DNA from: Stieleria neptunia
Lineage (GTDB): Bacteria; Planctomycetota; Planctomycetia; Pirellulales; Pirellulaceae
Assembly: GCF_007754155.1 (NCBI RefSeq)
Contig: NZ_CP037423.1
Coordinates: forward strand, 7,312,938 to 7,376,937
Reading direction: 5' to 3'
DNA: 64,000 nucleotides
The position numbers and the translations under genes were made by a program. The notes below the pieces were generated by a model, which saw nothing but the letters and a program-made list of their open reading frames with translations, was not told where the DNA came from and searched no databases. Shown here piece after piece: positions 1 through 64,000 of the stretch; the stretch's first letter is position 1, and each line of letters starts with the position of its first letter.

Positions 1-1
1 C

Positions 2-1354
2 GAAATGCTGCCGCTGTTCCGCTGGCGGTTCGCCGGCGAAACGCCACGCGAATTAAAATCGGTCCCACCCGGCGCGCTCGACACCGGCGAAACGGAGGGC
101 CAGGACCTGGCGTCTGAAACAGCGACCGAGACCCCCACGCCGGCCGTCACGTCGCACCAGTTTTTGGGCCCCAACCGCAACGGCGTCTACCCCGAACGCC
201 GATTTACCACGCCGACGTCCCTGTCGCAGGTGGACGTGTTGTGGGACCAGGGAATCGGCGAGGGATGGTCGTCCTTCGCCGTGGCCGGCGAGCATGCGAT
301 CACGTTGGAGCAACGTGACGACCAGGAATGTTTGACCTGCTATCGTCTTTCCGACGGCGAGTTGGTTTGGATGCAACAACACGCCGGCCGGCACGAGAAT
401 CAGTTCGGCGGAATCGGACCACGTTCGACGCCGACGATCCAGGGCGATCGAGTCTACGCGACCACGGCGACGGGGTTCTTGTGGTGTGTGGATCGATCGA
501 CCGGGGCCGTGCACTGGACCCGCAACCTGTTGGAACTGGCCGGCTGGAGCGGTCAAGATGCGTTTGAGGTCGCCGCACCCTGGGGTTATGCCTGCTCGCC
601 GCTGCTGGTCGACGGTCTGTGTGTCACCAGCCTCGGCGGTCCCGGCGTTGATCAACCCGTTCGCTCACTGGTGGCGCTGGATGCGGAATCCGGAGATGTG
701 GTGTGGCAGGCCGGTGACGACCAACTCAGTTACGCGTCGCCGATCGTGGCGACACTCGACGGCGAACGTCAAATCGTGTCGGTCAACGAGAAAACCGTCA
801 GCGGACATCAGATCCACGACGGCACCGTGCTGTGGACCTTTCCCTGGCCCGGTTCGACCAACACGGGAGCGAATTGTTCGTCGGCGGTGCCCGTCAAAGA
901 GAACCGTTTACTGGTCGGAAAAGGCTATAGCGGAGGCAGCGTGTTGGTCAGCGTGACCAAGGAAGGTTCCGGATGGACGACGTCGGATGTCTGGCGCAGC
1001 AGTCGTGTTTTGAAAACCAAATTCAATCACACCTGTGTCGCCGGCGACGTCGGCTATGGCATCGGCAACGGTTCCCTGCAGGCGGTCAACTTGGATGACG
1101 CGACGACGTACTGGACGCAACCGAGACGACGCCGCGCCGGGCAGGGACAAGCGGTGCTGGTCGGTGACGTGTTGGTCGTCCAGGACGAAACCGGTGATGT
1201 GGTGTTTGTCGAAGCGTCCGTCGATGACTATCACGAACTGTTTCGCATGCCCGCACTGGATTCGAAGACCTGGAACATCCCCACCGTCGCGGGCCGTCAC
1301 GTGCTGGTCCGAAACGACCGCCAAGCGATTTGTTTCCAGTTGCCACAGAAATAA
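2..1354 (+). CDS. PQQ-like beta-propeller protein, 5' partial
   Basis: About 450 residues are visible. The frame is open to the window edge, so the true start may lie upstream; the first ATG is at 5. Repeating blade-like units of the type WxxxxGDGxxxYASPIV, LVALDAESGDVVWQ and YRLSDGELVWMQ identify a pyrroloquinoline-quinone-like (BamB/WD-like) propeller, with a typical 'FLGPNRNGVYPE' entry motif near residue 53. In planctomycetes such proteins are abundant, usually extracytoplasmic, and mostly of unknown substrate; there is no evidence here for bound PQQ. Two residues before the visible ATG do not tell whether a signal peptide exists upstream. A 26-bp perfect palindrome follows the stop immediately. 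The family call is firm; the function is unknown. Confidence 0.8.
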   Translation, partial: EMLPLFRWRFAGETPRELKSVPPGALDTGETEGQDLASETATETPTPAVTSHQFLGPNRNGVYPERRFTTPTSLSQVDVLWDQGIGEGWSSFAVAGEHAITLEQRDDQECLTCYRLSDGELVWMQQHAGRHENQFGGIGPRSTPTIQGDRVYATTATGFLWCVDRSTGAVHWTRNLLELAGWSGQDAFEVAAPWGYACSPLLVDGLCVTSLGGPGVDQPVRSLVALDAESGDVVWQAGDDQLSYASPIVATLDGERQIVSVNEKTVSGHQIHDGTVLWTFPWPGSTNTGANCSSAVPVKENRLLVGKGYSGGSVLVSVTKEGSGWTTSDVWRSSRVLKTKFNHTCVAGDVGYGIGNGSLQAVNLDDATTYWTQPRRRRAGQGQAVLVGDVLVVQDETGDVVFVEASVDDYHELFRMPALDSKTWNIPTVAGRHVLVRNDRQAICFQLPQK

Positions 1355-1358
1355 AACA

Positions 1359-1418
1359 GTGGCGTAAGCTTCCAGCTTGCGATTCGAACTGCAATCGCAA
1401 GCTGGAAGCTTACGCCAC
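1359..1418. repeat. Perfect 26-bp-arm palindrome (dispersed element)
   Basis: Arms 1359-1384 and 1393-1418 are perfect reverse complements around an 8-nt loop, five bases after the stop of the propeller gene and 11 bp before the next ATG. The core is AAGCTTCCAGCTTGCGA. A single arm recurs at 15464-15488 and a relative occurs at 2539-2595. There is no T-tract, so it is a REP/BIME-like or MITE-like hairpin rather than a classical terminator, although it could attenuate read-through. Confidence 0.85.
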
Positions 1419-1429
1419 CGGGGGCCGAC

Positions 1430-2521
1430 ATGAACTCATCGACCGCATCTGCCGCCGAGCCGACGCCCTGGCTGTTCAGCCGGTCGGTCGACCTGATGAC
1501 CTTCGGTGGCAGTGCGCTGCTGGCCCTGGCGATGCTCGGCGTCGGCGGTGTGTTCGGTTGGCTGCACCAGGACACGCCCAGCTGGGCCTGGGTGGTCGCC
1601 ATTCTGTTGATCGATGTCGCCCACGTCTACGCGACGGGATTTCGCGTCTATTTCGATCGCGCCGAACTGGCACGGCGACCGTGGTTGTACGCGTTGACGC
1701 CCGGATTGGCGTTTGCCATCAGCTGGGCCCTGTACAGCGAAAGTGTCGACGTGTTTTGGCGCTGTTTGGCCTATTTGGCGGTGTTCCACTTCATCCGCCA
1801 GCAATACGGCTGGGTGGCACTGTATCGCAACAAAGCCGGCGAAACGAATCGTTGGGGCCGCCGGATCGACACCGCCGCGATCTATCTGGCGACCGTGTAT
1901 CCGCTGGTCTATTGGCACTGTCACCTGCCCCGGGAATTCTGGTGGTTTCGCCCCGATGACTTCGCCTCGTTTTCGCTGGACTGGTCACTCTACCTGGCGC
2001 CGCTGTACTGGTCGGCGATGGCGGCGTATGTCGTCAAAGCGATCGGGTTGGCGGTGACTAGGCGTCGATTCAACCCCGGCAAGGATCTGGTCGTGGCGAC
2101 AACCGCGGTGTGTTGGTATCTGGGAATCATCACGTTCAATTCTGATTATGCGTTCACCGTGACCAACGTGATCATTCACGGGATTCCCTACATGGTCCTG
2201 GTCTACTGGTACCACCAGACAGCCACACCAACGCAATCACAAGCGCTGCCCTCGGTGGGGATGCGACTGTCGCGTTTCATCGGACTGATTTGGATCTTGG
2301 CCTACGTCGAAGAACTGGTCTGGGATCGCGGCGTTTGGCACCAGCGGTCCTGGTTGTTCGGCACGCCGTGGAATCTTGAATCGGTGGAATTGATCCTGGT
2401 GCCGCTGTTGGCCGTTCCGCAGATCACACACTACGTACTGGACGGTTTCATTTGGAAGCGGCGAACGAGCGCGAAGTTCGCGACGTTGGCGAGCCCGACG
2501 GGGGAACGCTCGGTGCGTTAG
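1430..2521 (+). CDS. Polytopic membrane protein, unknown function
   Basis: The 363-residue product has roughly eight to ten hydrophobic segments, for example residues 25-45 (FGGSALLALAMLGVGGVFG), 53-72, 88-104, 118-135, about 150-165, 185-205, 220-235, 240-260 and 280-300. It is therefore an integral inner-membrane protein. Charged or aromatic loops such as FRVYFDRAELARRPW and YHQTATPTQSQALP separate the helices. I recognise no enzyme or transporter signature. It starts at ATG 1430, 12 bp after the 26-bp palindrome, so co-transcription with the preceding gene is possible but would cross that hairpin. Another palindrome of the same family follows its stop. Confidence 0.75.
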   Translation: MNSSTASAAEPTPWLFSRSVDLMTFGGSALLALAMLGVGGVFGWLHQDTPSWAWVVAILLIDVAHVYATGFRVYFDRAELARRPWLYALTPGLAFAISWALYSESVDVFWRCLAYLAVFHFIRQQYGWVALYRNKAGETNRWGRRIDTAAIYLATVYPLVYWHCHLPREFWWFRPDDFASFSLDWSLYLAPLYWSAMAAYVVKAIGLAVTRRRFNPGKDLVVATTAVCWYLGIITFNSDYAFTVTNVIIHGIPYMVLVYWYHQTATPTQSQALPSVGMRLSRFIGLIWILAYVEELVWDRGVWHQRSWLFGTPWNLESVELILVPLLAVPQITHYVLDGFIWKRRTSAKFATLASPTGERSVR

Positions 2522-2538
2522 GACCGTCAGAAGAATAA

Positions 2539-2595
2539 GTGGGAGAGGCTTCCAGCCTGTCATGGCGAAAACGACAGGCTGGAAGCCTGGCCCAC
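2539..2595. repeat. Imperfect palindrome, same family as 1359-1418
   Basis: Arms 2539-2561 and 2573-2595 (23 nt, two mismatches) pair around an 11-nt loop. The core GGCTTCCAGCCTGTC resembles the GCTTCCAGCTTGC core of 1359-1418. It lies between convergent genes and could act as a bidirectional terminator, but it has no obvious U-tract. Confidence 0.75.
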
Positions 2596-2614
2596 AATCG
2601 CCGCGGAAAAGAGG

Positions 2615-3871
2615 TCAGGACGTCGGCAATTCGTCGATCGTTTGACGCAGGATCGCGAGAATGGACGCACGGTCGTCCGAACTCAAGTGACGATACGCGT
2701 CGGAATCGTCTTGCCCGTTCAACACACGCCACAGCCGTTCATAGACCTTCGCTTTCAATTGCTCATCGAGCGCCGCAAAGGCCGGCGAATAGATCGTGTA
2801 GCTGCAGGGAAAACGGAACAGACGTTTCTTCAGATCGAACTGTCGCAATGATTTTCCGTCACCGGTCATCGGGCCTTTGGCGACAAAGTCCTGCTGAAAA
2901 CGCTCCGAACCTTTGATCTCGGATTCCAACCTCGCTTCATCGACGAACAACAGATGGTCGACGACCAACTTGGCCGATTCATCGATCACCGATTCCAGTT
3001 GCGCCCGCTGGCCCGGTGAATCCGTCGACGTGTAACGCGCTCGGCGGACGGCATAATTCGCATCGGTCAACCGATTGTGCATCTCCACCTGATGCTCCAA
3101 AACCATCAAGGCCACGATATCGCTGCCGGCGACGGGCCACCGTGAAAGGTCAAATTGGCGGCTGAGTGTTTCCGCGCTGGACTCACCAAATGAAACGAGT
3201 GCTTCGCCTTCCAAGAACGCGTTGCCCATGTGTTTCATCGATCCATGGTGGCCGGTCACGTACCAACCGCCCCAACGTTCTTCCAAGGGACTGGTGTGGT
3301 CGGTCACATATGTCTCAAGCAGCAAATTAATCTTGCCGCTGGGACGCGCCATCACACTTTGAACCGTGTGCACCGGGATCTTGCCGTGATCGACCGTTTT
3401 CTCATGACAGCCCAGGCAGCGAAAGTTCTCGCGCCGCATGTACGGTCGTCGCGGAGCCATCTGGATCGTGTAATAAACGGCACCGAGGTTGGGGTCGGCC
3501 ACCGAGAGTTCTAGCAACGAGCTGCCGCGAACCCAGCCCACATAAACCTCATCTCCAAAGTAAATCGCCCGGGGGTTGGTCGGTGAAATCCGTCCGGTCT
3601 GCAAACTGGTCTTGGAAAAGACGAGTGCTTGGGACGAAATCGGGACTTCCAACTCGCGGAGGATCGATCGCAGGTATCCGTATCCGTCTTCATAGACCAA
3701 TTCCAATTCCCCCGAATCCACTTTGTCGATCATCGCCGTCACGCGATTGTCACCCTTGGTTTCGGTGTAATTGATCGGCGGCTCGTCCAGGCGTGACTGG
3801 GCGTGGCAGATCGAAGGGGCGGCCACGAGCAACGCGAGCGTCAGCAGCCGGAGTGGTTTGAGGTCATGCAT
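2615..3871 (-). CDS. Secreted single-haem (CxxCH) protein of unknown function
   Basis: 418 residues. Residues 1-24 form a Sec signal peptide (LKPLRLLTLALLVAAPSICHA). A single c-type haem motif C152-L-G-C-H156 lies in the context 'ENFRCLGCHEKTVDHGKIPVHT'. The remainder is soluble and mixed alpha/beta, with no second CxxCH. The protein is therefore likely periplasmic with one covalently bound haem, perhaps an electron carrier or haem sensor. Planctomycetes have many orphan cytochrome-like proteins and I cannot name this family. The gene is convergent with the membrane protein upstream. The start at 3871 gives the signal peptide directly. Confidence 0.7.
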   Translation of the reverse strand: MHDLKPLRLLTLALLVAAPSICHAQSRLDEPPINYTETKGDNRVTAMIDKVDSGELELVYEDGYGYLRSILRELEVPISSQALVFSKTSLQTGRISPTNPRAIYFGDEVYVGWVRGSSLLELSVADPNLGAVYYTIQMAPRRPYMRRENFRCLGCHEKTVDHGKIPVHTVQSVMARPSGKINLLLETYVTDHTSPLEERWGGWYVTGHHGSMKHMGNAFLEGEALVSFGESSAETLSRQFDLSRWPVAGSDIVALMVLEHQVEMHNRLTDANYAVRRARYTSTDSPGQRAQLESVIDESAKLVVDHLLFVDEARLESEIKGSERFQQDFVAKGPMTGDGKSLRQFDLKKRLFRFPCSYTIYSPAFAALDEQLKAKVYERLWRVLNGQDDSDAYRHLSSDDRASILAILRQTIDELPTS

Positions 3872-4063
3872 CGGAGGTGGGGTCGATTGGGACCGGAAGG
3901 CGGGGGAGATGCCACACGAGGGCGAGTTCTCTGGCGAGTCTACGCCGGTTGCCAGGCACTCGCCAGTCTATCTTAGCGACACCGTAAATCGCGTGGGCGG
4001 AAAAGCAGGCGAGGGGAGCGAGCCGAAACGCTCAAGCGTCGCGGCACACTGGGTCGGCGCACA

Positions 4064-4143
4064 GATTGGTTGGTCAAAAGATTGGTTGGTCAAAAGATTG
4101 GTTGGTCAAAAGATTGGTTGGTCAAAAGATTGGTTGGTCAAAA
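4064..4143. repeat. Five tandem copies of a 16-bp unit
   Basis: Unit GATTGGTTGGTCAAAA is repeated five times without mismatch. Inverted versions of its TTTTGACCA(ATC) end lie at about 4195-4202 and 4209-4218, so single-stranded DNA or RNA could fold back. Similar isolated GGTCAAAAGAT strings occur at 5767-5777, and a TTTTGACCAAC string near 7239. The period and general look (TGGxxAAAxGAT) resemble the minisatellites at 61001 and 62547. Confidence 0.9.
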
Positions 4144-4266
4144 GATGGCGGCAGATCGGCCTCGCCGTCCGCCACGGGCTGAATTCTCAATTTTTTGACC
4201 ACCGCATTTTTTGACCAATCCGATTTCCGTGCAAATCAACAACCGGCGCGCCAACTCCCTTCGCGC

Positions 4267-4356
4267 TCACTGCGGAAACCGGTCCTGTTTCAAGACCGCT
4301 TTGGCAAGGTCCGTGACTTGACCGGGCAGGATCGGCTCGGGCTTGGGTTTGCTCAT
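4267..4356 (-). CDS. Possible 29-aa small protein or gene remnant
   Basis: An ATG at 4356 opens a 29-codon frame whose product begins MSKPKPEPILPGQ, is hydrophilic, and ends KQDRFPQ. The peptide composition looks protein-like and the preceding sequence is A+T-richer than the surroundings. Length alone gives little support, and no family is recognised. It may be a genuine small protein, or the 5' end of a decayed gene. Confidence 0.25.
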   Translation of the reverse strand: MSKPKPEPILPGQVTDLAKAVLKQDRFPQ

Positions 4357-4482
4357 GAATCGAGTATAGCGAATCTTTCTCGAATTTGGCGGTGCAGTTG
4401 AGAACGCGCCTTGGGCAACTTATGATGCACCCTGGCACCGCCTTCCAACTCTCCCCACCCGATCGCTCTGGATCACCTACTG

Positions 4483-5709
4483 ATGCGCTACCTCGTCGCC
4501 GTTCTCATCGTGGTCGGTTTCACCGTCACGTCATTCGCATCCAATTGGCCGGAGTTTCGAGGACCATCGGGGGACGGCCATGCCACTGATGCAAAGCTGC
4601 CGGTGACGATCGACCAGTCGGTGGTCAAATGGAAAACTCCGATTCACGGCAAAGGCTGGTCCTCGCCGGTGGTTTGGGACGACCAGATCTGGCTGACGAC
4701 GGCGACCGACGACGGCACCCGGATGTCCGTGATTTGTGTCGATCGCAACAGCGGCAAGATCGTGCACGATAAGGTCCTGCTGGAAAACGAAACCCCCGCG
4801 TTCTGCCACCCGATGAACAGCTACGCGACGCCGACGCCGGTGATCGAAGCCGGTCGCGTCTACATCCACTTCGGCAGCTACCTGACCGCCTGCTTAGACA
4901 CCTCCAACGCAAACGTCATCTGGAAACGCGAGGATTTGGAATGTGATCACCACCGCGGCCCCGCGTCATCGCCGATTCTGCATGACGGCAAGTTGTTCAT
5001 CGCGTATGACGGATACGATGTTCAATATGTGGTGGCACTGGATAAAGAAACCGGCCAGACGGTTTGGAAAACGAAACGCGAGATCGACTACGGCACCAAC
5101 GACGGTGACCGGATGAAAGCCTACTGCACCGGCCACGTCATCACCGTCAACGGCCAGGAACAATTGGTCTACCCCAGTGCCGTCGCGACGATCGCCTACG
5201 ACCCGTCCAACGGCCACCCCCTTTGGACCGCCTACCACGAAGGCATGAACGCGTCGGCCCGTCCGCTGTACGGCGACGGCCTGGTGTTCATCACCAACGG
5301 CATGGGGTCGATGATCGCGGTCAGCCCCGACGGCAAAGGAAACGTGACGGGGACACACATCGCCTGGTCTGCTCGAAAGAGTGTCGCCAAGAAATCGTCC
5401 CAGTTGCTCGTCGACGGCGTGCTGTACATGAACAGCGACGACGGCGTGATCTCGGCGCGCGATCCGAAAACCGGAGACGTCGTCTGGCAAGAACGAGCCG
5501 GCGGTTCCTTCGCCGCCTCGCCGATCTATGCCGATGGCCGCATCTATTGCTTCAGCACCGAAGGCGACATCCTGACATTCAAGCCCGGCGAGACCTACCA
5601 GGAACTGGCAAAAACGACGCTCGGCGACGGATTCATGGCCTCACCGGCGGTCGTCGCAGACCAACTGATCCTGCGCAGCAAGTCTGACTTGTATCTGATC
5701 CAGCCGTGA
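4483..5709 (+). CDS. Secreted PQQ-like (BamB-like) beta-propeller protein
   Basis: 408 residues with a signal peptide at 1-19 (MRYLVAVLIVVGFTVTSFAS) followed at once by the family entry motif NWPEFRGPSGDGHA. Blades are visible as repeating units: VVWDDQIWLTTATDDG, ICVDRNSGKIVHDK, ACLDTSNANVIWKRED, VALDKETGQTVWKTK, ARDPKTGDVVWQER. The size equals the usual single propeller (seven or eight blades). It is likely periplasmic or outer-surface; the ligand is unknown. The overall plan is the same as the truncated protein at the window start, suggesting a locally dispersed paralogue family. It stands alone on this strand between two minus-strand genes. Confidence 0.85.
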   Translation: MRYLVAVLIVVGFTVTSFASNWPEFRGPSGDGHATDAKLPVTIDQSVVKWKTPIHGKGWSSPVVWDDQIWLTTATDDGTRMSVICVDRNSGKIVHDKVLLENETPAFCHPMNSYATPTPVIEAGRVYIHFGSYLTACLDTSNANVIWKREDLECDHHRGPASSPILHDGKLFIAYDGYDVQYVVALDKETGQTVWKTKREIDYGTNDGDRMKAYCTGHVITVNGQEQLVYPSAVATIAYDPSNGHPLWTAYHEGMNASARPLYGDGLVFITNGMGSMIAVSPDGKGNVTGTHIAWSARKSVAKKSSQLLVDGVLYMNSDDGVISARDPKTGDVVWQERAGGSFAASPIYADGRIYCFSTEGDILTFKPGETYQELAKTTLGDGFMASPAVVADQLILRSKSDLYLIQP

Positions 5710-5791
5710 CGCCATGGCCCGGACGGCTTGTTGATGCTCCGGTCCTCCGGTGCAGTGGAAACCGGCGGGTCAAAAGATGTAGGAGCCCGAT

Positions 5792-7075
5792 TCACTCGGT
5801 TCGACGTGGCGGAGCGGCCAGGTCCAGAAAGACCATGTGTGATGGATTGCCGACCGCGGCGTAGTGGCCGGTGAAATCGAGCGCGCCGGTTTGACGATTC
5901 ACTTTGAAGATCGCGATGTGGTCGGCTCGTTGGTTCAGGCAATAGAAGAATCGGCCTGTCGGGTCAAAGCTGAAGCTACGTGGATAGTTCCCGCGCGTCC
6001 ACTCTTCGCCCACAAACGTCAGCTCCCCGTCGTCGCCGACGGCAAAGATTCCCACGCTGTCGTGCAAGCGGTTGCCGGCGTAAACGAATCCGCCATCGTC
6101 AGACACCAAGATCTCGGAGCAGAAATTGCTGCCGACAAACCCCGGCGGCAAGGTCGAGACGGTTTGTCGCGCGGCCAACTGCCCCGCGTCCGCATCGTAG
6201 TCGAACAAGACGATCGTCGAGCCTTCTTCCTGGATTGAATAAAACCAGCGTCCGTTGGGGTGAAAATGAAAATGTCGCGGTCCGTCTCCCGGTGGCAATG
6301 AGATCGCCGCCGGATCGTTGGGGGTCAAGGCTCCGGTTTGCTCGTCGAACTGCCAGAGAAAGAGCTTGTCCAAGCCCAGGTCGGCGTGCATCACATACTT
6401 TCCCGACGGATCGGATTGAATCATGTGGGCGTGGGTGCGATCGTGGCCGCTGATGGCAAAGCTGCCCGCCGGCGCGTGGGTTGCTCGCGTCGGTCCGATC
6501 GTGCCGGTGTCCTGCTTGACCTGGACCGGTTCACCCAAACGCCCGTCCGCGTTGACCGGCAGCACCGCAACGCTACCGCCGAAATAGTTGGCGACCAGAA
6601 CAAACCGTCCGCTGGGATGAATGCTGATATAGGTCGGACCGGCGCCGCCGCTTCGCACGGTGCCCATCAACGTCAACTTGCCGCTGGATCGGTCGATCGA
6701 AAACGTGCTGACCGAACCTTCCTTACCCTCACCGACGCGATCGGTTTCGTTGGCAGAATACAGCCGTGTTCCCGCAGCGTTGACGGCCAAACAACTGGGA
6801 CTTGTCCCCATCCGCTGCGTGCCGATCTCGGTCAACTCTCCCGTCTGGCGATCGACTTGAAACAGATGGATCCCCCGTCCATTGCCCGGCGGCAGATCCA
6901 CTTGCGTCGGCAACACATCCTGCAGCGGCGAGCTGAACGTGCCGACATAGGCGATCAACGGCGGCGCATCGGATTCTGCGTGGGCAACACCACCGGCAAC
7001 CGGGCCGACCGCGGCCAAGGCGACCGAAGTCTTTAAGAACGAACGTCGAGATCGGGAGAGTTGATTCATCTTCAT
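5792..7075 (-). CDS. Lactonase-family seven-bladed propeller, Tat-exported
   Basis: 427 residues. The N-terminus RSRRSFLKTSVALAAVGPVAGGVAHA is a twin-arginine signal with a cleavage-like AHA. The mature part carries the lactonase (6-phosphogluconolactonase-like, PF10282) blade signatures: YVGTFSS, ANGRGIHLFQVDRQTGELTE, SPSCLAVNAAGTRLYSANE, GPTYISIHPSGRFVLVANY, GPRHFHFHPNGRWFYSIQEE, YPRSFSFDPTGRFFYCLNQ. Members cleave lactones such as 6-phosphogluconolactone or act on cyclic sugar esters; Tat export makes a cytosolic pentose-phosphate role unlikely here. ATG 7075 was chosen; ATG 7069 also keeps the Tat motif. Confidence 0.85.
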   Translation of the reverse strand: MKMNQLSRSRRSFLKTSVALAAVGPVAGGVAHAESDAPPLIAYVGTFSSPLQDVLPTQVDLPPGNGRGIHLFQVDRQTGELTEIGTQRMGTSPSCLAVNAAGTRLYSANETDRVGEGKEGSVSTFSIDRSSGKLTLMGTVRSGGAGPTYISIHPSGRFVLVANYFGGSVAVLPVNADGRLGEPVQVKQDTGTIGPTRATHAPAGSFAISGHDRTHAHMIQSDPSGKYVMHADLGLDKLFLWQFDEQTGALTPNDPAAISLPPGDGPRHFHFHPNGRWFYSIQEEGSTIVLFDYDADAGQLAARQTVSTLPPGFVGSNFCSEILVSDDGGFVYAGNRLHDSVGIFAVGDDGELTFVGEEWTRGNYPRSFSFDPTGRFFYCLNQRADHIAIFKVNRQTGALDFTGHYAAVGNPSHMVFLDLAAPPRRTE

Positions 7076-7160
7076 AAGTGGCAGAAGGGTGGGAAGGTTA
7101 CAAAGGCAAGGCGATCATTCTGATCGAAAGGAGTAGGCGTAGGTCAGGCTGTGCCTGACG

Positions 7161-7228
7161 GAGCGTCGGCATGCACAGCATGCCCTACGCGGCTGAGCGT
7201 CGGCATGCACAGCATGCCCTACGCGGCT
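7161..7228. repeat. Direct duplication of a 34-bp palindromic element
   Basis: Two identical 34-bp copies lie head to tail, 7161-7194 and 7195-7228. Each contains the short hairpin GGCATGCACAGCATGCC. A further small palindrome, GTCAGGCTGTGCCTGAC, precedes them at 7143-7159. The array sits between the two minus-strand genes and looks like a REP-type dispersed element, not a gene. Confidence 0.85.
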
Positions 7229-7263
7229 GCCCCCCTATTTTGACCAACAAAATCTTCCTATCC

Positions 7264-9498
7264 TCAAAGTCTGTCTCTCAGCGCCGAACGCAGCCGTTCA
7301 ATTTCGCTGCGATCCAGTTCCGGTGGATCTTTTTCCAGCAGCAGATTGACGTCTTCCAGACCCAGATTGATTCTTCCCGTCATCCCTCGTAATTGGGCCC
7401 GCAACATGCGGTATCGGGCCTGGCCGGGATTGACCGCAACGATGGCGTCACAGTAGCGGAGCATGGCCTCGCCGTCGTTCTGACGTCCGGCGACGCCGAT
7501 CAAGTTGTTCAGGATTCGGGTCAGGATTTCGATGTCGGTGTTGGCTTGCAAATCAGAGGGGCGGATCGGGCGTCCGGCGTGCAGCGTGACGATCTCGTTG
7601 GCGTCGTCGCGGCTGAGCAACTTGCCGCGTTCAAACACGTCGATCAACTGTTCGTTTTTGTCATCGATGACGTGTTTGGACACGAAGTGCCCGGGCAAGC
7701 CGACGCCTTCGACCTTCATCCCCAGCCGGCGTCCGATTTCGATGTACAAGACGGACATCGTGATCGGCAGCCCCTCGCGATCGTCGATGACGCGATTCAG
7801 GTGGCTGTTGGCGGTGTGATAGTATTCGCTTCGACTGCCATGGTATCCGTTCTCTTCGAACAGATACCGGTGCAGGGCGTCGCGTTTCTCGGTCGCCGAC
7901 GCGTCTTCCTTCAGGGTGTCCTGGATTTCTTGTGCCATTTCGTCGACGCGAGCGAGATAGGCATCGACATCCAAATCGGGGCTGTCCAGTTTTGCGATCA
8001 ACAGCGATCCGATCAGCAGACGTTGATCGGCGTCGGTTTGCTCCAGTCCGCTCAAGCGACCGATCGTCTCGGCGCGTTCGACGTCGTCGGCCAACTGGTG
8101 CAGTCGCTCGGCCTGTTTTTCCAGCTCGATCGCCCGTCGCGTCAATTCGCGTGATGCCAGATCGCCGGACTTGCCCAGTTCGTGAATTTGATCGGTTCCG
8201 ATCGAATCCAGTGGCAGCGTCGCCACCTCAAGTTCCTCAAGCGTGCGTTCGGCGGTTTCGGACAACATCGGTGACGGCAACGCGGCACCGAGTTGGAAGC
8301 CGGAAAACTCTGGCTCGGTCTCGCGGAACTTTGCCAGCCCGACCTGACCCTCGGTGAGCTGTTGATCGTCGGATTCGATCACCAGACGTCCGTTGACGAA
8401 GCAGGAGATCTTGTCGGTTTCGACACGCACCTTCAATTGATTCCATTGTCCGGGCAGATAGTGTTCCGTTTCCACTTCTTTGAGGATGTCCCAGGAATAG
8501 ACCGAGGCCCCGCGAAAGCATGTCAATCGCAGGCGTCCGGCACTGGCGTAGAAACCGTAATGCTTGTTTTGGCCGTCGCTGTGGAACGCCAACCCGGCCG
8601 CTCCGGATTCGTCGTCCAGCCGGACCATCACGGCGATTTCAAAGGGCCGCTGGGGAACCTCCCGTTTGGACAGCAACAGAGAACGTCCGCCGAAACCGTT
8701 GCCCTGGCCCAAGGCGACGATTCGTCCGCCGCGTTGTTGCCAGCGGGATCCCATCACCGGCGTCCATCGGTCCGCGTTGATCCGACCGATCCGGACCCAG
8801 CGATCGATCGTGACCGGATTCGGGTTCTCGCGCAATGCGACCAGTTGGCTGATCGGGATGGCGAATCCCAAGTTTTGGTCGATGGACGATTTCATGTTGA
8901 TGATGCCATGGACACGGCCGTCCAGGTCGACCAGGGGGCCGCCGCTGTTTCCCGGTTCGATCGGCATCGCCAACTGCAACAACTCGCGGCCTTCGACTTC
9001 ACGTCTGGCCGACACGATGCCTTCGACCACGCTGTTGCGCAGCCCCAGGGGATTGCCGAAGGCCAGCACGCGGATGCCTTGCTGGGATGTTTCGTCTTCG
9101 GCAAACCGGAGCGCCGGCAGCCCGGTGGATCCGGGATCGACGCGAATGATTGCCAAATCGCTGGTCACGTCCGAGGCCTCGACGCCGAGCACTCTCAGTT
9201 TTTTGCCGCCGGCTGTCTCTACGGTAAAGGGACGCCCTTCATCGATCACGTGAAAGTTCGTGGCGACCAGTCCGTCGGAATCGATGATGAATCCGGTCCC
9301 GATGCCCAGTGGTTTCCCGTCACGCCCCTGGACCCGAATCGTCGCAACCGAAGGGCGAATTTTGGCGATCAACGATTGGTGGGATTGTTCGTCAGCGGTC
9401 AGGGGAGACGCCGTGAAGATCGCGGTCGTCGTCAGCAGGGCCAATAAAATCAAATCGAGTCGGTACACTGTCGCTCCTTGCAGAGAAGAATCGTTCAT
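7264..9498 (-). CDS. Deg/HtrA-like protease fused to lectin-like and SirB1/TPR domains
   Basis: 744 residues from ATG 9498. An apparent upstream extension of the frame to 10026 overlaps the aldolase gene on the other strand and is rejected. Residues about 15-35 form a signal peptide or anchor (LILLALLTTTAIFTASPLTA). A trypsin-like S1C domain (about 40-225) keeps the triad H83 (ATNFHV), D114 (TSDLAIIRV) and S185 (GNSGG). A concanavalin/DUF1080-like sandwich follows (about 240-400, 'GFGGRSLLLSK...FYASAGRLRLTC'). The C-terminal third matches the SirB1 transglutaminase-like/TPR module (SHLNRVIDDREGLPITMSVLYIEI, VGLPGHFVSKHV). There is no PDZ domain. It is likely a periplasmic quality-control or processing protease. 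It is divergent from the KDPG aldolase gene. Confidence 0.85.
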   Translation of the reverse strand: MNDSSLQGATVYRLDLILLALLTTTAIFTASPLTADEQSHQSLIAKIRPSVATIRVQGRDGKPLGIGTGFIIDSDGLVATNFHVIDEGRPFTVETAGGKKLRVLGVEASDVTSDLAIIRVDPGSTGLPALRFAEDETSQQGIRVLAFGNPLGLRNSVVEGIVSARREVEGRELLQLAMPIEPGNSGGPLVDLDGRVHGIINMKSSIDQNLGFAIPISQLVALRENPNPVTIDRWVRIGRINADRWTPVMGSRWQQRGGRIVALGQGNGFGGRSLLLSKREVPQRPFEIAVMVRLDDESGAAGLAFHSDGQNKHYGFYASAGRLRLTCFRGASVYSWDILKEVETEHYLPGQWNQLKVRVETDKISCFVNGRLVIESDDQQLTEGQVGLAKFRETEPEFSGFQLGAALPSPMLSETAERTLEELEVATLPLDSIGTDQIHELGKSGDLASRELTRRAIELEKQAERLHQLADDVERAETIGRLSGLEQTDADQRLLIGSLLIAKLDSPDLDVDAYLARVDEMAQEIQDTLKEDASATEKRDALHRYLFEENGYHGSRSEYYHTANSHLNRVIDDREGLPITMSVLYIEIGRRLGMKVEGVGLPGHFVSKHVIDDKNEQLIDVFERGKLLSRDDANEIVTLHAGRPIRPSDLQANTDIEILTRILNNLIGVAGRQNDGEAMLRYCDAIVAVNPGQARYRMLRAQLRGMTGRINLGLEDVNLLLEKDPPELDRSEIERLRSALRDRL

Positions 9499-9628
9499 GC
9501 CGCTATGATAGCGGGATGCCGACGGATCATCAGGTTGGACGTGATGAAAAAGTCGATGCGAAGACGGATGCGGACTCGCTTCGAATGCGCCCCGTACGGT
9601 TCCACGCATTTCAGGAGGTTGAGGATTG

Positions 9629-10288
9629 ATGGTCGAGTTTCCCAAAGAGATCTTGCATCGGCTGAAAACATGCGGCGTTGTCGCCGGTTTTTCGGTCGAC
9701 AAAGTGGAACAGGCGGTGCCCCTGGCAAAAGCCTTGTTGGACGGGGGGATCAACGCCATCGAATTGATGCTCCGCACACCGGCGGCGATGGCGGCGGTGA
9801 TCGAAATCTGTGCCGAAGTCCCCGAGATGCTGGTCGGAGTCGGGACGATCTTGAGTCCGGCATCGGTCCGCGAGGTCAAAGCCGCGGGCGCAGATTTCGG
9901 TGTCGCACCGGGAATGAACCCGCGCGTCGTCCGCGCGGCGCAAGACATCAGCCTGCCCTTTGCCCCGGGGATCGCGACGCCATCGGATTTGGAAGCGGCG
10001 ATCGAACAGGGCTGTCGCTTCGTCAAATTTTTTCCGGCCGAAGCGATGGGAGGCGTCCACTACCTGCGCAGCCTGGCAGCTCCCTACAAACACCTGGGCA
10101 TCGAATACTTTCCGCTGGGTGGGATCAACGCCGAAAACATGTCAATGTATCTTCGCGAGCCCAATGTGCCGACGGTCGGCGGATCATGGATCGTCAAACA
10201 AGGTTTGGTGGACAACGAAGACTGGGCGGGAATCAGCGCCCGAGCCGCCGCCGTGATGAGCAAATTACAAGAGGAACAACGCAGATGA
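9629..10288 (+). CDS. eda: 2-keto-3-deoxy-6-phosphogluconate aldolase
   Basis: 219 residues. This class I aldolase splits KDPG into pyruvate and glyceraldehyde-3-phosphate; the family also acts on 4-hydroxy-2-oxoglutarate. It shows E45 (AIELMLRTP), R49 and the Schiff-base lysine K133 (RFVKFFPAE), plus the phosphate-binding GGIN motif near 165-170. The length matches the family. An AGGAGG at 9613-9618 is well placed for ATG 9629; an in-frame TTG at 9626 would add one residue. The stop overlaps the next gene's ATG (ATGA), so the two are translationally coupled. This supports a KDG to KDPG to pyruvate route fed by uronates or anhydro-sugars. Confidence 0.93.
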   Translation: MVEFPKEILHRLKTCGVVAGFSVDKVEQAVPLAKALLDGGINAIELMLRTPAAMAAVIEICAEVPEMLVGVGTILSPASVREVKAAGADFGVAPGMNPRVVRAAQDISLPFAPGIATPSDLEAAIEQGCRFVKFFPAEAMGGVHYLRSLAAPYKHLGIEYFPLGGINAENMSMYLREPNVPTVGGSWIVKQGLVDNEDWAGISARAAAVMSKLQEEQRR

Positions 10289-11376
10289 ATCAAGTGGTCG
10301 TGACGTTCGGAGAAATCATGGGTCGGTTGGCGGCACCGGGGCACCTGCGGCTTCGCCAGACCCGCGAGTTGGAAGTCACCTATGCCGGAGCCGAAGCCAG
10401 CGTCGCCGAATCGATCAGCAACTTTGGCGGTGCGGCCCGCTTCGTCACCGCGCTGCCCAAGCACGCCTTGGCCGACGCCACGATCGATTCGATCCGCGCT
10501 CTGGGTGTCGACACCCGTTTCGTGTTGCGGACCGACGAAGGGCGACTGGGGCTGTACTTTTTGGAAACCGGCGCCAACCAACGCCCCAGCAACGTGATCT
10601 ATGACCGCGCCGATTCGGCGATCGCGATCACGCCGGCCCACCGGTACGACTGGGACGGGATCCTTGACGGAGCCCAGTGGTTGCATTTGACGGGGATCAC
10701 GCCGGCACTCTCGCGGGGCGCGGCCGATGCGACGTTGGCCGCGGCGCAACAAGCCCAAGCCGTCGGTGCGACGGTTTCAATCGATTTGAACTTCCGCGCC
10801 AAACTGTGGAAATGGGACGCCACCCAATCGCCGCGTCAGCTGGCTCAGGCAACCATGCGGACGATCTTGCCTTACGTTGATGTGGTGATCGCCAACGAAG
10901 AAGATTGCCACGACGTGCTCGGCATCCAAGCCGGCCAGACCAACGTCCACGCCGGAGCGTTGGACACGTCACGCTATCCCGACGTGGCGCGCCAAGTCGC
11001 GACGCAATTCCCCAACGTTTCCAAGGTCGCCATCACGCTCCGCGAAAGCCTTTCGGCGACACACAACAACTGGGGCGCGATGCTCTATGACGCCGCATCC
11101 GACCGACCCGTGTTCGCGCCGCTCGACGCGGAGGGCAATTACCGGCCCTACGAAATCAAAAACATCGTCGACCGGGTAGGCGGTGGCGACGCGTTCGCCG
11201 CGGGGCTGATTTTTGCGTTGACGACAGCTGATTTGAGCGAATCGCAAACGGCGTTGAGCTACGCCGTCGCCGCATCCTGTCTAAAGCATTCGATCAAAGG
11301 CGATTTCAATTTCTCCACGCGGAGCGAAGTGGAGGCCCTGATGGGCGGCTCCGCATCGGGACGCGTGGTCCGATGA
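10285..11376 (+). CDS. kdgK: 2-keto-3-deoxygluconate kinase (PfkB family)
   Basis: 363 residues from ATG 10285, which overlaps the aldolase stop by 4 bp; the longer upstream frame starting at 9478 is a shadow of that gene. It phosphorylates 2-keto-3-deoxygluconate with ATP, giving the substrate of the neighbouring aldolase. PfkB features: VVTFGEIMGRL at the N-terminus, AGAEASVAESISNFGG substrate loop, SIDLNFRAKLW, and the ATP/catalytic motif VDRVGGGDAFAAGLIF near residue 300 with the base Asp in GGGDAF. KDG specificity is inferred from the neighbour, since PfkB sugar kinases are hard to tell apart by sequence alone. Confidence 0.88.
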   Translation: MNQVVVTFGEIMGRLAAPGHLRLRQTRELEVTYAGAEASVAESISNFGGAARFVTALPKHALADATIDSIRALGVDTRFVLRTDEGRLGLYFLETGANQRPSNVIYDRADSAIAITPAHRYDWDGILDGAQWLHLTGITPALSRGAADATLAAAQQAQAVGATVSIDLNFRAKLWKWDATQSPRQLAQATMRTILPYVDVVIANEEDCHDVLGIQAGQTNVHAGALDTSRYPDVARQVATQFPNVSKVAITLRESLSATHNNWGAMLYDAASDRPVFAPLDAEGNYRPYEIKNIVDRVGGGDAFAAGLIFALTTADLSESQTALSYAVAASCLKHSIKGDFNFSTRSEVEALMGGSASGRVVR

Positions 11377-11405
11377 AACGGGTAAACGCTACGCTGTAAA
11401 GCATT

Positions 11406-11605
11406 TTTTAGCGGTAGGGCGCGAGCCCTCCGGTGTATTGGCAAAGATGAAGAACCGGAGGGCTCGCGGGCTGTCGATTTAGTTGGGATCTGCTGAGTCA
11501 ATGGTGAGCCGCTGGCCGTAAGGCCTCGGGCAGCGTCGCAGTGCCCGGCCGCTTACGCGTCGCGGCTCACGAAAACGACCGCCCGCTCGCGCCCTGCCGC
11601 TAAAA
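11406..11605. repeat. Nested inverted-repeat element between kdgK and GH127
   Basis: Outer arms 11406-11426 and 11585-11605 (21 nt, one mismatch, core GCGGTAGGGCGCGAGC) enclose two inner stems. One is 11421-11434 with 11454-11467 (14 nt, perfect); the other is 11504-11512 with 11562-11570. It fills the intergenic gap and has no ORF, so it looks like a composite REP/MITE-type dispersed element. It probably ends or attenuates kdgK transcription and separates it from the GH127 gene. Confidence 0.8.
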
Positions 11606-11657
11606 CCTAAAGAAACACAGGGAAAAATTACTTCACAGCGTTAGGGTAAACGGTCCA

Positions 11658-13688
11658 ATGAGAAACTTGCTTCTGATTCTATTCAGCCTGCCTTTGATGG
11701 GCCTGTCTCAGACAAACGTGGCACAGGCGCAGCAGCGAGGTGTGATCAACAACGCGGAAAGCCCCCACGTCAAATTGAAGAGTATTGACATCGGCGATTG
11801 TCAATGGACGTCAGGCTTTTGGGCCGACAAGTTCAAACTGTGCGAAGAGGTGATGGTGCCGCACATGGGGATGCTGCTCAAGGGAGACCGCGGGCATGCG
11901 TACAACAACTTCAAAATTGCCGCGGGTCTCAAACAGGGCACACACCAAGGCATGCACTGGCACGATGGTGACTTCTACAAATGGATGGAAGCCGCCATGT
12001 ATGTCTACGCCATCAACAAGGATCCGAGAATCCTGGAAGAACTCGACGAGATCATCACGGTCATCGGGCATGCCCAAGCAGACGATGGCTACCTGTCGAC
12101 GCAAATCACCATCCCCGGACTCAAACGGTTCTCGAATCGACAGTATCACGAGCTGTACAACAGCGGACATCTACTGACCAGCGCCTGCATTCACCATCGG
12201 GTCACCGGCAAGACCAACTTTTTGGACATCGCGGTCAAGCATGCCGACTACCTGTATGACCTGTTCGAGCCACAACCGAAGGCGCTGGCGCGGTTCGGGT
12301 TCAATCAGACGCAAATCATGGGACTGGTCGAGCTGTACCGCACGACGAAGGACAAACGGTATCTGCAACTCGCCGAGATCTTCATCAACATGCGCGGGAA
12401 ATCGCCCCCGGAGCCCGATGAGACGGTGCGATTCAAAATGGTCGGCGACATGGTTCAGGAACGCAAACCGCTGCGCAAAGAAACCGAGGCGGTCGGCCAT
12501 GCCGTGTTGGCGCTCTATTTTTATGCCGGTGCCGCCGACGTCGCCGCGGAAACGGGCGAACGGGCGTTGATCGATGCCCTGGACCGGCTCTGGGAAAACG
12601 TAGTCCACCAAAAAATGTACATCACCGGCGCTTGTGGCCAAACACATCACGGTGCGTCCAGCCGCGTCGATTTTGTCCACGAGGCATTCATCGGCGAATA
12701 CACGATGCCCAACTTGACGGCCTACAACGAGACCTGTGCGAACCTTTGCAACGCGATGTTCAGCTTGCGCATGTTGGGGATTCACGGCGAATCAAAGTAC
12801 GCCGACATCATGGAACTGGTGATGTTCAACAGCGGCCTGTCGGGGATCAGTGCGGACGGGACCCACTACCTCTATTCCAACCCGCTACGTGTGATCCATG
12901 GTGCCCGCGACTACTCGGCGTTGGTCACGGAAACCCCCGATCGACAACCCTATCTGGAATGTTTTTGCTGCCCGCCGAATCTGGTCCGCACGGTGGCCCA
13001 GTTGTCCGGCTGGGCGTACAGCCTGTCGCAAGACGGTGTGGCGGTAAACTTGTACGGCGGCAATCGACTCGACACAACATTGCTCGATGGATCGACGCTC
13101 AAACGGACCCAGGACACACGCTACCCTTGGGATGGCGCGGTCAACATCACGATCCAGTCCTGCAAACAAGCACCGTTTGAAATCTTGGTGCGAATTCCGG
13201 ATTGGGCCGAAGCAACCGACGTCCGCGTCAACGGCAAGGATCTCGGCGTCGCGACGCGGCCAGGAACGTACGCCACGATCAAGCGACAATGGAAAGCCGG
13301 CGATGTGATTGCGATCGATATGCCGATGGAGGCCAAGTTGATGGTCGGCCATCCCCGTATCGAAGAGATTCGTAATCAGGCGGCGATCAAACGTGGCCCG
13401 GTCGTGTACTGCATCGAGTCACCCGATCTGCCAGAGAACACCAAGATCTTGGACGTCCACCTGCCAACCGACATCGAACTCAAAACGCACGACCAGCCCA
13501 AGTTCCTGGGCGGGATGACCACCTTGACCGGAAACGTGTTGCTGCACGCCCATCCACAAGACGCCATGTACCAAACCTTGAAAAAGCCGGCTTGGATGAC
13601 CGCAAAGACCCAATTCGTGCCCTACTTTGCATGGTCCAATCGAGGCAGGAGCGAAATGACGGTCTGGTTGCCGCTGGTTTGGAAATAG
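11658..13688 (+). CDS. GH127 family glycoside hydrolase (beta-L-arabinofuranosidase type)
   Basis: 676 residues with signal peptide 1-24 (MRNLLLILFSLPLMGLSQTNVAQA). The body matches GH127 (formerly DUF1680): an alpha/alpha barrel with QGTHQGMHWHDGDFYKW, HELYNSGHL, and the zinc-thiolate site made of the YNETCANL glutamate and cysteine and the ECFCCPPNLVRT cysteine pair (about residues 433-440). In characterised relatives a zinc-bound Cys of the CC pair is the nucleophile. The usual substrate is beta-L-arabinofuranoside, although family specificity is broad. Export and the GH29/GH117/sulfatase neighbours fit external breakdown of complex polysaccharide. Confidence 0.88.
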   Translation: MRNLLLILFSLPLMGLSQTNVAQAQQRGVINNAESPHVKLKSIDIGDCQWTSGFWADKFKLCEEVMVPHMGMLLKGDRGHAYNNFKIAAGLKQGTHQGMHWHDGDFYKWMEAAMYVYAINKDPRILEELDEIITVIGHAQADDGYLSTQITIPGLKRFSNRQYHELYNSGHLLTSACIHHRVTGKTNFLDIAVKHADYLYDLFEPQPKALARFGFNQTQIMGLVELYRTTKDKRYLQLAEIFINMRGKSPPEPDETVRFKMVGDMVQERKPLRKETEAVGHAVLALYFYAGAADVAAETGERALIDALDRLWENVVHQKMYITGACGQTHHGASSRVDFVHEAFIGEYTMPNLTAYNETCANLCNAMFSLRMLGIHGESKYADIMELVMFNSGLSGISADGTHYLYSNPLRVIHGARDYSALVTETPDRQPYLECFCCPPNLVRTVAQLSGWAYSLSQDGVAVNLYGGNRLDTTLLDGSTLKRTQDTRYPWDGAVNITIQSCKQAPFEILVRIPDWAEATDVRVNGKDLGVATRPGTYATIKRQWKAGDVIAIDMPMEAKLMVGHPRIEEIRNQAAIKRGPVVYCIESPDLPENTKILDVHLPTDIELKTHDQPKFLGGMTTLTGNVLLHAHPQDAMYQTLKKPAWMTAKTQFVPYFAWSNRGRSEMTVWLPLVWK

Positions 13689-13824
13689 AGTCGAGGTTCA
13701 TTCCCCCTCCGATTCAGCGTATGTGGCAAAAATTGACGGGCAAATCCCGATCGGGCTCTGGGAATCTTCTCCGCCTGTGCGACAATGTTTTCCCTGTCCC
13801 AAGCAGCCGCAAACCTCGTTCCCC

Positions 13825-15441
13825 ATGAGTTTGGTGATGTTCTCGAGAAGCATGACGTGTACCGCAACTGCACTTGTCGCCATGATGACGTGCTGCGGTT
13901 TCGCCGAGCAACCGCACCCCGCGACCCTGCCACATCCGGCGGTCGCCCCGGCCGTTGAGAAGATCCAAGCGGTCACCGCCGAGGGACCGTTTCAGCCCGA
14001 ATGGTCCTCGCTCGAGCAGTACAAAATCCCGCAGTGGTACAAGGACGCCAAGTTTGGAATCTTCATCCACTGGGGCGCGTACAGCGTTCCCGCCTACGGC
14101 AGCGAGTGGTATCCGCGGCAGATGTACATCAATCTTCCGCGACGTGGCGACAACTTCTTCGATCATCACATCAAGACGTACGGACCGCAGGGCAAGTTTG
14201 GATACAAAGACTTCATCCCGCAGTTCAAGGCGGAGAAGTTTGACGCGGCGTGCTGGGCAAAGCTGTTCAAAGAAACCGGCGCGCGTTACGTCATCCCGGT
14301 GGCGGAACACCACGACGGATTCCCGATGTACGATTGCTCGTTCACGCGCTGGGATGCCTCGGAAATGGGGCCCAAACGTGACGTGATTCGCGAGTTGTCG
14401 GTCGCCGTTCGCAACGAAGGCATGAAGTTCGGTGTCAGCAGCCACCGTGCGTTCAACTGGATGTACTACGTCCGTGACAAGTCGTTCGACAACGCCGATC
14501 CGCAATACGCCGATCTGTACGGTCGTCCGATGCCGTTTCTGTTTAAAGCCGACGCGTGGGACTACAAGAGTCACTTCGTCCCCCAAGACGAACAGTTCAA
14601 AGATGACTGGCTGGCGCGGTCCTGTGAGCTGGTCGACAAGTATCAACCCGACGTTTTCTGGTTCGACTTTGGGATCACTCCCGGATTGCAAACCACCAAT
14701 TACGAAAACAATCCGTTCGCCGATCACCTCAAACAGTTTGCGGCCTACTACTACAATCGATCGTCGAAACAATCTGGCCAGGCGGGGGTGATCAACTACA
14801 AATGGGAAGCCTTCCCCGAATCGGCCGCCGTGCTGGACAAAGAACGATCCAAGATGGCCGAGATTCGCAAGCCCTTTTGGCAAACCGACACCGCCGTCAG
14901 CGCCAGTTCGTGGGGGTACACTCGGAACCAACGTTACAAGACCCCGGAACGATTGATCAACGATCTGGTCGATATCGTCAGCAAAAATGGTTGCCTGTTG
15001 TTGAACGTCGGCCCCCGCGCCGATGGCACGATCCCCGAAGAAGACCAAGCGATCCTGAAAGCGATCGGAAGCTGGCTGAAGATCAACGGGGAATCGATCT
15101 ACGAAACGACGTACTGGAAAACGTTCGGCGAAGGCCCGACCGCTGTTTCCACCGGTCACACCTCGGAATCCAAAGACAAACCGTTCACCGCGGCGGATCT
15201 TCGATTCACCGCCCGCGGCGACACGCTGTACGTCACCGGGTTGAAATGGCCGGCCAGCGGCCGCATCACGGTCAAGACGCTGGCCAGCGACAGCGAACAC
15301 TATCAGGGTGAAATCGCGTCGATCACGATGTTGGGATCGGACCAAAAACTGCAATGGTCGCGTGACGAAAACGGGCTCTCGGTGCAACTGCCGACGACCA
15401 AGCCGTCCGAGTACGCCTATGTCTTGAAAGTCACCCGATAG
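13825..15441 (+). CDS. Alpha-L-fucosidase, GH29
   Basis: 538 residues from ATG 13825; the frame opens further upstream but the signal peptide (CTATALVAMMTCCGFA) begins here, with ATG 13837 or 13852 as alternatives. It hydrolyses terminal alpha-L-fucose with retention. The signature KFGIFIHWGAYSVPAYGSEWY is followed by VAEHHDGFPMY and the nucleophile D281 in DVFWFDFG. A small C-terminal beta domain (about 430-538) follows the TIM barrel. The length is typical of secreted bacterial GH29. It is likely periplasmic. Neighbouring sulfatases suggest fucoidan-like or sulfated fucose side chains as substrate. Confidence 0.92.
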   Translation: MSLVMFSRSMTCTATALVAMMTCCGFAEQPHPATLPHPAVAPAVEKIQAVTAEGPFQPEWSSLEQYKIPQWYKDAKFGIFIHWGAYSVPAYGSEWYPRQMYINLPRRGDNFFDHHIKTYGPQGKFGYKDFIPQFKAEKFDAACWAKLFKETGARYVIPVAEHHDGFPMYDCSFTRWDASEMGPKRDVIRELSVAVRNEGMKFGVSSHRAFNWMYYVRDKSFDNADPQYADLYGRPMPFLFKADAWDYKSHFVPQDEQFKDDWLARSCELVDKYQPDVFWFDFGITPGLQTTNYENNPFADHLKQFAAYYYNRSSKQSGQAGVINYKWEAFPESAAVLDKERSKMAEIRKPFWQTDTAVSASSWGYTRNQRYKTPERLINDLVDIVSKNGCLLLNVGPRADGTIPEEDQAILKAIGSWLKINGESIYETTYWKTFGEGPTAVSTGHTSESKDKPFTAADLRFTARGDTLYVTGLKWPASGRITVKTLASDSEHYQGEIASITMLGSDQKLQWSRDENGLSVQLPTTKPSEYAYVLKVTR

Positions 15442-15463
15442 GTCGATGGCAAGCATCGCAAGT

Positions 15464-15488
15464 ATCGCAAGCTGGAAGCTTACGCCAC
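15464..15488. repeat. Single arm of the 26-bp palindrome family
   Basis: This 25-nt string equals the right arm of the 1359-1418 palindrome (core GCAAGCTGGAAGCTTACGCC). It lies between the GH29 and GH117 genes, preceded by two short CATCGCAAG/TATCGCAAG repeats. It appears to be a half-element. Confidence 0.85.
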
Positions 15489-15515
15489 GTTTACGCCGCG
15501 CCCCCAACAGTGCTC

Positions 15516-16808
15516 ATGTTGCGACGATCATTGATTCTGCTACTCGGCTCGCTCGCAACGTTCGCGTCCGCACAGGACATCAAGAGCGAATCCCGGCCAG
15601 GTCGGGGCGACTCAATTGTCCAGGGTGACGACGGTTTCCCGTTTGTGCTGCCGACGCGCAAACCCGACCGTCCCTTGAGCGCCGCGATGCGGCGCAACTA
15701 TTCCGCGTATCCCGCCCCGCGCCCCGAACACAACGAACTCTACACGCGATTCAAGTACACCCCGCTGGTGGGCTTTGATGATCACGGTGGCGACGGCACG
15801 GTCTCGCGTCGCGATCCATCCAAAGTGATTTTCGAAAACGGCAAGTACTATGTTTGGTACACCAAACGCGACACGCCGGCGCCGCCCCAAGGTCCCGACG
15901 GATACACCGACACCCTTCCGTCGAGTGACTGGGACCTGGCCGACATCTGGTACGCCACCAGCCAGGACGGATTCACGTGGCGGGAACAAGGGATCGCGGT
16001 AGCGCGACCGAAAAAGCCTTTGATCGGCTGGCGATCAGTCAGCACGCCCGACATCCTGGTTTGGAAAAACAAGTACTACCTCTATTACCAGGGCTTTAGC
16101 GAACCCAGCGGAAAACGGGGTGACGACTGCCCGGTTGCGGTCTCTTCGTCCGACTCCCCCGACGGCCCCTGGACGCCGCACCATCAAAGGGTTGTCCCCA
16201 ACGGAGCCCCCGGGCAGTGGGACCAGTTTTCCATCCACGATCCGTATCCGTTGGTTTACCGCGGCAAGATCTATCTGTATTACAAGTCGGACTTTGACGG
16301 CAATCCGAACCTGGTCAGGATGCAAGGGCTGGCGATCGCCGACGATCCCTTGGGGCCGTTCGAGAAACATCCACTCAACCCCGTGATCAACTCCGGTCAT
16401 GAAACGACGCTGTTTCCCTTCCGCGACGGAATCGCAGCGTTTGTGATCCGCGACGGGCTGGAACATTCCACCATCCAATACGCCAAGGATGGTGTCAATT
16501 TCGAGATCGCGTCGATCGTTTCGCTGATGCCCAATGCGGGCGGCCCGTTCATTCCGGACGCGTTCACCGACACCCGCAACGGTCGTGGCATCACGTGGGG
16601 ACTTTCGCACTTCGTCAACGTCTCCACCTGGGACAAGAACCACGCGATTTTGGCCCGGTTTGATTGCGACCTCAGCTTGGATTTAGACGATCCGGCGATG
16701 AAACGCACCGGCGATTATCACAAACCCGACGTGTTTTTTCGGCAGGGATTGAGCGGCGCACAAAAAGCACGAATCGAGAACGAGAACAAGAAGCTGAGGG
16801 AACAATAG
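15516..16808 (+). CDS. GH117-like glycoside hydrolase
   Basis: 430 residues from ATG 15516 (an in-frame GTG at 15510 adds two residues). The signal peptide is MLRRSLILLLGSLATFASA. The rest is a five-bladed propeller with family features YPAPRPEHNELYTRFKY, GDGTVSRRDPSKVIFENGKYY, YTDTLPSSDWDLADIWYATS, GWRSVSTPDILVW and YYLYYQGF. Characterised GH117 enzymes release 3,6-anhydro-L-galactose from neoagaro-oligosaccharides, and some act on galactose; GH43-like folds are related. Anhydrogalactose breakdown ends in 2-keto-3-deoxy sugars, which suits the KDG kinase/KDPG aldolase pair 4 kb upstream. Exact specificity is inferred, not shown. Confidence 0.82.
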   Translation: MLRRSLILLLGSLATFASAQDIKSESRPGRGDSIVQGDDGFPFVLPTRKPDRPLSAAMRRNYSAYPAPRPEHNELYTRFKYTPLVGFDDHGGDGTVSRRDPSKVIFENGKYYVWYTKRDTPAPPQGPDGYTDTLPSSDWDLADIWYATSQDGFTWREQGIAVARPKKPLIGWRSVSTPDILVWKNKYYLYYQGFSEPSGKRGDDCPVAVSSSDSPDGPWTPHHQRVVPNGAPGQWDQFSIHDPYPLVYRGKIYLYYKSDFDGNPNLVRMQGLAIADDPLGPFEKHPLNPVINSGHETTLFPFRDGIAAFVIRDGLEHSTIQYAKDGVNFEIASIVSLMPNAGGPFIPDAFTDTRNGRGITWGLSHFVNVSTWDKNHAILARFDCDLSLDLDDPAMKRTGDYHKPDVFFRQGLSGAQKARIENENKKLREQ

Positions 16809-16871
16809 CCGCGTTGAAGCTTCTACAATGGGTGCACCGCATTTCCCTTTCCACTGACGGCTCCCTGAAAC

Positions 16872-18347
16872 ATGCTCCGCACCGTTCTGCTCGTTTGCCT
16901 TCTGACCGTATCGCCACTGCTGGTTGCCGAAGATCGCCCCAACATTGTTTGGATCATCCCGGATGACATGTCGGCGAATTTCTCTTGCTATGGTGAAACC
17001 GCGATCCAAACGCCCAACGTCGATCGGCTCGCCCAACGCGGTGTGAAATTCTCAAACGCCTTCGTCACCGCACCGGTGTGTTCGACCTGCCGATCGGCAT
17101 TCATCACCGGCATGTACCAAACCAGCATCGGCGCACATCATCACCGCAGTGGTCGAGGGGAATTAAAAATTAATCTTCCCGACGGCATCGAACTGGTGCC
17201 CAAGCTGTTCCAGGACGCCGGTTACCACACGTCGATCACCGGTTGGCCGCTCAACGGCAAACTTGGCAAAACGGATTACAACTTCCAGTGGGACAAATCC
17301 GTTTACGACTCCAACGATTGGGCCACACGAAACGAAGGACAACCGTTCTTCGCCCAGATCCAAACGCAAGGCGGAAAGCTGCGTGGCAAAGACGCCGAGG
17401 GGTGGGAGAAAGTTTCTGCGGCCGCGGAGAAAACACTGGGCAGTCGCACGCCCATCAGCGACGTCCGTTTGCCGCCTTATTACCCCGATCATCCCGATCT
17501 GCTGCGTGACTGGGCGGCCTATCTGGATTCAGTTCGCATGACCGACGTGATGGTCGGCGAGGTGCTGGCCCGGCTGGAAAACGAAGGTGTGCTTGAGAAC
17601 ACGATCGTGTTGTTCATGACCGACCACGGAATCAGCCACGCCCGCGGCAAACAATTTCTGTACGACGAAGGGCTGCACGTCCCGCTGGTGATCGCCGGCC
17701 CGGGGATTCCCGCCGGCACCGTTCGCGAAGATGTCGTCGAGCACATTGACATCGCCGCGTTGTCGCTCGCCGCCGCAGGCATCGCGATCCCCGACTCGAT
17801 GCAGGCCCGAGACATCTTGGCCGACAACTACACCCCGCGCGAAGCCGTTTTCGCCGCTCGAGACCGTTGCGATGAAACCGTCGACCACATCCGCAGCGTC
17901 CGCACCCAGGATTTCAAGTACATTCGCAACTTCCTGCCCGATCGGCCCTACTTGCAACCCTGTGCCTACAAGGACGCCAAAGCGATCTTGATTGCACTGC
18001 GCGAAGAGCACGCGGCCGGCAAGTTGAACGACACGCAAGCGTTGTTGTTTCGCGACGTTCGACCGACCGAAGAGCTGTATGACCTGAAGAACGATCCGCA
18101 TGAAATTCACAATCTGGCGGGCGATCCGCAGTTTGCCGAAAAGCTATCAGAGATGCGTCAACGGCTGGACGTCTGGATGGAAGAAACCGGCGATCAAGGA
18201 CGACGGGCCGAATCGGAACAAATGTACGACAGCGACATGAAGGTCTACACCGATCGACTGAGCTTGCCAAAATTCGATCCCAAGCAACTACAAACGGTCC
18301 AAAAGAACATCGCGCTGATGAAGCAATGGGCCTCCGAAGGAAAATAA
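16872..18347 (+). CDS. Secreted formylglycine-dependent sulfatase
   Basis: 491 residues, signal peptide 1-19 (MLRTVLLVCLLTVSPLLVA). Type I sulfatase: metal ligands in IVWIIPDDM (D31, D32), the modification motif C70-S-T-C-R74 (Thr replaces the more usual Pro), GMYQTSIGAHHHRSGRG, and FMTDHGISHARGKQ with the second Asp/His cluster. C70 should be converted to formylglycine by a modifying enzyme encoded elsewhere. It likely removes sulfate from the polysaccharide handled by GH29/GH117/GH127. The stop abuts the next gene's ATG (TAAATG), so the sulfatase and the PhoD-like phosphatase are co-transcribed. Confidence 0.92.
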   Translation: MLRTVLLVCLLTVSPLLVAEDRPNIVWIIPDDMSANFSCYGETAIQTPNVDRLAQRGVKFSNAFVTAPVCSTCRSAFITGMYQTSIGAHHHRSGRGELKINLPDGIELVPKLFQDAGYHTSITGWPLNGKLGKTDYNFQWDKSVYDSNDWATRNEGQPFFAQIQTQGGKLRGKDAEGWEKVSAAAEKTLGSRTPISDVRLPPYYPDHPDLLRDWAAYLDSVRMTDVMVGEVLARLENEGVLENTIVLFMTDHGISHARGKQFLYDEGLHVPLVIAGPGIPAGTVREDVVEHIDIAALSLAAAGIAIPDSMQARDILADNYTPREAVFAARDRCDETVDHIRSVRTQDFKYIRNFLPDRPYLQPCAYKDAKAILIALREEHAAGKLNDTQALLFRDVRPTEELYDLKNDPHEIHNLAGDPQFAEKLSEMRQRLDVWMEETGDQGRRAESEQMYDSDMKVYTDRLSLPKFDPKQLQTVQKNIALMKQWASEGK

Positions 18348-21074
18348 ATGACTGACTCACCGATTGATCGGCGTCAATTTGTCAAACGATCCGCCGCGCT
18401 GGCTTCGGCGGGAATGACCGTGGCGCACGCCGGCTTGGCATCCGCCGCGTCCAAGTCTGGCGCGACCGAAATCACATTCCCCCGGCAAGACTCACTGGTT
18501 CATCCGCCCGAGTGGGAATCGTTGAATCCAGGTTATTGGAAAATCGAAAACGGTCGTTTGCGTCGCCGGTTGTCGAACGTCGGTGATCGCGCCCGCCGGA
18601 CGGGATTTCCGTTCCACTCTGAATCCAAGGGCGGCGTGATGGAGACGGAGTACGATCCCTCACTGCCAGCGGGAATTCTGTATCGGCGCGATCACTTTCT
18701 GACCGGCCGGTATTCGATCGACGCCCAATTTGTCTACCACGCCGACGCTGCCGATCCGGTCCACGGGGATGACCCTGCGTGGAAGATGTACCAGCGCGGT
18801 GATGGGCTGATGGGGATTGCGATCGGGTCAAAGAATCTGCTGGAAAGTTTCAACAGGGTCACCAATGCGACTCAGATCGCTTGGTCGGACGACGGAAAAC
18901 TCCATGTGATCTCTCGTGGAAAAGCGACGAGAGGAGCCGGGCGGCAACAAGTCGGCGCCGAGCGCGAGGCGTTTGATTTGTCGTCGGGCGATCTCGTCAA
19001 CTTGCGAGTCGATGTAGTCCCCGATGGCCAACACGCCCAGCTGTCAATCGTGCTGTCGCGCGGTAGCGACACCGTTCGATTGACACAACAGATTTCCGTC
19101 GGCCAAACCGAAGGCTATGTCGGAGTGCTGGGACGTGGGCTGATCGACTTTAGCGTCAATGCGCTGACGATCGAAGCGGAGCAGGCCCCGCCGCTCACCG
19201 TGCGAACTAGTCCCTGCCTAGCCTGCTATGCACTCGGTGACACGCTACAGAAAAACGACGCCGGCGAGTGGACGGTTCGCTTCGTTGGGATTTTCGAAAG
19301 CGATGGGAAACAAGCGGAACTCCGAATCGCAACGTCCGAGCGCCCGGCCAGCGGATGGAAGTCGGTGTCCGTGGCGGGTCACGCAAAAATCATCAACAAT
19401 GACTTTCGTCGCAACACGGCCGTGATCGAAGCCGTCTTGCCCGAGAACCCCGGCGCCGCAGACCTCTACTACACCGTTTGGAAAGATGGGGGCGACGTGA
19501 CGGCGGATCCACGCATCGGCACGGACGCCGTCGGCCCGGGGACGGGATTGGTCGGCGACGTACCGGAGAGTGGAAACTATGTCGGACGCCTACCCCGACT
19601 CGTCGCGCCCTATCGGCTCTGCGGTCTGTCCTGCCACGCGATCACCAGCGGTCTGCAACAGAAGACGGTCAACGGGTACACGATCACCGGCGGCAACAAC
19701 GTTTGGCAGTTTCGCGACCAACCGACCGAGGGCGCCTACGCCCATTTGGAGGCGTACGATTTTCAAGTGATGGTCTGGGAAGACGACGTTTGGTACATGG
19801 AACTGGTGTTGTATCCGCCAAGCACCGATGACGCCTACAAGATCGTCACCCAATCGATCTGTGGACCGACCAGCCGTTGGCAATTGATGCGCCACTGGAA
19901 CGTGATCAATCCCGGCGACCATGACTACGGCATGGACGATGTCAAAGGGCCCGAGCAGATCATCATTCGGCGACAAGATGGGCTGGGGCAAGACGCGTCG
20001 TACATGCGCCGCAATTTCCAAATCGTCCACCACCTGATCACCGGCGACGAAGAGGTTGATCCGTTGGCCAATCCGAAGAAGTGGCGGGCTTGGAAAATGC
20101 CCCATCGCGACTTCACGTTCGTGATCACGGATTCACGATTGTGGCGAAGCAGCCAGAACGTCGACGTCTGGCGCGAGCATGGCTGGGGTGCCTTCAAAAG
20201 CCTTTATGACCGCACCGACCCGACACGCAGCCTGCTGGGCGAAGAACAATTCGCCTGGTTACAAGAACTGCTCGCCACTGATTCTTCCCGATTGATGTGT
20301 TTGACGGGGATCAACGGCTTGCACACGATTTGGACCGGCGGACGGGGCGATTTCGAAAGCGGCAAACACCCGATGAAGTTCAGTCAACGCGATCGAGTGA
20401 CCGCCGATTACGCCGGCTGGGTCAAAGCCGGCGCCGATCGAGTGCTGGAGTTGCTGGGCGGGCGCGACGGCGTCGTGACCGTTTACGGCGACGTCCACAA
20501 CGGTTCGATCATGACCAACCAGACCCATCGCGTGATCGAATCCAGTTTTGGCCCGATCGGTCGCAGCGGGGGTCGCGGCGTGATTCCGGGGTTCGGCCCC
20601 CAGATGAAAGACGTCGATGGACGCGATCTGACGATTCATTGCCTGTATCACAAAGAGTTTTCTGATCCGAACCTGTCGCCGCACGCCGACGGTGAACCGT
20701 TTTACTGGAACTTCTTGGAAATGGAGTTCGACCCTGGAAAAGAAGATCCGTCGATCGACCTGCGAATCCGCAACTTGGTGGATCCGCCACAGCAAACACC
20801 GCGCGGCGGAGGATCGCTGCAAACGACCGCCTCGCAAACGGGGCGTCTGCCTGCCAGTCGGCTCCCTCAAATCAAAACGATTCCCGATGCCGAAGTCCAG
20901 ATCCTGGACCTGAACGGACGCCCGATCCGGGGAACGACCAGTCTGGATGATGGCAGGATCGTGGTCAGCGGATTGGTCGACGTCGATCCGGGCGAACAAG
21001 TCCTGGTCCTCGCCCATCGCGACGAAATGTCTGAGGTCAAACAAGTTCATACCCTGCCCGTTGACGAGGGATAA
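18348..21074 (+). CDS. PhoD-like metallophosphatase, Tat-exported
   Basis: 908 residues. The N-terminus IDRRQFVKRSAALASAGMTVAHAGLASA is a twin-arginine signal. A ConA-like N-terminal half (about 45-280, YSIDAQFVYH and IEAEQAPPLTV) precedes a PhoD-like phosphatase half, seen in FTFVITDSRLWRSS, SLLGEEQFAWLQELLA, LTGINGLHTIW and the metal-binding GDVHNGSIM. The protein is much longer than Bacillus PhoD (about 580 aa), so the extra N-terminal domain may bind substrate. It is likely periplasmic. The zero-gap junction with the sulfatase suggests joint release of inorganic esters from the same polymer, although its substrate could instead be a simple phosphodiester. Confidence 0.8.
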   Translation: MTDSPIDRRQFVKRSAALASAGMTVAHAGLASAASKSGATEITFPRQDSLVHPPEWESLNPGYWKIENGRLRRRLSNVGDRARRTGFPFHSESKGGVMETEYDPSLPAGILYRRDHFLTGRYSIDAQFVYHADAADPVHGDDPAWKMYQRGDGLMGIAIGSKNLLESFNRVTNATQIAWSDDGKLHVISRGKATRGAGRQQVGAEREAFDLSSGDLVNLRVDVVPDGQHAQLSIVLSRGSDTVRLTQQISVGQTEGYVGVLGRGLIDFSVNALTIEAEQAPPLTVRTSPCLACYALGDTLQKNDAGEWTVRFVGIFESDGKQAELRIATSERPASGWKSVSVAGHAKIINNDFRRNTAVIEAVLPENPGAADLYYTVWKDGGDVTADPRIGTDAVGPGTGLVGDVPESGNYVGRLPRLVAPYRLCGLSCHAITSGLQQKTVNGYTITGGNNVWQFRDQPTEGAYAHLEAYDFQVMVWEDDVWYMELVLYPPSTDDAYKIVTQSICGPTSRWQLMRHWNVINPGDHDYGMDDVKGPEQIIIRRQDGLGQDASYMRRNFQIVHHLITGDEEVDPLANPKKWRAWKMPHRDFTFVITDSRLWRSSQNVDVWREHGWGAFKSLYDRTDPTRSLLGEEQFAWLQELLATDSSRLMCLTGINGLHTIWTGGRGDFESGKHPMKFSQRDRVTADYAGWVKAGADRVLELLGGRDGVVTVYGDVHNGSIMTNQTHRVIESSFGPIGRSGGRGVIPGFGPQMKDVDGRDLTIHCLYHKEFSDPNLSPHADGEPFYWNFLEMEFDPGKEDPSIDLRIRNLVDPPQQTPRGGGSLQTTASQTGRLPASRLPQIKTIPDAEVQILDLNGRPIRGTTSLDDGRIVVSGLVDVDPGEQVLVLAHRDEMSEVKQVHTLPVDEG

Positions 21075-21281
21075 GCTGCCAGCCGGCGATTTGCATCAGT
21101 CGCCACAACACGATCTCGCACAGCCAGGTTCGACCGATTCGTCATCGTCTTCGTCTTTAACGCTCTCGTTTTGTTGCAGGGGACTCTCCAAGGGTACATA
21201 CTCAACAAGTGACCCCGGCGCGTCGTCCTGCGAAACGCAGGCGGTCGGCTCTCGTGCCTGTTTTCGACAAGGAGTGCTCCG

Positions 21282-22922
21282 ATGGCGTCTGCCAAGGTTT
21301 TGCTGATAGAAGACGGCCAGGTCGACCGCATGGTGATCAAGGGGCTATTGTCCAAGGCCGTCGTTCCGTTTGAGGTGGAGACGGTCGAAACGCTCGCCGA
21401 GGCACTCGCCGCGATCTCACGCGGTTCGTTCGACGTGATCCTCTCGGATCTGACGCTGCCCGACAGCCAGGGCCTGGACACGTTTCTCCGTGTCTTTCAA
21501 TCCGCCGGTGATGTCCCCGTGGTGGTGTTGACCGGCAGCGATGATCTGACCCTCGCCGCCAAAGCGGTGGAGGAGGGAGCGGAGGCGTACCTGGTCAAAG
21601 GGAAAATCGACGGCAATCGACTCGCCCGTGCGCTTCGGTACGCCATTCAACGCACCGCGGCGGAGCAGGCGGAGTGGCAATCTCCCATGTACCAGCTGGC
21701 CAAACAGCAGTTCTTGAAGGCCGCACAAATTGTGGGACTCGATGACAACCTGCGCGAACGACTGTTGTTTCCGCAGCGAACCATGACGGTCACGTTTCCC
21801 TTCCGCCGCGATGACTACCAGGAAGTCGAAACGGTGTTCGGCTATCGCGTGCAACACTTGCTGACCATGGGCCCGACCAAAGGAGGCATCCGGTATCACG
21901 AAGACGTCAACTTGGGCGAGGTTTCGGCACTGGCGATGTGGATGACCTGGAAGTGCGCCTTGATGCGGTTGCCGTTCGGTGGGGCCAAGGGAGGCGTCCG
22001 CATCGACCCGACGATTTTGACGGGTCACGAACTGCAACGTTTGACACGCCGCTTCACCACCGAAATCCTGGACATGATCGGTCCGGACAAAGACATCCCG
22101 GCCCCCGACATGGGCACCAACGAACGCGTGATGGCGTGGATGATGGATACGTATAGCCAACAGATCGGCTACACCGTCCCCACCGTCGTGACCGGCAAAC
22201 CGGTGGTCCTGGGTGGATCCCAAGGTCGCAGCGAAGCGACCGGACGTGGGCTCGTGTATTTGATTGCGGCCGCGGCGGAGCACCTGGAAATGAATCTCAA
22301 GGGCAGCACGGTCGTTGTGCAGGGGTTCGGCAACGTCGGCAGCAACGCCGCGCGGTTCTTGGAGGAACTGGGGGCGCGGGTGGTCGCGGTCAGCGATGTC
22401 ACCGGCGGGATCTACAATCCACACGGTCTGTCCGTGTCGTCGCTGCTTGCCTACACCCGCGAGAACCGTGTGTTGGCCGGCTACCCGGATGGTGAAGCGA
22501 TCAGCAACGAAGAGATGCTCGAATTGCCCTGTGACATCCTGGCGCCGGCGGCGATGCAGAATCAAATCACGCATGACAACGCCGATCGCATCAAGTGCAA
22601 AATTCTTGCCGAGGGTGCCAATGGGCCGACCACGTTGGAGGCCGATGAAATCTTGCACGACCGAGACGTCTTTGTGCTACCCGACATTGTCGGCAATGCC
22701 GGCGGCGTCACGGTGTCGTACTTCGAGTGGGTCCAGGGGACGCAGAACTACACGTGGACGCTGGACGAAATCAACAGCCGGCTGCACACGATCCTGCTCA
22801 ACGCGTTTCGCCGCGCGCTCGACCGGTCCGCACGACAGAAAATCGACATGAGAACCGCCGCACTGATCGAAGGCATCCAGCGTGTCGAGCAAGCCAAGTT
22901 GGCCCGCGGCCTGTTCCCCTAA
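21282..22922 (+). CDS. Receiver-domain/glutamate dehydrogenase fusion
   Basis: 546 residues. Residues 1-125 are a CheY-type receiver with the acid pair E10/D11, phosphoacceptor D56 (ILSDLTLPDS), T84 (VVLTGSDD) and K106 (YLVKG), so it looks competent for phosphorylation. Residues about 140-546 are a full Glu/Leu/Phe/Val dehydrogenase: MGPTKGGIRYH (K200), MTWKCALM (K224), FGGAKGGV with catalytic K236, PAPDMGTNERVM (D276), GSQGRSEATGRG, and the dinucleotide motif GFGNVG at 348-353. It interconverts glutamate and 2-oxoglutarate; the receiver could make activity responsive to a histidine kinase. No kinase lies nearby. ATG 21282 is preceded by AAGGAG. Confidence 0.9.
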   Translation: MASAKVLLIEDGQVDRMVIKGLLSKAVVPFEVETVETLAEALAAISRGSFDVILSDLTLPDSQGLDTFLRVFQSAGDVPVVVLTGSDDLTLAAKAVEEGAEAYLVKGKIDGNRLARALRYAIQRTAAEQAEWQSPMYQLAKQQFLKAAQIVGLDDNLRERLLFPQRTMTVTFPFRRDDYQEVETVFGYRVQHLLTMGPTKGGIRYHEDVNLGEVSALAMWMTWKCALMRLPFGGAKGGVRIDPTILTGHELQRLTRRFTTEILDMIGPDKDIPAPDMGTNERVMAWMMDTYSQQIGYTVPTVVTGKPVVLGGSQGRSEATGRGLVYLIAAAAEHLEMNLKGSTVVVQGFGNVGSNAARFLEELGARVVAVSDVTGGIYNPHGLSVSSLLAYTRENRVLAGYPDGEAISNEEMLELPCDILAPAAMQNQITHDNADRIKCKILAEGANGPTTLEADEILHDRDVFVLPDIVGNAGGVTVSYFEWVQGTQNYTWTLDEINSRLHTILLNAFRRALDRSARQKIDMRTAALIEGIQRVEQAKLARGLFP

Positions 22923-22971
22923 CACGCCGGGTGATCGCGCCGATTGAGTGAAACGCGGTCAGCGGACCGAT

Positions 22972-23041
22972 GTACGACGTCCTTTGTACGACGTCCTTTG
23001 TACGACGTCCTTTGTACGACGTCCTTTGTACGACGTCCTTT
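22972..23041. repeat. Five tandem copies of a 14-bp unit
   Basis: Unit GTACGACGTCCTTT occurs five times without mismatch. It contains the palindrome GACGTC. One inverted copy of the unit is found at 57469-57482 next to a degenerate palindrome shared by both places, so this is an expanded end of a dispersed element. Confidence 0.9.
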
Positions 23042-23131
23042 CCAGGTCGTCGCCGGGAGTCCAGCGGACGACGGCCCGGAAGGGCCATCGCACTCGAAGA
23101 ACCGGTCGTCCTTAGCTGGACGGTCCCCAAC

Positions 23132-23218
23132 GCCTAGACACCAACACGTCTGCCGGTGCTGTGGGGATTCACAGCATCTCGTGAGGCAGAAACTTCACCA
23201 TCCGACTCGGCACGACAA
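23132..23218 (+). repeat. Left copy of 87-bp direct repeat bounding the giant-gene locus
   Basis: Identical over 87 bp to 53725-53811, about 30.6 kb downstream and in the same orientation. It begins GCCTAGACACCAACACGT and ends CGGCACGACAA. The first 18 bp also occur at 57652-57669, so the head belongs to a dispersed family while the full 87 bp is seen only twice here. Confidence 0.9.
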
Positions 23219-23505
23219 TGCGTGCGACACAGATTTATCACCCGTGTCTGTTAACCACGCTGTCGCAGGTTTGGGTCCTGTCGGGGGAGCTGGTTTGCTG
23301 CGCGAGGCTATCGCATCAATCTTCGCCTTTCGGTCGCCAAAACTTCACATCGCAAAAAACAGCGGAATTCAGGAAGTCTCAGTCGTCCTATTGAGTTTTT
23401 GATCGTTGTTTTTCGTAACGCCATGATGCAGGCTCGTTCGTTCCCGGCTAGTAACATTGCCCGCGTTAAGTATGCCACACCTTGGATCGGCAGCCGGAGT
23501 ATTGG

Positions 23506-26500
23506 ATGGGCAAATCTCGCAAAAGATCATCGCTTAAGGTTTCTGAAAACAGAATCAAACGTCGTACTTATCTTGCGGAACAACTTGAGACGAGAATTGC
23601 CGCCGGTAGTGTTATTCCCCTTGCTGAACCGGCTTTGGGAAACGCGATCGAAGCATTGATGTTGAGTGAATCGAATTCCGGTTTGTCAACACAGCAAGCG
23701 TCTCAATCCCAGTTAAACAGATCTTCGAAAGATGATGCTGCTACTGATGCGCATGATCCGAACGCCTCCGTTAACCCCGATGGCTCAGTCCCTAAGATTG
23801 GCGACAAAACGCAGTCTACCCTGCGAACGATTCAATCGGCGGAGCCTAATCAGATCGTACTCCATGGCGATGGAAATCAACCTCCGGTCGAGCTGTTTTC
23901 TCAATCGTCCTTCGGTGGCTATCTGCCGGAAGGTGAGTTCGGCCAGGGCACGATCGATGCTTCTAAGGAACTTCGCGGCGGTTCATCTGTAAGTTCTTCC
24001 GGTTCCGCCGATGCTTCGATCGCGAACCCTCCTCGCTCGGTCGGAAACAACGTGGTTGACCGTGCAGGTACCGAACTAGGCGTTTCAGGAAGAAACGCAT
24101 CCAAAACACCAGCAGGCGGTTCCTCCGGTAATGCAGCTCAGACCGACGGCGATTCAGTGGCCGCAACCGCTGGTTCGAATGCAACGAGTTCCGCGACAGT
24201 ATCGCAGGGCGGCCAAAGTCAAGCTGGTGGCACCAATTCGGGGACAGCGTCGATCGGTCAATCGCGTGAGTCCGCCGACGATTCAATCAATGATGGTTCC
24301 GCAGACGCCGCGAGTCCGAGAACAGGAGTTGCTGGAAACGTTAACCGCGACACGGTGCTCTCAACAAATCAACAATCCGTTGTGATCACGAGTGCCGAAC
24401 AGGTTCGGGCTGGGGACTATGAACGAATTGTTGTTGAAGGGCATTTGCGCAGCGCATCGGGAAAATCGCTAGCTTCCGCTCCCGAAGGCAACGTGTCGGT
24501 CGATTTCTATGTGGTCAAGCGGTCTGAGCTTCAGATCGCTACTGCGAGAAGGCTAACGGATCCCGTTCTGCGAAACACGCCGAGGCATGTGCATGTCGGT
24601 TCGACGACGGCAATAGACGGTGACTTTCGGGCCGTGATCGACGCGTCTATCTTGCCTGGTGATTCGGTCTTTGCAGTTGCGAGTCGTTCCAACGAGACGC
24701 CTTACCGAAGTGCGCCCGTTAGTGTGGGCTTCGGCGACGACTTGGACCGGGACGGAGTCAATGATGCCGTCGAATTGAACGGGCCTCGGAACGGTGATGC
24801 CAACGGCGATGGACGACTGGACCGACTTCAAGCCGGAGTTGCAACGGTACCGTCTTCTCAAAACGGTGAGTTTGTCACGTTTGACGCCCATGGTGCGCCT
24901 CTACGAAACGTCCGCGCATTGTCGTCGTTTGATGCGAACCGAGGTGACATATCGCTTCCGTTCGGAATGTTTGATTTTGAGGTTCTTGTCCGACCGGGCG
25001 GGGCGGCGACGGTTGACATCATTCTGCCGCAATCGGCTAGCCCCAACGCGTATTACAAACAAGATGCAATCGGCGGAACACTCGCACCGTTTCGTTTCGA
25101 CGGCCAAACGGGAGCTGTCGTCAATGGCAATGTCATCACTGTTTATCTACAGGATGGCGGGCGGGGAGACGCTGACGGACAGGTCAACGGGGTCATCGTT
25201 GACCCGGGAGCAATGGTTGACATCGGGGGGATCATCACGCTCGCCGGTACCTCGGCCCAAAACGTTGGCGACTGGAACATCGAACAGTTCGGCGGAAGTA
25301 ATCTCGCCTCCGGATACGTTTCGGAAGAAACGGTAGATGAGACGCAATACCTAAGGATTCACGAGGGAGATTCGTTCCACGTTTCGATGTCTCGAACGAT
25401 CACGATCCCGGAGGATCCGTCAGAGTTTCGGTTCGAATACGAAGCTGACTTCAATACGACGGACGCAGACGGAATCAACGACGCTTTCGAAGTGGCAATT
25501 TTGAATGATCAGGGATATCCCGTCATCGAACCGTTTCGTTCCAGTCGTGACTCTTTTTTCAATCACACCGAGGGGGAGTCTCCCGCTTTTTCTACTGGAG
25601 TGACCGATCAGGTCGGATTTGTGACCGCTGACATTTCCTCTCTTCCGGCCGGCGCCGAGTACACGCTGACGCTTCGAATGATCAACAATGATGGCGACAG
25701 CGGATCGAACGTTCGTTTAAGGGCAAGCCACAACCCGAGGTCAAACGACGATAGCGTTAACCTTCTAGAAGACTCAACGGACTCCAGTTTTGATGTTTTG
25801 GCGAATGACACCAGCTTTTTGGCCGGGGACGATGCGCTTTCGATCACTGCAGTAGACATCACGGGAACGATCGGCCAGGTGAGCATCCAAGACGGACTGC
25901 TTCTTCGATACGTTCCGGTCAGCGATTTCAACGGAATCGATTCAGCCGTCTACACCGTTTACGACTCCGTCGCGGAAAGCTCCAGTACCGCGACCGTCGT
26001 ATTCAATGTCACACCGGTCAATGATGCCCCCACGATCACGGGATTCTCGATTGATGTCGATGAAGACCAAACGTTGACGCTAAGCATTCCCGGTGTTCTG
26101 GCCTATGCCGATGACATTGACGACCCGCCAGACAATCTCGCTCTTTCTGTCATCGCTCCTACAGAACATGGAGATTTGACTTGGTCAACAGACGGTTCAA
26201 TCACGTATACCCCGTCGGAGAACTTTAACGGCTCAGACTCTTTCATCATGCAAGTCAACGACGGCAAGGATTCCAGCAGTCTAATCACCGTTCCCATTAC
26301 GATCCAAAGCGTCAATGACATTGGCGGAGAGCCGGACCTGTACAACACGAACGAAGATGTCGTGTTAGATGTCCCGATCCCTGGTGTGCTTGCCAACGAC
26401 GTCGACGTTGAAAATGACCTTTTGATCGCGATCCCCCTCAGCGCCGGCACAAAAGGCAACGCGGTTCTGAATTCGGACGGTTCATTTATCTACACGCCCA

Positions 26501-29500
26501 ATCCGAACGATTACGGAATTGATACGTTCACTTATCAAGTGTTCGACGGGCACGACTACAGTGCCCCCATCACGGCGACCGTGAACATTGCGCAGGTCAA
26601 CGATCCGCCAGTTGCTGAAGAGGATTCCTACACGACCGACGAAGAGACGCCGCTGGCGATTGCTGCACCCGGAATCCTCTTTAACGATGATGATCCCGAA
26701 GATCACCCGCTGACATCGGTTCATGTCGCAGGTGGAACGAACGGGACGATCACGGTTGAGGATGATGGCTCATTCGTCTACACACCTGCAGACGACTTCT
26801 TCGGCGAGGACACGTTTTGGTACTATCCGACCGACGGAAACGCCAGTGGATCGGCGACCTTGGTGACAATTGATGTGGTCAACATTAATGATGCTCCGCA
26901 GGCGATTGACAATGCCTACAACGTCGCCGAAGACCATTTGCTTACTGTCGACGAAGCAGCGGGGCTTGTCAGCGACGACTTGGATGTCGACTTCGACGTG
27001 CTATCAGTTACCGAAATCGTAGATAATCCCGACTACGGAACGATCGAGAGCTGGGATCCAAACGGTTTCTTCCAGTATCGACCGGACCCCGACTTTAATG
27101 GCAACGACAGTTTTAGCTACGAAACGCAAGATCCAGATGGTGAAACTGCAACGGCAACAGTCTGGATCTCTGTCGATCCGATCAACGACGCGCCGGTGGC
27201 AGCAGCTGACGCCAATTTGTCGGCCACCGAAGACCAAGCGCTGGTTTTCGCCGGTTCGACTTTGCTTGCCAATGACTTGGACGTTGACGGGGACGACCTG
27301 ACGTTCAACCTGCTCGGCTTTTCCGAGGGTGGGGTGGTCGCCGACATCGGCGGAGGAGACTACCAATTCACACCGGATGCCGATTTTGACGGCGAATTCA
27401 CGTTCTGGTACGAAGCCAACGACGGATTCGCCCAGAGTGAGCCTGTCACCGTCACAATCAATGTTCATTCCGTTAATGATGCGCCCATTGCGACCGATGA
27501 CGGTCCTTATTTGTACGTTGCGGATGCAGCCAATTTGCTGGTTGTCTCTGCTGCCGCAGGACTGCTCCTGAATGATGACGATGTTGATGGAGACCTGATG
27601 GAAACCACGCTCGCTTCTCAAGGGAATCACGGTGTCGCCACCATCAATCCTGATGGTTCGTTCTCATATCAGCCGGCTGATCCGAATTGGTTTGGCACAG
27701 ACACGTTCACCTATGTGGCTAATGACTCTGTATTGGATAGTACCCCGGCAAGCGTCACGGTGATTGTCGATCATGCGCCGGTCGCCAATGACGATACCTT
27801 CTCGGTTGATGAAGACACACAGCTAATTCGAAACGAAGCCGACGGCGTGCTCTCCAATGACTACGACGTCGACGGAACAGATCTGGTTATCGCCGAAGTC
27901 ATTTCACCGCCCGCCAATGCGTCGCAATTTTCATTCGAATCCGATGGAGGATTCTCGTTCACGGGAGATCAGAATTTTTCCGGTACGACAACCTTCACCT
28001 ATCGATTGTGGGATGGCCATGTTTATTCGTCACCCGCGGTGGCAACCATCACCGTTGCCGGCGTCAATGACAGCCCGTTATCGGAAGACGACATCTACCA
28101 TTTCACTTTTGATGGCACGAATCCGCTGATCGTTGGGCCTAGCGAAGGGCTTTTGAGTAACGATTCTGATGTCGAAGAAGATCTACTCCACTCAACGTTG
28201 GAATCAACCAATGCAGGGACGGTGACAGTTCAGCCGGACGGTTCGTTTAGGTACACCCCGTCGAGTGGTTTTTCCGGGGCAGACACTTTTACGTACCGTG
28301 CCAATGATGCCGCCCCAGGGACGTTGGCGACGGTTACGATTCACGTCAACAATGTTCCGGTCGCAGTGGACGACTCCAGCGATCCGTTGCTAAACACTTC
28401 CGAAGACTCGACACTCGACATTGCGCTTTCCACCGTGCTGGCAAACGACACGGATCAGGACAATGATATTCTTACCGCCGAGCTGGTCACCGATGCGACA
28501 GATGGAACCGTGACTCGAGGCCCCGGTGACTCCTTTGTTTACCTCCCGAACGAGCACCATACGGGCGCGGACTCTTTCACATACCGTGTCAATGATGGAA
28601 ACGCATTTTCTGACGAGGCGACTGTCCACATCAATGTCGCTCCCGTCAATGATGCTCCCGAAGCAGATGATGATTCATACTCCGTGACCGAAGACGCAGT
28701 CTTAACGGTGGCCAACCCCGGCCTGCTTGGCAATGATTTCGATGTTGATGGAGACCTCCTGTCAGCCGAAATCGTCAGCGGCCCAAGCCACGGAACGATC
28801 ACAGACTGGGTAAGCGACGGCGGTTTTACCTACGACTCCGATCCGAACTTTGAAGGCACTGACACATTCGTCTATCGTACCTTTGATGGAAACCTGTACT
28901 CCAACAGCGTCACCGTGTCGATCAACGTCCAGGCGGAAAACGATGCGCCAACCGCCACTGCCGATAACTATTCCACGCAAGAAGATGTTCCACTCTACGT
29001 CGCCGCGGATGGAGTCTTGGATAACGATGACGATCCTGATGGCCCTACGTTAAGTGCGAATCTGGTGAGCTCGACGACCAACGGGACGTTGCAGTTGGAG
29101 ACGGACGGTTCCTTCACCTACACGCCGAACCCAGATTTCAACGGCATCGACAGTTTTGTCTACCAGGCGACCGACGGAGAATTCACCACGAGCGATACAT
29201 CAGTGGTAATTACCGTGACGCCCGCCAATGACGCCCCAACGGTAGAGAACTTTATCTACAACATTCTTGAAGACGAGCCGGTCAGCCAGGCAGCGGACGG
29301 TGTGCTGACTGGCGCGGCAGACCTTGATTCACCTTCGTTCACTGCCGTCCTGATGTCTCAGCCGACTTACCAAGGCACGGTTTACGGTAGCGTAACACTG
29401 GAAATTGACGGCAGTTTTGAGTACACGCCCGCACAGGACTTCCATGGGACGGTCAGTTTCACTTTCGCGGCGACAGACGGACAAGATGTGTCCACCCCGG

Positions 29501-31209
29501 GCACCGTCACGATAAATCACGCACCGGTGAACGATTACCCGCAAGCAAACGATTACGCGATGGACTTCGTTTTTCGAAAGAATGTGGTCGAGACACTCGC
29601 CCTCGGATCCCCTGGATTGATCGAGCTGGTCTCTGACGTGGACGGCGATCAGATCACGACGCGACTTGCTGCCGGAGGTGAAGCGAGCAACGGCGTGGCA
29701 ACGGTAGATGCGAACGGATTGTTTACGTACTCGCCGGACCACACCTTCTTTGGCTCGGACAGTTTTCAGTTTGAAGGCGGAGATGGATCGGCGTGGTCCG
29801 ATCCTGCGACCTTTACCATCAACGTTTATCACGCTCCGTTTGCTGTCGGAGACGGACGGTCGACCGACGAAGACGTTCCGTTGACCATTTCCAAGTCAAC
29901 CCTGCTGGCGAATGATATCGATGTCGATGGCGGTACGTTGTCGGTGACGGATGTGACCTTGCCATCGCACGGGTCGTTGGTGGACCAAGGTGATGGAACA
30001 CTGGTTTACACACCCGTTCCGAATTTCAATGGCGCAGATTCGTTCACCTACAGGGCCAGCGATGGCGTCTACCAGAGCGAAATTGTGACGGTCGACATCG
30101 TCGTGACCGCCATCAACGATGCGCCGGCGGTGATCGACGACCCAGACTACGTCTATATCTGGGAGCCCTCCGGAATCCTGACTGTTGGCGACGCTTCCGG
30201 TGTGCTCGCCAACGATTTGGATGCCGACTTTGATGTCTTGTCGACAACCAACGTGTCGGCGGCAACGGAGGGAAACGTCAATGTCGCACCGGATGGATCG
30301 TTCACTTACACGCCCGATAGCGGATTCGCTGGGTTGAGCACGTTTACGTACACCGCCAACGACGGGACGGTAGATTCAGCCGCGGCAGCGACGGCATCGA
30401 TCTACGTCACACATCGCCCCGCCGCGGTCGGGGAATCGTTCAATGTGACGGAAGATCAGGCCTTCTCGCCACTATCCAGTCTGCTCGATAACGACAGCGA
30501 CATCGACGAGGACAGCCTGATCGCCGAGTTGGGAGATGATGTCTCCCACGGAACGTTGACACTGGAAACCAACGGATCGTTTACTTACGCGCCGGAGGAA
30601 GACTACAACGGCCCGGACCATTTCACCTATCGAGCATCTGACGGAGTTGCCCACTCCGATTGGGTGACCGTTGCCCTGACAATTGAAGCAGTTAACGATG
30701 CTCCGGTTGCAAGTCCGGACAGTTACAGTGGTCCAGAGGACGAGCCAGTTATTGTTCCTGCGCTCGGAGTATTGGCTAACGACAATGATCCCGAAGAAAA
30801 CCCACTTGTCGCGGTCCTGCACAGTGCGTCAGATTCACGGCTTCAATTTAATTCCGACGGATCATTCACATTTACTCCCCAAGCGGACTCGAATGATCCC
30901 TTTCAGTTTGAATACTACGCGACCGACGGAGAATGGAGTTCCGAGGTAGTCGTCGTGTCGCTCTCGATCGATGCCGTCAACGACTCACCTGTGGCGTCCT
31001 CAGACCAGTATTCCGTAGACGAAGACCAGGTTCTGTCAGTCGGTGGAATCGGGGTCCTGGAAGGCGACCATGACGTCGACCATGACCTTGCGTCGCTTAC
31101 TGTGACCCGACTTTCCTCTCCCACCAACGGATCGCTTACGTGGCATGGCGATGGGACCTTTGACTACACACCGAATCAGCACTTCTCTGGGACCGATTCA
31201 TTCACTTAG
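23506..31209 (+). CDS. Giant gene, segment 1: export motif and cadherin-like repeats
   Basis: ATG 23506 has a GGAG at 23496-23499; an in-frame TTG at 23482 is less likely. The segment encodes 2,567 genuine residues. After the basic leader and low-complexity linker come a Ca-binding and choice-of-anchor-like stretch, and then 19 repeats of about 90-110 residues with the pattern ..NEDTxL..GVLANDxDxxGD..., ...G.FTYTPxxxFxGxDSFTY...DG...VTITVxxVNDAP. These rigid, Ca-dependent repeats are typical of stalks that reach from the cell surface. The TAG that ends the frame (31207-31209) is formed at the IS junction using the first base of the element. Expressed alone it would be an adhesin stalk without toxin. 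Confidence 0.85.
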   Translation: MGKSRKRSSLKVSENRIKRRTYLAEQLETRIAAGSVIPLAEPALGNAIEALMLSESNSGLSTQQASQSQLNRSSKDDAATDAHDPNASVNPDGSVPKIGDKTQSTLRTIQSAEPNQIVLHGDGNQPPVELFSQSSFGGYLPEGEFGQGTIDASKELRGGSSVSSSGSADASIANPPRSVGNNVVDRAGTELGVSGRNASKTPAGGSSGNAAQTDGDSVAATAGSNATSSATVSQGGQSQAGGTNSGTASIGQSRESADDSINDGSADAASPRTGVAGNVNRDTVLSTNQQSVVITSAEQVRAGDYERIVVEGHLRSASGKSLASAPEGNVSVDFYVVKRSELQIATARRLTDPVLRNTPRHVHVGSTTAIDGDFRAVIDASILPGDSVFAVASRSNETPYRSAPVSVGFGDDLDRDGVNDAVELNGPRNGDANGDGRLDRLQAGVATVPSSQNGEFVTFDAHGAPLRNVRALSSFDANRGDISLPFGMFDFEVLVRPGGAATVDIILPQSASPNAYYKQDAIGGTLAPFRFDGQTGAVVNGNVITVYLQDGGRGDADGQVNGVIVDPGAMVDIGGIITLAGTSAQNVGDWNIEQFGGSNLASGYVSEETVDETQYLRIHEGDSFHVSMSRTITIPEDPSEFRFEYEADFNTTDADGINDAFEVAILNDQGYPVIEPFRSSRDSFFNHTEGESPAFSTGVTDQVGFVTADISSLPAGAEYTLTLRMINNDGDSGSNVRLRASHNPRSNDDSVNLLEDSTDSSFDVLANDTSFLAGDDALSITAVDITGTIGQVSIQDGLLLRYVPVSDFNGIDSAVYTVYDSVAESSSTATVVFNVTPVNDAPTITGFSIDVDEDQTLTLSIPGVLAYADDIDDPPDNLALSVIAPTEHGDLTWSTDGSITYTPSENFNGSDSFIMQVNDGKDSSSLITVPITIQSVNDIGGEPDLYNTNEDVVLDVPIPGVLANDVDVENDLLIAIPLSAGTKGNAVLNSDGSFIYTPNPNDYGIDTFTYQVFDGHDYSAPITATVNIAQVNDPPVAEEDSYTTDEETPLAIAAPGILFNDDDPEDHPLTSVHVAGGTNGTITVEDDGSFVYTPADDFFGEDTFWYYPTDGNASGSATLVTIDVVNINDAPQAIDNAYNVAEDHLLTVDEAAGLVSDDLDVDFDVLSVTEIVDNPDYGTIESWDPNGFFQYRPDPDFNGNDSFSYETQDPDGETATATVWISVDPINDAPVAAADANLSATEDQALVFAGSTLLANDLDVDGDDLTFNLLGFSEGGVVADIGGGDYQFTPDADFDGEFTFWYEANDGFAQSEPVTVTINVHSVNDAPIATDDGPYLYVADAANLLVVSAAAGLLLNDDDVDGDLMETTLASQGNHGVATINPDGSFSYQPADPNWFGTDTFTYVANDSVLDSTPASVTVIVDHAPVANDDTFSVDEDTQLIRNEADGVLSNDYDVDGTDLVIAEVISPPANASQFSFESDGGFSFTGDQNFSGTTTFTYRLWDGHVYSSPAVATITVAGVNDSPLSEDDIYHFTFDGTNPLIVGPSEGLLSNDSDVEEDLLHSTLESTNAGTVTVQPDGSFRYTPSSGFSGADTFTYRANDAAPGTLATVTIHVNNVPVAVDDSSDPLLNTSEDSTLDIALSTVLANDTDQDNDILTAELVTDATDGTVTRGPGDSFVYLPNEHHTGADSFTYRVNDGNAFSDEATVHINVAPVNDAPEADDDSYSVTEDAVLTVANPGLLGNDFDVDGDLLSAEIVSGPSHGTITDWVSDGGFTYDSDPNFEGTDTFVYRTFDGNLYSNSVTVSINVQAENDAPTATADNYSTQEDVPLYVAADGVLDNDDDPDGPTLSANLVSSTTNGTLQLETDGSFTYTPNPDFNGIDSFVYQATDGEFTTSDTSVVITVTPANDAPTVENFIYNILEDEPVSQAADGVLTGAADLDSPSFTAVLMSQPTYQGTVYGSVTLEIDGSFEYTPAQDFHGTVSFTFAATDGQDVSTPGTVTINHAPVNDYPQANDYAMDFVFRKNVVETLALGSPGLIELVSDVDGDQITTRLAAGGEASNGVATVDANGLFTYSPDHTFFGSDSFQFEGGDGSAWSDPATFTINVYHAPFAVGDGRSTDEDVPLTISKSTLLANDIDVDGGTLSVTDVTLPSHGSLVDQGDGTLVYTPVPNFNGADSFTYRASDGVYQSEIVTVDIVVTAINDAPAVIDDPDYVYIWEPSGILTVGDASGVLANDLDADFDVLSTTNVSAATEGNVNVAPDGSFTYTPDSGFAGLSTFTYTANDGTVDSAAAATASIYVTHRPAAVGESFNVTEDQAFSPLSSLLDNDSDIDEDSLIAELGDDVSHGTLTLETNGSFTYAPEEDYNGPDHFTYRASDGVAHSDWVTVALTIEAVNDAPVASPDSYSGPEDEPVIVPALGVLANDNDPEENPLVAVLHSASDSRLQFNSDGSFTFTPQADSNDPFQFEYYATDGEWSSEVVVVSLSIDAVNDSPVASSDQYSVDEDQVLSVGGIGVLEGDHDVDHDLASLTVTRLSSPTNGSLTWHGDGTFDYTPNQHFSGTDSFT
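31206..31208. repeat. Left 3-bp target duplication of ISAzo13-type element
   Basis: TTA immediately left of the element; the same TTA follows its right end at 32535-32537. Removing the element and one TTA rejoins TTCACTTACCGT, that is F-T-Y-R. Confidence 0.8.
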
Positions 31210-32534
31210 GACCGCCGGAACAATTAGTGTCGGTTAATTGGCGAGAATCGATAGTTCCATCTCGGTATTTGTTCGTCAAAAACTGTACGCAGAGCTGCTT
31301 TCATTGTTGCGGTCGCGTTCTCACCCGTCTCGTACAACCCTCGCAAGACGTTGACCGTAGTGCGAAGGCCGGTCCGAGTCGATGTGTTCCGCATCAACTT
31401 GACAACTGTTTCCAACTTATCGAAAAGCATCCCGGAGCAAGCACGTCCAAGATGCGGAAAAAAACGGCGTTCAATCGGATTGTATTTTGAACAGTAGCTT
31501 GGATAGTGGGCTACCCGAATTTCGATGCCGATCGTGTCGACCAACTTTTGAAGGTAGTGCTTGAAGATGTATTTTGAAGCTGAGTTGCTACCGCCGCAAT
31601 CGCACAATAGCAAAATGGAATTGGTATCCGGATAACAACGTTTCCCTATCCGGTTCCAGTACCATTTGAGGCTATCGGTCGCGAAGCGACTCGTCTCGTG
31701 AGAGAGTCCAATGTTGACGTGCCCAGCATTTCGTCCGATGTCGTAGATTCCGTGAGGAATCACAACGCCATCAGCCCAACTCGGAAAGTCGTGGTCGAAC
31801 GCTTCAATGGGCTCTGTGGTGCGAATGCGACCGGCCCGGTAAAGACGGCCCAGGAATTCTTTGCTTTTTGTGTCGATCGAAAAGACCGGATTGCCGGCAG
31901 CCTGATAGCTCTCCACATGTCCTGCGATGAGATCAAACTGCTGCTCGCGATCCGCTGACAAGCCACCGGAAATAGTTTTGATCATTTTTCGAAAACCGAT
32001 CTTCAAGCTATTCAGCCAAGCGGAGACCGTCTTGTCGCTCACAGGGGTGCCGGCCTCGGCCGCCTTCTCAGCCATTTCAGTGGAGGCCAGGTTTGTGTAA
32101 ACCACGTCGGGCTCATCAGGATCGCCTCCAACACGAACGCTCAATAGTTCGTTCAGATTGTCTTCGAGGTCGGGATCGGTTTCGATCTTTTTTTTCGTCC
32201 AGCACCTGGCCGCCGTATCCTACCTTTCGCCGGATCATTGGAGAGTTGATCGAGCTCAGCGATACCTCGTTCGATGGTGCGAGTCGAGCAGCCCAGTAAT
32301 TGACTGATGTACGGTACACCTCCTCGCCCGAGACGCTGTGCCTCGACAGCCGCGAACCGACGGCGATCCTTTTCGGACAAGGTTGAATAAAAATCGACTG
32401 CTCGCTTGGCAGCCAGATCGTCAAGCTGATTTTCGAATACAAACGCCATCCTTGGCACCCTCGCTGGTGGATTGAGACGCGGAAAGTCTACCCCATCCAG
32501 CGAAAACCCGCGACACTAATTGTTCCGGCGGTCC
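31209..32534 (-). mobile_element. ISAzo13-type insertion sequence, complete
   Basis: 1,326 bp bounded by perfect 24-bp terminal inverted repeats (31209-31232 and 32511-32534, outer bases GGACCGCCGGAACAATTAG) and flanked by TTA direct repeats. It carries a transposase in two overlapping minus-strand frames. Ends, target copies and gene are intact, so the insertion looks recent and the element may still move. Confidence 0.92.
31224..32449 (-). CDS. ISAzo13-family transposase, two frames joined by likely -1 frameshift
   Basis: The upstream frame (ATG 32449, or GTG 32458, to 32153) gives a helix-turn-helix N-terminus (YSTLSEKDRRRFAAVEAQRLG, LLGCSTRTIERGIAEL, RRPGAGRKK). The downstream frame (to 31224) gives the DDE catalytic part: FSIDTKSKEFLG, VVIPHGIYDIGRNAG, LLLCDCGGSNSA, YCSKYNPIERRFFPHL. 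They overlap at a run of eight A (minus-strand reading CGA AAA AAA AGA, near 32190-32199). Slipping back one base yields KKKIETDPDLEDNLNELLSVRVGG in the second frame, giving a normal full-length enzyme of roughly 405 residues. A sequencing or mutational indel in the homopolymer is the alternative explanation. Confidence 0.88.
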
Positions 32535-32537
32535 TTA
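32535..32537. repeat. Right 3-bp target duplication of ISAzo13-type element
   Basis: The second TTA of the insertion; the giant gene's frame resumes here. Confidence 0.8.
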
Positions 32538-35500
32538 CCGTCTAAACGACGGTCAAGCCGATTCCCAAATCGCTACCGTCACGATTGATATTGTGGAGGT
32601 CAATGACGCGCCGACGGTCAGCGACGATCTCTTAGGCGGTCTCGAAGACACGCCCCTGGTGATCACGCCGGCGCAACTGGTTGGCAACGATTTTGATCAA
32701 GAAGGACAGACTTTGTCCGCTTCTGTCTACGAGGATGCCCCATCCGGATTCACGACCGAACATGGATCGATTGTCGACAACTTTGATGGAACCTTGACCT
32801 TCACACCGGACACCGACTTCGTCGGTGATGCTTCTTTCCACTACCTGGCATTCGATGGCAATTTGAACAGTATTCCGGCACAAGTGGTGGTCAGCTTCGC
32901 TGCCGTCAATGACGCGCCCACCGCGGTAGATGATCCGACGACGGGGGCGACTTACGTGACCTTGGAAAACACCTCGTTGACGGTCGATTCGGCTTCGGGA
33001 GTTTTGGGCAACGACTACGATATCGACAGCGGCACGCTGACCGCCCATTTGATCAACTCAAACTCGGGCACCGTTGATCTTCAAAGCGACGGCGGATTCA
33101 CATACACGCCCAGTTCGTATTTCTTTGGCGCGGACACCTTCGTCTATCAGGCGTCCGATGGCGAAGCGTTTGGAAATCACGCAACGGTCACGATCACGGT
33201 ACAGAACATCAACGATGCCCCGATCGCGGGCAATGACTTCTATAGCGTCCCCGAAGACGGCACGATCACACTTTCAGGAATCGACGGAATCCTTTCCAAC
33301 GATATCGAACGCGACAATGACCCATTAACGGTTGAAGAATTCAATCCGATGGGCGCCTACCTGGGGATTGGGGCTGATGGAGCGTTCAGCTACTCGCCTC
33401 CTGTCGACTTTCATGGGATCAAAACGTTCTACTACCGCGTCAACGATGGAGCGGTTGACAGCAATGATGCGACGATCCAAATCACAGTCACTCCGGTCAA
33501 TGACGCGCCGATAGCATTTGGCGACACGTACAAGATCGCGGCCGGTAACACGCTAACGGTTGATGGGCTAGGCGTGCGTGACAACGATGACGATCCCGAC
33601 GGCGATGATTTCACCGTCCAGGTAATCTCCGGGCCGCGAGGAAGCCTATCCTTTGATCCCGACGGGACCTTCTCGTATTCGCCGCCAGCCGGGTTTAGCG
33701 GGCTGGACACGTTTACCTATCAAGCCAGCGACGGAACACTCGACAGCAATGTCGCGACGGTCGAAATCAGTGTCGTCGCGACTAAATTCTACGTCGTGGA
33801 TTCCACGCACGGCGACGTATTTCGGTACGGAGCCGATTCAACTTGGACAGACAGCGAATCTCTCGACGGTAGCAATACAACTCCGATCGGGGCGACCAGC
33901 AATTCTGCAGGCGACCGCCTTTGGGTTCTCCAAGACGGCGGTTCAACCACCCAAGTATTTGCCTATGACCGTGAAGGACTAGCGTTGGGCAACTGGACGG
34001 CGATGGGTATCAGCGGAGCCTCCGGCATCGGTACCGATGAGATCGATATTTGGGTCGTTGAATCGACATCCAACGCCGTCCATCGATTCAGTCAGTCGGC
34101 TTCGATTACCACCGGCGATCTTGCACCGGGATCTTCGTTCTTACTCGATGGAGCAAATCAGAGCCCAACCGGCCTCACCACCGACGGGATGACGATTTGG
34201 GTGACGGATGATGTTGCCGACAAGGTCTTCGTTTATGACACCAATGGGACGCTTCTCGGGCAATGGGAATTGGACCCCGTTAATGCAGACGCCAGCGGAA
34301 TTACCCTAAATCCTGGCGGTGGAACTGATCTTTGGGTCGTCGACCGCAGTGATTTGTCCGTATTCCGATATGAAGACGGACAAACAACTTTGTCCGGGAC
34401 ACAATCGGCCACGGGATCCGCTCCACTTGCTCCCGGCAACGTTTCACCGGAAGGAATTGCAGATCCGCCCACCAACACGCCCCCGGTGGCCTACGATGAC
34501 ACGCGATCAGCGATACACGATGAGCTATTCTATCGATGGGACGATGATGGGGATTGGCGAAGTCTATATTTGCTCGGCCACGACAGTGATTGGCAGGATA
34601 CTCTCACCTATGAAATAACCGCGCAGCCCGCTAATGGTGTTGCGGCCGTCATTCCGAGAAGCCGCTGGAGCTATGATCCAGCGGCGGGTTTTGTGGGAAC
34701 TGATTCGTTCCAATATAGAGCGTTTGACGGCACCGATTACAGTAACACGGCAACCATCACGATCTATGTGACAAACCAGGCGCCGACCGGAAATGCAGAG
34801 ACTTGGTCCGTGTCTCGAAATGGAATCCTTGACCACTATTTGAACAATGACGACGAACCGGAACCACTTCGGCTCGTTGCGACGGACCCCGACGGCGACT
34901 CACTCGCGATCGCCATTGACTCCCCACCAAGCAATGGAGATTTGACTCTGAATGGAGATATCTGGACCTACACACCTGACCAAGATTTCGCGGGTCAAGA
35001 TTTTTTCGTTTACTCACTGTTCGACGGAGCCGCGACAACGCTCATTACGATGACGATCGACGTTGTTAACAACGCACCGGTAGCAAGTAGCCAGACTCAA
35101 TCGACGCCACATGGCATCTTGCTGGACGAATGGATAGATGGAGATAACGATCCGCATCCATTGAAGCTGACAGCGACGGATGCAGACGGAGATCCGATCA
35201 CGTTTTCAATCCATGCTGATCCTCAATATGGCGTCGTGACGCTCGATGGAGACGAGTGGACCTACTTGCCCGATCTCGGTTACCTGGGCATTGACACATT
35301 TGAATTCGTCGCCAGTGACGGAACTGCTTCCAGCAGCCCCGTCACTGTCAGCATTAATGTGACCAACCAAAAGCCTCGTGTGTATACAAGGTACTACTCT
35401 GTCGTCCACGGCAACCTACTTAGCCAATACCAAGACGCCGATGACTACCAATGGTACCCCCTGGAGTTCATTTCATCTGACAGCGATGGGCACGCACTTG

Positions 35501-36972
35501 AGTTCGAAGTGACAATTCCTCCGCAGCACGGAACCGTTGTTATCAATGGAAACCAGTGGGCCTATCAGGCTGACTTTGGGTACGAAGGGCCAGACCCGTG
35601 GGAATTTGTCGCGTTTGACGGTGCGGAATACAGTGATCCAGCCACGATTCACGTCAACGTCACAAACGCCGCCCCGATAAGCAAGAACGCCGGGTACAAC
35701 GTCCATCACGGGCAGCTCATCACAGAGTCATACACCACGAATGACATTTACGAGCCGCTGACACTTTACGGATACGACGCAAACGGTAACTCGCTCACCT
35801 ATCGGATCACTCAACCACCGCAACACGGTGTATTGACGCTTGATGGTGCCCAGTTTACCTATCTGGCAGATCTTGATTTTGTCGGAACAGATACGTTTCA
35901 GTACGACGTATTTGACGGCGTTGAGTTCAGCACGGTTTCTTCGATCAACATGCATGTGCAGAATCAGCCGCCGGTTGCAAACAATGAGTCTTATTCGGTT
36001 GATCGCAACAATGTGCTTCATGTTTCTGCATCCGACGGAGTGCTGAACAATGACACGCAGGGCGATCAAGATCAGCTTATCGTCACACTGGAATCTGCCC
36101 CGGCCAATGGATCGATTGAATTCTTTGATGACGGGGCATTTAACTACCATCACGACGGTCAATCGTTTCTGTCTGATTCCTTCACTTACCGGATTTTTGA
36201 CGGTGCGGCGTACTCAATTGGGACCGTGAATATCACGATCAACCCGAACACGGCGCCCATCGCCGCACCCGACAAGTATTTCTTAGCTGCTGGTCAGGAG
36301 TTTTCTGCCGGTGGGAGCTCGGCATCAACGTCGACTTGGGGAGTTCTGCGAAACGATTTTGATGCCGGTGGTGATGCCCTAGCCGCATCAGTTCTTACCA
36401 CAACTACGAACGGTCAACTGTCACTCGCGACAGACGGAACGTTCGTGTACACGCCCGCAAACGGTTTTATTGGACCGGACCAGTTTACGTATACCGTCTC
36501 GGACGGCTACGACACCGACATAGGAACGGTCACCTTGGTTGTCGTCGATGAAGCTCTCGTGATCGACGAACTGCAAGGTGTGGCTGGAAACCTTGGCACC
36601 GAGTTCTGGCTTACGTTTCCCCATAACAGCCGATTGGAGATCGACAATGTTGATCCCTACATTTCGATCACAATAACCGGTAAGCAAGGGACAAGCGGGC
36701 AAGTTCAAATCCCCGGACTGGACTGGACAGATGAGTTCGTACTGGACGAAACCGGGGTCTCTACCGTCGAACTGCCTTCAACGGCGCAGTTTAGCGGTCC
36801 GCTGAGCGGGTTTAGCAACAACGCGATCAGGGTTTCCGCCGACGCTCCTGTTGCGGTCTACGGAATGAACTTCTCGGAGGCGCAAACTGATGGATATTTA
36901 GGCTTCCCCGTGGAAGCACTCGGCAATACCTATAACGTGCTTACCTACCCAGTCGGGTGCATTCCCATTTAG
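32535..36972 (+). CDS. Giant gene, segment 2: repeats, propeller, IgGFc-binding-like N-part
   Basis: Genuine coding runs 32535-36954, residues 2567-4040 of the reconstruction; the last codons to TAG 36972 come from the second IS. Read alone, the first usable start is GTG 32593. It continues four cadherin-like repeats, then a six-bladed propeller-like part at about 33780-34470 (FYVVDSTHGDVFRYG, IDIWVVESTSNAVHRF, MTIWVTDDVADKVFVYD, TDLWVVDRSDLSVFRYE). Next are seven variant repeats with SVHHG/SVSRNGIL starts, then VAGNLGTEFWLTFPHNSR, the opening of an IgGFc-binding-type domain (also DAPVAVYGMNFSEAQTDGYLGFPVEALG). Without an export leader this piece should be non-functional. Confidence 0.85.
36947..36954. 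repeat. Left 8-bp target duplication of ISKra4-like element
   Basis: ACCCAGTC, repeated at 38729-38736 beyond the other end of the element. Confidence 0.92.
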
Positions 36973-38728
36973 TTGACGTTTTTGCTAGCAACCCGTCGGG
37001 GGCTTGGCTGCTGTTTCTGGATCCGGTGTTGACGGTATCTTGGGCGATTCAAGGATGATTTTCCACTCGCCTAGCAAGGATGCCGACGACAATGCAAGGA
37101 CTAGACATGGGGCAAGAGAATGGTGAGCGGATTGAGTCGGCTGAAGAAATGCTCGCGCTCTTTTACGCTCAGTTGGTTCCCAAAGTTACGCTCTGGAAAC
37201 AACGGATCTCAGATCATCCCGAGCAACTCGCAACGCTGGAAAGAACCATCCATGATGCCTTTGCCCGCGGTGCGGACATGGTCGTCGCCGGGCTGATCTC
37301 CGCGACCATGATCGAAAAAGGTTTTGAAAAAGCATGCCAATCGAGTCGGGTCAACTTCTCAAGACCGCTTCAGAAAGGGCGCGAGACTAGGGTCGCCGTT
37401 CGATTGCTCGGCGGCATGCTGTTCTGGGCCACAGCGCTCTACTGTGCCCCTAAGAAAAAGTTGCTTGGTCGAGACGATTCGCCCCGCGTCGGCTTGCATG
37501 TTTCGCTTGCTCAATTCGGGTTCGGCAAAGGCGTCTCGCCCGCGCTGGAGAGTCGCGTGGCACGCCAAGTGGCATTGTGTCCTTCGATCGAAGTGGCTCA
37601 CCGAGAACTGGTTCGCGATGGTATCACACTTGATATCAAGGCGGTCAAACGGATCGCCTATCAATCTGGCGACGGCTTATTGCGCCTACGACGGCATCGG
37701 CTCAAACTGTTTCGGCAGGGCAAGTTGGCGAGCACCGGTGAATTGGCCGGGAAACGAGTGTCGGTGCAAATTGATGGCGGAAGAATGAAAATACGCGGCA
37801 AAATGCTACCTGCATCGACTTCCAATGCGTCAAGCGATGATGTCGCTCAGGGGCAAGCTGACTCGCCCGGACGCTCGGCAAAGAAACCTGCACGCTCGTT
37901 TGAAGCGGACTGGCGGGAGCCTAAACTGATGACGATTTTTGTTCACGACGAGCAGGGGCGGATGGTGAAGGAGCATGAAGCGACGATCGATGGCACCCTG
38001 ACTGGGCCCGACGCGATCGCCGAATTGGTTGCGATGCATCTGCATCGGCTCGGAGCCGCGGAGGCACATAGCGTGACGTTCGTCGCCGATGGCGCCCCCT
38101 GGATTTGGGATCGTATTGATCGCATCATTCAATATGCGGGACTCACGAGCGTCGTCACGCATCAGGTCTTGGACTGCTGCCATGCGGTGCATCACGTTTC
38201 CAAAGCGCTTGCTTCGCTTGGGCTCGACGCAGACGTCCGCCAGGGGCTTTATCGTCAGTACCGAACGCTGCTGCGAAACGGTCAATGGCGGCGAGTGGTT
38301 GATGAGCTCGCCGGCCTAGAACGCGTCGGAAAATCGGCCACAGAACTGGAAACAGAAATCCATTACCTTTGCCGACATGGTGAAGCGGGTCGGTTGAGTT
38401 ACCCTGCCTATCGTCGCAGCGGAATCCCTTGTGGTAGCGGGGCGATCGAAAGCAGCATTCGCCGCGTGATCAATTTGCGTCTAAAGAGCAATGCAATGTT
38501 TTGGAAAAGCGAAAACGCGGAGCAGATGCTTCAAGTTCGCGCTCATCTGATTCCTAATCGTTGGGATGAATCAATCGGCGAGCTGGCCGAATTCCGTCGC
38601 ACCCAGGCAAGCGACAGTTGGCACTGGGAGCCTCGTCCAATGAGCTGCAAAGTTGAAGCCACTGACCAACAACTCCTTTCGGCCGACGATTAACGTGATT
38701 TTTGCGTCAACTAAATGGGAATGCACCC
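36955..38728 (+). mobile_element. ISKra4-like insertion sequence, complete
   Basis: 1,774 bp with perfect 24-bp terminal inverted repeats (36955-36978 and 38705-38728, outer bases GGGTGCATTCCCATTTAG) and an 8-bp target duplication ACCCAGTC. It contains one transposase gene ending 35 bp before the right tip. Excision with one target copy restores L-T-Y-P-V-Y-D-Q in the giant gene. Confidence 0.92.
37080..38693 (+). CDS. ISKra4-like transposase
   Basis: 537 residues from ATG 37080; ATG 37107 (MGQENGER) has a better-spaced AAGGA and is equally possible. Catalytic DDE candidates are VQIDGGRMKIRGK (Asp), VTFVADGAPWIWDRI (Asp) and IPCGSGAIESSIRRVIN (Glu), matching the ISKra4 layout with the VLDCCHAVHHV segment between the last two. 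The frame is full length with no internal lesion, and the element has intact ends, so it is potentially active. Exact group is by motif memory; an ISLre2-like (UPF0236) relationship is the alternative. Confidence 0.85.
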   Translation: MPTTMQGLDMGQENGERIESAEEMLALFYAQLVPKVTLWKQRISDHPEQLATLERTIHDAFARGADMVVAGLISATMIEKGFEKACQSSRVNFSRPLQKGRETRVAVRLLGGMLFWATALYCAPKKKLLGRDDSPRVGLHVSLAQFGFGKGVSPALESRVARQVALCPSIEVAHRELVRDGITLDIKAVKRIAYQSGDGLLRLRRHRLKLFRQGKLASTGELAGKRVSVQIDGGRMKIRGKMLPASTSNASSDDVAQGQADSPGRSAKKPARSFEADWREPKLMTIFVHDEQGRMVKEHEATIDGTLTGPDAIAELVAMHLHRLGAAEAHSVTFVADGAPWIWDRIDRIIQYAGLTSVVTHQVLDCCHAVHHVSKALASLGLDADVRQGLYRQYRTLLRNGQWRRVVDELAGLERVGKSATELETEIHYLCRHGEAGRLSYPAYRRSGIPCGSGAIESSIRRVINLRLKSNAMFWKSENAEQMLQVRAHLIPNRWDESIGELAEFRRTQASDSWHWEPRPMSCKVEATDQQLLSADD

Positions 38729-38736
38729 ACCCAGTC
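38729..38736. repeat. Right 8-bp target duplication of ISKra4-like element
   Basis: ACCCAGTC, matching 36947-36954. Confidence 0.92.
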
Positions 38737-41700
38737 TACGACCAGAATCCGTATCATCCTTACGGCCAAGCAACGGAATTTGCTGTCGTTGCAACGGAAG
38801 ACCATACAGAGATCCAAATCGATCCACCAGCTGATGTAGAGGGTGAAAACTCGGATCCGTACACGATCACACTCCACCGCGGGCAAACGTACCAGTTGCG
38901 TCGGAGAATGGACAACGATGATCTGACCGGAACTCTGATTGCCTCCAATAAACCGATCGCGGTATTCAGCGGAAATGAATGTGCGAATGTTCCAACTACA
39001 TTTGCTGCCTGCGATCACCTTGTCGAGCAACTTCCCCCAACGTCAACTTGGGGATCGTCGTTCTTGTCGATACCGTTCGCCGGTCGCGACGGCGGTGACA
39101 CATTTCGATTCTTAGCTAATGAAGACGATACGTCTGTCACAGTCAATGGAACAATCGTTGCAGCGCTCGACCAAGGCGAATTCTACGAAACGATCATAGA
39201 CGGTCCTGCAGAAATCAGCTCCGACAAGCCAATCCTTGTCGGCCAATACGCCAATGGAGCAGCCTATCACAGCACGACCCAAGGCGATCCCTTTATGGTG
39301 CTGCTGCCGCCGACACAGCAATACTTGACTGAAATCGTAGTCAGCACGCCTACCGAGACGTTCGAAACGAACCATGTCAACATCATTGCCCAGTCTTCAG
39401 CGATCGCCGGCGTCACGATCGATGACGTTGCAGTCGATCCTCTGCTATTCGTCTCGATCGGTGACTCGGGATTTTCCGGGGCGCAAGTCCCAATCACGGT
39501 CGGTGAACATGTCATATCAAGCCAGACGCCCATTTCAGTGACGAGCTATGGAATTGATTTCTATGACTCCTACGGGTATATCGGCGGTCAATCACTTTCT
39601 TCAATCGGTGACATTGAATCAATCACGATCAATCCGCCAACGGAAGTCGCCGGAGTCGACTCGACGCGACATGCGGTCGCCCGCGTTGCGGACGCATTGG
39701 ACAACCCAATGGGCGGAATTCTCGTTCAGTTCGAGGTCGAAGGCGTCAACGCTGCAGCAGGGTTTGCCTATACAGACGAGAACGGTTTCGCGGTCTTCCA
39801 CTACAAAGGAATTAGTGAAGGGACGGATCAAATCTCGGCCGTCGCGGGAACGGAAACCGCCACTGCATCGAAGTCCTGGATTGTCGCGCCCCCGGAAATC
39901 GAAATTTCTTCGCCAACGATCGATTTTGATGCAGTCTCAGGTGACACGGTCTTGATCACCGGCATGGCGACAGCCGGCCTTTCGACAGCACCGATCGCCG
40001 CAGTGTTGGTCAACGGATCGGCCGTCGACGCGTTAGATGAGCTAGGAAACTTCTTTTACGCGGCGCCAATCTATGGCGGGAAAAATCCGTTCGACTTCAC
40101 CGCGATTGATATTTATGGTCAAGAGGCATCGACCTCGGTTACGATCGAAGGCTACTCGTTGGACTACGTCGATTCGCAAATCGACTCGGCCAACAGCGGT
40201 GACTTTGGCGTTCGTTACGCGACGACATCTTGGTCGGAGTCTGAAGACCGCTTATTCGTCGACCTTTCGGTCCAAAACCTGTCGTCCAGTGAGTTCGAAA
40301 CTCCGCTCCTGCTCGGGTTTACGAACTTCTCGTCGAATTTGGTGTCGTTGGACAACTTTGACGGGATCACGCTTGACGGAATTCCCTATCTGGACTTCAG
40401 CAATCACGTTACCGACGAAACTCTCTCTCCGAACGAATGGACTCAGCAGCGAACGGCTGAGTTTTTGGTGCCGAAACGTAATCAATTCACCTACGATCTG
40501 GTCTTGATCGGTGAACCGAATTCGCCGCCAGAATTCAAGTCGGCACCGATCACTGCTACGGTCGCTGGATCTGTTTACGAATACGAATTGCGCGCCGAAG
40601 ACCCCGACGGAGACGATTTAACGTACCGCATCGCCGCCGGGCCAGATGCGATGTCACTGGTGCCAGCGACGGGAACATCCGGCCCGACGCTGGTCTGGAA
40701 TTCATCGGTTTCCGACCTCGGACTTCATAACGTCGTCCTGGAGGTTTCCGATCCCGAAGGTGCGGTCGGCGTGCAGGACTACCAACTGTCGGTGCTGACG
40801 CCGATTGAGGGTCAGGCCCCGTTCTTCCTGACCAATCCGGTGACGTCGGCCGTCATGGATCTGGCGTATCGCTACGACGTGGCGGCCAAGAGCTTGGCTG
40901 GATTGCCGGTGACAATCTCGTTTGATCCCACAATGACCGTTCCCGGTGGAATGCAACTGACACCGACCGGTGACGGCACCGCGGAGATCACATGGACACC
41001 GAATGCGAATGATGTTGCATCGTATCCGATCGTGTTGTTGGCGACCGATACGGCAGGCAACTCAACCGAGCAGCCCTATACGTTGGGAGTTTCATCGGAA
41101 CCCGACAATCGGCCTCCTCTGATTTCCTCCACGGCCCCTGCGACCTACGTTGCCGGTAAAACCAAGCACTATCAGGTTCGCGCGACCGATCCAGATGAAG
41201 GAGACATCCTTCACTACACCATCATTGGCAATGGCGGGTTTTCTGGTGCAGACGAGCCGGCCATTGACCCGGCAACGGGTCTGTTCTCGTGGACGCCGCC
41301 CCTTGGCCTGACGACTGATGCGAGCTTTACGATCGCGGTTGACGATGGCCTTGGTCTTTCCGACGATGAAATGTTCACCCTGGAACCTTCCGGCGACTCC
41401 ACCGCATCGATCTCGGGCATTGTTTTCCGCGACCTTGATGGCGACGGTGTGAAATCGGTGACGGAGGCTGGATTGCCCGGAATTCCAGTGTTTATCGATG
41501 TCAACGGAAACCAGGCTCCCGATGCCGATGAAGTGCAGGTCAGTTCGACGGTCGACGGCAGCTACCAGTTCGACACGCTTCCCGCGGGCGATCACGTCGT
41601 CATGGTCGTTCCCGGGCAGGACGACATCGCGTCGACTTCCGCAGGGGCTTGGCATACCGTGACGCTTGCGGTTGGGCAAACGATCGCGAGTGTTGACTTT

Positions 41701-44700
41701 GCAATCAGCGCTCGCACTTCAAACAATCAAAAACCGGAGATCACCTCGATTGCTCCGGATGTCGCGCCACGATTGGGGCTGTACGAATATGACGTCGTGG
41801 CCAACGATCCGGATGGTGATTCTTTGACGTTCGAACTGCTTCAGTCTCCCGAGGAGATGACGATCGATTCCGAAACCGGAGCGATCCGCTGGACCGCGCC
41901 GATTTCGGCGCCGGATCTTGTTTATGTGACCATCCGAGTAGAGGATGAGCATGGTGGTTTCGACATTCAGCCCTACGACATTGCGATCAATGGCAAGTAC
42001 AACCAACCTCCCGTCATCGAGTCGCCGCCCGTCACTTCGGCAGTGGTCGGCCAGCCCTACATCTATCAGGTAATCGCACAGGACCCAAATCCGGAAGATA
42101 CGCTCACCTATCTGGTGAACTCGCCGTACATGAACGAGATCATCGTCGACTACGAAACGGGTCTCTTGGAGTGGACTCCGACCAAGGCAGAATCGGTACC
42201 GATTTCGATTTGGGTTCGCGACGACGGGATGGGGGCCGATTTCCAAGACTACGTGATCAATGTTTCGGTAAACCCCGACAACACGCCGCCAGAAATTCGC
42301 TCCGAAATCTCCGGACGAGTCGCGATCGGCCGCGAATATCGACACGTGTTGGACGTGTTTGATGCCGAAGGCGACGCGTTGACCTACGGCCTGACCTCAA
42401 CCACGACGGGTTTGTCGGTTTCGCCCGACGGTGTGATCTCCTGGACACCTGCGGCCGACCAAGGCGGTGACCACACTTTCACCGTCACAGTCTCCGACGG
42501 CCATCCCAACGGAACGGTCGACAAGACCTATACGCTGACGGCGATCAACGGATCGGCTAACACGCCGCCGCGGATCCAATCGGCGCACTTTATTGACGCG
42601 GTCGTTGGCGAATTTTATGAACGACACGTGATTGCAATTGACGACGACGGTGACACATTGGCTTATGTGATCGATGGCCAACCGGGCGGCATGCAGATTC
42701 ACCCGGCCACGGGCCGTGCCCACTGGACACCGCTCGCATCACAGGTCGGGACATATACGTTTGACGTGATGGTCGTCGACGCGCTCGGGGCTTCGGATCT
42801 CGAAACGGTGACGATGAATGTCATCAACGTCAATCGACCACCCACTGTGGCCCCAATCCGCGAGGTAACGACACCCGTCTTGGTTCCCTACCGATATGCG
42901 GTCAGCGCCAGCGATCCCGACGGACACCAGCTCACCTTCTCGCTTGGACCCGGTACAACAGCCGACGAACTTGGCGATCTGAACATCGATCCGGACACCG
43001 GAGTGATTGATTGGCTCCCTTTGATGGAGGGCCGGCGCGAGATCGATCTTCGAGTCACGGACGAACTCGGCCTGGAAATCAGGATGCAGTTTGATGTCGA
43101 ATCGCTGCCCGAAGATCACGGTGAGGAACTCTTCAATACGCCTCCCGAATTCACGAGCACACCGCCAAAGCGGATTAAGATCGAAGAACTGTGGTCCTAT
43201 CAAGTCGCGGCCGACGACGACGATGGAGACACAATCACCTACTCGATGACCACGGCGCCTCCCGGCGCGACGTTTGATCCGGTGACGCAGATTATGGAAT
43301 GGACTCCAAGCTCCGCCTACATTCAGCAGCTTGTGCCGTTCCGGTTTGAAGCATCCGACGGCAAACAAACCGCCTTTCAGAACGTCTTGATGGGCGTGAC
43401 CGAGTTCGGGAACTTGGTGCCCGTCATCGACCCGATCGGACCACAGACGATCGTTATTGATTCAACAATGCAATTCCGAGCTGGGGCCAGCGACGGAAAT
43501 GGTGACGTTCTGTACTACTCGCTGGACGACGATTCCATTGATCTCGGGATCGTGGTTGATCACATCGGCCGCATCGCATGGACCCCCACCATCGATCATG
43601 TGGACGATTCGCCGTATTCGGTCACCTTGTCAGTCACCGACACAATCGCAACGTCGACTGAAACCTTTACGATCGACGTCATCACCGACGACACGCCTCC
43701 GACGATCGCGTTGTACACCGATCGCGATCAAGCGCTGATCGATCAAACGATCGCAGTCCAAATTGATGCCGTTGACAATCAAGCCATCGCCGAGACGACA
43801 CTGGTCATCGAATCGTTGGACGACGGCACGACCGTTCAACAGTTGAACATTCCTGTTCCCGTTGACCACCTCGGACGTGCCTCGATCGACACGTCCGTGG
43901 CCTTGACCGGAGTGGTCACGTTGTTGGCGACGACGACCGACACGTCCGGAAACTCCGTTGAGGCACGAAAGGATGTCACGATCCTGAACTTGCAAGACGA
44001 CGGTTACCCCACCGTTCAGCTGACGCAGCCTTCCGGTTCCCTGTCAACTCCGACCGATGTGATCGGTACGGTGACCGACGATACCGGGCTGGTTGACGTT
44101 CTGGTCGAACTCTATCCATCCAACGGCAGCGCAGCGATCACGCTCAGCCACTCGACCGGCGATGTCAACAACCTGGTTCCCGAGATTGTTGCCGACGCGG
44201 TAGCCCGAATCGACACGACCAATCTGGCGAACGATTCCTATACGCTTGTCGTCTCCGCGACCGACGTTGCCAACAATACTTCGACGGCGGATGTCCGAAT
44301 CGAAGTCGACTCGGATCTCAAACTCGGGAACCTAACGATCGCGGTTACGGATCTGACGGTGCCGTTCTTGTCCTCTCCGATCCCGATCATCAGGAGTTAC
44401 GATAGCCTCGGAAACGGCAATCGGGGCTCGGACAAATGGGCAAACGACGAATCGCTTGGGCCGGGATGGCGACTCGGACTTCCCGGCGCGGGTTTGGAAA
44501 TTTTCCACGCCGACACTTCGTTTAGCACGTTCGACGACAGAATCCCATTGCGCTATGGAGACAAGGCCGTTTTCACACACGTTGATGGCACGACAGAAAG
44601 TTGGACTTTCCAGCCGGAACCTGCCAACGCATTGTCGTCATCGCCGCCGATGTCCCACGTCAAATGGGTACCCGATCCGGGGACAACCAGCGCGTTGCTC

Positions 44701-47700
44701 GTACCAGACACTCCCATCTATTACGTTCAGGGGGAATATCTGATCTTCACGCGCCATGGCGAAGCAAGCTATCAAACGTTTAGCCGAGAAACCGAATTCG
44801 TTCAAGTGAGGACCCGAAATGGCACCGTCTATCACCTCAATCCCGATAGCGGAGAAGCGATCTCGGTCGAAGGAACCGATGGAAGTGTTGTCACGATGAG
44901 CGACGACGGGTTCATTGCACAAAACGGTGCAAGTGTCCTGATCAACCGCGACCCCAGTGGTCGCATTGCCGAAATCGTTGACCCGCTCGGGAATTCAATC
45001 AACTACACCTATGACGCCCGTGGACGCCTGGAATCCTTTACGGACCGATCGGGTCGCGTGGAGCACTATGAGTACCATGGCGACACAGAAAAACTGGCCG
45101 GCGTGTTTGATGAAAACGGAAATCGTCTGACAGAATACGAGTTCGATGACGAAGGCGGCCGTCTATCCGTCATCATCGATGCCGAGGGGCGGCGAATTGA
45201 AACTCGCACCGATGAGGAGGCGAAGACCGAAACAATCATTGATGCGTTCGGCAACACGACGATGCACGAATACAACTGGGGCGGATTCCCAGTTCGTACG
45301 GTCGACGCACTCGGTGGCGAAACGATTCGCGACTTCCGTGGTGATGGGGTACTGCTCTCTGAAATAGACCCGCTCGGACGGGGAACGCATTACGAATACG
45401 ATGCGATAGGGAGAAAAACCAGCGAAACCGACCCGCTGGGCAACACGTCCTACTGGACGTACTTTGCCGATGGCAGTGTCCGCACGCACACCAATCCCCT
45501 CGGCCAAACGACCGTCACGACCATGGCGACACGAGAGCTCGGCGGCGTTCCCTATATGCCCTCGCTGCTCGGCAAGCAGATATTGGAGACCCGCACGACG
45601 ATTGATCCCAGCGGGGATGCTGTTACGCTCGAACGAGAGTATCAACAGGGTTACAACGGCCTACAGGAATTCTACCTCACGGCCGCAACCGGTTTTGAAA
45701 CCTACACACGAAGCATTCGCATCGAAGGAGAGGACGAATTCGGAGTATCCAACTTTGTCACTGTCAACTCGACGTACGAACCGATTGCTGACCCTGCATT
45801 TCCGTTAGGAAGGTTGCTAACGCAAACCACTCAGAACGCATTCGGTGAAACGGGCCGGGAAGAAGTCTTTGGCAGGACGACGGTCTATCAACGAGATCCG
45901 GAGAGTCGCGTGACCAACGTTTCCACATTCACAGGGACGACAACTACCGAATACGACGTGTTCGGACGGGTTGTCGCGACAACCGATCATCTGGGGCGTC
46001 GTAGCGAGACCGAATATGATCTCGCAGGCAATGTGCTCGCAGAACTCGTACCCGACTTTACTCCGCTTGATTCGACTGACAACGTTCGATCGTCCAATGT
46101 CTACGACATCGCCGGTCGGCTTTACTCGGACATTGACGTGTACGGTCGCACGACGATCTACGAATACGACGAGCTCGGCCGGATCGAATTTACCGTGCTT
46201 CCCGACAACACGCCCGCGGATGATACGGACAATCCACGACTCGAAAGCCGCTACGATGCCGCCGGCCAATTGACCGCTAGCATCGATCAGTACGGCCGGG
46301 AAACCACCTACACCTACGACCCGGCAGGCCGACAAATCGAATCGGCCTCCCCAAGCGGCGTGGTTCGGCGCACCGTTTACGATGCCGCCGGCCGGCAAAT
46401 CGCCACCAACGTGCAGCAACCCGGTGCGTCGATCGCGACCGGATCGATGCAGTATTACGACGAATCCGGCCGCACCACGCGCACGGAACAGTACGCCGAT
46501 CTGGACATCAACCTTTCGACGGATACCAACGGATTCTCGACGACCGCTGTCAACACGGCGAGTCCTGTGAATTTGATCTCATGGACCGAGTCGGTCTATG
46601 TCAACGGTCTGCAGACCGAGTTTGTTTCTTCCAGTGGTGACCAAACCGACTACGACTACAACGATCGCGGACAACTGGTCGGTCAAACCGATTCCAGCGG
46701 TCTGGGATCGGTGATCACCTACAACTTTGCCGGCAATCAAATCCAGACAATCACCAACACGGTCGATGAGTTTGGAGATGACGTCCAACTGGTTCAGCAA
46801 ACGGTGTATGACGATTTCGGCCGCGAAATCTATTCGTCGGACTCTGCCCCCATTTCCACGCCAGTCGCCGAAATCACGGGCACCGCGACCGTCTACGACA
46901 GCTACGGCCGCGTCGAATCGACCAGCCGTCTGATCGGGCTGGATATCGATATCGACGCGGTAGACGGCTTCGAAGCTTCCAGTCTGGTCGATGCGGGATC
47001 AGTGATCTCGACCAGCACCTTTACCTTTGACGACCTCGGTCGATCGAGTGAAACGGTCGACTCCTTCGGTCAGCGCAGTCAAACGGTCTACGATCAATAT
47101 GGGAATGCCGTTGAATCACGCACCGAATACTTGCCATCGGGCGCGTCGGAAGCCGTTTGGCAGGTTATTCGAACAATCTACGATTCCGAAGGACGTGTGG
47201 AATACCAAACCGACGCCTTCCTGTTGCCGATCGGAACGGCACTTGGGGACAACGGCGCGTCCACTCCCTCGGCCCCGGCAACCAAGTATGTCTATGACGA
47301 CTTCGGGCGACAGATCGCTGTGGAACGACATCGATCTGTTGAGCTTCAACCCTCTGCCGGCCTTTCCGGAGACGTTCATCCGGGTTTTGTCGTCACCGAT
47401 CCCGGCGAACTCCTCTCGGCCTCCGAAACGCTTTACGATTCCCAAGGCCGAGTCGCGCGAACAATCACCGGCCGGGTTCCGACAACCGCGCTCTCCGCCG
47501 ACGAACTCGCAGTGCTCACGTTGCCAGCTGAATTTGATTTGCATCTGGGTAACCCAGATTCCTACGCAGCGATCGGACTGACGCCAGGCACGATTCGGGA
47601 CACTCTGTACGATTCCGCGGGGCGTTTGTCGGCTTCGCTCGAACACCCTCTGGCTGCGGCGGTGGTCGGACTCGATGCGCGCTTCGGCACGGACACGCTC

Positions 47701-50700
47701 GTCCGGCTCAGAACAGAGTCTCAATACGACGAACTTGGTCGCCTCCAACTGCAAAGATCGGGGCTTGTCCAGGTGATCACCGACACGGGAACTCTCACGG
47801 CGGTCGAAGACGATCAGTCGGTCGATAGGGTTTCCCACCGTGATGTCCAAGGGAATCTTGTCCGGACCGACTATGTGACCGGCGGGACAATCCACTATGA
47901 CAGCCTTACCGATACGACCTCGCGTTCCTCGGGAACGGTGGATTCATTTGTCACCAGTCGTTTTGACGATCAAAACCGATTGGTCGCCGAAATGCAGCAG
48001 ACTTCTGGGGCAACGACTGCAACTTGGTCGGATGTTGAAGAATCGTACGTTGACGGATCAGGAAATCTGATTCCGACGAAGCTCTATCGATACAACGACC
48101 GGGACCAGCTGACATCCGTTGAACTGCCTGCGGTTCCCGATCCCCTGTCGGCCGATCAACTCGTCAGACCGAAATACCAATACGCCTACGACGAGCTTGG
48201 TCAACAGGCAACGATCATCGATCCGCTCCTTCGCGAGACACGGTTCACCTACGATTCCGGCGGACAACAGGTGTCACGAACCTTGCCGATCGGCTTTGGA
48301 ACAGACGGTGCGATTGCCGACCAGATCGAATTGGATTCCTGGATTCAGGATCTCGGATCAGGTTCCGCGGCCTTTACCGAGACGATGACTTATGACGACC
48401 ATGGTCGTCAGGCCACGCATGTCTCGTTTGAAGGTGTGGTGACGGAAAACGTCTACGAACCGGCGACGGGACGACTCAGCGAGCGGCGGTATTTTGAGTC
48501 CGTCGCCGCCTACGATAACGGCATCGGCACGGCCGACGAGACTTGGCGATACGGCTACGACGGCCTGGGACACCGAACTCAGGCAACCAAGCTGGATTCG
48601 GCGGGCAACGTCCTGCGTTCGGAAACGACGGCCTACGACGATCTCGGCCGCGTGTTCGCTGAAGTCTCCGAAGAAGGCGTTTTGCACTATCGGTACGATC
48701 CGTTGGGCCGCATGACGGCGACGGAAATTCACCCCGTCGGCACGGCAGTTTCGGCACTTCCGGGCGCAACACCTGAGCGAAGCACGGCGTATACCTACGA
48801 TGCCCTGGGCCGTCTGGACACGGTCACCGAGTCCGCAAACTCCGTCGAGCAACACGAAACCGACTACGCCTATGACCTCCAAGGTAGAGTCGCCGACCAC
48901 TCCGTGGTCGATGCGTCAACTGGCAACCTCATCACGACGGATTACGACTACGACGCCCTCGGCCGCCTGGACACCCAAACGGACACCGACCAATCGGGCA
49001 ACACGCTGGCCGAATACGACTACGACGTCCGCGCCGACGGCAAACGAACCAAACTCACCGAGCGTTTCGCCGTCGACCACGATAACGATCCGCAAACGGC
49101 TCTGGTCCTCTCTGATCCAACCACTTACGACTGGACCTACGACGACGTTGGCAGACTCACCGACGAAGTCATCGACCACTGGGACGACACGCTCGACCAG
49201 ACCGAGAGTTTCACTTACGACCTCACCGGCAACCGCGTCAGCTTGGAACGTGACCACGGAAACGACGGCGTCGACCAGGCCATCACCTACAACTTCGACG
49301 CCAATGACCGACTCATTGATGAAGTCCTCGATGACTTGGTCGATGACAACAATGACACCACGACGACGTACACCTACGATCACACGCAGAACACGTCCAA
49401 GACGGTCGCCTCCACCTCGACACTCGTCACTCGCAGCTCGCAACTCTTCTCCTACAACCTGCAAGGCCGCATGAACGCGGTCGTCAACGAAGGTTACGAC
49501 GCGGCGGGTGTGTTGAACTCCCGCGAACGTGCCAGTTACGAGTACGACAGCAAGTCCTACCGCGTCTCGCTCACTTCCGAAAATGGAACAACACTGTCTG
49601 CCGACCTCGCTGCTGAGGTCTGGAGCCTGACGTCTGAAGCCTCCTTCTTGGCCGACCACCACAACCACGCCGATTACACACAGACGATTCGCGAAACGAC
49701 CTACGACGACCAGGGCGCGGTGGTCAAGCAGGTCGACTTCACGTTCGGCAGTGATGAAATCGCTCAGACCGTCACCGAGGGCGGCACAACTGAGACGCAT
49801 GTGTTCGGTCACGACGGCCATGGCAGCGTTCGCGTGCTGTACGCCCTCGCTGGCACCGCTGAGTCAATCGCCCAAGTCTTCACCTTCGCCGCATATGGCG
49901 AGATGCTCGCCGTGCACGGCGCTGACGGCGTCTCAGTGCCCGTGTTGCAGCGATTGAGCAGCCTTGGCTACTCCGGCGAGCACTTCGATGCCAAAGCTCA
50001 GCAGCAGTACCTCAGGGCGCGGTTCTACGACCCGGTGAGTGGAAGGTTCAATCGGCTGGACCCGTTCTCGGGTTGGCTGGAAGACCCGCAGTCGCTGCAC
50101 AAGTACGCCTATGTGCATGGGGATCCGATACAGGGACTTGATCCGACTGGAGAGTTTTTCGCTGCCGCAATCGGTAGTGTGGTTTCGACCTTAGGAAATT
50201 TGATCAGAAACAACAAAACGGCTGCAGTTGGAGTCGTTGCTATTGATCGGACCGCAACACTAGCGGACGCGGTGACCGCAGCGTCGCTGCTTGCTATTGG
50301 ATCGTCAGTCCCTTTTCCACTATTGGCTGGACTACTTGTGTCTTTGATTCCTGGTGCGGGAATTGCGAAAATTCTGGGAAAGAGCTTCGACGTGCTCGGA
50401 ACTACCGGGAGGTTAGTGATCGGCTCGGGAGGCGATCTCGCAACGGTTCTGGCTCAAGGTGGAAAAGGAAGACTAGATGACGCAGGAGAACTACTTTCTA
50501 CCTATATTCAAAAACTTGATGACTACGTTCCAGATGAAAAACTTGTGCAGCTTGGTGGGGAACTCGGCACAGTAAAAACGGCGCAGAAGCTGGGACTTGA
50601 ACCGTTGGATGATTTTATTGTTCGATATCGTGGGATCGATGGCCTCTACAAGAACGGCGACAAGTTTGTGATTGCAGAAGCCAAGGGTTTCAGTAAGGGA

Positions 50701-50958
50701 TCCTCTCCGACACTCGGCATCACCAAGCATGGGGAGCAATTGAGCCAACAGTGGATTCAACGTCAAGCCACGAAGCTAATCAACAAAGGTGGTGAATTCC
50801 GAAAGTGGGGACTGGAATTGCAAGACGCCATTGACGAGCGCAGAGTTCAAGTGTTGCTGACAAAAACGCCTGTTGATAAAGGAGCAAAAACCGTGGGAGA
50901 GACAACATTCGAGCTGAGAAACTATTCGCAGTTGGGCGCAATTTCATACAATCCTTAA
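38729..50958 (+). CDS. Giant gene, segment 3: IgGFc-like end, Ig domains, RHS shell, toxin tip
   Basis: Residues 4041-8113 of the reconstruction; the open frame also runs back into the IS (to 38653), but those codons are not native. It starts with the rest of the IgGFc-binding-like domain (IAVFSGNECANVPTTFAACDHL). Then come an invasin-like Ig (GGILVQFEVEGV), several putative-Ig/cadherin-like domains, an SdrD-B-like repeat (ISGIVFRDLDGDGVKSVTEA), and the RHS entry (FLSSPIPIIRSYDSLG, about 5900). Many YD repeats follow (YDxxGRxxxxxD), then the RHS core near 7800-7850 (RARFYDPVSGRFNRLDPF, YAYVHGDPIQGLDPTGEFF). The last 265 residues are unrelated to the shell and hold the toxin tip. This piece lacks an export signal. 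Confidence 0.87.
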
Positions 50959-50972
50959 TAGTGAGTACTTGA

Positions 50973-51764
50973 ATGAAAGAATATCGTGACACGATAGCAT
51001 CGAGAATCGGATGGCCTGCCGAAGACCTGGACATCTCATACTTTGAGTCAGCGTTGAAGAAACGTCTGCAAATTCCAGAAGCTGATACAAATGAGTCAGT
51101 TAAGAAGACCATCGCAAATTACTCATGGCAAATCATGCTCGCCAAATTTGTAGCTGAAGAGCGCTCCGAGTGTCTGCTTTGGTCTACCAAGACATTGTCC
51201 GCGTGCGAAGACTACTTCTTTGGAGGCTGGCGAGACCGAATCGTGCCGAATGTATCGTTGAATGGATCGCTATCTAACAGGGACCTCAATAATCGATACC
51301 AACAATGGATTGAGGAATTGGTGCCCGCCCACTTGGCCGCCGGTTTGCTTGGAAATTGGGATGCCTTCCATCGCTTCAGCAGTTTCCTTCACCCAGACGT
51401 CACTACTGACTCATGCGAATGGTTCGCATCGGATGGTTTTTGGCGTTATTTTTGCTTCTCCCAGTGTGGGCACGGCCGAGCTGCCAAATCGGCACTCTCC
51501 GATATTGGCGTAGGCAGTCCGAACACATACGAACTCTTATTAGTGAACCTGCTAGACTCGGTACGCGATAATGCCGTGGAAAAGTTCCAGCGATCACTTG
51601 ATTCAGTTGGCCGGATGTTTCGAAAGACAGTTGGGAAACGGGATTATCTTCCGTGCAAGTTGGCGCTCGATGTATCAGTTGTCTTGCTTTTCGCCACTCA
51701 TGAACGAGTCAAATTCGACATTCCCAATACGCTGATAGATCGACTGGTAATTTTCAATTCTTAG
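50973..51764 (+). CDS. Candidate immunity protein for the RHS toxin tip
   Basis: 263 residues, no signal peptide, starting 14 bp after the toxin stop on the same strand. It appears mostly helical (LKKRLQIPEADTNESVKKTI, AEERSECLLWSTKTL, ELLLVNLLDSVRDNAVEKF), is rich in W/F/L, and has no enzyme motif. Position, cytosolic nature and an A+T content higher than the RHS shell are all typical of immunity genes paired with polymorphic toxins; I cannot assign it to a named Imm family (an Imm49-like all-helical fold is one thought). Because the toxin gene is broken upstream, its retention may protect against a siblings' toxin or a rearranged short toxin product. Confidence 0.6.
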   Translation: MKEYRDTIASRIGWPAEDLDISYFESALKKRLQIPEADTNESVKKTIANYSWQIMLAKFVAEERSECLLWSTKTLSACEDYFFGGWRDRIVPNVSLNGSLSNRDLNNRYQQWIEELVPAHLAAGLLGNWDAFHRFSSFLHPDVTTDSCEWFASDGFWRYFCFSQCGHGRAAKSALSDIGVGSPNTYELLLVNLLDSVRDNAVEKFQRSLDSVGRMFRKTVGKRDYLPCKLALDVSVVLLFATHERVKFDIPNTLIDRLVIFNS

Positions 51765-52174
51765 CGAAAAATTGTGACCGGCCTTTTTGACATCGCACTT
51801 TGTGCCGAATTGAGACGGAGGACTAGAAAAGCACTGTCATAACCGAACTTTGTTTTGCTCAGGTTTGCGCAAAGCGCGCGAACCGGTAGCGGCATTACCT
51901 CACGGTAACTTTTTTGCGACTCAAAGTCCAATGGCTTGTCGGCTACTGAGGCACGTCTCTCTCAGCATGGATGGTTCAGTCTCGCCACCCTGGTAGATAT
52001 CCGAAGCTTAGGAGCCTCACACTGTCTTATCCGGCGTTTGAACCGCTGACAGAGCACCACGCTTTTGCCACGGGCTTGTTGACTGCAGCTGCTCGCGCAG
52101 CCGCGCCTGCCCTCGGGATCAGATCGATGTTTTCAGTGTGCCACTTGCGTAGCGATGACAAGCCAACGGAGACC
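51765..52174. other. Gap between immunity gene and IS110-type fragment
   Basis: About 410 bp with no supported gene. It includes GGACTAGAAAAG at 51823-51834, a string repeated at 52661-52672. The part next to the IS110 fragment probably represents that element's non-coding end. A short plus-strand frame at 51971-52201 has no protein-like character. Confidence 0.5.
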
Positions 52175-52665
52175 CTAAGCTTCGGACGAATTCGATTCTA
52201 ACTCAGATTCTTGGCAGACTCCAAGGCGGATTAGTAATGGAATCAATAGGTCCCCGATCGATACTGCTCCACGACGTTTCTCACGACGCAACTTTGCGAG
52301 CGGCGTCTTGGATTCTTCGCCATGTGTCGCTTTGGGAAGCCACTTAAACGCTTCGTTCATGTCGGCCACGGTCGCGTCGAGTGGTGTGCCGTGTTTGCGA
52401 TGGAATTCGCGAAGCTTGAAGAGTAGGTAGTCTCGATCGACTCCTTTGCCGCGCCAGACCTGTCGTCCGCTGACGATTTGAAACACCATTCGGTTGGCAC
52501 GGTTGGCGATTCGGCACTGACGATCTGCCGTAGAAATGCCACGCCGTTTCATGACTGCGGCAAGGCCACGATAGAACGGATGGCACTTGATCAGATTCTT
52601 GGCAATCAGAATGCATGCTGCTCGCAGGCGACGGTTACAGTTCTTCGCGACGCTGTCCGAGGACT
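52175..52665 (-). pseudogene. IS110-family transposase, C-terminal fragment
   Basis: The minus-strand frame ends at 52175 and can be followed back to about 52665, beyond the ATG at 52552, before it meets a stop. It reads RRLRAACILIAKNLIKCHPFY then AVMKRRGIS and ANRANRMVFQIVSGRQVW, VDRDYLLFKLREFHRKHGT. This is the IS116/IS110/IS902 C-terminal pattern (short helix, then a conserved 'FQMVSGRQ...DYxLxKLxEFHRxH' tail). The N-terminal RuvC-like DEDD part is missing, so it is a dead remnant. It sits at the edge of the CTAGAAAAGGGG-bounded segment, suggesting a later insertion or deletion cut it. Confidence 0.65.
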
Positions 52666-52680
52666 AGAAAAGGGGAAGGG
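52662..52680 (+). repeat. Left copy of 19-bp inverted repeat
   Basis: GACTAGAAAAGGGGAAGGG, a perfect inverted match to 53692-53710. The pair brackets the RHS duplicate and the IS4-type fragment. Confidence 0.85.
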
Positions 52681-52706
52681 GGGGGGGAATAAAGGCGGCG
52701 GACGAT

Positions 52707-53132
52707 CGTCTGGACATGGGCACCGAGTCCGCAAACTCCGTCGAGCAACTCGAAACCGACTACGCCTATGACCTGCAAGGTAGAGTCGCCGACCACTCCG
52801 TGGTCGATGCGTCAACTGGCAACTCTATCACGACGGATTACGACTACGACGCCCTCGGCCGTCTGGACACCCAACGGACACCGACCAATCGGGCAACACC
52901 CTCGCTGAATACGACTACGACGTCCGCGCCGACGGCAAACGAACCAAACTCACCAAGCGTTTCGCCTTCGACCACGACAACGATCCGCAGACCGCTCCGG
53001 TCCTCTCTGATCCAACCACTTACGATTGGACCTACGACGCCGTTGGTCGTCTGACCGATGAAGTCATCGACCACTGGGACGACACGCTCGACCAGACCGA
53101 AAGCTTCACTTACGACCTCACCGGCAACCGCG
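52707..53132 (+). pseudogene. Orphan duplicate of part of the RHS shell
   Basis: This 426-bp block closely repeats 48811-49237 of the giant gene (YD repeats around TDYAYDLQGRVADHSVVDASTG). A missing A in the ACACCCAACGGACACC stretch shifts its frame, and it lacks start, core and tip. It ends abruptly at CTCACCGGCAACCGCG, where an IS4-type fragment begins. Typical RHS loci carry orphan pieces, but those are normally core-plus-tip cassettes; this one is from mid-shell and is probably the scar of a deleted tandem copy. Confidence 0.85.
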
Positions 53133-53485
53133 ACCAAGAAACGACCGAAGCGACGAAAACGCAGGCAAGCTGCTACGGCTGATCGTCCGGAGACGACGGA
53201 GAAGCAGCCCGACCTGAAGATTGAAGGGCTCAAGTACTTTGAGATGCTTCAGCCATTGTTGGAGCATCTGCACGACGAGCAGTGCGAGCGTGACACAGCC
53301 GACAATCGCAAGTTGCACTACGATCAATACTGCATGCTTGTGTTGCTGTACGTTCTAAATCCGACCGTGTCGAGCTTGCGAGCGCTCACGCAGGCGAGCG
53401 AACTGGCAAAGGTGCAAAAGCGGCTCGGCTCGTCAAAGACCTCGCTGGGATCGTTCTCTGAAGCGAGTCGCGGAAGCGAAAGCTG
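53133..53485 (+). pseudogene. IS4-type transposase, N-terminal fragment
   Basis: After a basic linker, the plus frame reads LKIEGLKYFEMLQPLLEHL, then RKLHYDQYCMLVLLYVLNPTVSSLRALTQASELAKVQKRLG and SKTSLGSFSEASR. This is the start of a planctomycete IS4-like (DDE_Tnp_1-type) transposase. The DDE catalytic domain is missing; the open frame continues to 53576 with unrelated residues. No left end is seen. The right boundary may be the 19-bp inverted-repeat copy at 53692-53710. Confidence 0.65.
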
Positions 53486-53691
53486 CCAAGTCGGAGTCTG
53501 CAAAAAATCTCTAACAAGCGATACGGGGAGTCGTTTTAGAATGATTCACCCGGCGTCGATGCTGCGCGCTCGGTAAGATGCGTGCTGTTTGGCGATCCAC
53601 TGCATCGCCGTATAGCATCGCCCCTTCCTTCTAAGCGTCTGACCCCGCCGTTTCATGCAACAGAGCAAACGCCGGGCCGAACACTATTGCT

Positions 53692-53710
53692 CCCTTCCCC
53701 TTTTCTAGTC
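53692..53710 (-). repeat. Right copy of 19-bp inverted repeat
   Basis: CCCTTCCCCTTTTCTAGTC, the reverse complement of 52662-52680, 14 bp before the right 87-bp repeat. It is a possible mobile-element tip. Confidence 0.85.
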
Positions 53711-53724
53711 AAGAATCGGCAAAA

Positions 53725-53811
53725 GCCTAGACACCAACACGTCTGCCGGTGCTGTGGGGATTCACAGCATCTCGTGAGGCAGAAACTTCACCATCCGACT
53801 CGGCACGACAA
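53725..53811 (+). repeat. Right copy of 87-bp direct repeat bounding the giant-gene locus
   Basis: Identical to 23132-23218. The preceding bases AAA also match the third partial copy at 57649-57669, showing that the head is a dispersed repeat while the 87-bp length is shared only by the two locus edges. Confidence 0.9.
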
Positions 53812-53963
53812 AGAGGTGCGCTCCATTTGGCTCGATCGGTTCGTGCGATCCGTCGTGAATCTTGCCAAGATTTCTTGAGAAGTGTCGAGGGACGCGGCAG
53901 ACGTGATGATGATCGAATAGGATGGTTCGGCTCGTTGTTTCAACATCTTCCGGTTGCCGCCCC

Positions 53964-55448
53964 ATGTCATCACATCATCTGCTTTGCCGAACCGCTCGCC
54001 TCGCGCTGCTAGCCACGGCAACTTTGCTGACGCCGATCCTGTCTCCGGCGCTCCTAATGGCCGAGTCGACGAATCGTCCCAACATCGTCTACATCATGGC
54101 CGACGACCTGGGCTGGTCGGACGTCGGTTACAACGGCGCAACATTCTATGAAACGCCAAACATCGACGCGCTGTGTGCATCCGGCATGGAGTTCACGTCC
54201 GCGTACCCCGGGGCGGCCAATTGCATGCCCTCACGCGCCTGCATCATGTCCGGCATGTACGTGTCTCGCACCCAGATGTGGACGCCGGGGATGAGGGCCA
54301 AGGGAGACTCCTCGAAGATGAAGTTCCTGGTTCCACGCAACAAGGACAAGAAGGGCGATGGCGTGTTTCCGTCCAAGGGCGCCCTTCCGCCGAGCGTGGT
54401 TTCGATCGTGGAAGTACTGCATGACGCCGGTTACAAAACCGCCCATTTCGGCAAATGGCACCTCGGTCCCGATGGCCAGGGTTTCGATGTCAACGACACC
54501 AATGGGTTGGGCGCCGGGCTTGGCCAAAAGTTCTACGGCAACATCGACGTCGCCGAAAACCTGACCAATGCGGCCTGCGAGTTCATCGACCAGAATCGCT
54601 CGAATCCGTTCTTCATTTACCTTTGCCATTGGGACGTGCATTCGCCGATACGGGCCCGTAAAGAGGTTGTCGCAAAGTACGAAAAGAAACTGGAAAGTCG
54701 CGATTGGGATCGCAAGTGGAATCCGACCTATGCGGCGATGATCGAAGCGGTCGACACCAGCGTCGGCCGCATCCGCGAGAAGCTCCAACAACAGGGTTTG
54801 GCGGAGAACACACTGTTCATGTTCACGTCCGACAATGGCGGTGCTTCCGGGGTCACCTGGTGTGAACCGCTCAAGGGGGCCAAGGGCGCCTTTTACGAAG
54901 GCGGCATCCGCGTTCCGGCTTGCGTCAGTTGGCCCGGCGTGGTCGAACCGGGCAGTACGTGCGACACGCCGATCACGGGGGTCGATTTGATGCCGACGTT
55001 CGCGGATCTGGCCGGTGCGACGCTGCCCACCACCCAGGTCGTCGATGGCAAATCCTGGCTGCCACTCTTGTCGGGGCAATCCCTTCCCGAACGCAACATT
55101 TTCTGGCACTATCCGCTGTACCTGTCCGGTGCCGGATACAATCAGGTCATTCCGGTCTTCGGAACGGAGCAAATGGTTTGGCGGGCGACGCCATGCAGCG
55201 TGATCCGTCGTGGAAACTGGAAATTGATCCAGTTCTTCGAGGACGACTCGGTCCAGCTTTTTAATCTTCGTTCCGATCTCGGCGAGCAACACGACCTTTC
55301 CAAATCCAATCCCGAAAAAGCGGCCCAGATGCTGGAGCACCTTCGGCAATGGCAGTCAGACACCCAGGCGGTTATCCCGACCAAGCTGAATCCCGATTTC
55401 GGCAAATCCAGCGGCGGTCGACGCTCGGCCCCCAACAAGAACCGGTAG
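53964..55448 (+). CDS. Secreted formylglycine-dependent sulfatase
   Basis: 494 residues from ATG 53964; the frame extends 14 codons upstream but the signal peptide (LALLATATLLTPILSPALLMA) fits this start. Type I sulfatase signatures: NIVYIMADDLGWSDVGYNG (D47, D48), C87-M-P-S-R91 for formylglycine formation with the TGM/SGMY continuation, GKWHLG, LFMFTSDNGG, and RNIFWHYP near the C-terminus. It desulfates a polysaccharide or small ester outside the cytoplasm. A ThuA-domain gene follows on the same strand after 75 bp, a common pairing in planctomycetes, suggesting one sugar-polymer operon. Confidence 0.93.
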   Translation: MSSHHLLCRTARLALLATATLLTPILSPALLMAESTNRPNIVYIMADDLGWSDVGYNGATFYETPNIDALCASGMEFTSAYPGAANCMPSRACIMSGMYVSRTQMWTPGMRAKGDSSKMKFLVPRNKDKKGDGVFPSKGALPPSVVSIVEVLHDAGYKTAHFGKWHLGPDGQGFDVNDTNGLGAGLGQKFYGNIDVAENLTNAACEFIDQNRSNPFFIYLCHWDVHSPIRARKEVVAKYEKKLESRDWDRKWNPTYAAMIEAVDTSVGRIREKLQQQGLAENTLFMFTSDNGGASGVTWCEPLKGAKGAFYEGGIRVPACVSWPGVVEPGSTCDTPITGVDLMPTFADLAGATLPTTQVVDGKSWLPLLSGQSLPERNIFWHYPLYLSGAGYNQVIPVFGTEQMVWRATPCSVIRRGNWKLIQFFEDDSVQLFNLRSDLGEQHDLSKSNPEKAAQMLEHLRQWQSDTQAVIPTKLNPDFGKSSGGRRSAPNKNR

Positions 55449-55523
55449 TCGCCGATTCCACTTCCGATCGATCCACATTCGAAACGTACACTTTTCAATC
55501 AACTCATTGGAGCGACATCACAG

Positions 55524-56708
55524 ATGAAAGCTTGGATCTTATCACTCGTCACTTTGCTCGCCGTCTCACCGACGATGGCCGAACCGCTGGTCTATGAAGG
55601 AACCGAAGGGATCGGCAAGGGCAAACACATTGTGTTCATCGCCAATGACCACGAGTATCGTTCGGAGCAGACGTGTCCGGCGCTGGCAAAGATGCTGGCC
55701 AAACATCATGGCTTCCGCTGCACCGTCCTGTTCGGCGTGGATGAGCAAGGTTCGATCAAGCCGGGGGCTCGATTGGTGCCCGGGATGGAAGTCCTCAAGG
55801 ACGCCGACATGCTGTTCTTCTTCACCCGTTTTATGAATCTGCCCGATCAACAAGCCGATCTGTTGGTCGATTATTTCGAACGCGGCGGCCCGGTCGTCGG
55901 CGTGCGAACCTCGACGCACTGCTTCAACGGCCAAAAAGGAAAATGGGCCAAGCTGAACTACAACTACTCCGGCGATGACTACCACGGCGGACTCGGCGAA
56001 CAGGTTTTTGGCAACACCTGGGAAAAGGAACGCGGCCAAAGCCACTATGGGACGAACCATCAAATGGGCAGCCGAATCACGCCGGTCGCCGGCGCCGAGG
56101 CCCATCCCATCCTCCGCGGCGTCGAGCAGATTCACGCCTACTCCGGTGCCTACAAATCGCACCCGCCGGCCGATGCCGCCGAGTTGCTGGAAGTCCAGGT
56201 GCTCAACACGTTTGGCCCCAGCGATGACATCAACACCGAGAAACCGTTGGTCAACGCGGGTTGGGCACGCGACTCCTACGTCGCCCCCTCCGGGAAGAAG
56301 CAGAACGCGCGGGTCGTCTACGCCTCGTTCGGCGCCTCCGAAGACCTGCTCAGCGAAGACGGGCGTCGGTTTCTCGTCAACGCGTGCTTGTGGGCGTGCG
56401 GCATGGAGGACACGATCAAACCGAACCTGGACGTCAGCCTCGTCGGTGATTACGCCCCCACCCCGTATTCCAACGGCGCGTTTTATTACGAAGGTGTCAA
56501 ACCGTCGGATCTGACCGGTTGGGACTCGCGCGTCATGCCCGCTGCGGCCCCGTTGGCGGGAGTGGACGACGCAAAGAACGTTCGCCGGCGAAGGGGCGCG
56601 CTGGCCAACCGGCCTGAATTGAAGGCGCAACTGGCCGAAAAATACCCGAGTCTTTATGGGCCCGACGCGGATCTGCCGGTGACACCACCGCGAACCAAAA
56701 CGAAGTAG
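55524..56708 (+). CDS. Secreted ThuA-domain protein
   Basis: 394 residues, signal peptide MKAWILSLVTLLAVSPTMA. The rest is a ThuA-like (class I glutamine-amidotransferase-fold) domain: KGKHIVFIANDHEYRSEQTCPALAKML, DADMLFFFTRFMNLPDQQAD, RGGPVVGVRTSTHCF, YHGGLGEQVFG, and WARDSYVAPSGKKQNARVVYASFG. Named after trehalose utilisation, the family is widespread in planctomycetes with unproven chemistry; a carbohydrate role is inferred from the sulfatase next door. An ATG with only a weak purine stretch starts it. The four-base gap to the next gene suggests co-transcription. Confidence 0.85.
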   Translation: MKAWILSLVTLLAVSPTMAEPLVYEGTEGIGKGKHIVFIANDHEYRSEQTCPALAKMLAKHHGFRCTVLFGVDEQGSIKPGARLVPGMEVLKDADMLFFFTRFMNLPDQQADLLVDYFERGGPVVGVRTSTHCFNGQKGKWAKLNYNYSGDDYHGGLGEQVFGNTWEKERGQSHYGTNHQMGSRITPVAGAEAHPILRGVEQIHAYSGAYKSHPPADAAELLEVQVLNTFGPSDDINTEKPLVNAGWARDSYVAPSGKKQNARVVYASFGASEDLLSEDGRRFLVNACLWACGMEDTIKPNLDVSLVGDYAPTPYSNGAFYYEGVKPSDLTGWDSRVMPAAAPLAGVDDAKNVRRRRGALANRPELKAQLAEKYPSLYGPDADLPVTPPRTKTK

Positions 56709-56712
56709 CACC

Positions 56713-57303
56713 GTGAAACGCTTCAAGACCGTGGATGAATTCATTGCCGGATCTGAAAGCTGGCAGGATGAATTGAAACGACTTCGCGAGATCTTACGGT
56801 CGACGGAACTCGACGAGACGGTGAAGTGGGGCGCGCCCTGTTATACCTACGAGGGCAAGAACCTGGTCGGAATCGGTGCGTTCCAATCCTATTTCGGGTT
56901 ATGGTTCTTCCAGGGAGGCTTGTTGTCCGACCCCGAGGGCGTTTTGATCAACGCCCAAGACGGTAAAACAAAAGCCATGCGTCAGTGGCGTTTGACGTCG
57001 ATGAAAGAGATCAAACCCCGCACGATCAAAGCCTACGTCAAGGAAGCGACCCAATTGCAGATTGAGGGACACGAGATCAAGCCCGTGCGTGGAAAGCCCG
57101 TGACGATCCCGCCGGAGTTGAAGGCGGCGTTGGCCCGAAACAAGACGGCCAGGACCGCCTTTGACCAGCTCACCCCAGGCAAGCAACGTGAATACGCCGA
57201 CTACATCGCCGATGCCAAACGCGACACGACGAAAGCATCACGCCTCGAAAAAATCCTTCCGATGATCGCCCAAGGAAAGGGGCTGAATGACAAGTATCGT
57301 TGA
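56713..57303 (+). CDS. DUF1801 / YdeI-OmdA-like small protein
   Basis: 196 residues starting at GTG 56713, four bases after the ThuA gene stop. Residues about 1-120 are DUF1801 (frataxin-like fold): VDEFIAGSESWQDELKRLREIL, VKWGAPCYTYEGKNLVGIGAFQSY, FFQGGLL, MRQWRLTSMKEI. The C-terminus (PPELKAALARNKTARTAFDQLTPGKQREYADYIADAKRDTTKASRLEKILPMI) is the YdeI/OmdA helical tail. This two-part layout is common for cytosolic 'iron chaperone'-named proteins of unknown role. Coupling to the ThuA gene may be fortuitous. Confidence 0.88.
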   Translation: MKRFKTVDEFIAGSESWQDELKRLREILRSTELDETVKWGAPCYTYEGKNLVGIGAFQSYFGLWFFQGGLLSDPEGVLINAQDGKTKAMRQWRLTSMKEIKPRTIKAYVKEATQLQIEGHEIKPVRGKPVTIPPELKAALARNKTARTAFDQLTPGKQREYADYIADAKRDTTKASRLEKILPMIAQGKGLNDKYR

Positions 57304-57413
57304 ATCGCGACAGACGCCAGGACTCGATTCCGCGGGCGTCGCTAGAAACCGATTCCCCAACCGTTGGTGTCCAGCCTTGAGAGACCGTCCGGCTTAAGGC
57401 GATCGCTTTTCGG

Positions 57414-57482
57414 ATGTACGATGGCCCTTCCGGGCCGTCGCCCGTGGGGCTCTGCGCGACGACCTAGAAAGGACGTCGTACA
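57414..57482 (-). repeat. Inverted relative of the 23028-23092 element
   Basis: Read on the minus strand, this segment matches 23028-23092: GTACGACGTCCTTT, then a CAGGTCGTCG-like stretch and GACGGCCCGGAAGGGCCATCG. The match is imperfect in the centre. It carries only one copy of the 14-bp unit that is expanded fivefold at 22972-23041. Confidence 0.8.
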
Positions 57483-57677
57483 CCCCTCCGACAACCACCT
57501 CTCACCCATTCGGTCAGATTCTCCCCTTCTCTCGTTAACCAGCTTGCTTGTCGATTTGTGGGGGAGAGGCGTGCCCGTGCATCGATTAGAAATCCGGTAG
57601 TCATAAAATTGAAATCCCTCGGCGTCACCCAGGCCACGAGGATCGGCTAAAGCCTAGACACCAACACGTATGCTCGA

Positions 57678-57705
57678 TGCCCCATTTCGACCTCGAAATG
57701 GGGCA
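57678..57705. repeat. Perfect 13-bp-arm hairpin
   Basis: Arms TGCCCCATTTCGA and TCGAAATGGGGCA with a 2-nt loop, preceded by the dispersed AAAGCCTAGACACCAACACGT head. It is followed by ACGTGT, which can extend pairing outward. Element-type hairpin between genes. Confidence 0.85.
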
Positions 57706-57870
57706 CCAACGTGTCGTCACAGGATTTTCATCAGTCTAACCGTCGTCCAGGCCATTTTTCTGGCGGAGTGATTCAACTGGCGCAATGGTGGGGCAAATTG
57801 ATTTACAATCGTTGTCGGACTTTAATCGCGGATCGAAACCTGCATGTCAGCCGACCTCCCGGATGCACCG

Positions 57871-60138
57871 ATGAAACACTTCTCTTTGTTCCTTGCGCTG
57901 ACCGCGATTTCCAGTCTCTGGTTCGGCGTTGGCGTTTCGAGTTTAAGGGCCGATGCCCCACGCCCCAACATTCTGTACTTCTATGTCGATGACATGGGCT
58001 GGGGGTCGATCGGACCGAACGGCCAAGCCGATCGCCGTGCCAAGGGTTTGGCTTCGGTGCGCACGCCGAACCTGGATCAACTCGCCGCCCACGGATTGAA
58101 CTTCACACGCGGCTATGGATGCCACGTATGTTCCCCCGCCCGATCGTCCCAGCAATCGGGGTTCCACCAAGGCCACACGTTCGCCGATCGCAATGATCCC
58201 AACAACGCCAAAAAGGCGATGCGGGCGGACGATATTTTGATGGGAGATGCGTTGTCGGCAGCCGGCTACGTGACGGGATACTGGGGGAAATGGGGATACG
58301 GAGGCTCCAAGGACCAAGCCAATCCCGTCATCGACAACGTGCAAACGCTGCCGACCTCGCACGGATACCGACACGTTCTTGCCGAACTGCACCACGTCCG
58401 GGCGCACACGTTTTTTCAACCGACCTTGTGGAACGCGCCCGCATCACCCGGTGCCGTCGGCGGCATCGAGCTGATCCCGAACTCAATGGCCCGCTACCAA
58501 GGTCGCGCGAACTATCCGAACACGCCGGCCCTGCAAGATCACCCCGACTATCCCAAGACCGCGTACTGCGACGACTGCTACGCCTTTGCCGCGTTAGACT
58601 TCGTCCGCGACCAGGCAAACAACTACAATCGATCCGGCCAACCGTTCTTTGGCTTGCTGGCCGTGCAAATCCCCCATGCCCCGTTCGGTGAAATCGAACG
58701 CCTGCCAGACTGGGACCATGCCTACGCCAACGATCCGCACTACGCCAACCTTGCCGACCAAACCCGGCAGTGGGCGGCGATGGTCACCCGCATCGACGCA
58801 CACTTCGGCAACATCCTGGCGGCATTGGAAGACCCGAACAACGACGGCGACACATCCGATTCGATTGCCGACAACACGCTGGTGATCTTTCAAAGCGATA
58901 ACGGTGGCCCCGGCGGCAAGAACCTTGTCGAACTCGACGCCAACGGCGGGCTGCGCGGGACCAAGGGCAGCATTCAAGAAGGCGGCATCCGCGTGCCGTT
59001 GCTGATGCGTTGGCCGGCGATGATTCATGACCAATCGATTCTGAAAGCTGGCACCGATGTCGATCGTGTCGTCGACGTGACCGACCTGCTGCCAACCTTC
59101 TGTGAACTCGCCGGCGCCAAGCCGCCGCTGGGCATCGATGGCGTGTCCCTGGCGCCGACGCTGACCGGCCGGGGCCAACAACGCACACGCGACTTCATCA
59201 TCCACGAAGCCGGCAACGGGCAATCCATCATCCGTGGCAATCTGAAACTGGTTCGCACCAAAAAGGGCTTCCAACTCTACGACCTTGATGCGGATCACGC
59301 CGAAGCCAACGACATCGCCGCGGCGCATCCCGAACTGGTCCAAGAACTCGAAACGCTGTTGCTGGGCGAACGGGTCGATGAGCCTCGTGGATTCGCCAAC
59401 ACCTATCACCATTGGACGGGGAAAGACGGAGCGTCGACGTCCGACGCGGCCAACTGGTCCGACTATCGCTACGCCAACGCGGGCGTCACGTACATGACCG
59501 ACGATGGTGCTCCGCAATTGTCCTGGACCGCTCGCATCGACAACAACGGCGATCGTCCCAACATCGCCCGCGCCGATCAGGACTTGCAGTTTCTGGGGCT
59601 GCAGATCCGCGGCGGAGATTCAAAGAACGCAGCCCAGTCGTTGGAGTTGGGGCGGGACGTGAACCTGACCGGACGCAACGAAATTCGAATCGCAGCCGGC
59701 GGATCGTTGACGCTCAATCAAGGCACGCTCTCGACGCTGCGTTGGATCGAAGTCTTGCCCGACGGCACACTCACCGGGGCCGGCACGATCGATGGCACGC
59801 TCTACAATGACGGTCTGGTCAACCTGGTCGGAACCGAACGCCCGCAATTGAGCATCCACGCTGACTATCACCAATTGCAGCACGGCACGCTCCGCGTCGC
59901 CGATATCGGGCAAAACCACGCACCGGTGCAGATCCATGGGACCGCGACCTTGGCAGGCGAATTGGTCGTGACGACCGGCAACGGATTCAAGCCGATTCCT
60001 GGGCAAACCTACACCGTCATGGCGGCCAACCGAATCGTCGGCTCCTTCAGTAACCCGGACGGCGAAGTCGTGGCCGCCGACGGAACGCGTTTCACGATCG
60101 TGTATGACGAAGACCACGTCTCGCTGCGCTGTCATTGA
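57871..60138 (+). CDS. Sulfatase with beta-helix-like C-terminal extension
   Basis: 755 residues from ATG 57871 (an upstream ATG 57844 adds nine residues; the signal MKHFSLFLALTAISSLWFGVGVSSLRA begins here). The sulfatase half (30-520) has NILYFYVDDMGWG, the formylglycine site C87-S-P-A-R91, GKWGYGGSKDQANP, VIFQSDNGG, and GVSLAPTLTGRG. The tail (about 545-755) is Asp/Gly/Thr-rich with repeating LNQGTLSTLRWIEVLPDGTL, GAGTIDGTLYNDGLVNL, and a GELVVTTGNGFKPIPGQTYTVMAA end. The tail resembles the autotransporter-adhesin/dockerin-era passenger tails common in planctomycetes and likely binds the polymer or cell surface. Stops 36 bp before the PLD gene. Confidence 0.88.
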   Translation: MKHFSLFLALTAISSLWFGVGVSSLRADAPRPNILYFYVDDMGWGSIGPNGQADRRAKGLASVRTPNLDQLAAHGLNFTRGYGCHVCSPARSSQQSGFHQGHTFADRNDPNNAKKAMRADDILMGDALSAAGYVTGYWGKWGYGGSKDQANPVIDNVQTLPTSHGYRHVLAELHHVRAHTFFQPTLWNAPASPGAVGGIELIPNSMARYQGRANYPNTPALQDHPDYPKTAYCDDCYAFAALDFVRDQANNYNRSGQPFFGLLAVQIPHAPFGEIERLPDWDHAYANDPHYANLADQTRQWAAMVTRIDAHFGNILAALEDPNNDGDTSDSIADNTLVIFQSDNGGPGGKNLVELDANGGLRGTKGSIQEGGIRVPLLMRWPAMIHDQSILKAGTDVDRVVDVTDLLPTFCELAGAKPPLGIDGVSLAPTLTGRGQQRTRDFIIHEAGNGQSIIRGNLKLVRTKKGFQLYDLDADHAEANDIAAAHPELVQELETLLLGERVDEPRGFANTYHHWTGKDGASTSDAANWSDYRYANAGVTYMTDDGAPQLSWTARIDNNGDRPNIARADQDLQFLGLQIRGGDSKNAAQSLELGRDVNLTGRNEIRIAAGGSLTLNQGTLSTLRWIEVLPDGTLTGAGTIDGTLYNDGLVNLVGTERPQLSIHADYHQLQHGTLRVADIGQNHAPVQIHGTATLAGELVVTTGNGFKPIPGQTYTVMAANRIVGSFSNPDGEVVAADGTRFTIVYDEDHVSLRCH

Positions 60139-60174
60139 TCCAACCCCCGAACGAACAACAGGAGTTTCACGGCC

Positions 60175-60867
60175 ATGTCCGATGGATCGATTGAAGACGC
60201 GCTGAAGATCACGCTGGAGGATTACCGGCTGACCCGTGGTGAAAAGCGGGCGCTCGCGAAAGTGGTTGAAAAATTTGCTGACGATGACCGGCAACTGGCG
60301 TATGCCCGCAACTTCGCCTTTCAGTTGGTACGCGATCAACTCGGCGGCCCCAACGATGCGGAACTGATCGACTGGCTGGAAAACGCCCTGAAGGTCCTGG
60401 TGCCCAGGGAGTCAGCCGGCGATCGCGAGATCCGATCCGAGGCGTTCTTCAGTCCGGATGACGCCTGCGTCGGCAAGATCAACCGGTTGTTCACCTCGTC
60501 GCGCAAGGCGGTGGACGTCTGTGTGTTCACAATCACCGACGACCGGATCAAAAACGCGATCCTCGCCGCGCACCGACGCGGCGTCGCCATCCGAATCATT
60601 TCCGACAACGACAAATCGACCGACCTGGGTTCCGATATCGACCAATTGGCACGTCTGGGAGTCCCCGTCCGCGTCGACCGGACGGACTATCACATGCACC
60701 ACAAGTTCGCCATCTTCGACAAGCGACAACTGTTGACGGGAAGCTACAACTGGACGCGAAGCGCGGCGAAGTACAACGAGGAAAACTTCATCGTCACCGG
60801 CGACACGGCGCTGCTGGGGGCGTTTCGCAGGGCGTTCGATGAGCTTTGGGAGGAGTTGGGGCGGTAG
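60175..60867 (+). CDS. Phospholipase D-superfamily nuclease-like protein
   Basis: 230 residues; ATG 60175 is preceded by AGGAG. One HKD motif is visible: HMHHKFAIFDKRQLLTGSYNWTRSA (H-x-K-x4-D then GSxNWT), as in single-domain dimeric PLD-type endonucleases (Nuc, and mitochondrial cardiolipin-hydrolase/Zucchini relatives). VDVCVFTITDDRIKNAILAAHRRGV precedes it as the typical fold entry, and residues 1-75 are a charged helical part. No signal peptide, so it is probably cytosolic; role in nucleic-acid or lipid cleavage is undetermined. Confidence 0.85.
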   Translation: MSDGSIEDALKITLEDYRLTRGEKRALAKVVEKFADDDRQLAYARNFAFQLVRDQLGGPNDAELIDWLENALKVLVPRESAGDREIRSEAFFSPDDACVGKINRLFTSSRKAVDVCVFTITDDRIKNAILAAHRRGVAIRIISDNDKSTDLGSDIDQLARLGVPVRVDRTDYHMHHKFAIFDKRQLLTGSYNWTRSAAKYNEENFIVTGDTALLGAFRRAFDELWEELGR

Positions 60868-61302
60868 CGGGGGGAGGTGGGGAAGAGGTGTGGCAGAATG
60901 ATACGGGGCAGAATGATGAAGACAGGGGGAGAGGGAGACAAGGAGACAAGGAGACAAGGAGACAAGGAGTTAGGGTGGAGCAACAGATCGAAACAACATC
61001 ATTCTGCCACCCCATCATTCTGCCACCCCATCATTCTGCCACCCCATCATTCTGCCACCCCATCATTCTGCCACCCCATCATTCTGCCACCCCATCATTC
61101 TGCCACCCCATCATTCTGCCACCCCATCATTCTGCCACCCCATCATTCTGCCACCCCATCATTCTGCCACCCCATCATTCTGCCACCCCATCATTCTGCC
61201 ACCCCATCATTCTGCCTTCTCATCGTTTTGCCCCCATCGTTTTGCCCCCATCGTTTTGCCCCCATCGTTTTGCCCCCATCGTTTTGCCCCCATCACGCCT
61301 CG
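60868..61302. other. Minisatellite-filled gap
   Basis: Convergent intergenic region. It holds a GACAAGGA tandem run (about 60939-60968), thirteen perfect and one degenerate copy of a 16-bp unit (61001-61224), and five copies of a 14-bp unit (61225-61294). Apparent ORFs here only translate the repeats. Confidence 0.85.
61001..61294. repeat. Two adjoining minisatellites (16-bp x13-14, 14-bp x5)
   Basis: Unit ATTCTGCCACCCCATC occurs 13 times perfectly (61001-61208), then once degenerate (to 61224). The array then changes to GTTTTGCCCCCATC, five copies (61225-61294). Units share the frame xTTxTGCCxCCxATC, so both derive from a common ancestor. The opposite-strand form flanks the esterase gene on its other side (62547-62641). 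Confidence 0.95.
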
Positions 61303-62370
61303 TCACTCCCCTTTGTAGCCTCGCCACATCCAGACCAGTGTATCGGCGAGGGTGTGTTCGAAGACGCGGCGGTCGCAGTGTCGTGAGGCGCGGCTGAAGA
61401 CGAATCGATAGTCGTAGCCTTTGGTTTTTAGCGCCGCGGCGGTCCGTCGATTGGCCATCACCCAGTTGTGATAGGTTTCTTCGGGATCGTTCGCCCGATT
61501 GTCGTTTTCGGCGACGTGGGTGAAGATCCGCAGCGGTTTCTTTTCACTGTTCTGGATCAACTTCAGGCCCGAGTGATACTCCCAGGCGCCCAGCGGGTAC
61601 TCGGCTTCTTCGGCCGCATCGTGGTCTTGCTGGTCGACGAAGGTGCCCGAATACGTGATCAGACGGCGGAACAGATCGGGACGGAACCAGCCCATCGTCA
61701 GTGCCGCCGCGCCGCCGCTGCTGCATCCCATCACCGCTTTGCCCCAGGGGTTCTCCGTGAAGGCGATGTTCGGATAGGCCGCTTTGATTTCCGGGTGGTT
61801 GAGCACCGCCGGCAACACTTCATCGTTGATGAAACGGGCCAGACGGTCCGACATCGTGTCGTACTCCAGGCCTCGTTGGCTGCCATAACTATCGTTGCCA
61901 CCGTTTTGCACGGCGATCGCGATGAAAGCGGGAAGCCGACGATCGGGATCCTTGGAAATCGTCAAGTTGTCCAGGGCATGGCGGACCAGATCCAGGCGAC
62001 TGGGGCCATCATGCGTGACCAGGATCGGGGCCTTGGTGCCGTCGCGATACGCATCCGGAACGTAGACCCAGATCTTCCGCTCAGTTCGTACCGGCTTCTT
62101 CGGGTCCAGGGTTTTGTCGTCACCGCGAAAGATCTTGCTGTCGGCCAAACGCATCGAAAACTCGAACAGCTTGCCTTTGGGATTGCCGCGATCGGTCAAG
62201 TCGGGATCGATGCGGTAGTCGGGACCGATCGTGTAATCGCCGTTGCCTTCGGTCCCCGGATTCTCACGGTAGTCTTCGGCCAAGCCGGGCTTCGGGAGTG
62301 CGATGGACGCCAGCAGAAAAAACAGGAAAGCGGGGACGGACGTGACGTGAATGCTCGTTTGTGATTTCAT
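61303..62370 (-). CDS. Secreted alpha/beta-hydrolase esterase (enterochelin-esterase-like)
   Basis: 355 residues; signal peptide about 10-31 (TSVPAFLFFLLASIALPKPGLA). The D-esterase (Fes/FrsA-like) fold shows YVPDAYRDGTKAPILVTHDG, IAVQNGGNDSYGSQRGLEYD, RFINDEVLPAVL, and the nucleophile elbow G-C-S217-S-G-G with AALTMGWFRPDLFRRLITYSG; the late THVAENDNRAND and FSRASRHCDRR supply Asp and His. It likely cleaves acyl or feruloyl esters of polysaccharides outside the cytoplasm. It stands on the minus strand between two repeat-filled gaps. Confidence 0.85.
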   Translation of the reverse strand: MKSQTSIHVTSVPAFLFFLLASIALPKPGLAEDYRENPGTEGNGDYTIGPDYRIDPDLTDRGNPKGKLFEFSMRLADSKIFRGDDKTLDPKKPVRTERKIWVYVPDAYRDGTKAPILVTHDGPSRLDLVRHALDNLTISKDPDRRLPAFIAIAVQNGGNDSYGSQRGLEYDTMSDRLARFINDEVLPAVLNHPEIKAAYPNIAFTENPWGKAVMGCSSGGAAALTMGWFRPDLFRRLITYSGTFVDQQDHDAAEEAEYPLGAWEYHSGLKLIQNSEKKPLRIFTHVAENDNRANDPEETYHNWVMANRRTAAALKTKGYDYRFVFSRASRHCDRRVFEHTLADTLVWMWRGYKGE

Positions 62371-62772
62371 GTTTCAGGGGAGATTCTCAAGGATGGGATC
62401 GGGGAGTCAAACTTGCTTGCGGGTCGAATGTAACGTTGAACCATTCACTCTGTTTGCCCAGGCAGTGATCCATTGCCGATTTTTTTTGGGGGGCAGGCGC
62501 AAGAGAATGTGCAAGAAGCGTCAAGCGAGGGCAAAACGACAGGGGCAAAACGATGTTGTGGCAGAATGATGTTGTGGCAAAACGATGTTGTGGCAGAATG
62601 ATGTTGTGGCAAAACGATGTTGTGGCAGAATGATGTTGTGGTAGCGACGCCTCCAGGGGACCTGTTCCGCTCGATTGCGCCACTCAACTCCCTCTCTCCT
62701 TGTCTCCCTCTCTCCTTGTCTCCTTGTCTCCTTGCCCCCATCGTTCTGCCCCACGACAACATCCCTGCATCT
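62371..62772. other. Gap with second minisatellite
   Basis: About 400 bp holding the 16-bp array at 62547-62641 and a CTCCTTGTCTCCTTG run (about 62690-62738), both opposite-strand relatives of the arrays before the esterase gene. Nothing coding is supported. Confidence 0.8.
62547..62641. repeat. Six alternating 16-bp units
   Basis: Units alternate AAAACGATGTTGTGGC and AGAATGATGTTGTGGC, six in all, the last truncated by one base. They equal, with few changes, the reverse complement of the ATTCTGCCACCCCATC unit at 61001, so the two arrays are inverted around the esterase gene. Confidence 0.92.
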
Positions 62773-63609
62773 TCAACCTCCCCCATCCCGATCCTTTCCG
62801 AGCGGATGTTTCTCCGGGTCGACGATTTCCTGAAACCCATTGAGCACGACGGGCACGCTTTGGTGAAAGCAAACGACGTTCAGGGACGCGATGTTGCCGA
62901 AGATGTTTTCCCGATCACCGAAGAAGTTGTCGTCGCTGAACAGCGGAGGTGTGTGCCACCAGAGCCGATAGCCCAGTTCCATGATCAGCCGAATCAGCGG
63001 TTCGGACTGCTCGACGCGGTCATTCTCGACGTACAGCACCGGTTTAAAACGCTCGATACTTCCGCGGGCCCCCCGCAGCACCGCTTCTTCCATCCCCTCG
63101 ACATCGATCTTGATCAGGTTCAGTCGGGGGAAGCGAAAAACATCGTCAAATCGTTTCACCTGCACGGGCGTCCCTTGGCGATACCGCGTGCTCAGCGAGA
63201 AACCGCCGAAGTTGCCTTCTTGTTCGTAGCGAATGTCGGGCACCACCGTGGTGGCGGGATCGGCCCCGAGCCCACAGTGGAACGGGTCCACGTGGGTCAA
63301 TCCATTCAGGGCCAGATTGGCGCACAGATTCTGAAACACGACCGGTTGCGGTTCGAACGCGAGGATCCGCCCCTGCCGCTGGACCTGCTGTGCCAGTCCG
63401 ACGGTGTGGGAACCGATGTTCGCACCGATTTCCGCCACGACGTCGCCCGGTTTGACGATTTGTCGAAACAGTTTCATTTCGCCTGGTGAGAACTCGCCGT
63501 ATTTGATCAACGATCGACCGATATACATGTCATTGGCATTGACCAGGAACCAGCCGTCGCGGCCTTTGACCAATTGGTTCCAGTGGCCCAGATCTGTGAC
63601 TCGTTCCAT
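62773..63609 (-). CDS. FkbM-family methyltransferase
   Basis: 278 residues. SAM-binding motif I is VVAEIGANIGSHTVGLAQQV, followed by GRILAFEPQPVVFQNLCANLALNGL and the later NLIKIDVEGMEEAVLRGARGSIERF (FkbM signature) and KPVLYVENDR. These enzymes usually O-methylate sugars or other small molecules; neighbours give no specific substrate, though planctomycete surface glycans are plausible. Starts at ATG 63609 with no signal peptide, hence cytosolic. Divergent from the MoxR gene. Confidence 0.9.
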   Translation of the reverse strand: MERVTDLGHWNQLVKGRDGWFLVNANDMYIGRSLIKYGEFSPGEMKLFRQIVKPGDVVAEIGANIGSHTVGLAQQVQRQGRILAFEPQPVVFQNLCANLALNGLTHVDPFHCGLGADPATTVVPDIRYEQEGNFGGFSLSTRYRQGTPVQVKRFDDVFRFPRLNLIKIDVEGMEEAVLRGARGSIERFKPVLYVENDRVEQSEPLIRLIMELGYRLWWHTPPLFSDDNFFGDRENIFGNIASLNVVCFHQSVPVVLNGFQEIVDPEKHPLGKDRDGGG

Positions 63610-63766
63610 TTTCGCTATCCTCTGGTGGTCGCCGTCGAACCGGAGATTGATCTTTTACGTATTTCCGTCTGTAATACCGTTTCAGGCCGTCCGGTCAGGA
63701 TGCCGGCCGAAGTGACATGCACCGTTTTCACTGCAAATTTTCATTGCGGATTTCACTGCGGAGACC

Positions 63767-64000
63767 ATGAACGCACCCCAAATCGACGAACAGATTGCCA
63801 AGTACTCACAGATGTGCAACCGGCTGGCGGACGAGGTCGGGCGACTGCTGGTCGGTCAGGAAACGATGGTTTCGCGTCTCTTGATCGGATTATTGACCGG
63901 GGGGCACGTGCTGCTCGAAGGCGTCCCCGGGCTGGCAAAAACGCTCACCGTCAGCAGTCTGGCCCAGGCGATCCGGACCGATTTTTCACGCATTCAGTTT
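63767..64000 (+). CDS. MoxR-type AAA+ ATPase, 3' partial
   Basis: 78 residues before the window ends. MNAPQIDEQIAKYSQMCNRLADEVGRLLVGQETMVSRLLIGLLTGGHVLLEGVPGLAKT: the Walker A is G52-VPGLAK-T59, with the 'VGQE' and 'LLTGGHVLLEG' MoxR hallmarks. The family acts as a metal- or complex-inserting chaperone, often with DUF58, vWA and transglutaminase genes downstream, which are beyond this window. ATG 63767 was chosen; GGAG lies at 63760-63763 but is close. Confidence 0.92.
   Translation, partial: MNAPQIDEQIAKYSQMCNRLADEVGRLLVGQETMVSRLLIGLLTGGHVLLEGVPGLAKTLTVSSLAQAIRTDFSRIQF

What the first reader, a model, noticed from the sequence alone, without database searches (positions are those of the whole stretch)
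23506..50958. A reconstructed 8,113-residue RHS toxin/adhesin gene
Three separate-looking large genes are one: removing two insertion sequences plus one target copy each gives a continuous frame. The protein combines a planctomycete export motif, about 30 cadherin/VCBS-like stalk repeats, a propeller, an IgGFc-binding-like domain, an RHS shell and a nuclease-like tip. That adhesion-plus-RHS-toxin layout in one giant chain is uncommon and would be split across three entries by automatic annotation.
Basis: partly seen in the sequence, partly recalled or inferred. Interest (0 to 1): 0.9.

Follow-up and report, generated by a model that had tools for sequence, protein, structure and literature searches.

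The report
Giant RHS toxin gene, transposon-broken
A marine planctomycete carries one enormous toxin-like surface-protein gene that two recent jumping genes have cut into three pieces, and beside it sits an intact gene that looks like the matching antidote; related bacteria carry uncut giants of similar design or nothing at this spot.

Summary
Frames A (23506-31206), B (32536-36954) and C (38737-50958) are one gene cut by two insertion sequences. Each insert has perfect terminal repeats and an exact target duplication, both add a multiple of three bases, and the pieces share one phase. IS2 falls inside an IgGFc_binding domain that is continuous in a relative's single open frame; IS1 falls inside a cadherin-like repeat. 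I did not splice the pieces (referred). Both inserts have 13-14 near-identical genomic copies, so the breaks look recent and the gene is probably dead here.

The chromosome length equals that of Stieleria neptunia Enr13, not a Rhodopirellula. The layout is not unique: uncut giants occur in relatives. What looks new is the end: a tip of predicted PD-(D/E)xK nuclease type and a downstream putative immunity protein that match no curated family over threshold. Homologues of both sit together, with a tandem orphan module, in another planctomycete family. The locus is a hotspot: of five relatives with the same left neighbour, three lack the gene and two carry a giant only about 30% alike, whose tips differ. 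Toxicity is untested.

The parts
23506..31206 (+). Piece A: 5' part of the giant gene; N-terminus and 19 cadherin-like/Big_9 repeats
   Evidence: open frame; Pfam Big_9 19 stretches, NCBIfam tand_rpt_95 994 bits, choice_anch_U
31209..32534 (-). IS1, ISAzo13-family insertion sequence, 1326 bp, 25-nt terminal repeats, 3-bp target duplication (31206-31208 and 32535-32537)
32536..36954 (+). Piece B: 11 more Big_9 repeats, then the start of an IgGFc_binding-like domain (from about 36595)
36955..38728 (+). IS2, ISKra4-like insertion sequence, 1774 bp, 24-nt terminal repeats, 8-bp target duplication (36947-36954 and 38729-38736)
38737..50958 (+). Piece C: rest of IgGFc_binding, He_PIG Ig repeats, RHS shell, tip, stop
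38758..39552 (+). IgGFc_binding domain, profile positions 24-297 (the first part lies in B; cut by IS2)
44700..50151 (+). RHS/YD-repeat shell ending in the Rhs-associated core and a DPTG motif (left limit approximate)
   Evidence: RHS_repeat 136.7 bits; TIGR03696 52.9 bits, residues 3719-3805 of C
50152..50955 (+). C-terminal tip: hydrophobic stretch, then predicted PD-(D/E)xK nuclease (about 50533-50955)
50973..51764 (+). Putative immunity gene, 263 aa, 14 bp after the stop of C
   Evidence: homologous to the tip-adjacent ORF of G683 and to ORFs of G297
52707..53132 (+). Displaced fragment of RHS shell, 93.7% identical over 427 columns to 48811-49237
23129..23218 (+). 90-bp direct repeat, left copy, upstream of the gene
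53722..53811 (+). 90-bp direct repeat, right copy (98.9%); the only two full copies found in the chromosome

Best explanation
This is one giant gene (by arithmetic 8113 residues over three pieces) for a single-chain, surface-displayed RHS polymorphic toxin, broken recently by two insertion sequences and probably non-functional in this strain, while its putative immunity gene stays intact. Proposed working of an unbroken relative: the chain is exported from its N-terminus; the cadherin-like repeats form a long stalk; IgGFc_binding and He_PIG domains make the adhesive middle; the RHS shell encloses the tip; the tip is released after the DPxG motif and, once in a neighbouring bacterium, cuts nucleic acid as a PD-(D/E)xK nuclease; sister cells are protected by the small protein encoded just downstream. 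Shown by sequence: the single gene, the two transpositions, the domains, the tip motif, the tip-immunity linkage. Inferred: export, stalk, release, entry, nuclease activity, immunity.
For: Single gene: target duplications, phases and net insert lengths; cadherin-like repeat cut at IS1; IgGFc_binding cut at IS2 but continuous in G007. Recent: 13 IS1 copies with 0-1 mismatch; 14 IS2 copies at 99-100%. Polymorphic toxin: RHS repeats and Rhs core; the G012 and G002 alleles are 56-94% identical in 200-column blocks along about 4400 columns, then 33% and 24% in the last two blocks; tip and immunity gene have 50.2% and 48.1% GC against 57.6% for the shell; displaced shell fragment; G683: a 5544-aa frame ending in a homologous tip (35% over 301 aa), then a homologue of the immunity ORF (local score 90 against 33.7 +/- 5.3, 0 of 1000 shuffles), then an orphan tip fragment and a second immunity paralogue; G297: a tip remnant of 37 aligned residues (40.5%) just before an immunity homologue, at 1 of 4 further immunity-like loci examined. 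Nuclease: D195 and K210 kept in all 6 aligned tips, E208 in 5 with D in the sixth; the structural list is mostly restriction-endonuclease-like nucleases (family assignments recalled).
Confidence: 0.7

Rival explanations
1. The three frames are three separate genes with transposons lying between them.
For: Each has its own long open frame and would be annotated apart.
Against: Both inserts sit inside recognisable domains, carry exact target duplications, and the pieces share phase. G007 carries the counterparts of the B end and the C start in one open frame.
Confidence: 0.03
2. It is a giant adhesin: the RHS part is structural and the tip is not a toxin.
For: Giant planctomycete genes are described in print as adhesion or surface proteins (PMC7717043 and PMC5177795, passages); the own-genome 12,318-aa RHS frame has dockerin-type hits in the parts scanned and its end does not look like a toxin tip.
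Against: Conserved D..(E/D)xK motif, linked immunity homologues, orphan module, tip polymorphism.
Confidence: 0.2
3. Piece C is not dead: IS2, whose transposase reads the same way, drives an orphan RHS toxin used inside the cell as a toxin-antitoxin pair.
For: C is open from 38644, inside IS2, with a TTG at 38653; immunity gene intact; RHS elements acting as toxin-antitoxin modules are reported for Salmonella (PMC7043789, title and start of abstract in the listing).
Against: No sigma-70-like promoter found in 36900-38900 (such scans are weak); no export part left on C (inference).
Confidence: 0.08
4. An unbroken relative acts on predatory protists or another eukaryote rather than on bacteria.
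For: Surface giants in marine bacteria could face grazers (inference).
Against: A linked immunity family is expected when siblings are at risk.
Confidence: 0.07

Closest known systems
Rhs/CDI polymorphic toxins with rhs-CT/rhsI modules (PMC3150448 and PMC3482391, passages seen)
   Same: RHS repeats, core ending in DPxG, variable C-terminal tip, small downstream immunity ORF, orphan modules
   Different: Thousands of residues of cadherin-like stalk and an IgGFc_binding domain in the same chain; no PAAR or VgrG part among the hits; tip and immunity protein in no curated family searched, over threshold
Tox-REase-5 / Imm52 (motif table of PMC3482391, passage)
   Same: Listed motifs Y, FDG, EAK, Y, Q, W resemble the tip's Y, (I/F/V)D, (E/D)AK, Q, W
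   Different: No Tox-REase family among Pfam hits listed at E up to 10 for the window tip (HMMER filters drop most weak matches); the linked immunity proteins have no Pfam hit
Teneurins of animals (recalled)
   Same: Ig-like parts, an RHS/YD shell and a C-terminal tip in one surface chain; a teneurin-like chain is among the weak PDB matches of the shell end (E 0.14)
   Different: Bacterial; different tip; export and stalk unrelated (recalled)
Planctomycete giant genes (PMC5177795, PMC7717043; passages seen)
   Same: Size, cadherin-like repeats, surface role proposed
   Different: 'RHS' and 'toxin' do not occur in PMC5177795; 'RHS' does not occur in PMC7717043 ('toxin' not searched there)

Membership tests
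Rhs polymorphic toxin | RHS/YD repeats and Rhs-associated core | tested here: met
   PF05593 136.7 bits (cut-off 22), TIGR03696 52.9 bits (cut-off 32.5)
Rhs polymorphic toxin | Tip varies while the rest is conserved | tested here: met
   G012 against G002: 56-94% in blocks, then 33% and 24%; shown for two relatives at this locus, not for a second copy of this allele
Rhs polymorphic toxin | Immunity gene directly downstream | tested here: met
   By linkage and homology in the window, G683 and (tip remnant) G297; function not tested; not evident for G012 and G002
Rhs polymorphic toxin | Orphan tip or shell fragments downstream | tested here: met
   Shell fragment 52707-53132; orphan tip + immunity paralogue in G683
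Rhs polymorphic toxin | Tip toxic, immunity protein neutralises it | not testable with these tools
   needs expression in a laboratory strain
T6SS-type Rhs effector | N-terminal PAAR/VgrG-type part | tested here: not met
   No such hit among the Pfam families of piece A or its first 1000 residues
PD-(D/E)xK nuclease | D...(D/E)xK active-site motif | tested here: met
   D195 and K210 invariant in 6 aligned tips, E208 in 5 (D in one)
PD-(D/E)xK nuclease | Fold | tested here: inconclusive
Tox-REase-5 | Match to the family profile | tested here: not met
   Only DUF7676 (E 0.052) listed at E up to 10; very weak matches may be filtered out
ISAzo13 (IS1) | Transposase over curated cut-off | tested here: met
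   NF033519 321.2 bits, cut-off 200; profile positions 68-387 only
ISKra4 (IS2) | Transposase over curated cut-off | tested here: inconclusive
   NF033572 113.3 bits, E 1.4e-32, under the cut-off of 205

The most novel reading that the evidence does not exclude
Planctomycetes run a distinct contact-killing system in which one giant chain is export signal, very long stalk, adhesin, RHS capsule and nuclease warhead together; whole giants (not only their tips) are swapped in and out at fixed chromosomal sites, here flanked by a long direct repeat; and insertion sequences can turn the weapon off while the immunity gene remains, giving resistant non-producers. The tip and its immunity protein are a new toxin-immunity pair.
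Probability: 0.3. Interest if true: 0.75.

Novelty: new variant of a known kind. Interest (0 to 1): 0.5.

Why it matters
In the papers seen, planctomycete giant genes are read mainly as adhesion or surface proteins. This locus ties one of them to a toxin-immunity module with linkage in other planctomycete families, gives a testable tip and immunity pair outside the curated families searched, and shows a natural case where the weapon is broken and the antidote kept. It also suggests that annotation can undercount giants: the largest remaining piece (12.2 kb) falls under the >15-kb definition used for this genus in PMC7717043 (passage).

Tried and rejected
Tip against solved-structure sequences: none with A1 at E up to 10; with A4 ten weak matches (E 0.12 or higher), mostly at the shell end or to unrelated small chains. 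Immunity ORF against solved structures: one match at E 0.32, one with A3 at E 0.029 to a phage nozzle protein, neither trusted. Tip-region search among large proteins: none of 128 candidates. PADLOC: none. PHROGs: none for the tip or the immunity ORF. Single-sequence search of the immunity ORF found only itself among 812 candidates and nothing in the 146 other genomes; homologues came through G683 and then the profile A3. The genome-contig scan and the A4 genome search (75 of 364 genomes) mostly matched the conserved Rhs core end, so I draw no tip count from them. Single-sequence tip searches: 2 of 392 genomes, own included; from the G524 tip, 3 of 397, own included. Rfam: none over 22900-54000. 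Promoter and terminator scan at IS2: none. Foldseek alone: no match at E <= 0.001. The own-genome 12,318-aa frame was scanned only in its last 9,159 residues.

Considered and rejected: three independent genes; assembly chimera (single-contig genome and exact target duplications speak against it, but no reads were available).

Full report
WHAT IS THERE. The window is G000:C1:7312938-7376937 of a single-contig 10,975,817-bp genome. That length equals the chromosome of Stieleria neptunia Enr13 in a table of PMC7717043 (passage), and relative G001 (9,894,293 bp) equals S. maiorica Mal15 there; both identifications rest on length alone. Three long frames lie in a row: A 23506-31206, B 32536-36954, C 38737-50958.

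ONE GENE, TWO TRANSPOSITIONS. Between A and B is a 1326-bp element with 25-nt perfect inverted repeats and an ISAzo13-family transposase. Between B and C is a 1774-bp element with 24-nt perfect inverted repeats and an ISKra4-like transposase that is under the curated cut-off. The genome holds 13 and 14 full-length copies of them, nearly identical. I read the flanks of the 12 other IS1 copies: 11 have a flush 3-bp direct repeat and one has 2 bp. Of the 13 other IS2 copies, 11 were found by exact words and all 11 have 8-9 bp. The window copies have 3 and 8 bp. Net inserts are 1329 and 1782 bp, multiples of three, and A, B and C share one phase; 17 and 18 in-phase stops lie inside the inserts. 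Domain evidence does not depend on frame: the last Big_9 of A stops at profile position 71 of 89 at the insert. IgGFc_binding in C starts at position 24 (22), whereas of the 18 other matches over 100 bits, 14 start at position 1 or 2 and 4 at 62-63. The end of B aligns to 1987-2102 and the start of C to 2117-2303 of one 5762-aa frame of G007 that runs off its contig end. For the A/B cut no orthologue was found, so it rests on the target duplication, the phase and the cut repeat. I did not splice the pieces (referred).

TOXIN AND IMMUNITY. Fourteen bases after C lies a 263-aa ORF without Pfam, NCBIfam (at E 0.01), PADLOC or PHROGs hits. A single-sequence search found only itself. G683, in another family of the class, gave the link. 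Its 5544-aa RHS frame ends in a homologous tip (35% over 301 aa, E 2e-43). Ten bases after the stop begins a 273-aa ORF homologous to the window ORF, then comes an orphan tip fragment, then a second immunity paralogue. The local score of the window ORF against the first is 90, with shuffles at 33.7 +/- 5.3 and 0 of 1000 reaching it; the second paralogue alone does not exceed shuffles (117 of 1000) but aligns closely with the first. With a profile of the three, 4 of 364 genomes match, the window's own included. Of the four further loci (two in G297, one each in G381 and G441), one in G297 has a remnant matching the last 37 tip residues (40.5%) just upstream; the other three show no tip within the 1.5 kb held, and those of G381 and G441 lie in longer frames. 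G524 carries the tip (33% over 434 aa, shell end included) at the end of an open 12,114-aa frame with 42 Big_9 stretches in its first 8,000 residues, 17 He_PIG stretches and RHS repeats, but the ORF after it shows no match to the window immunity ORF. Tip and immunity gene have lower GC (50.2, 48.1) than the shell (57.6) and six flanking genes (57.4-61.0); the stalk pieces are intermediate (53.7-54.4). A fragment at 52707-53132 repeats shell sequence 48811-49237 at 93.7%. PMC3150448 (passages) describes unrelated tips, immunity ORFs and orphan modules downstream of rhs genes in just this way.

THE LOCUS. Five of 13 same-genus relatives have the left neighbour (21282-22922) at about 95% identity; G007 has a 68% copy on another contig, whose right side I did not examine. 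G013 has left and right neighbours about 320 bp apart and no giant; G001 and G005 also lack a giant there, with the first right-hand gene absent or reduced as well. G012 and G002 have, at the same site, a kinase-WD40-like gene (by-eye reading, 1472 and 1475 aa) and an intact giant of 4566 and 4581 aa with IgGFc_binding, He_PIG and RHS. These two are 82% identical to each other but only 26-33% to piece C in the listed segments, while flanking genes are about 84-95% identical to the window's; their tips differ. A 90-bp direct repeat (98.9%) flanks the region in the window and has no other full copy in the chromosome; recombination between its copies could delete the whole region (inference). IgGFc_binding is present in 22 of 241 genomes of the family, own included; 17 of the 18 other matches over 100 bits lie in frames of 2,126-5,840 aa.

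INTERPRETATION. Best reading: a stalked, single-chain RHS polymorphic toxin, recently inactivated by two transpositions, with the immunity gene kept. Whether C is still expressed from within IS2 is open (no promoter-like site found). Target and activity are inferred. Against: weak structure model, no curated family, no immunity gene evident next to the G012 and G002 tips, tip absent next to three of four further immunity-like loci, and no test of toxicity.

NOVELTY. Giant planctomycete genes and Rhs toxins are both in print. My searches of the open library for their combination (one paper, PMC3482391, passages seen; 0; 0; one, on wastewater, listing only) gave no description of a stalked giant RHS toxin or of this tip-immunity pair. 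Two wider searches listed 15 of 19 papers on planctomycete giant genes and 8 of 11 on Stieleria neptunia; of these I saw passages of two only (PMC5177795, PMC7717043), so a description elsewhere, also in subscription papers, is not excluded. I call it a new variant of a known kind.

Noticed in passing
G000:C1:6356885-6393838 (L117, L118): An uninterrupted 12,318-aa frame with RHS repeats and dockerin-type hits in the same genome; its end is not an obvious toxin tip.
   Followed up: partly
G012:C1:7282538-7286953 and G002:C75:17166-21590: A 1472/1475-aa gene with kinase-like start and WD-like end (by eye) sits just upstream of the giant RHS gene in two relatives; no such frame lies between the left neighbour and piece A in the window.
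   Followed up: partly
window 31224-32219: The ISAzo13 transposase frame matches profile positions 68-387 only; its start may need a frameshift or an upstream frame.
   Followed up: no
window 53055-53573 and 52178-52663: Mixed debris between the immunity gene and the next conserved gene, including what look by eye like transposase fragments (no PHROGs hit at E 0.1 or better).
   Followed up: partly
G683:C47:34547-35763 (L152): Tandem orphan tip fragment plus a second immunity paralogue after a 5544-aa RHS giant.
   Followed up: yes
G441, G215, G297, G494: Rhs-core ends inside open frames of 13,269, 10,387, 9,080 and 7,756 aa: giant RHS proteins recur in the phylum.
   Followed up: no
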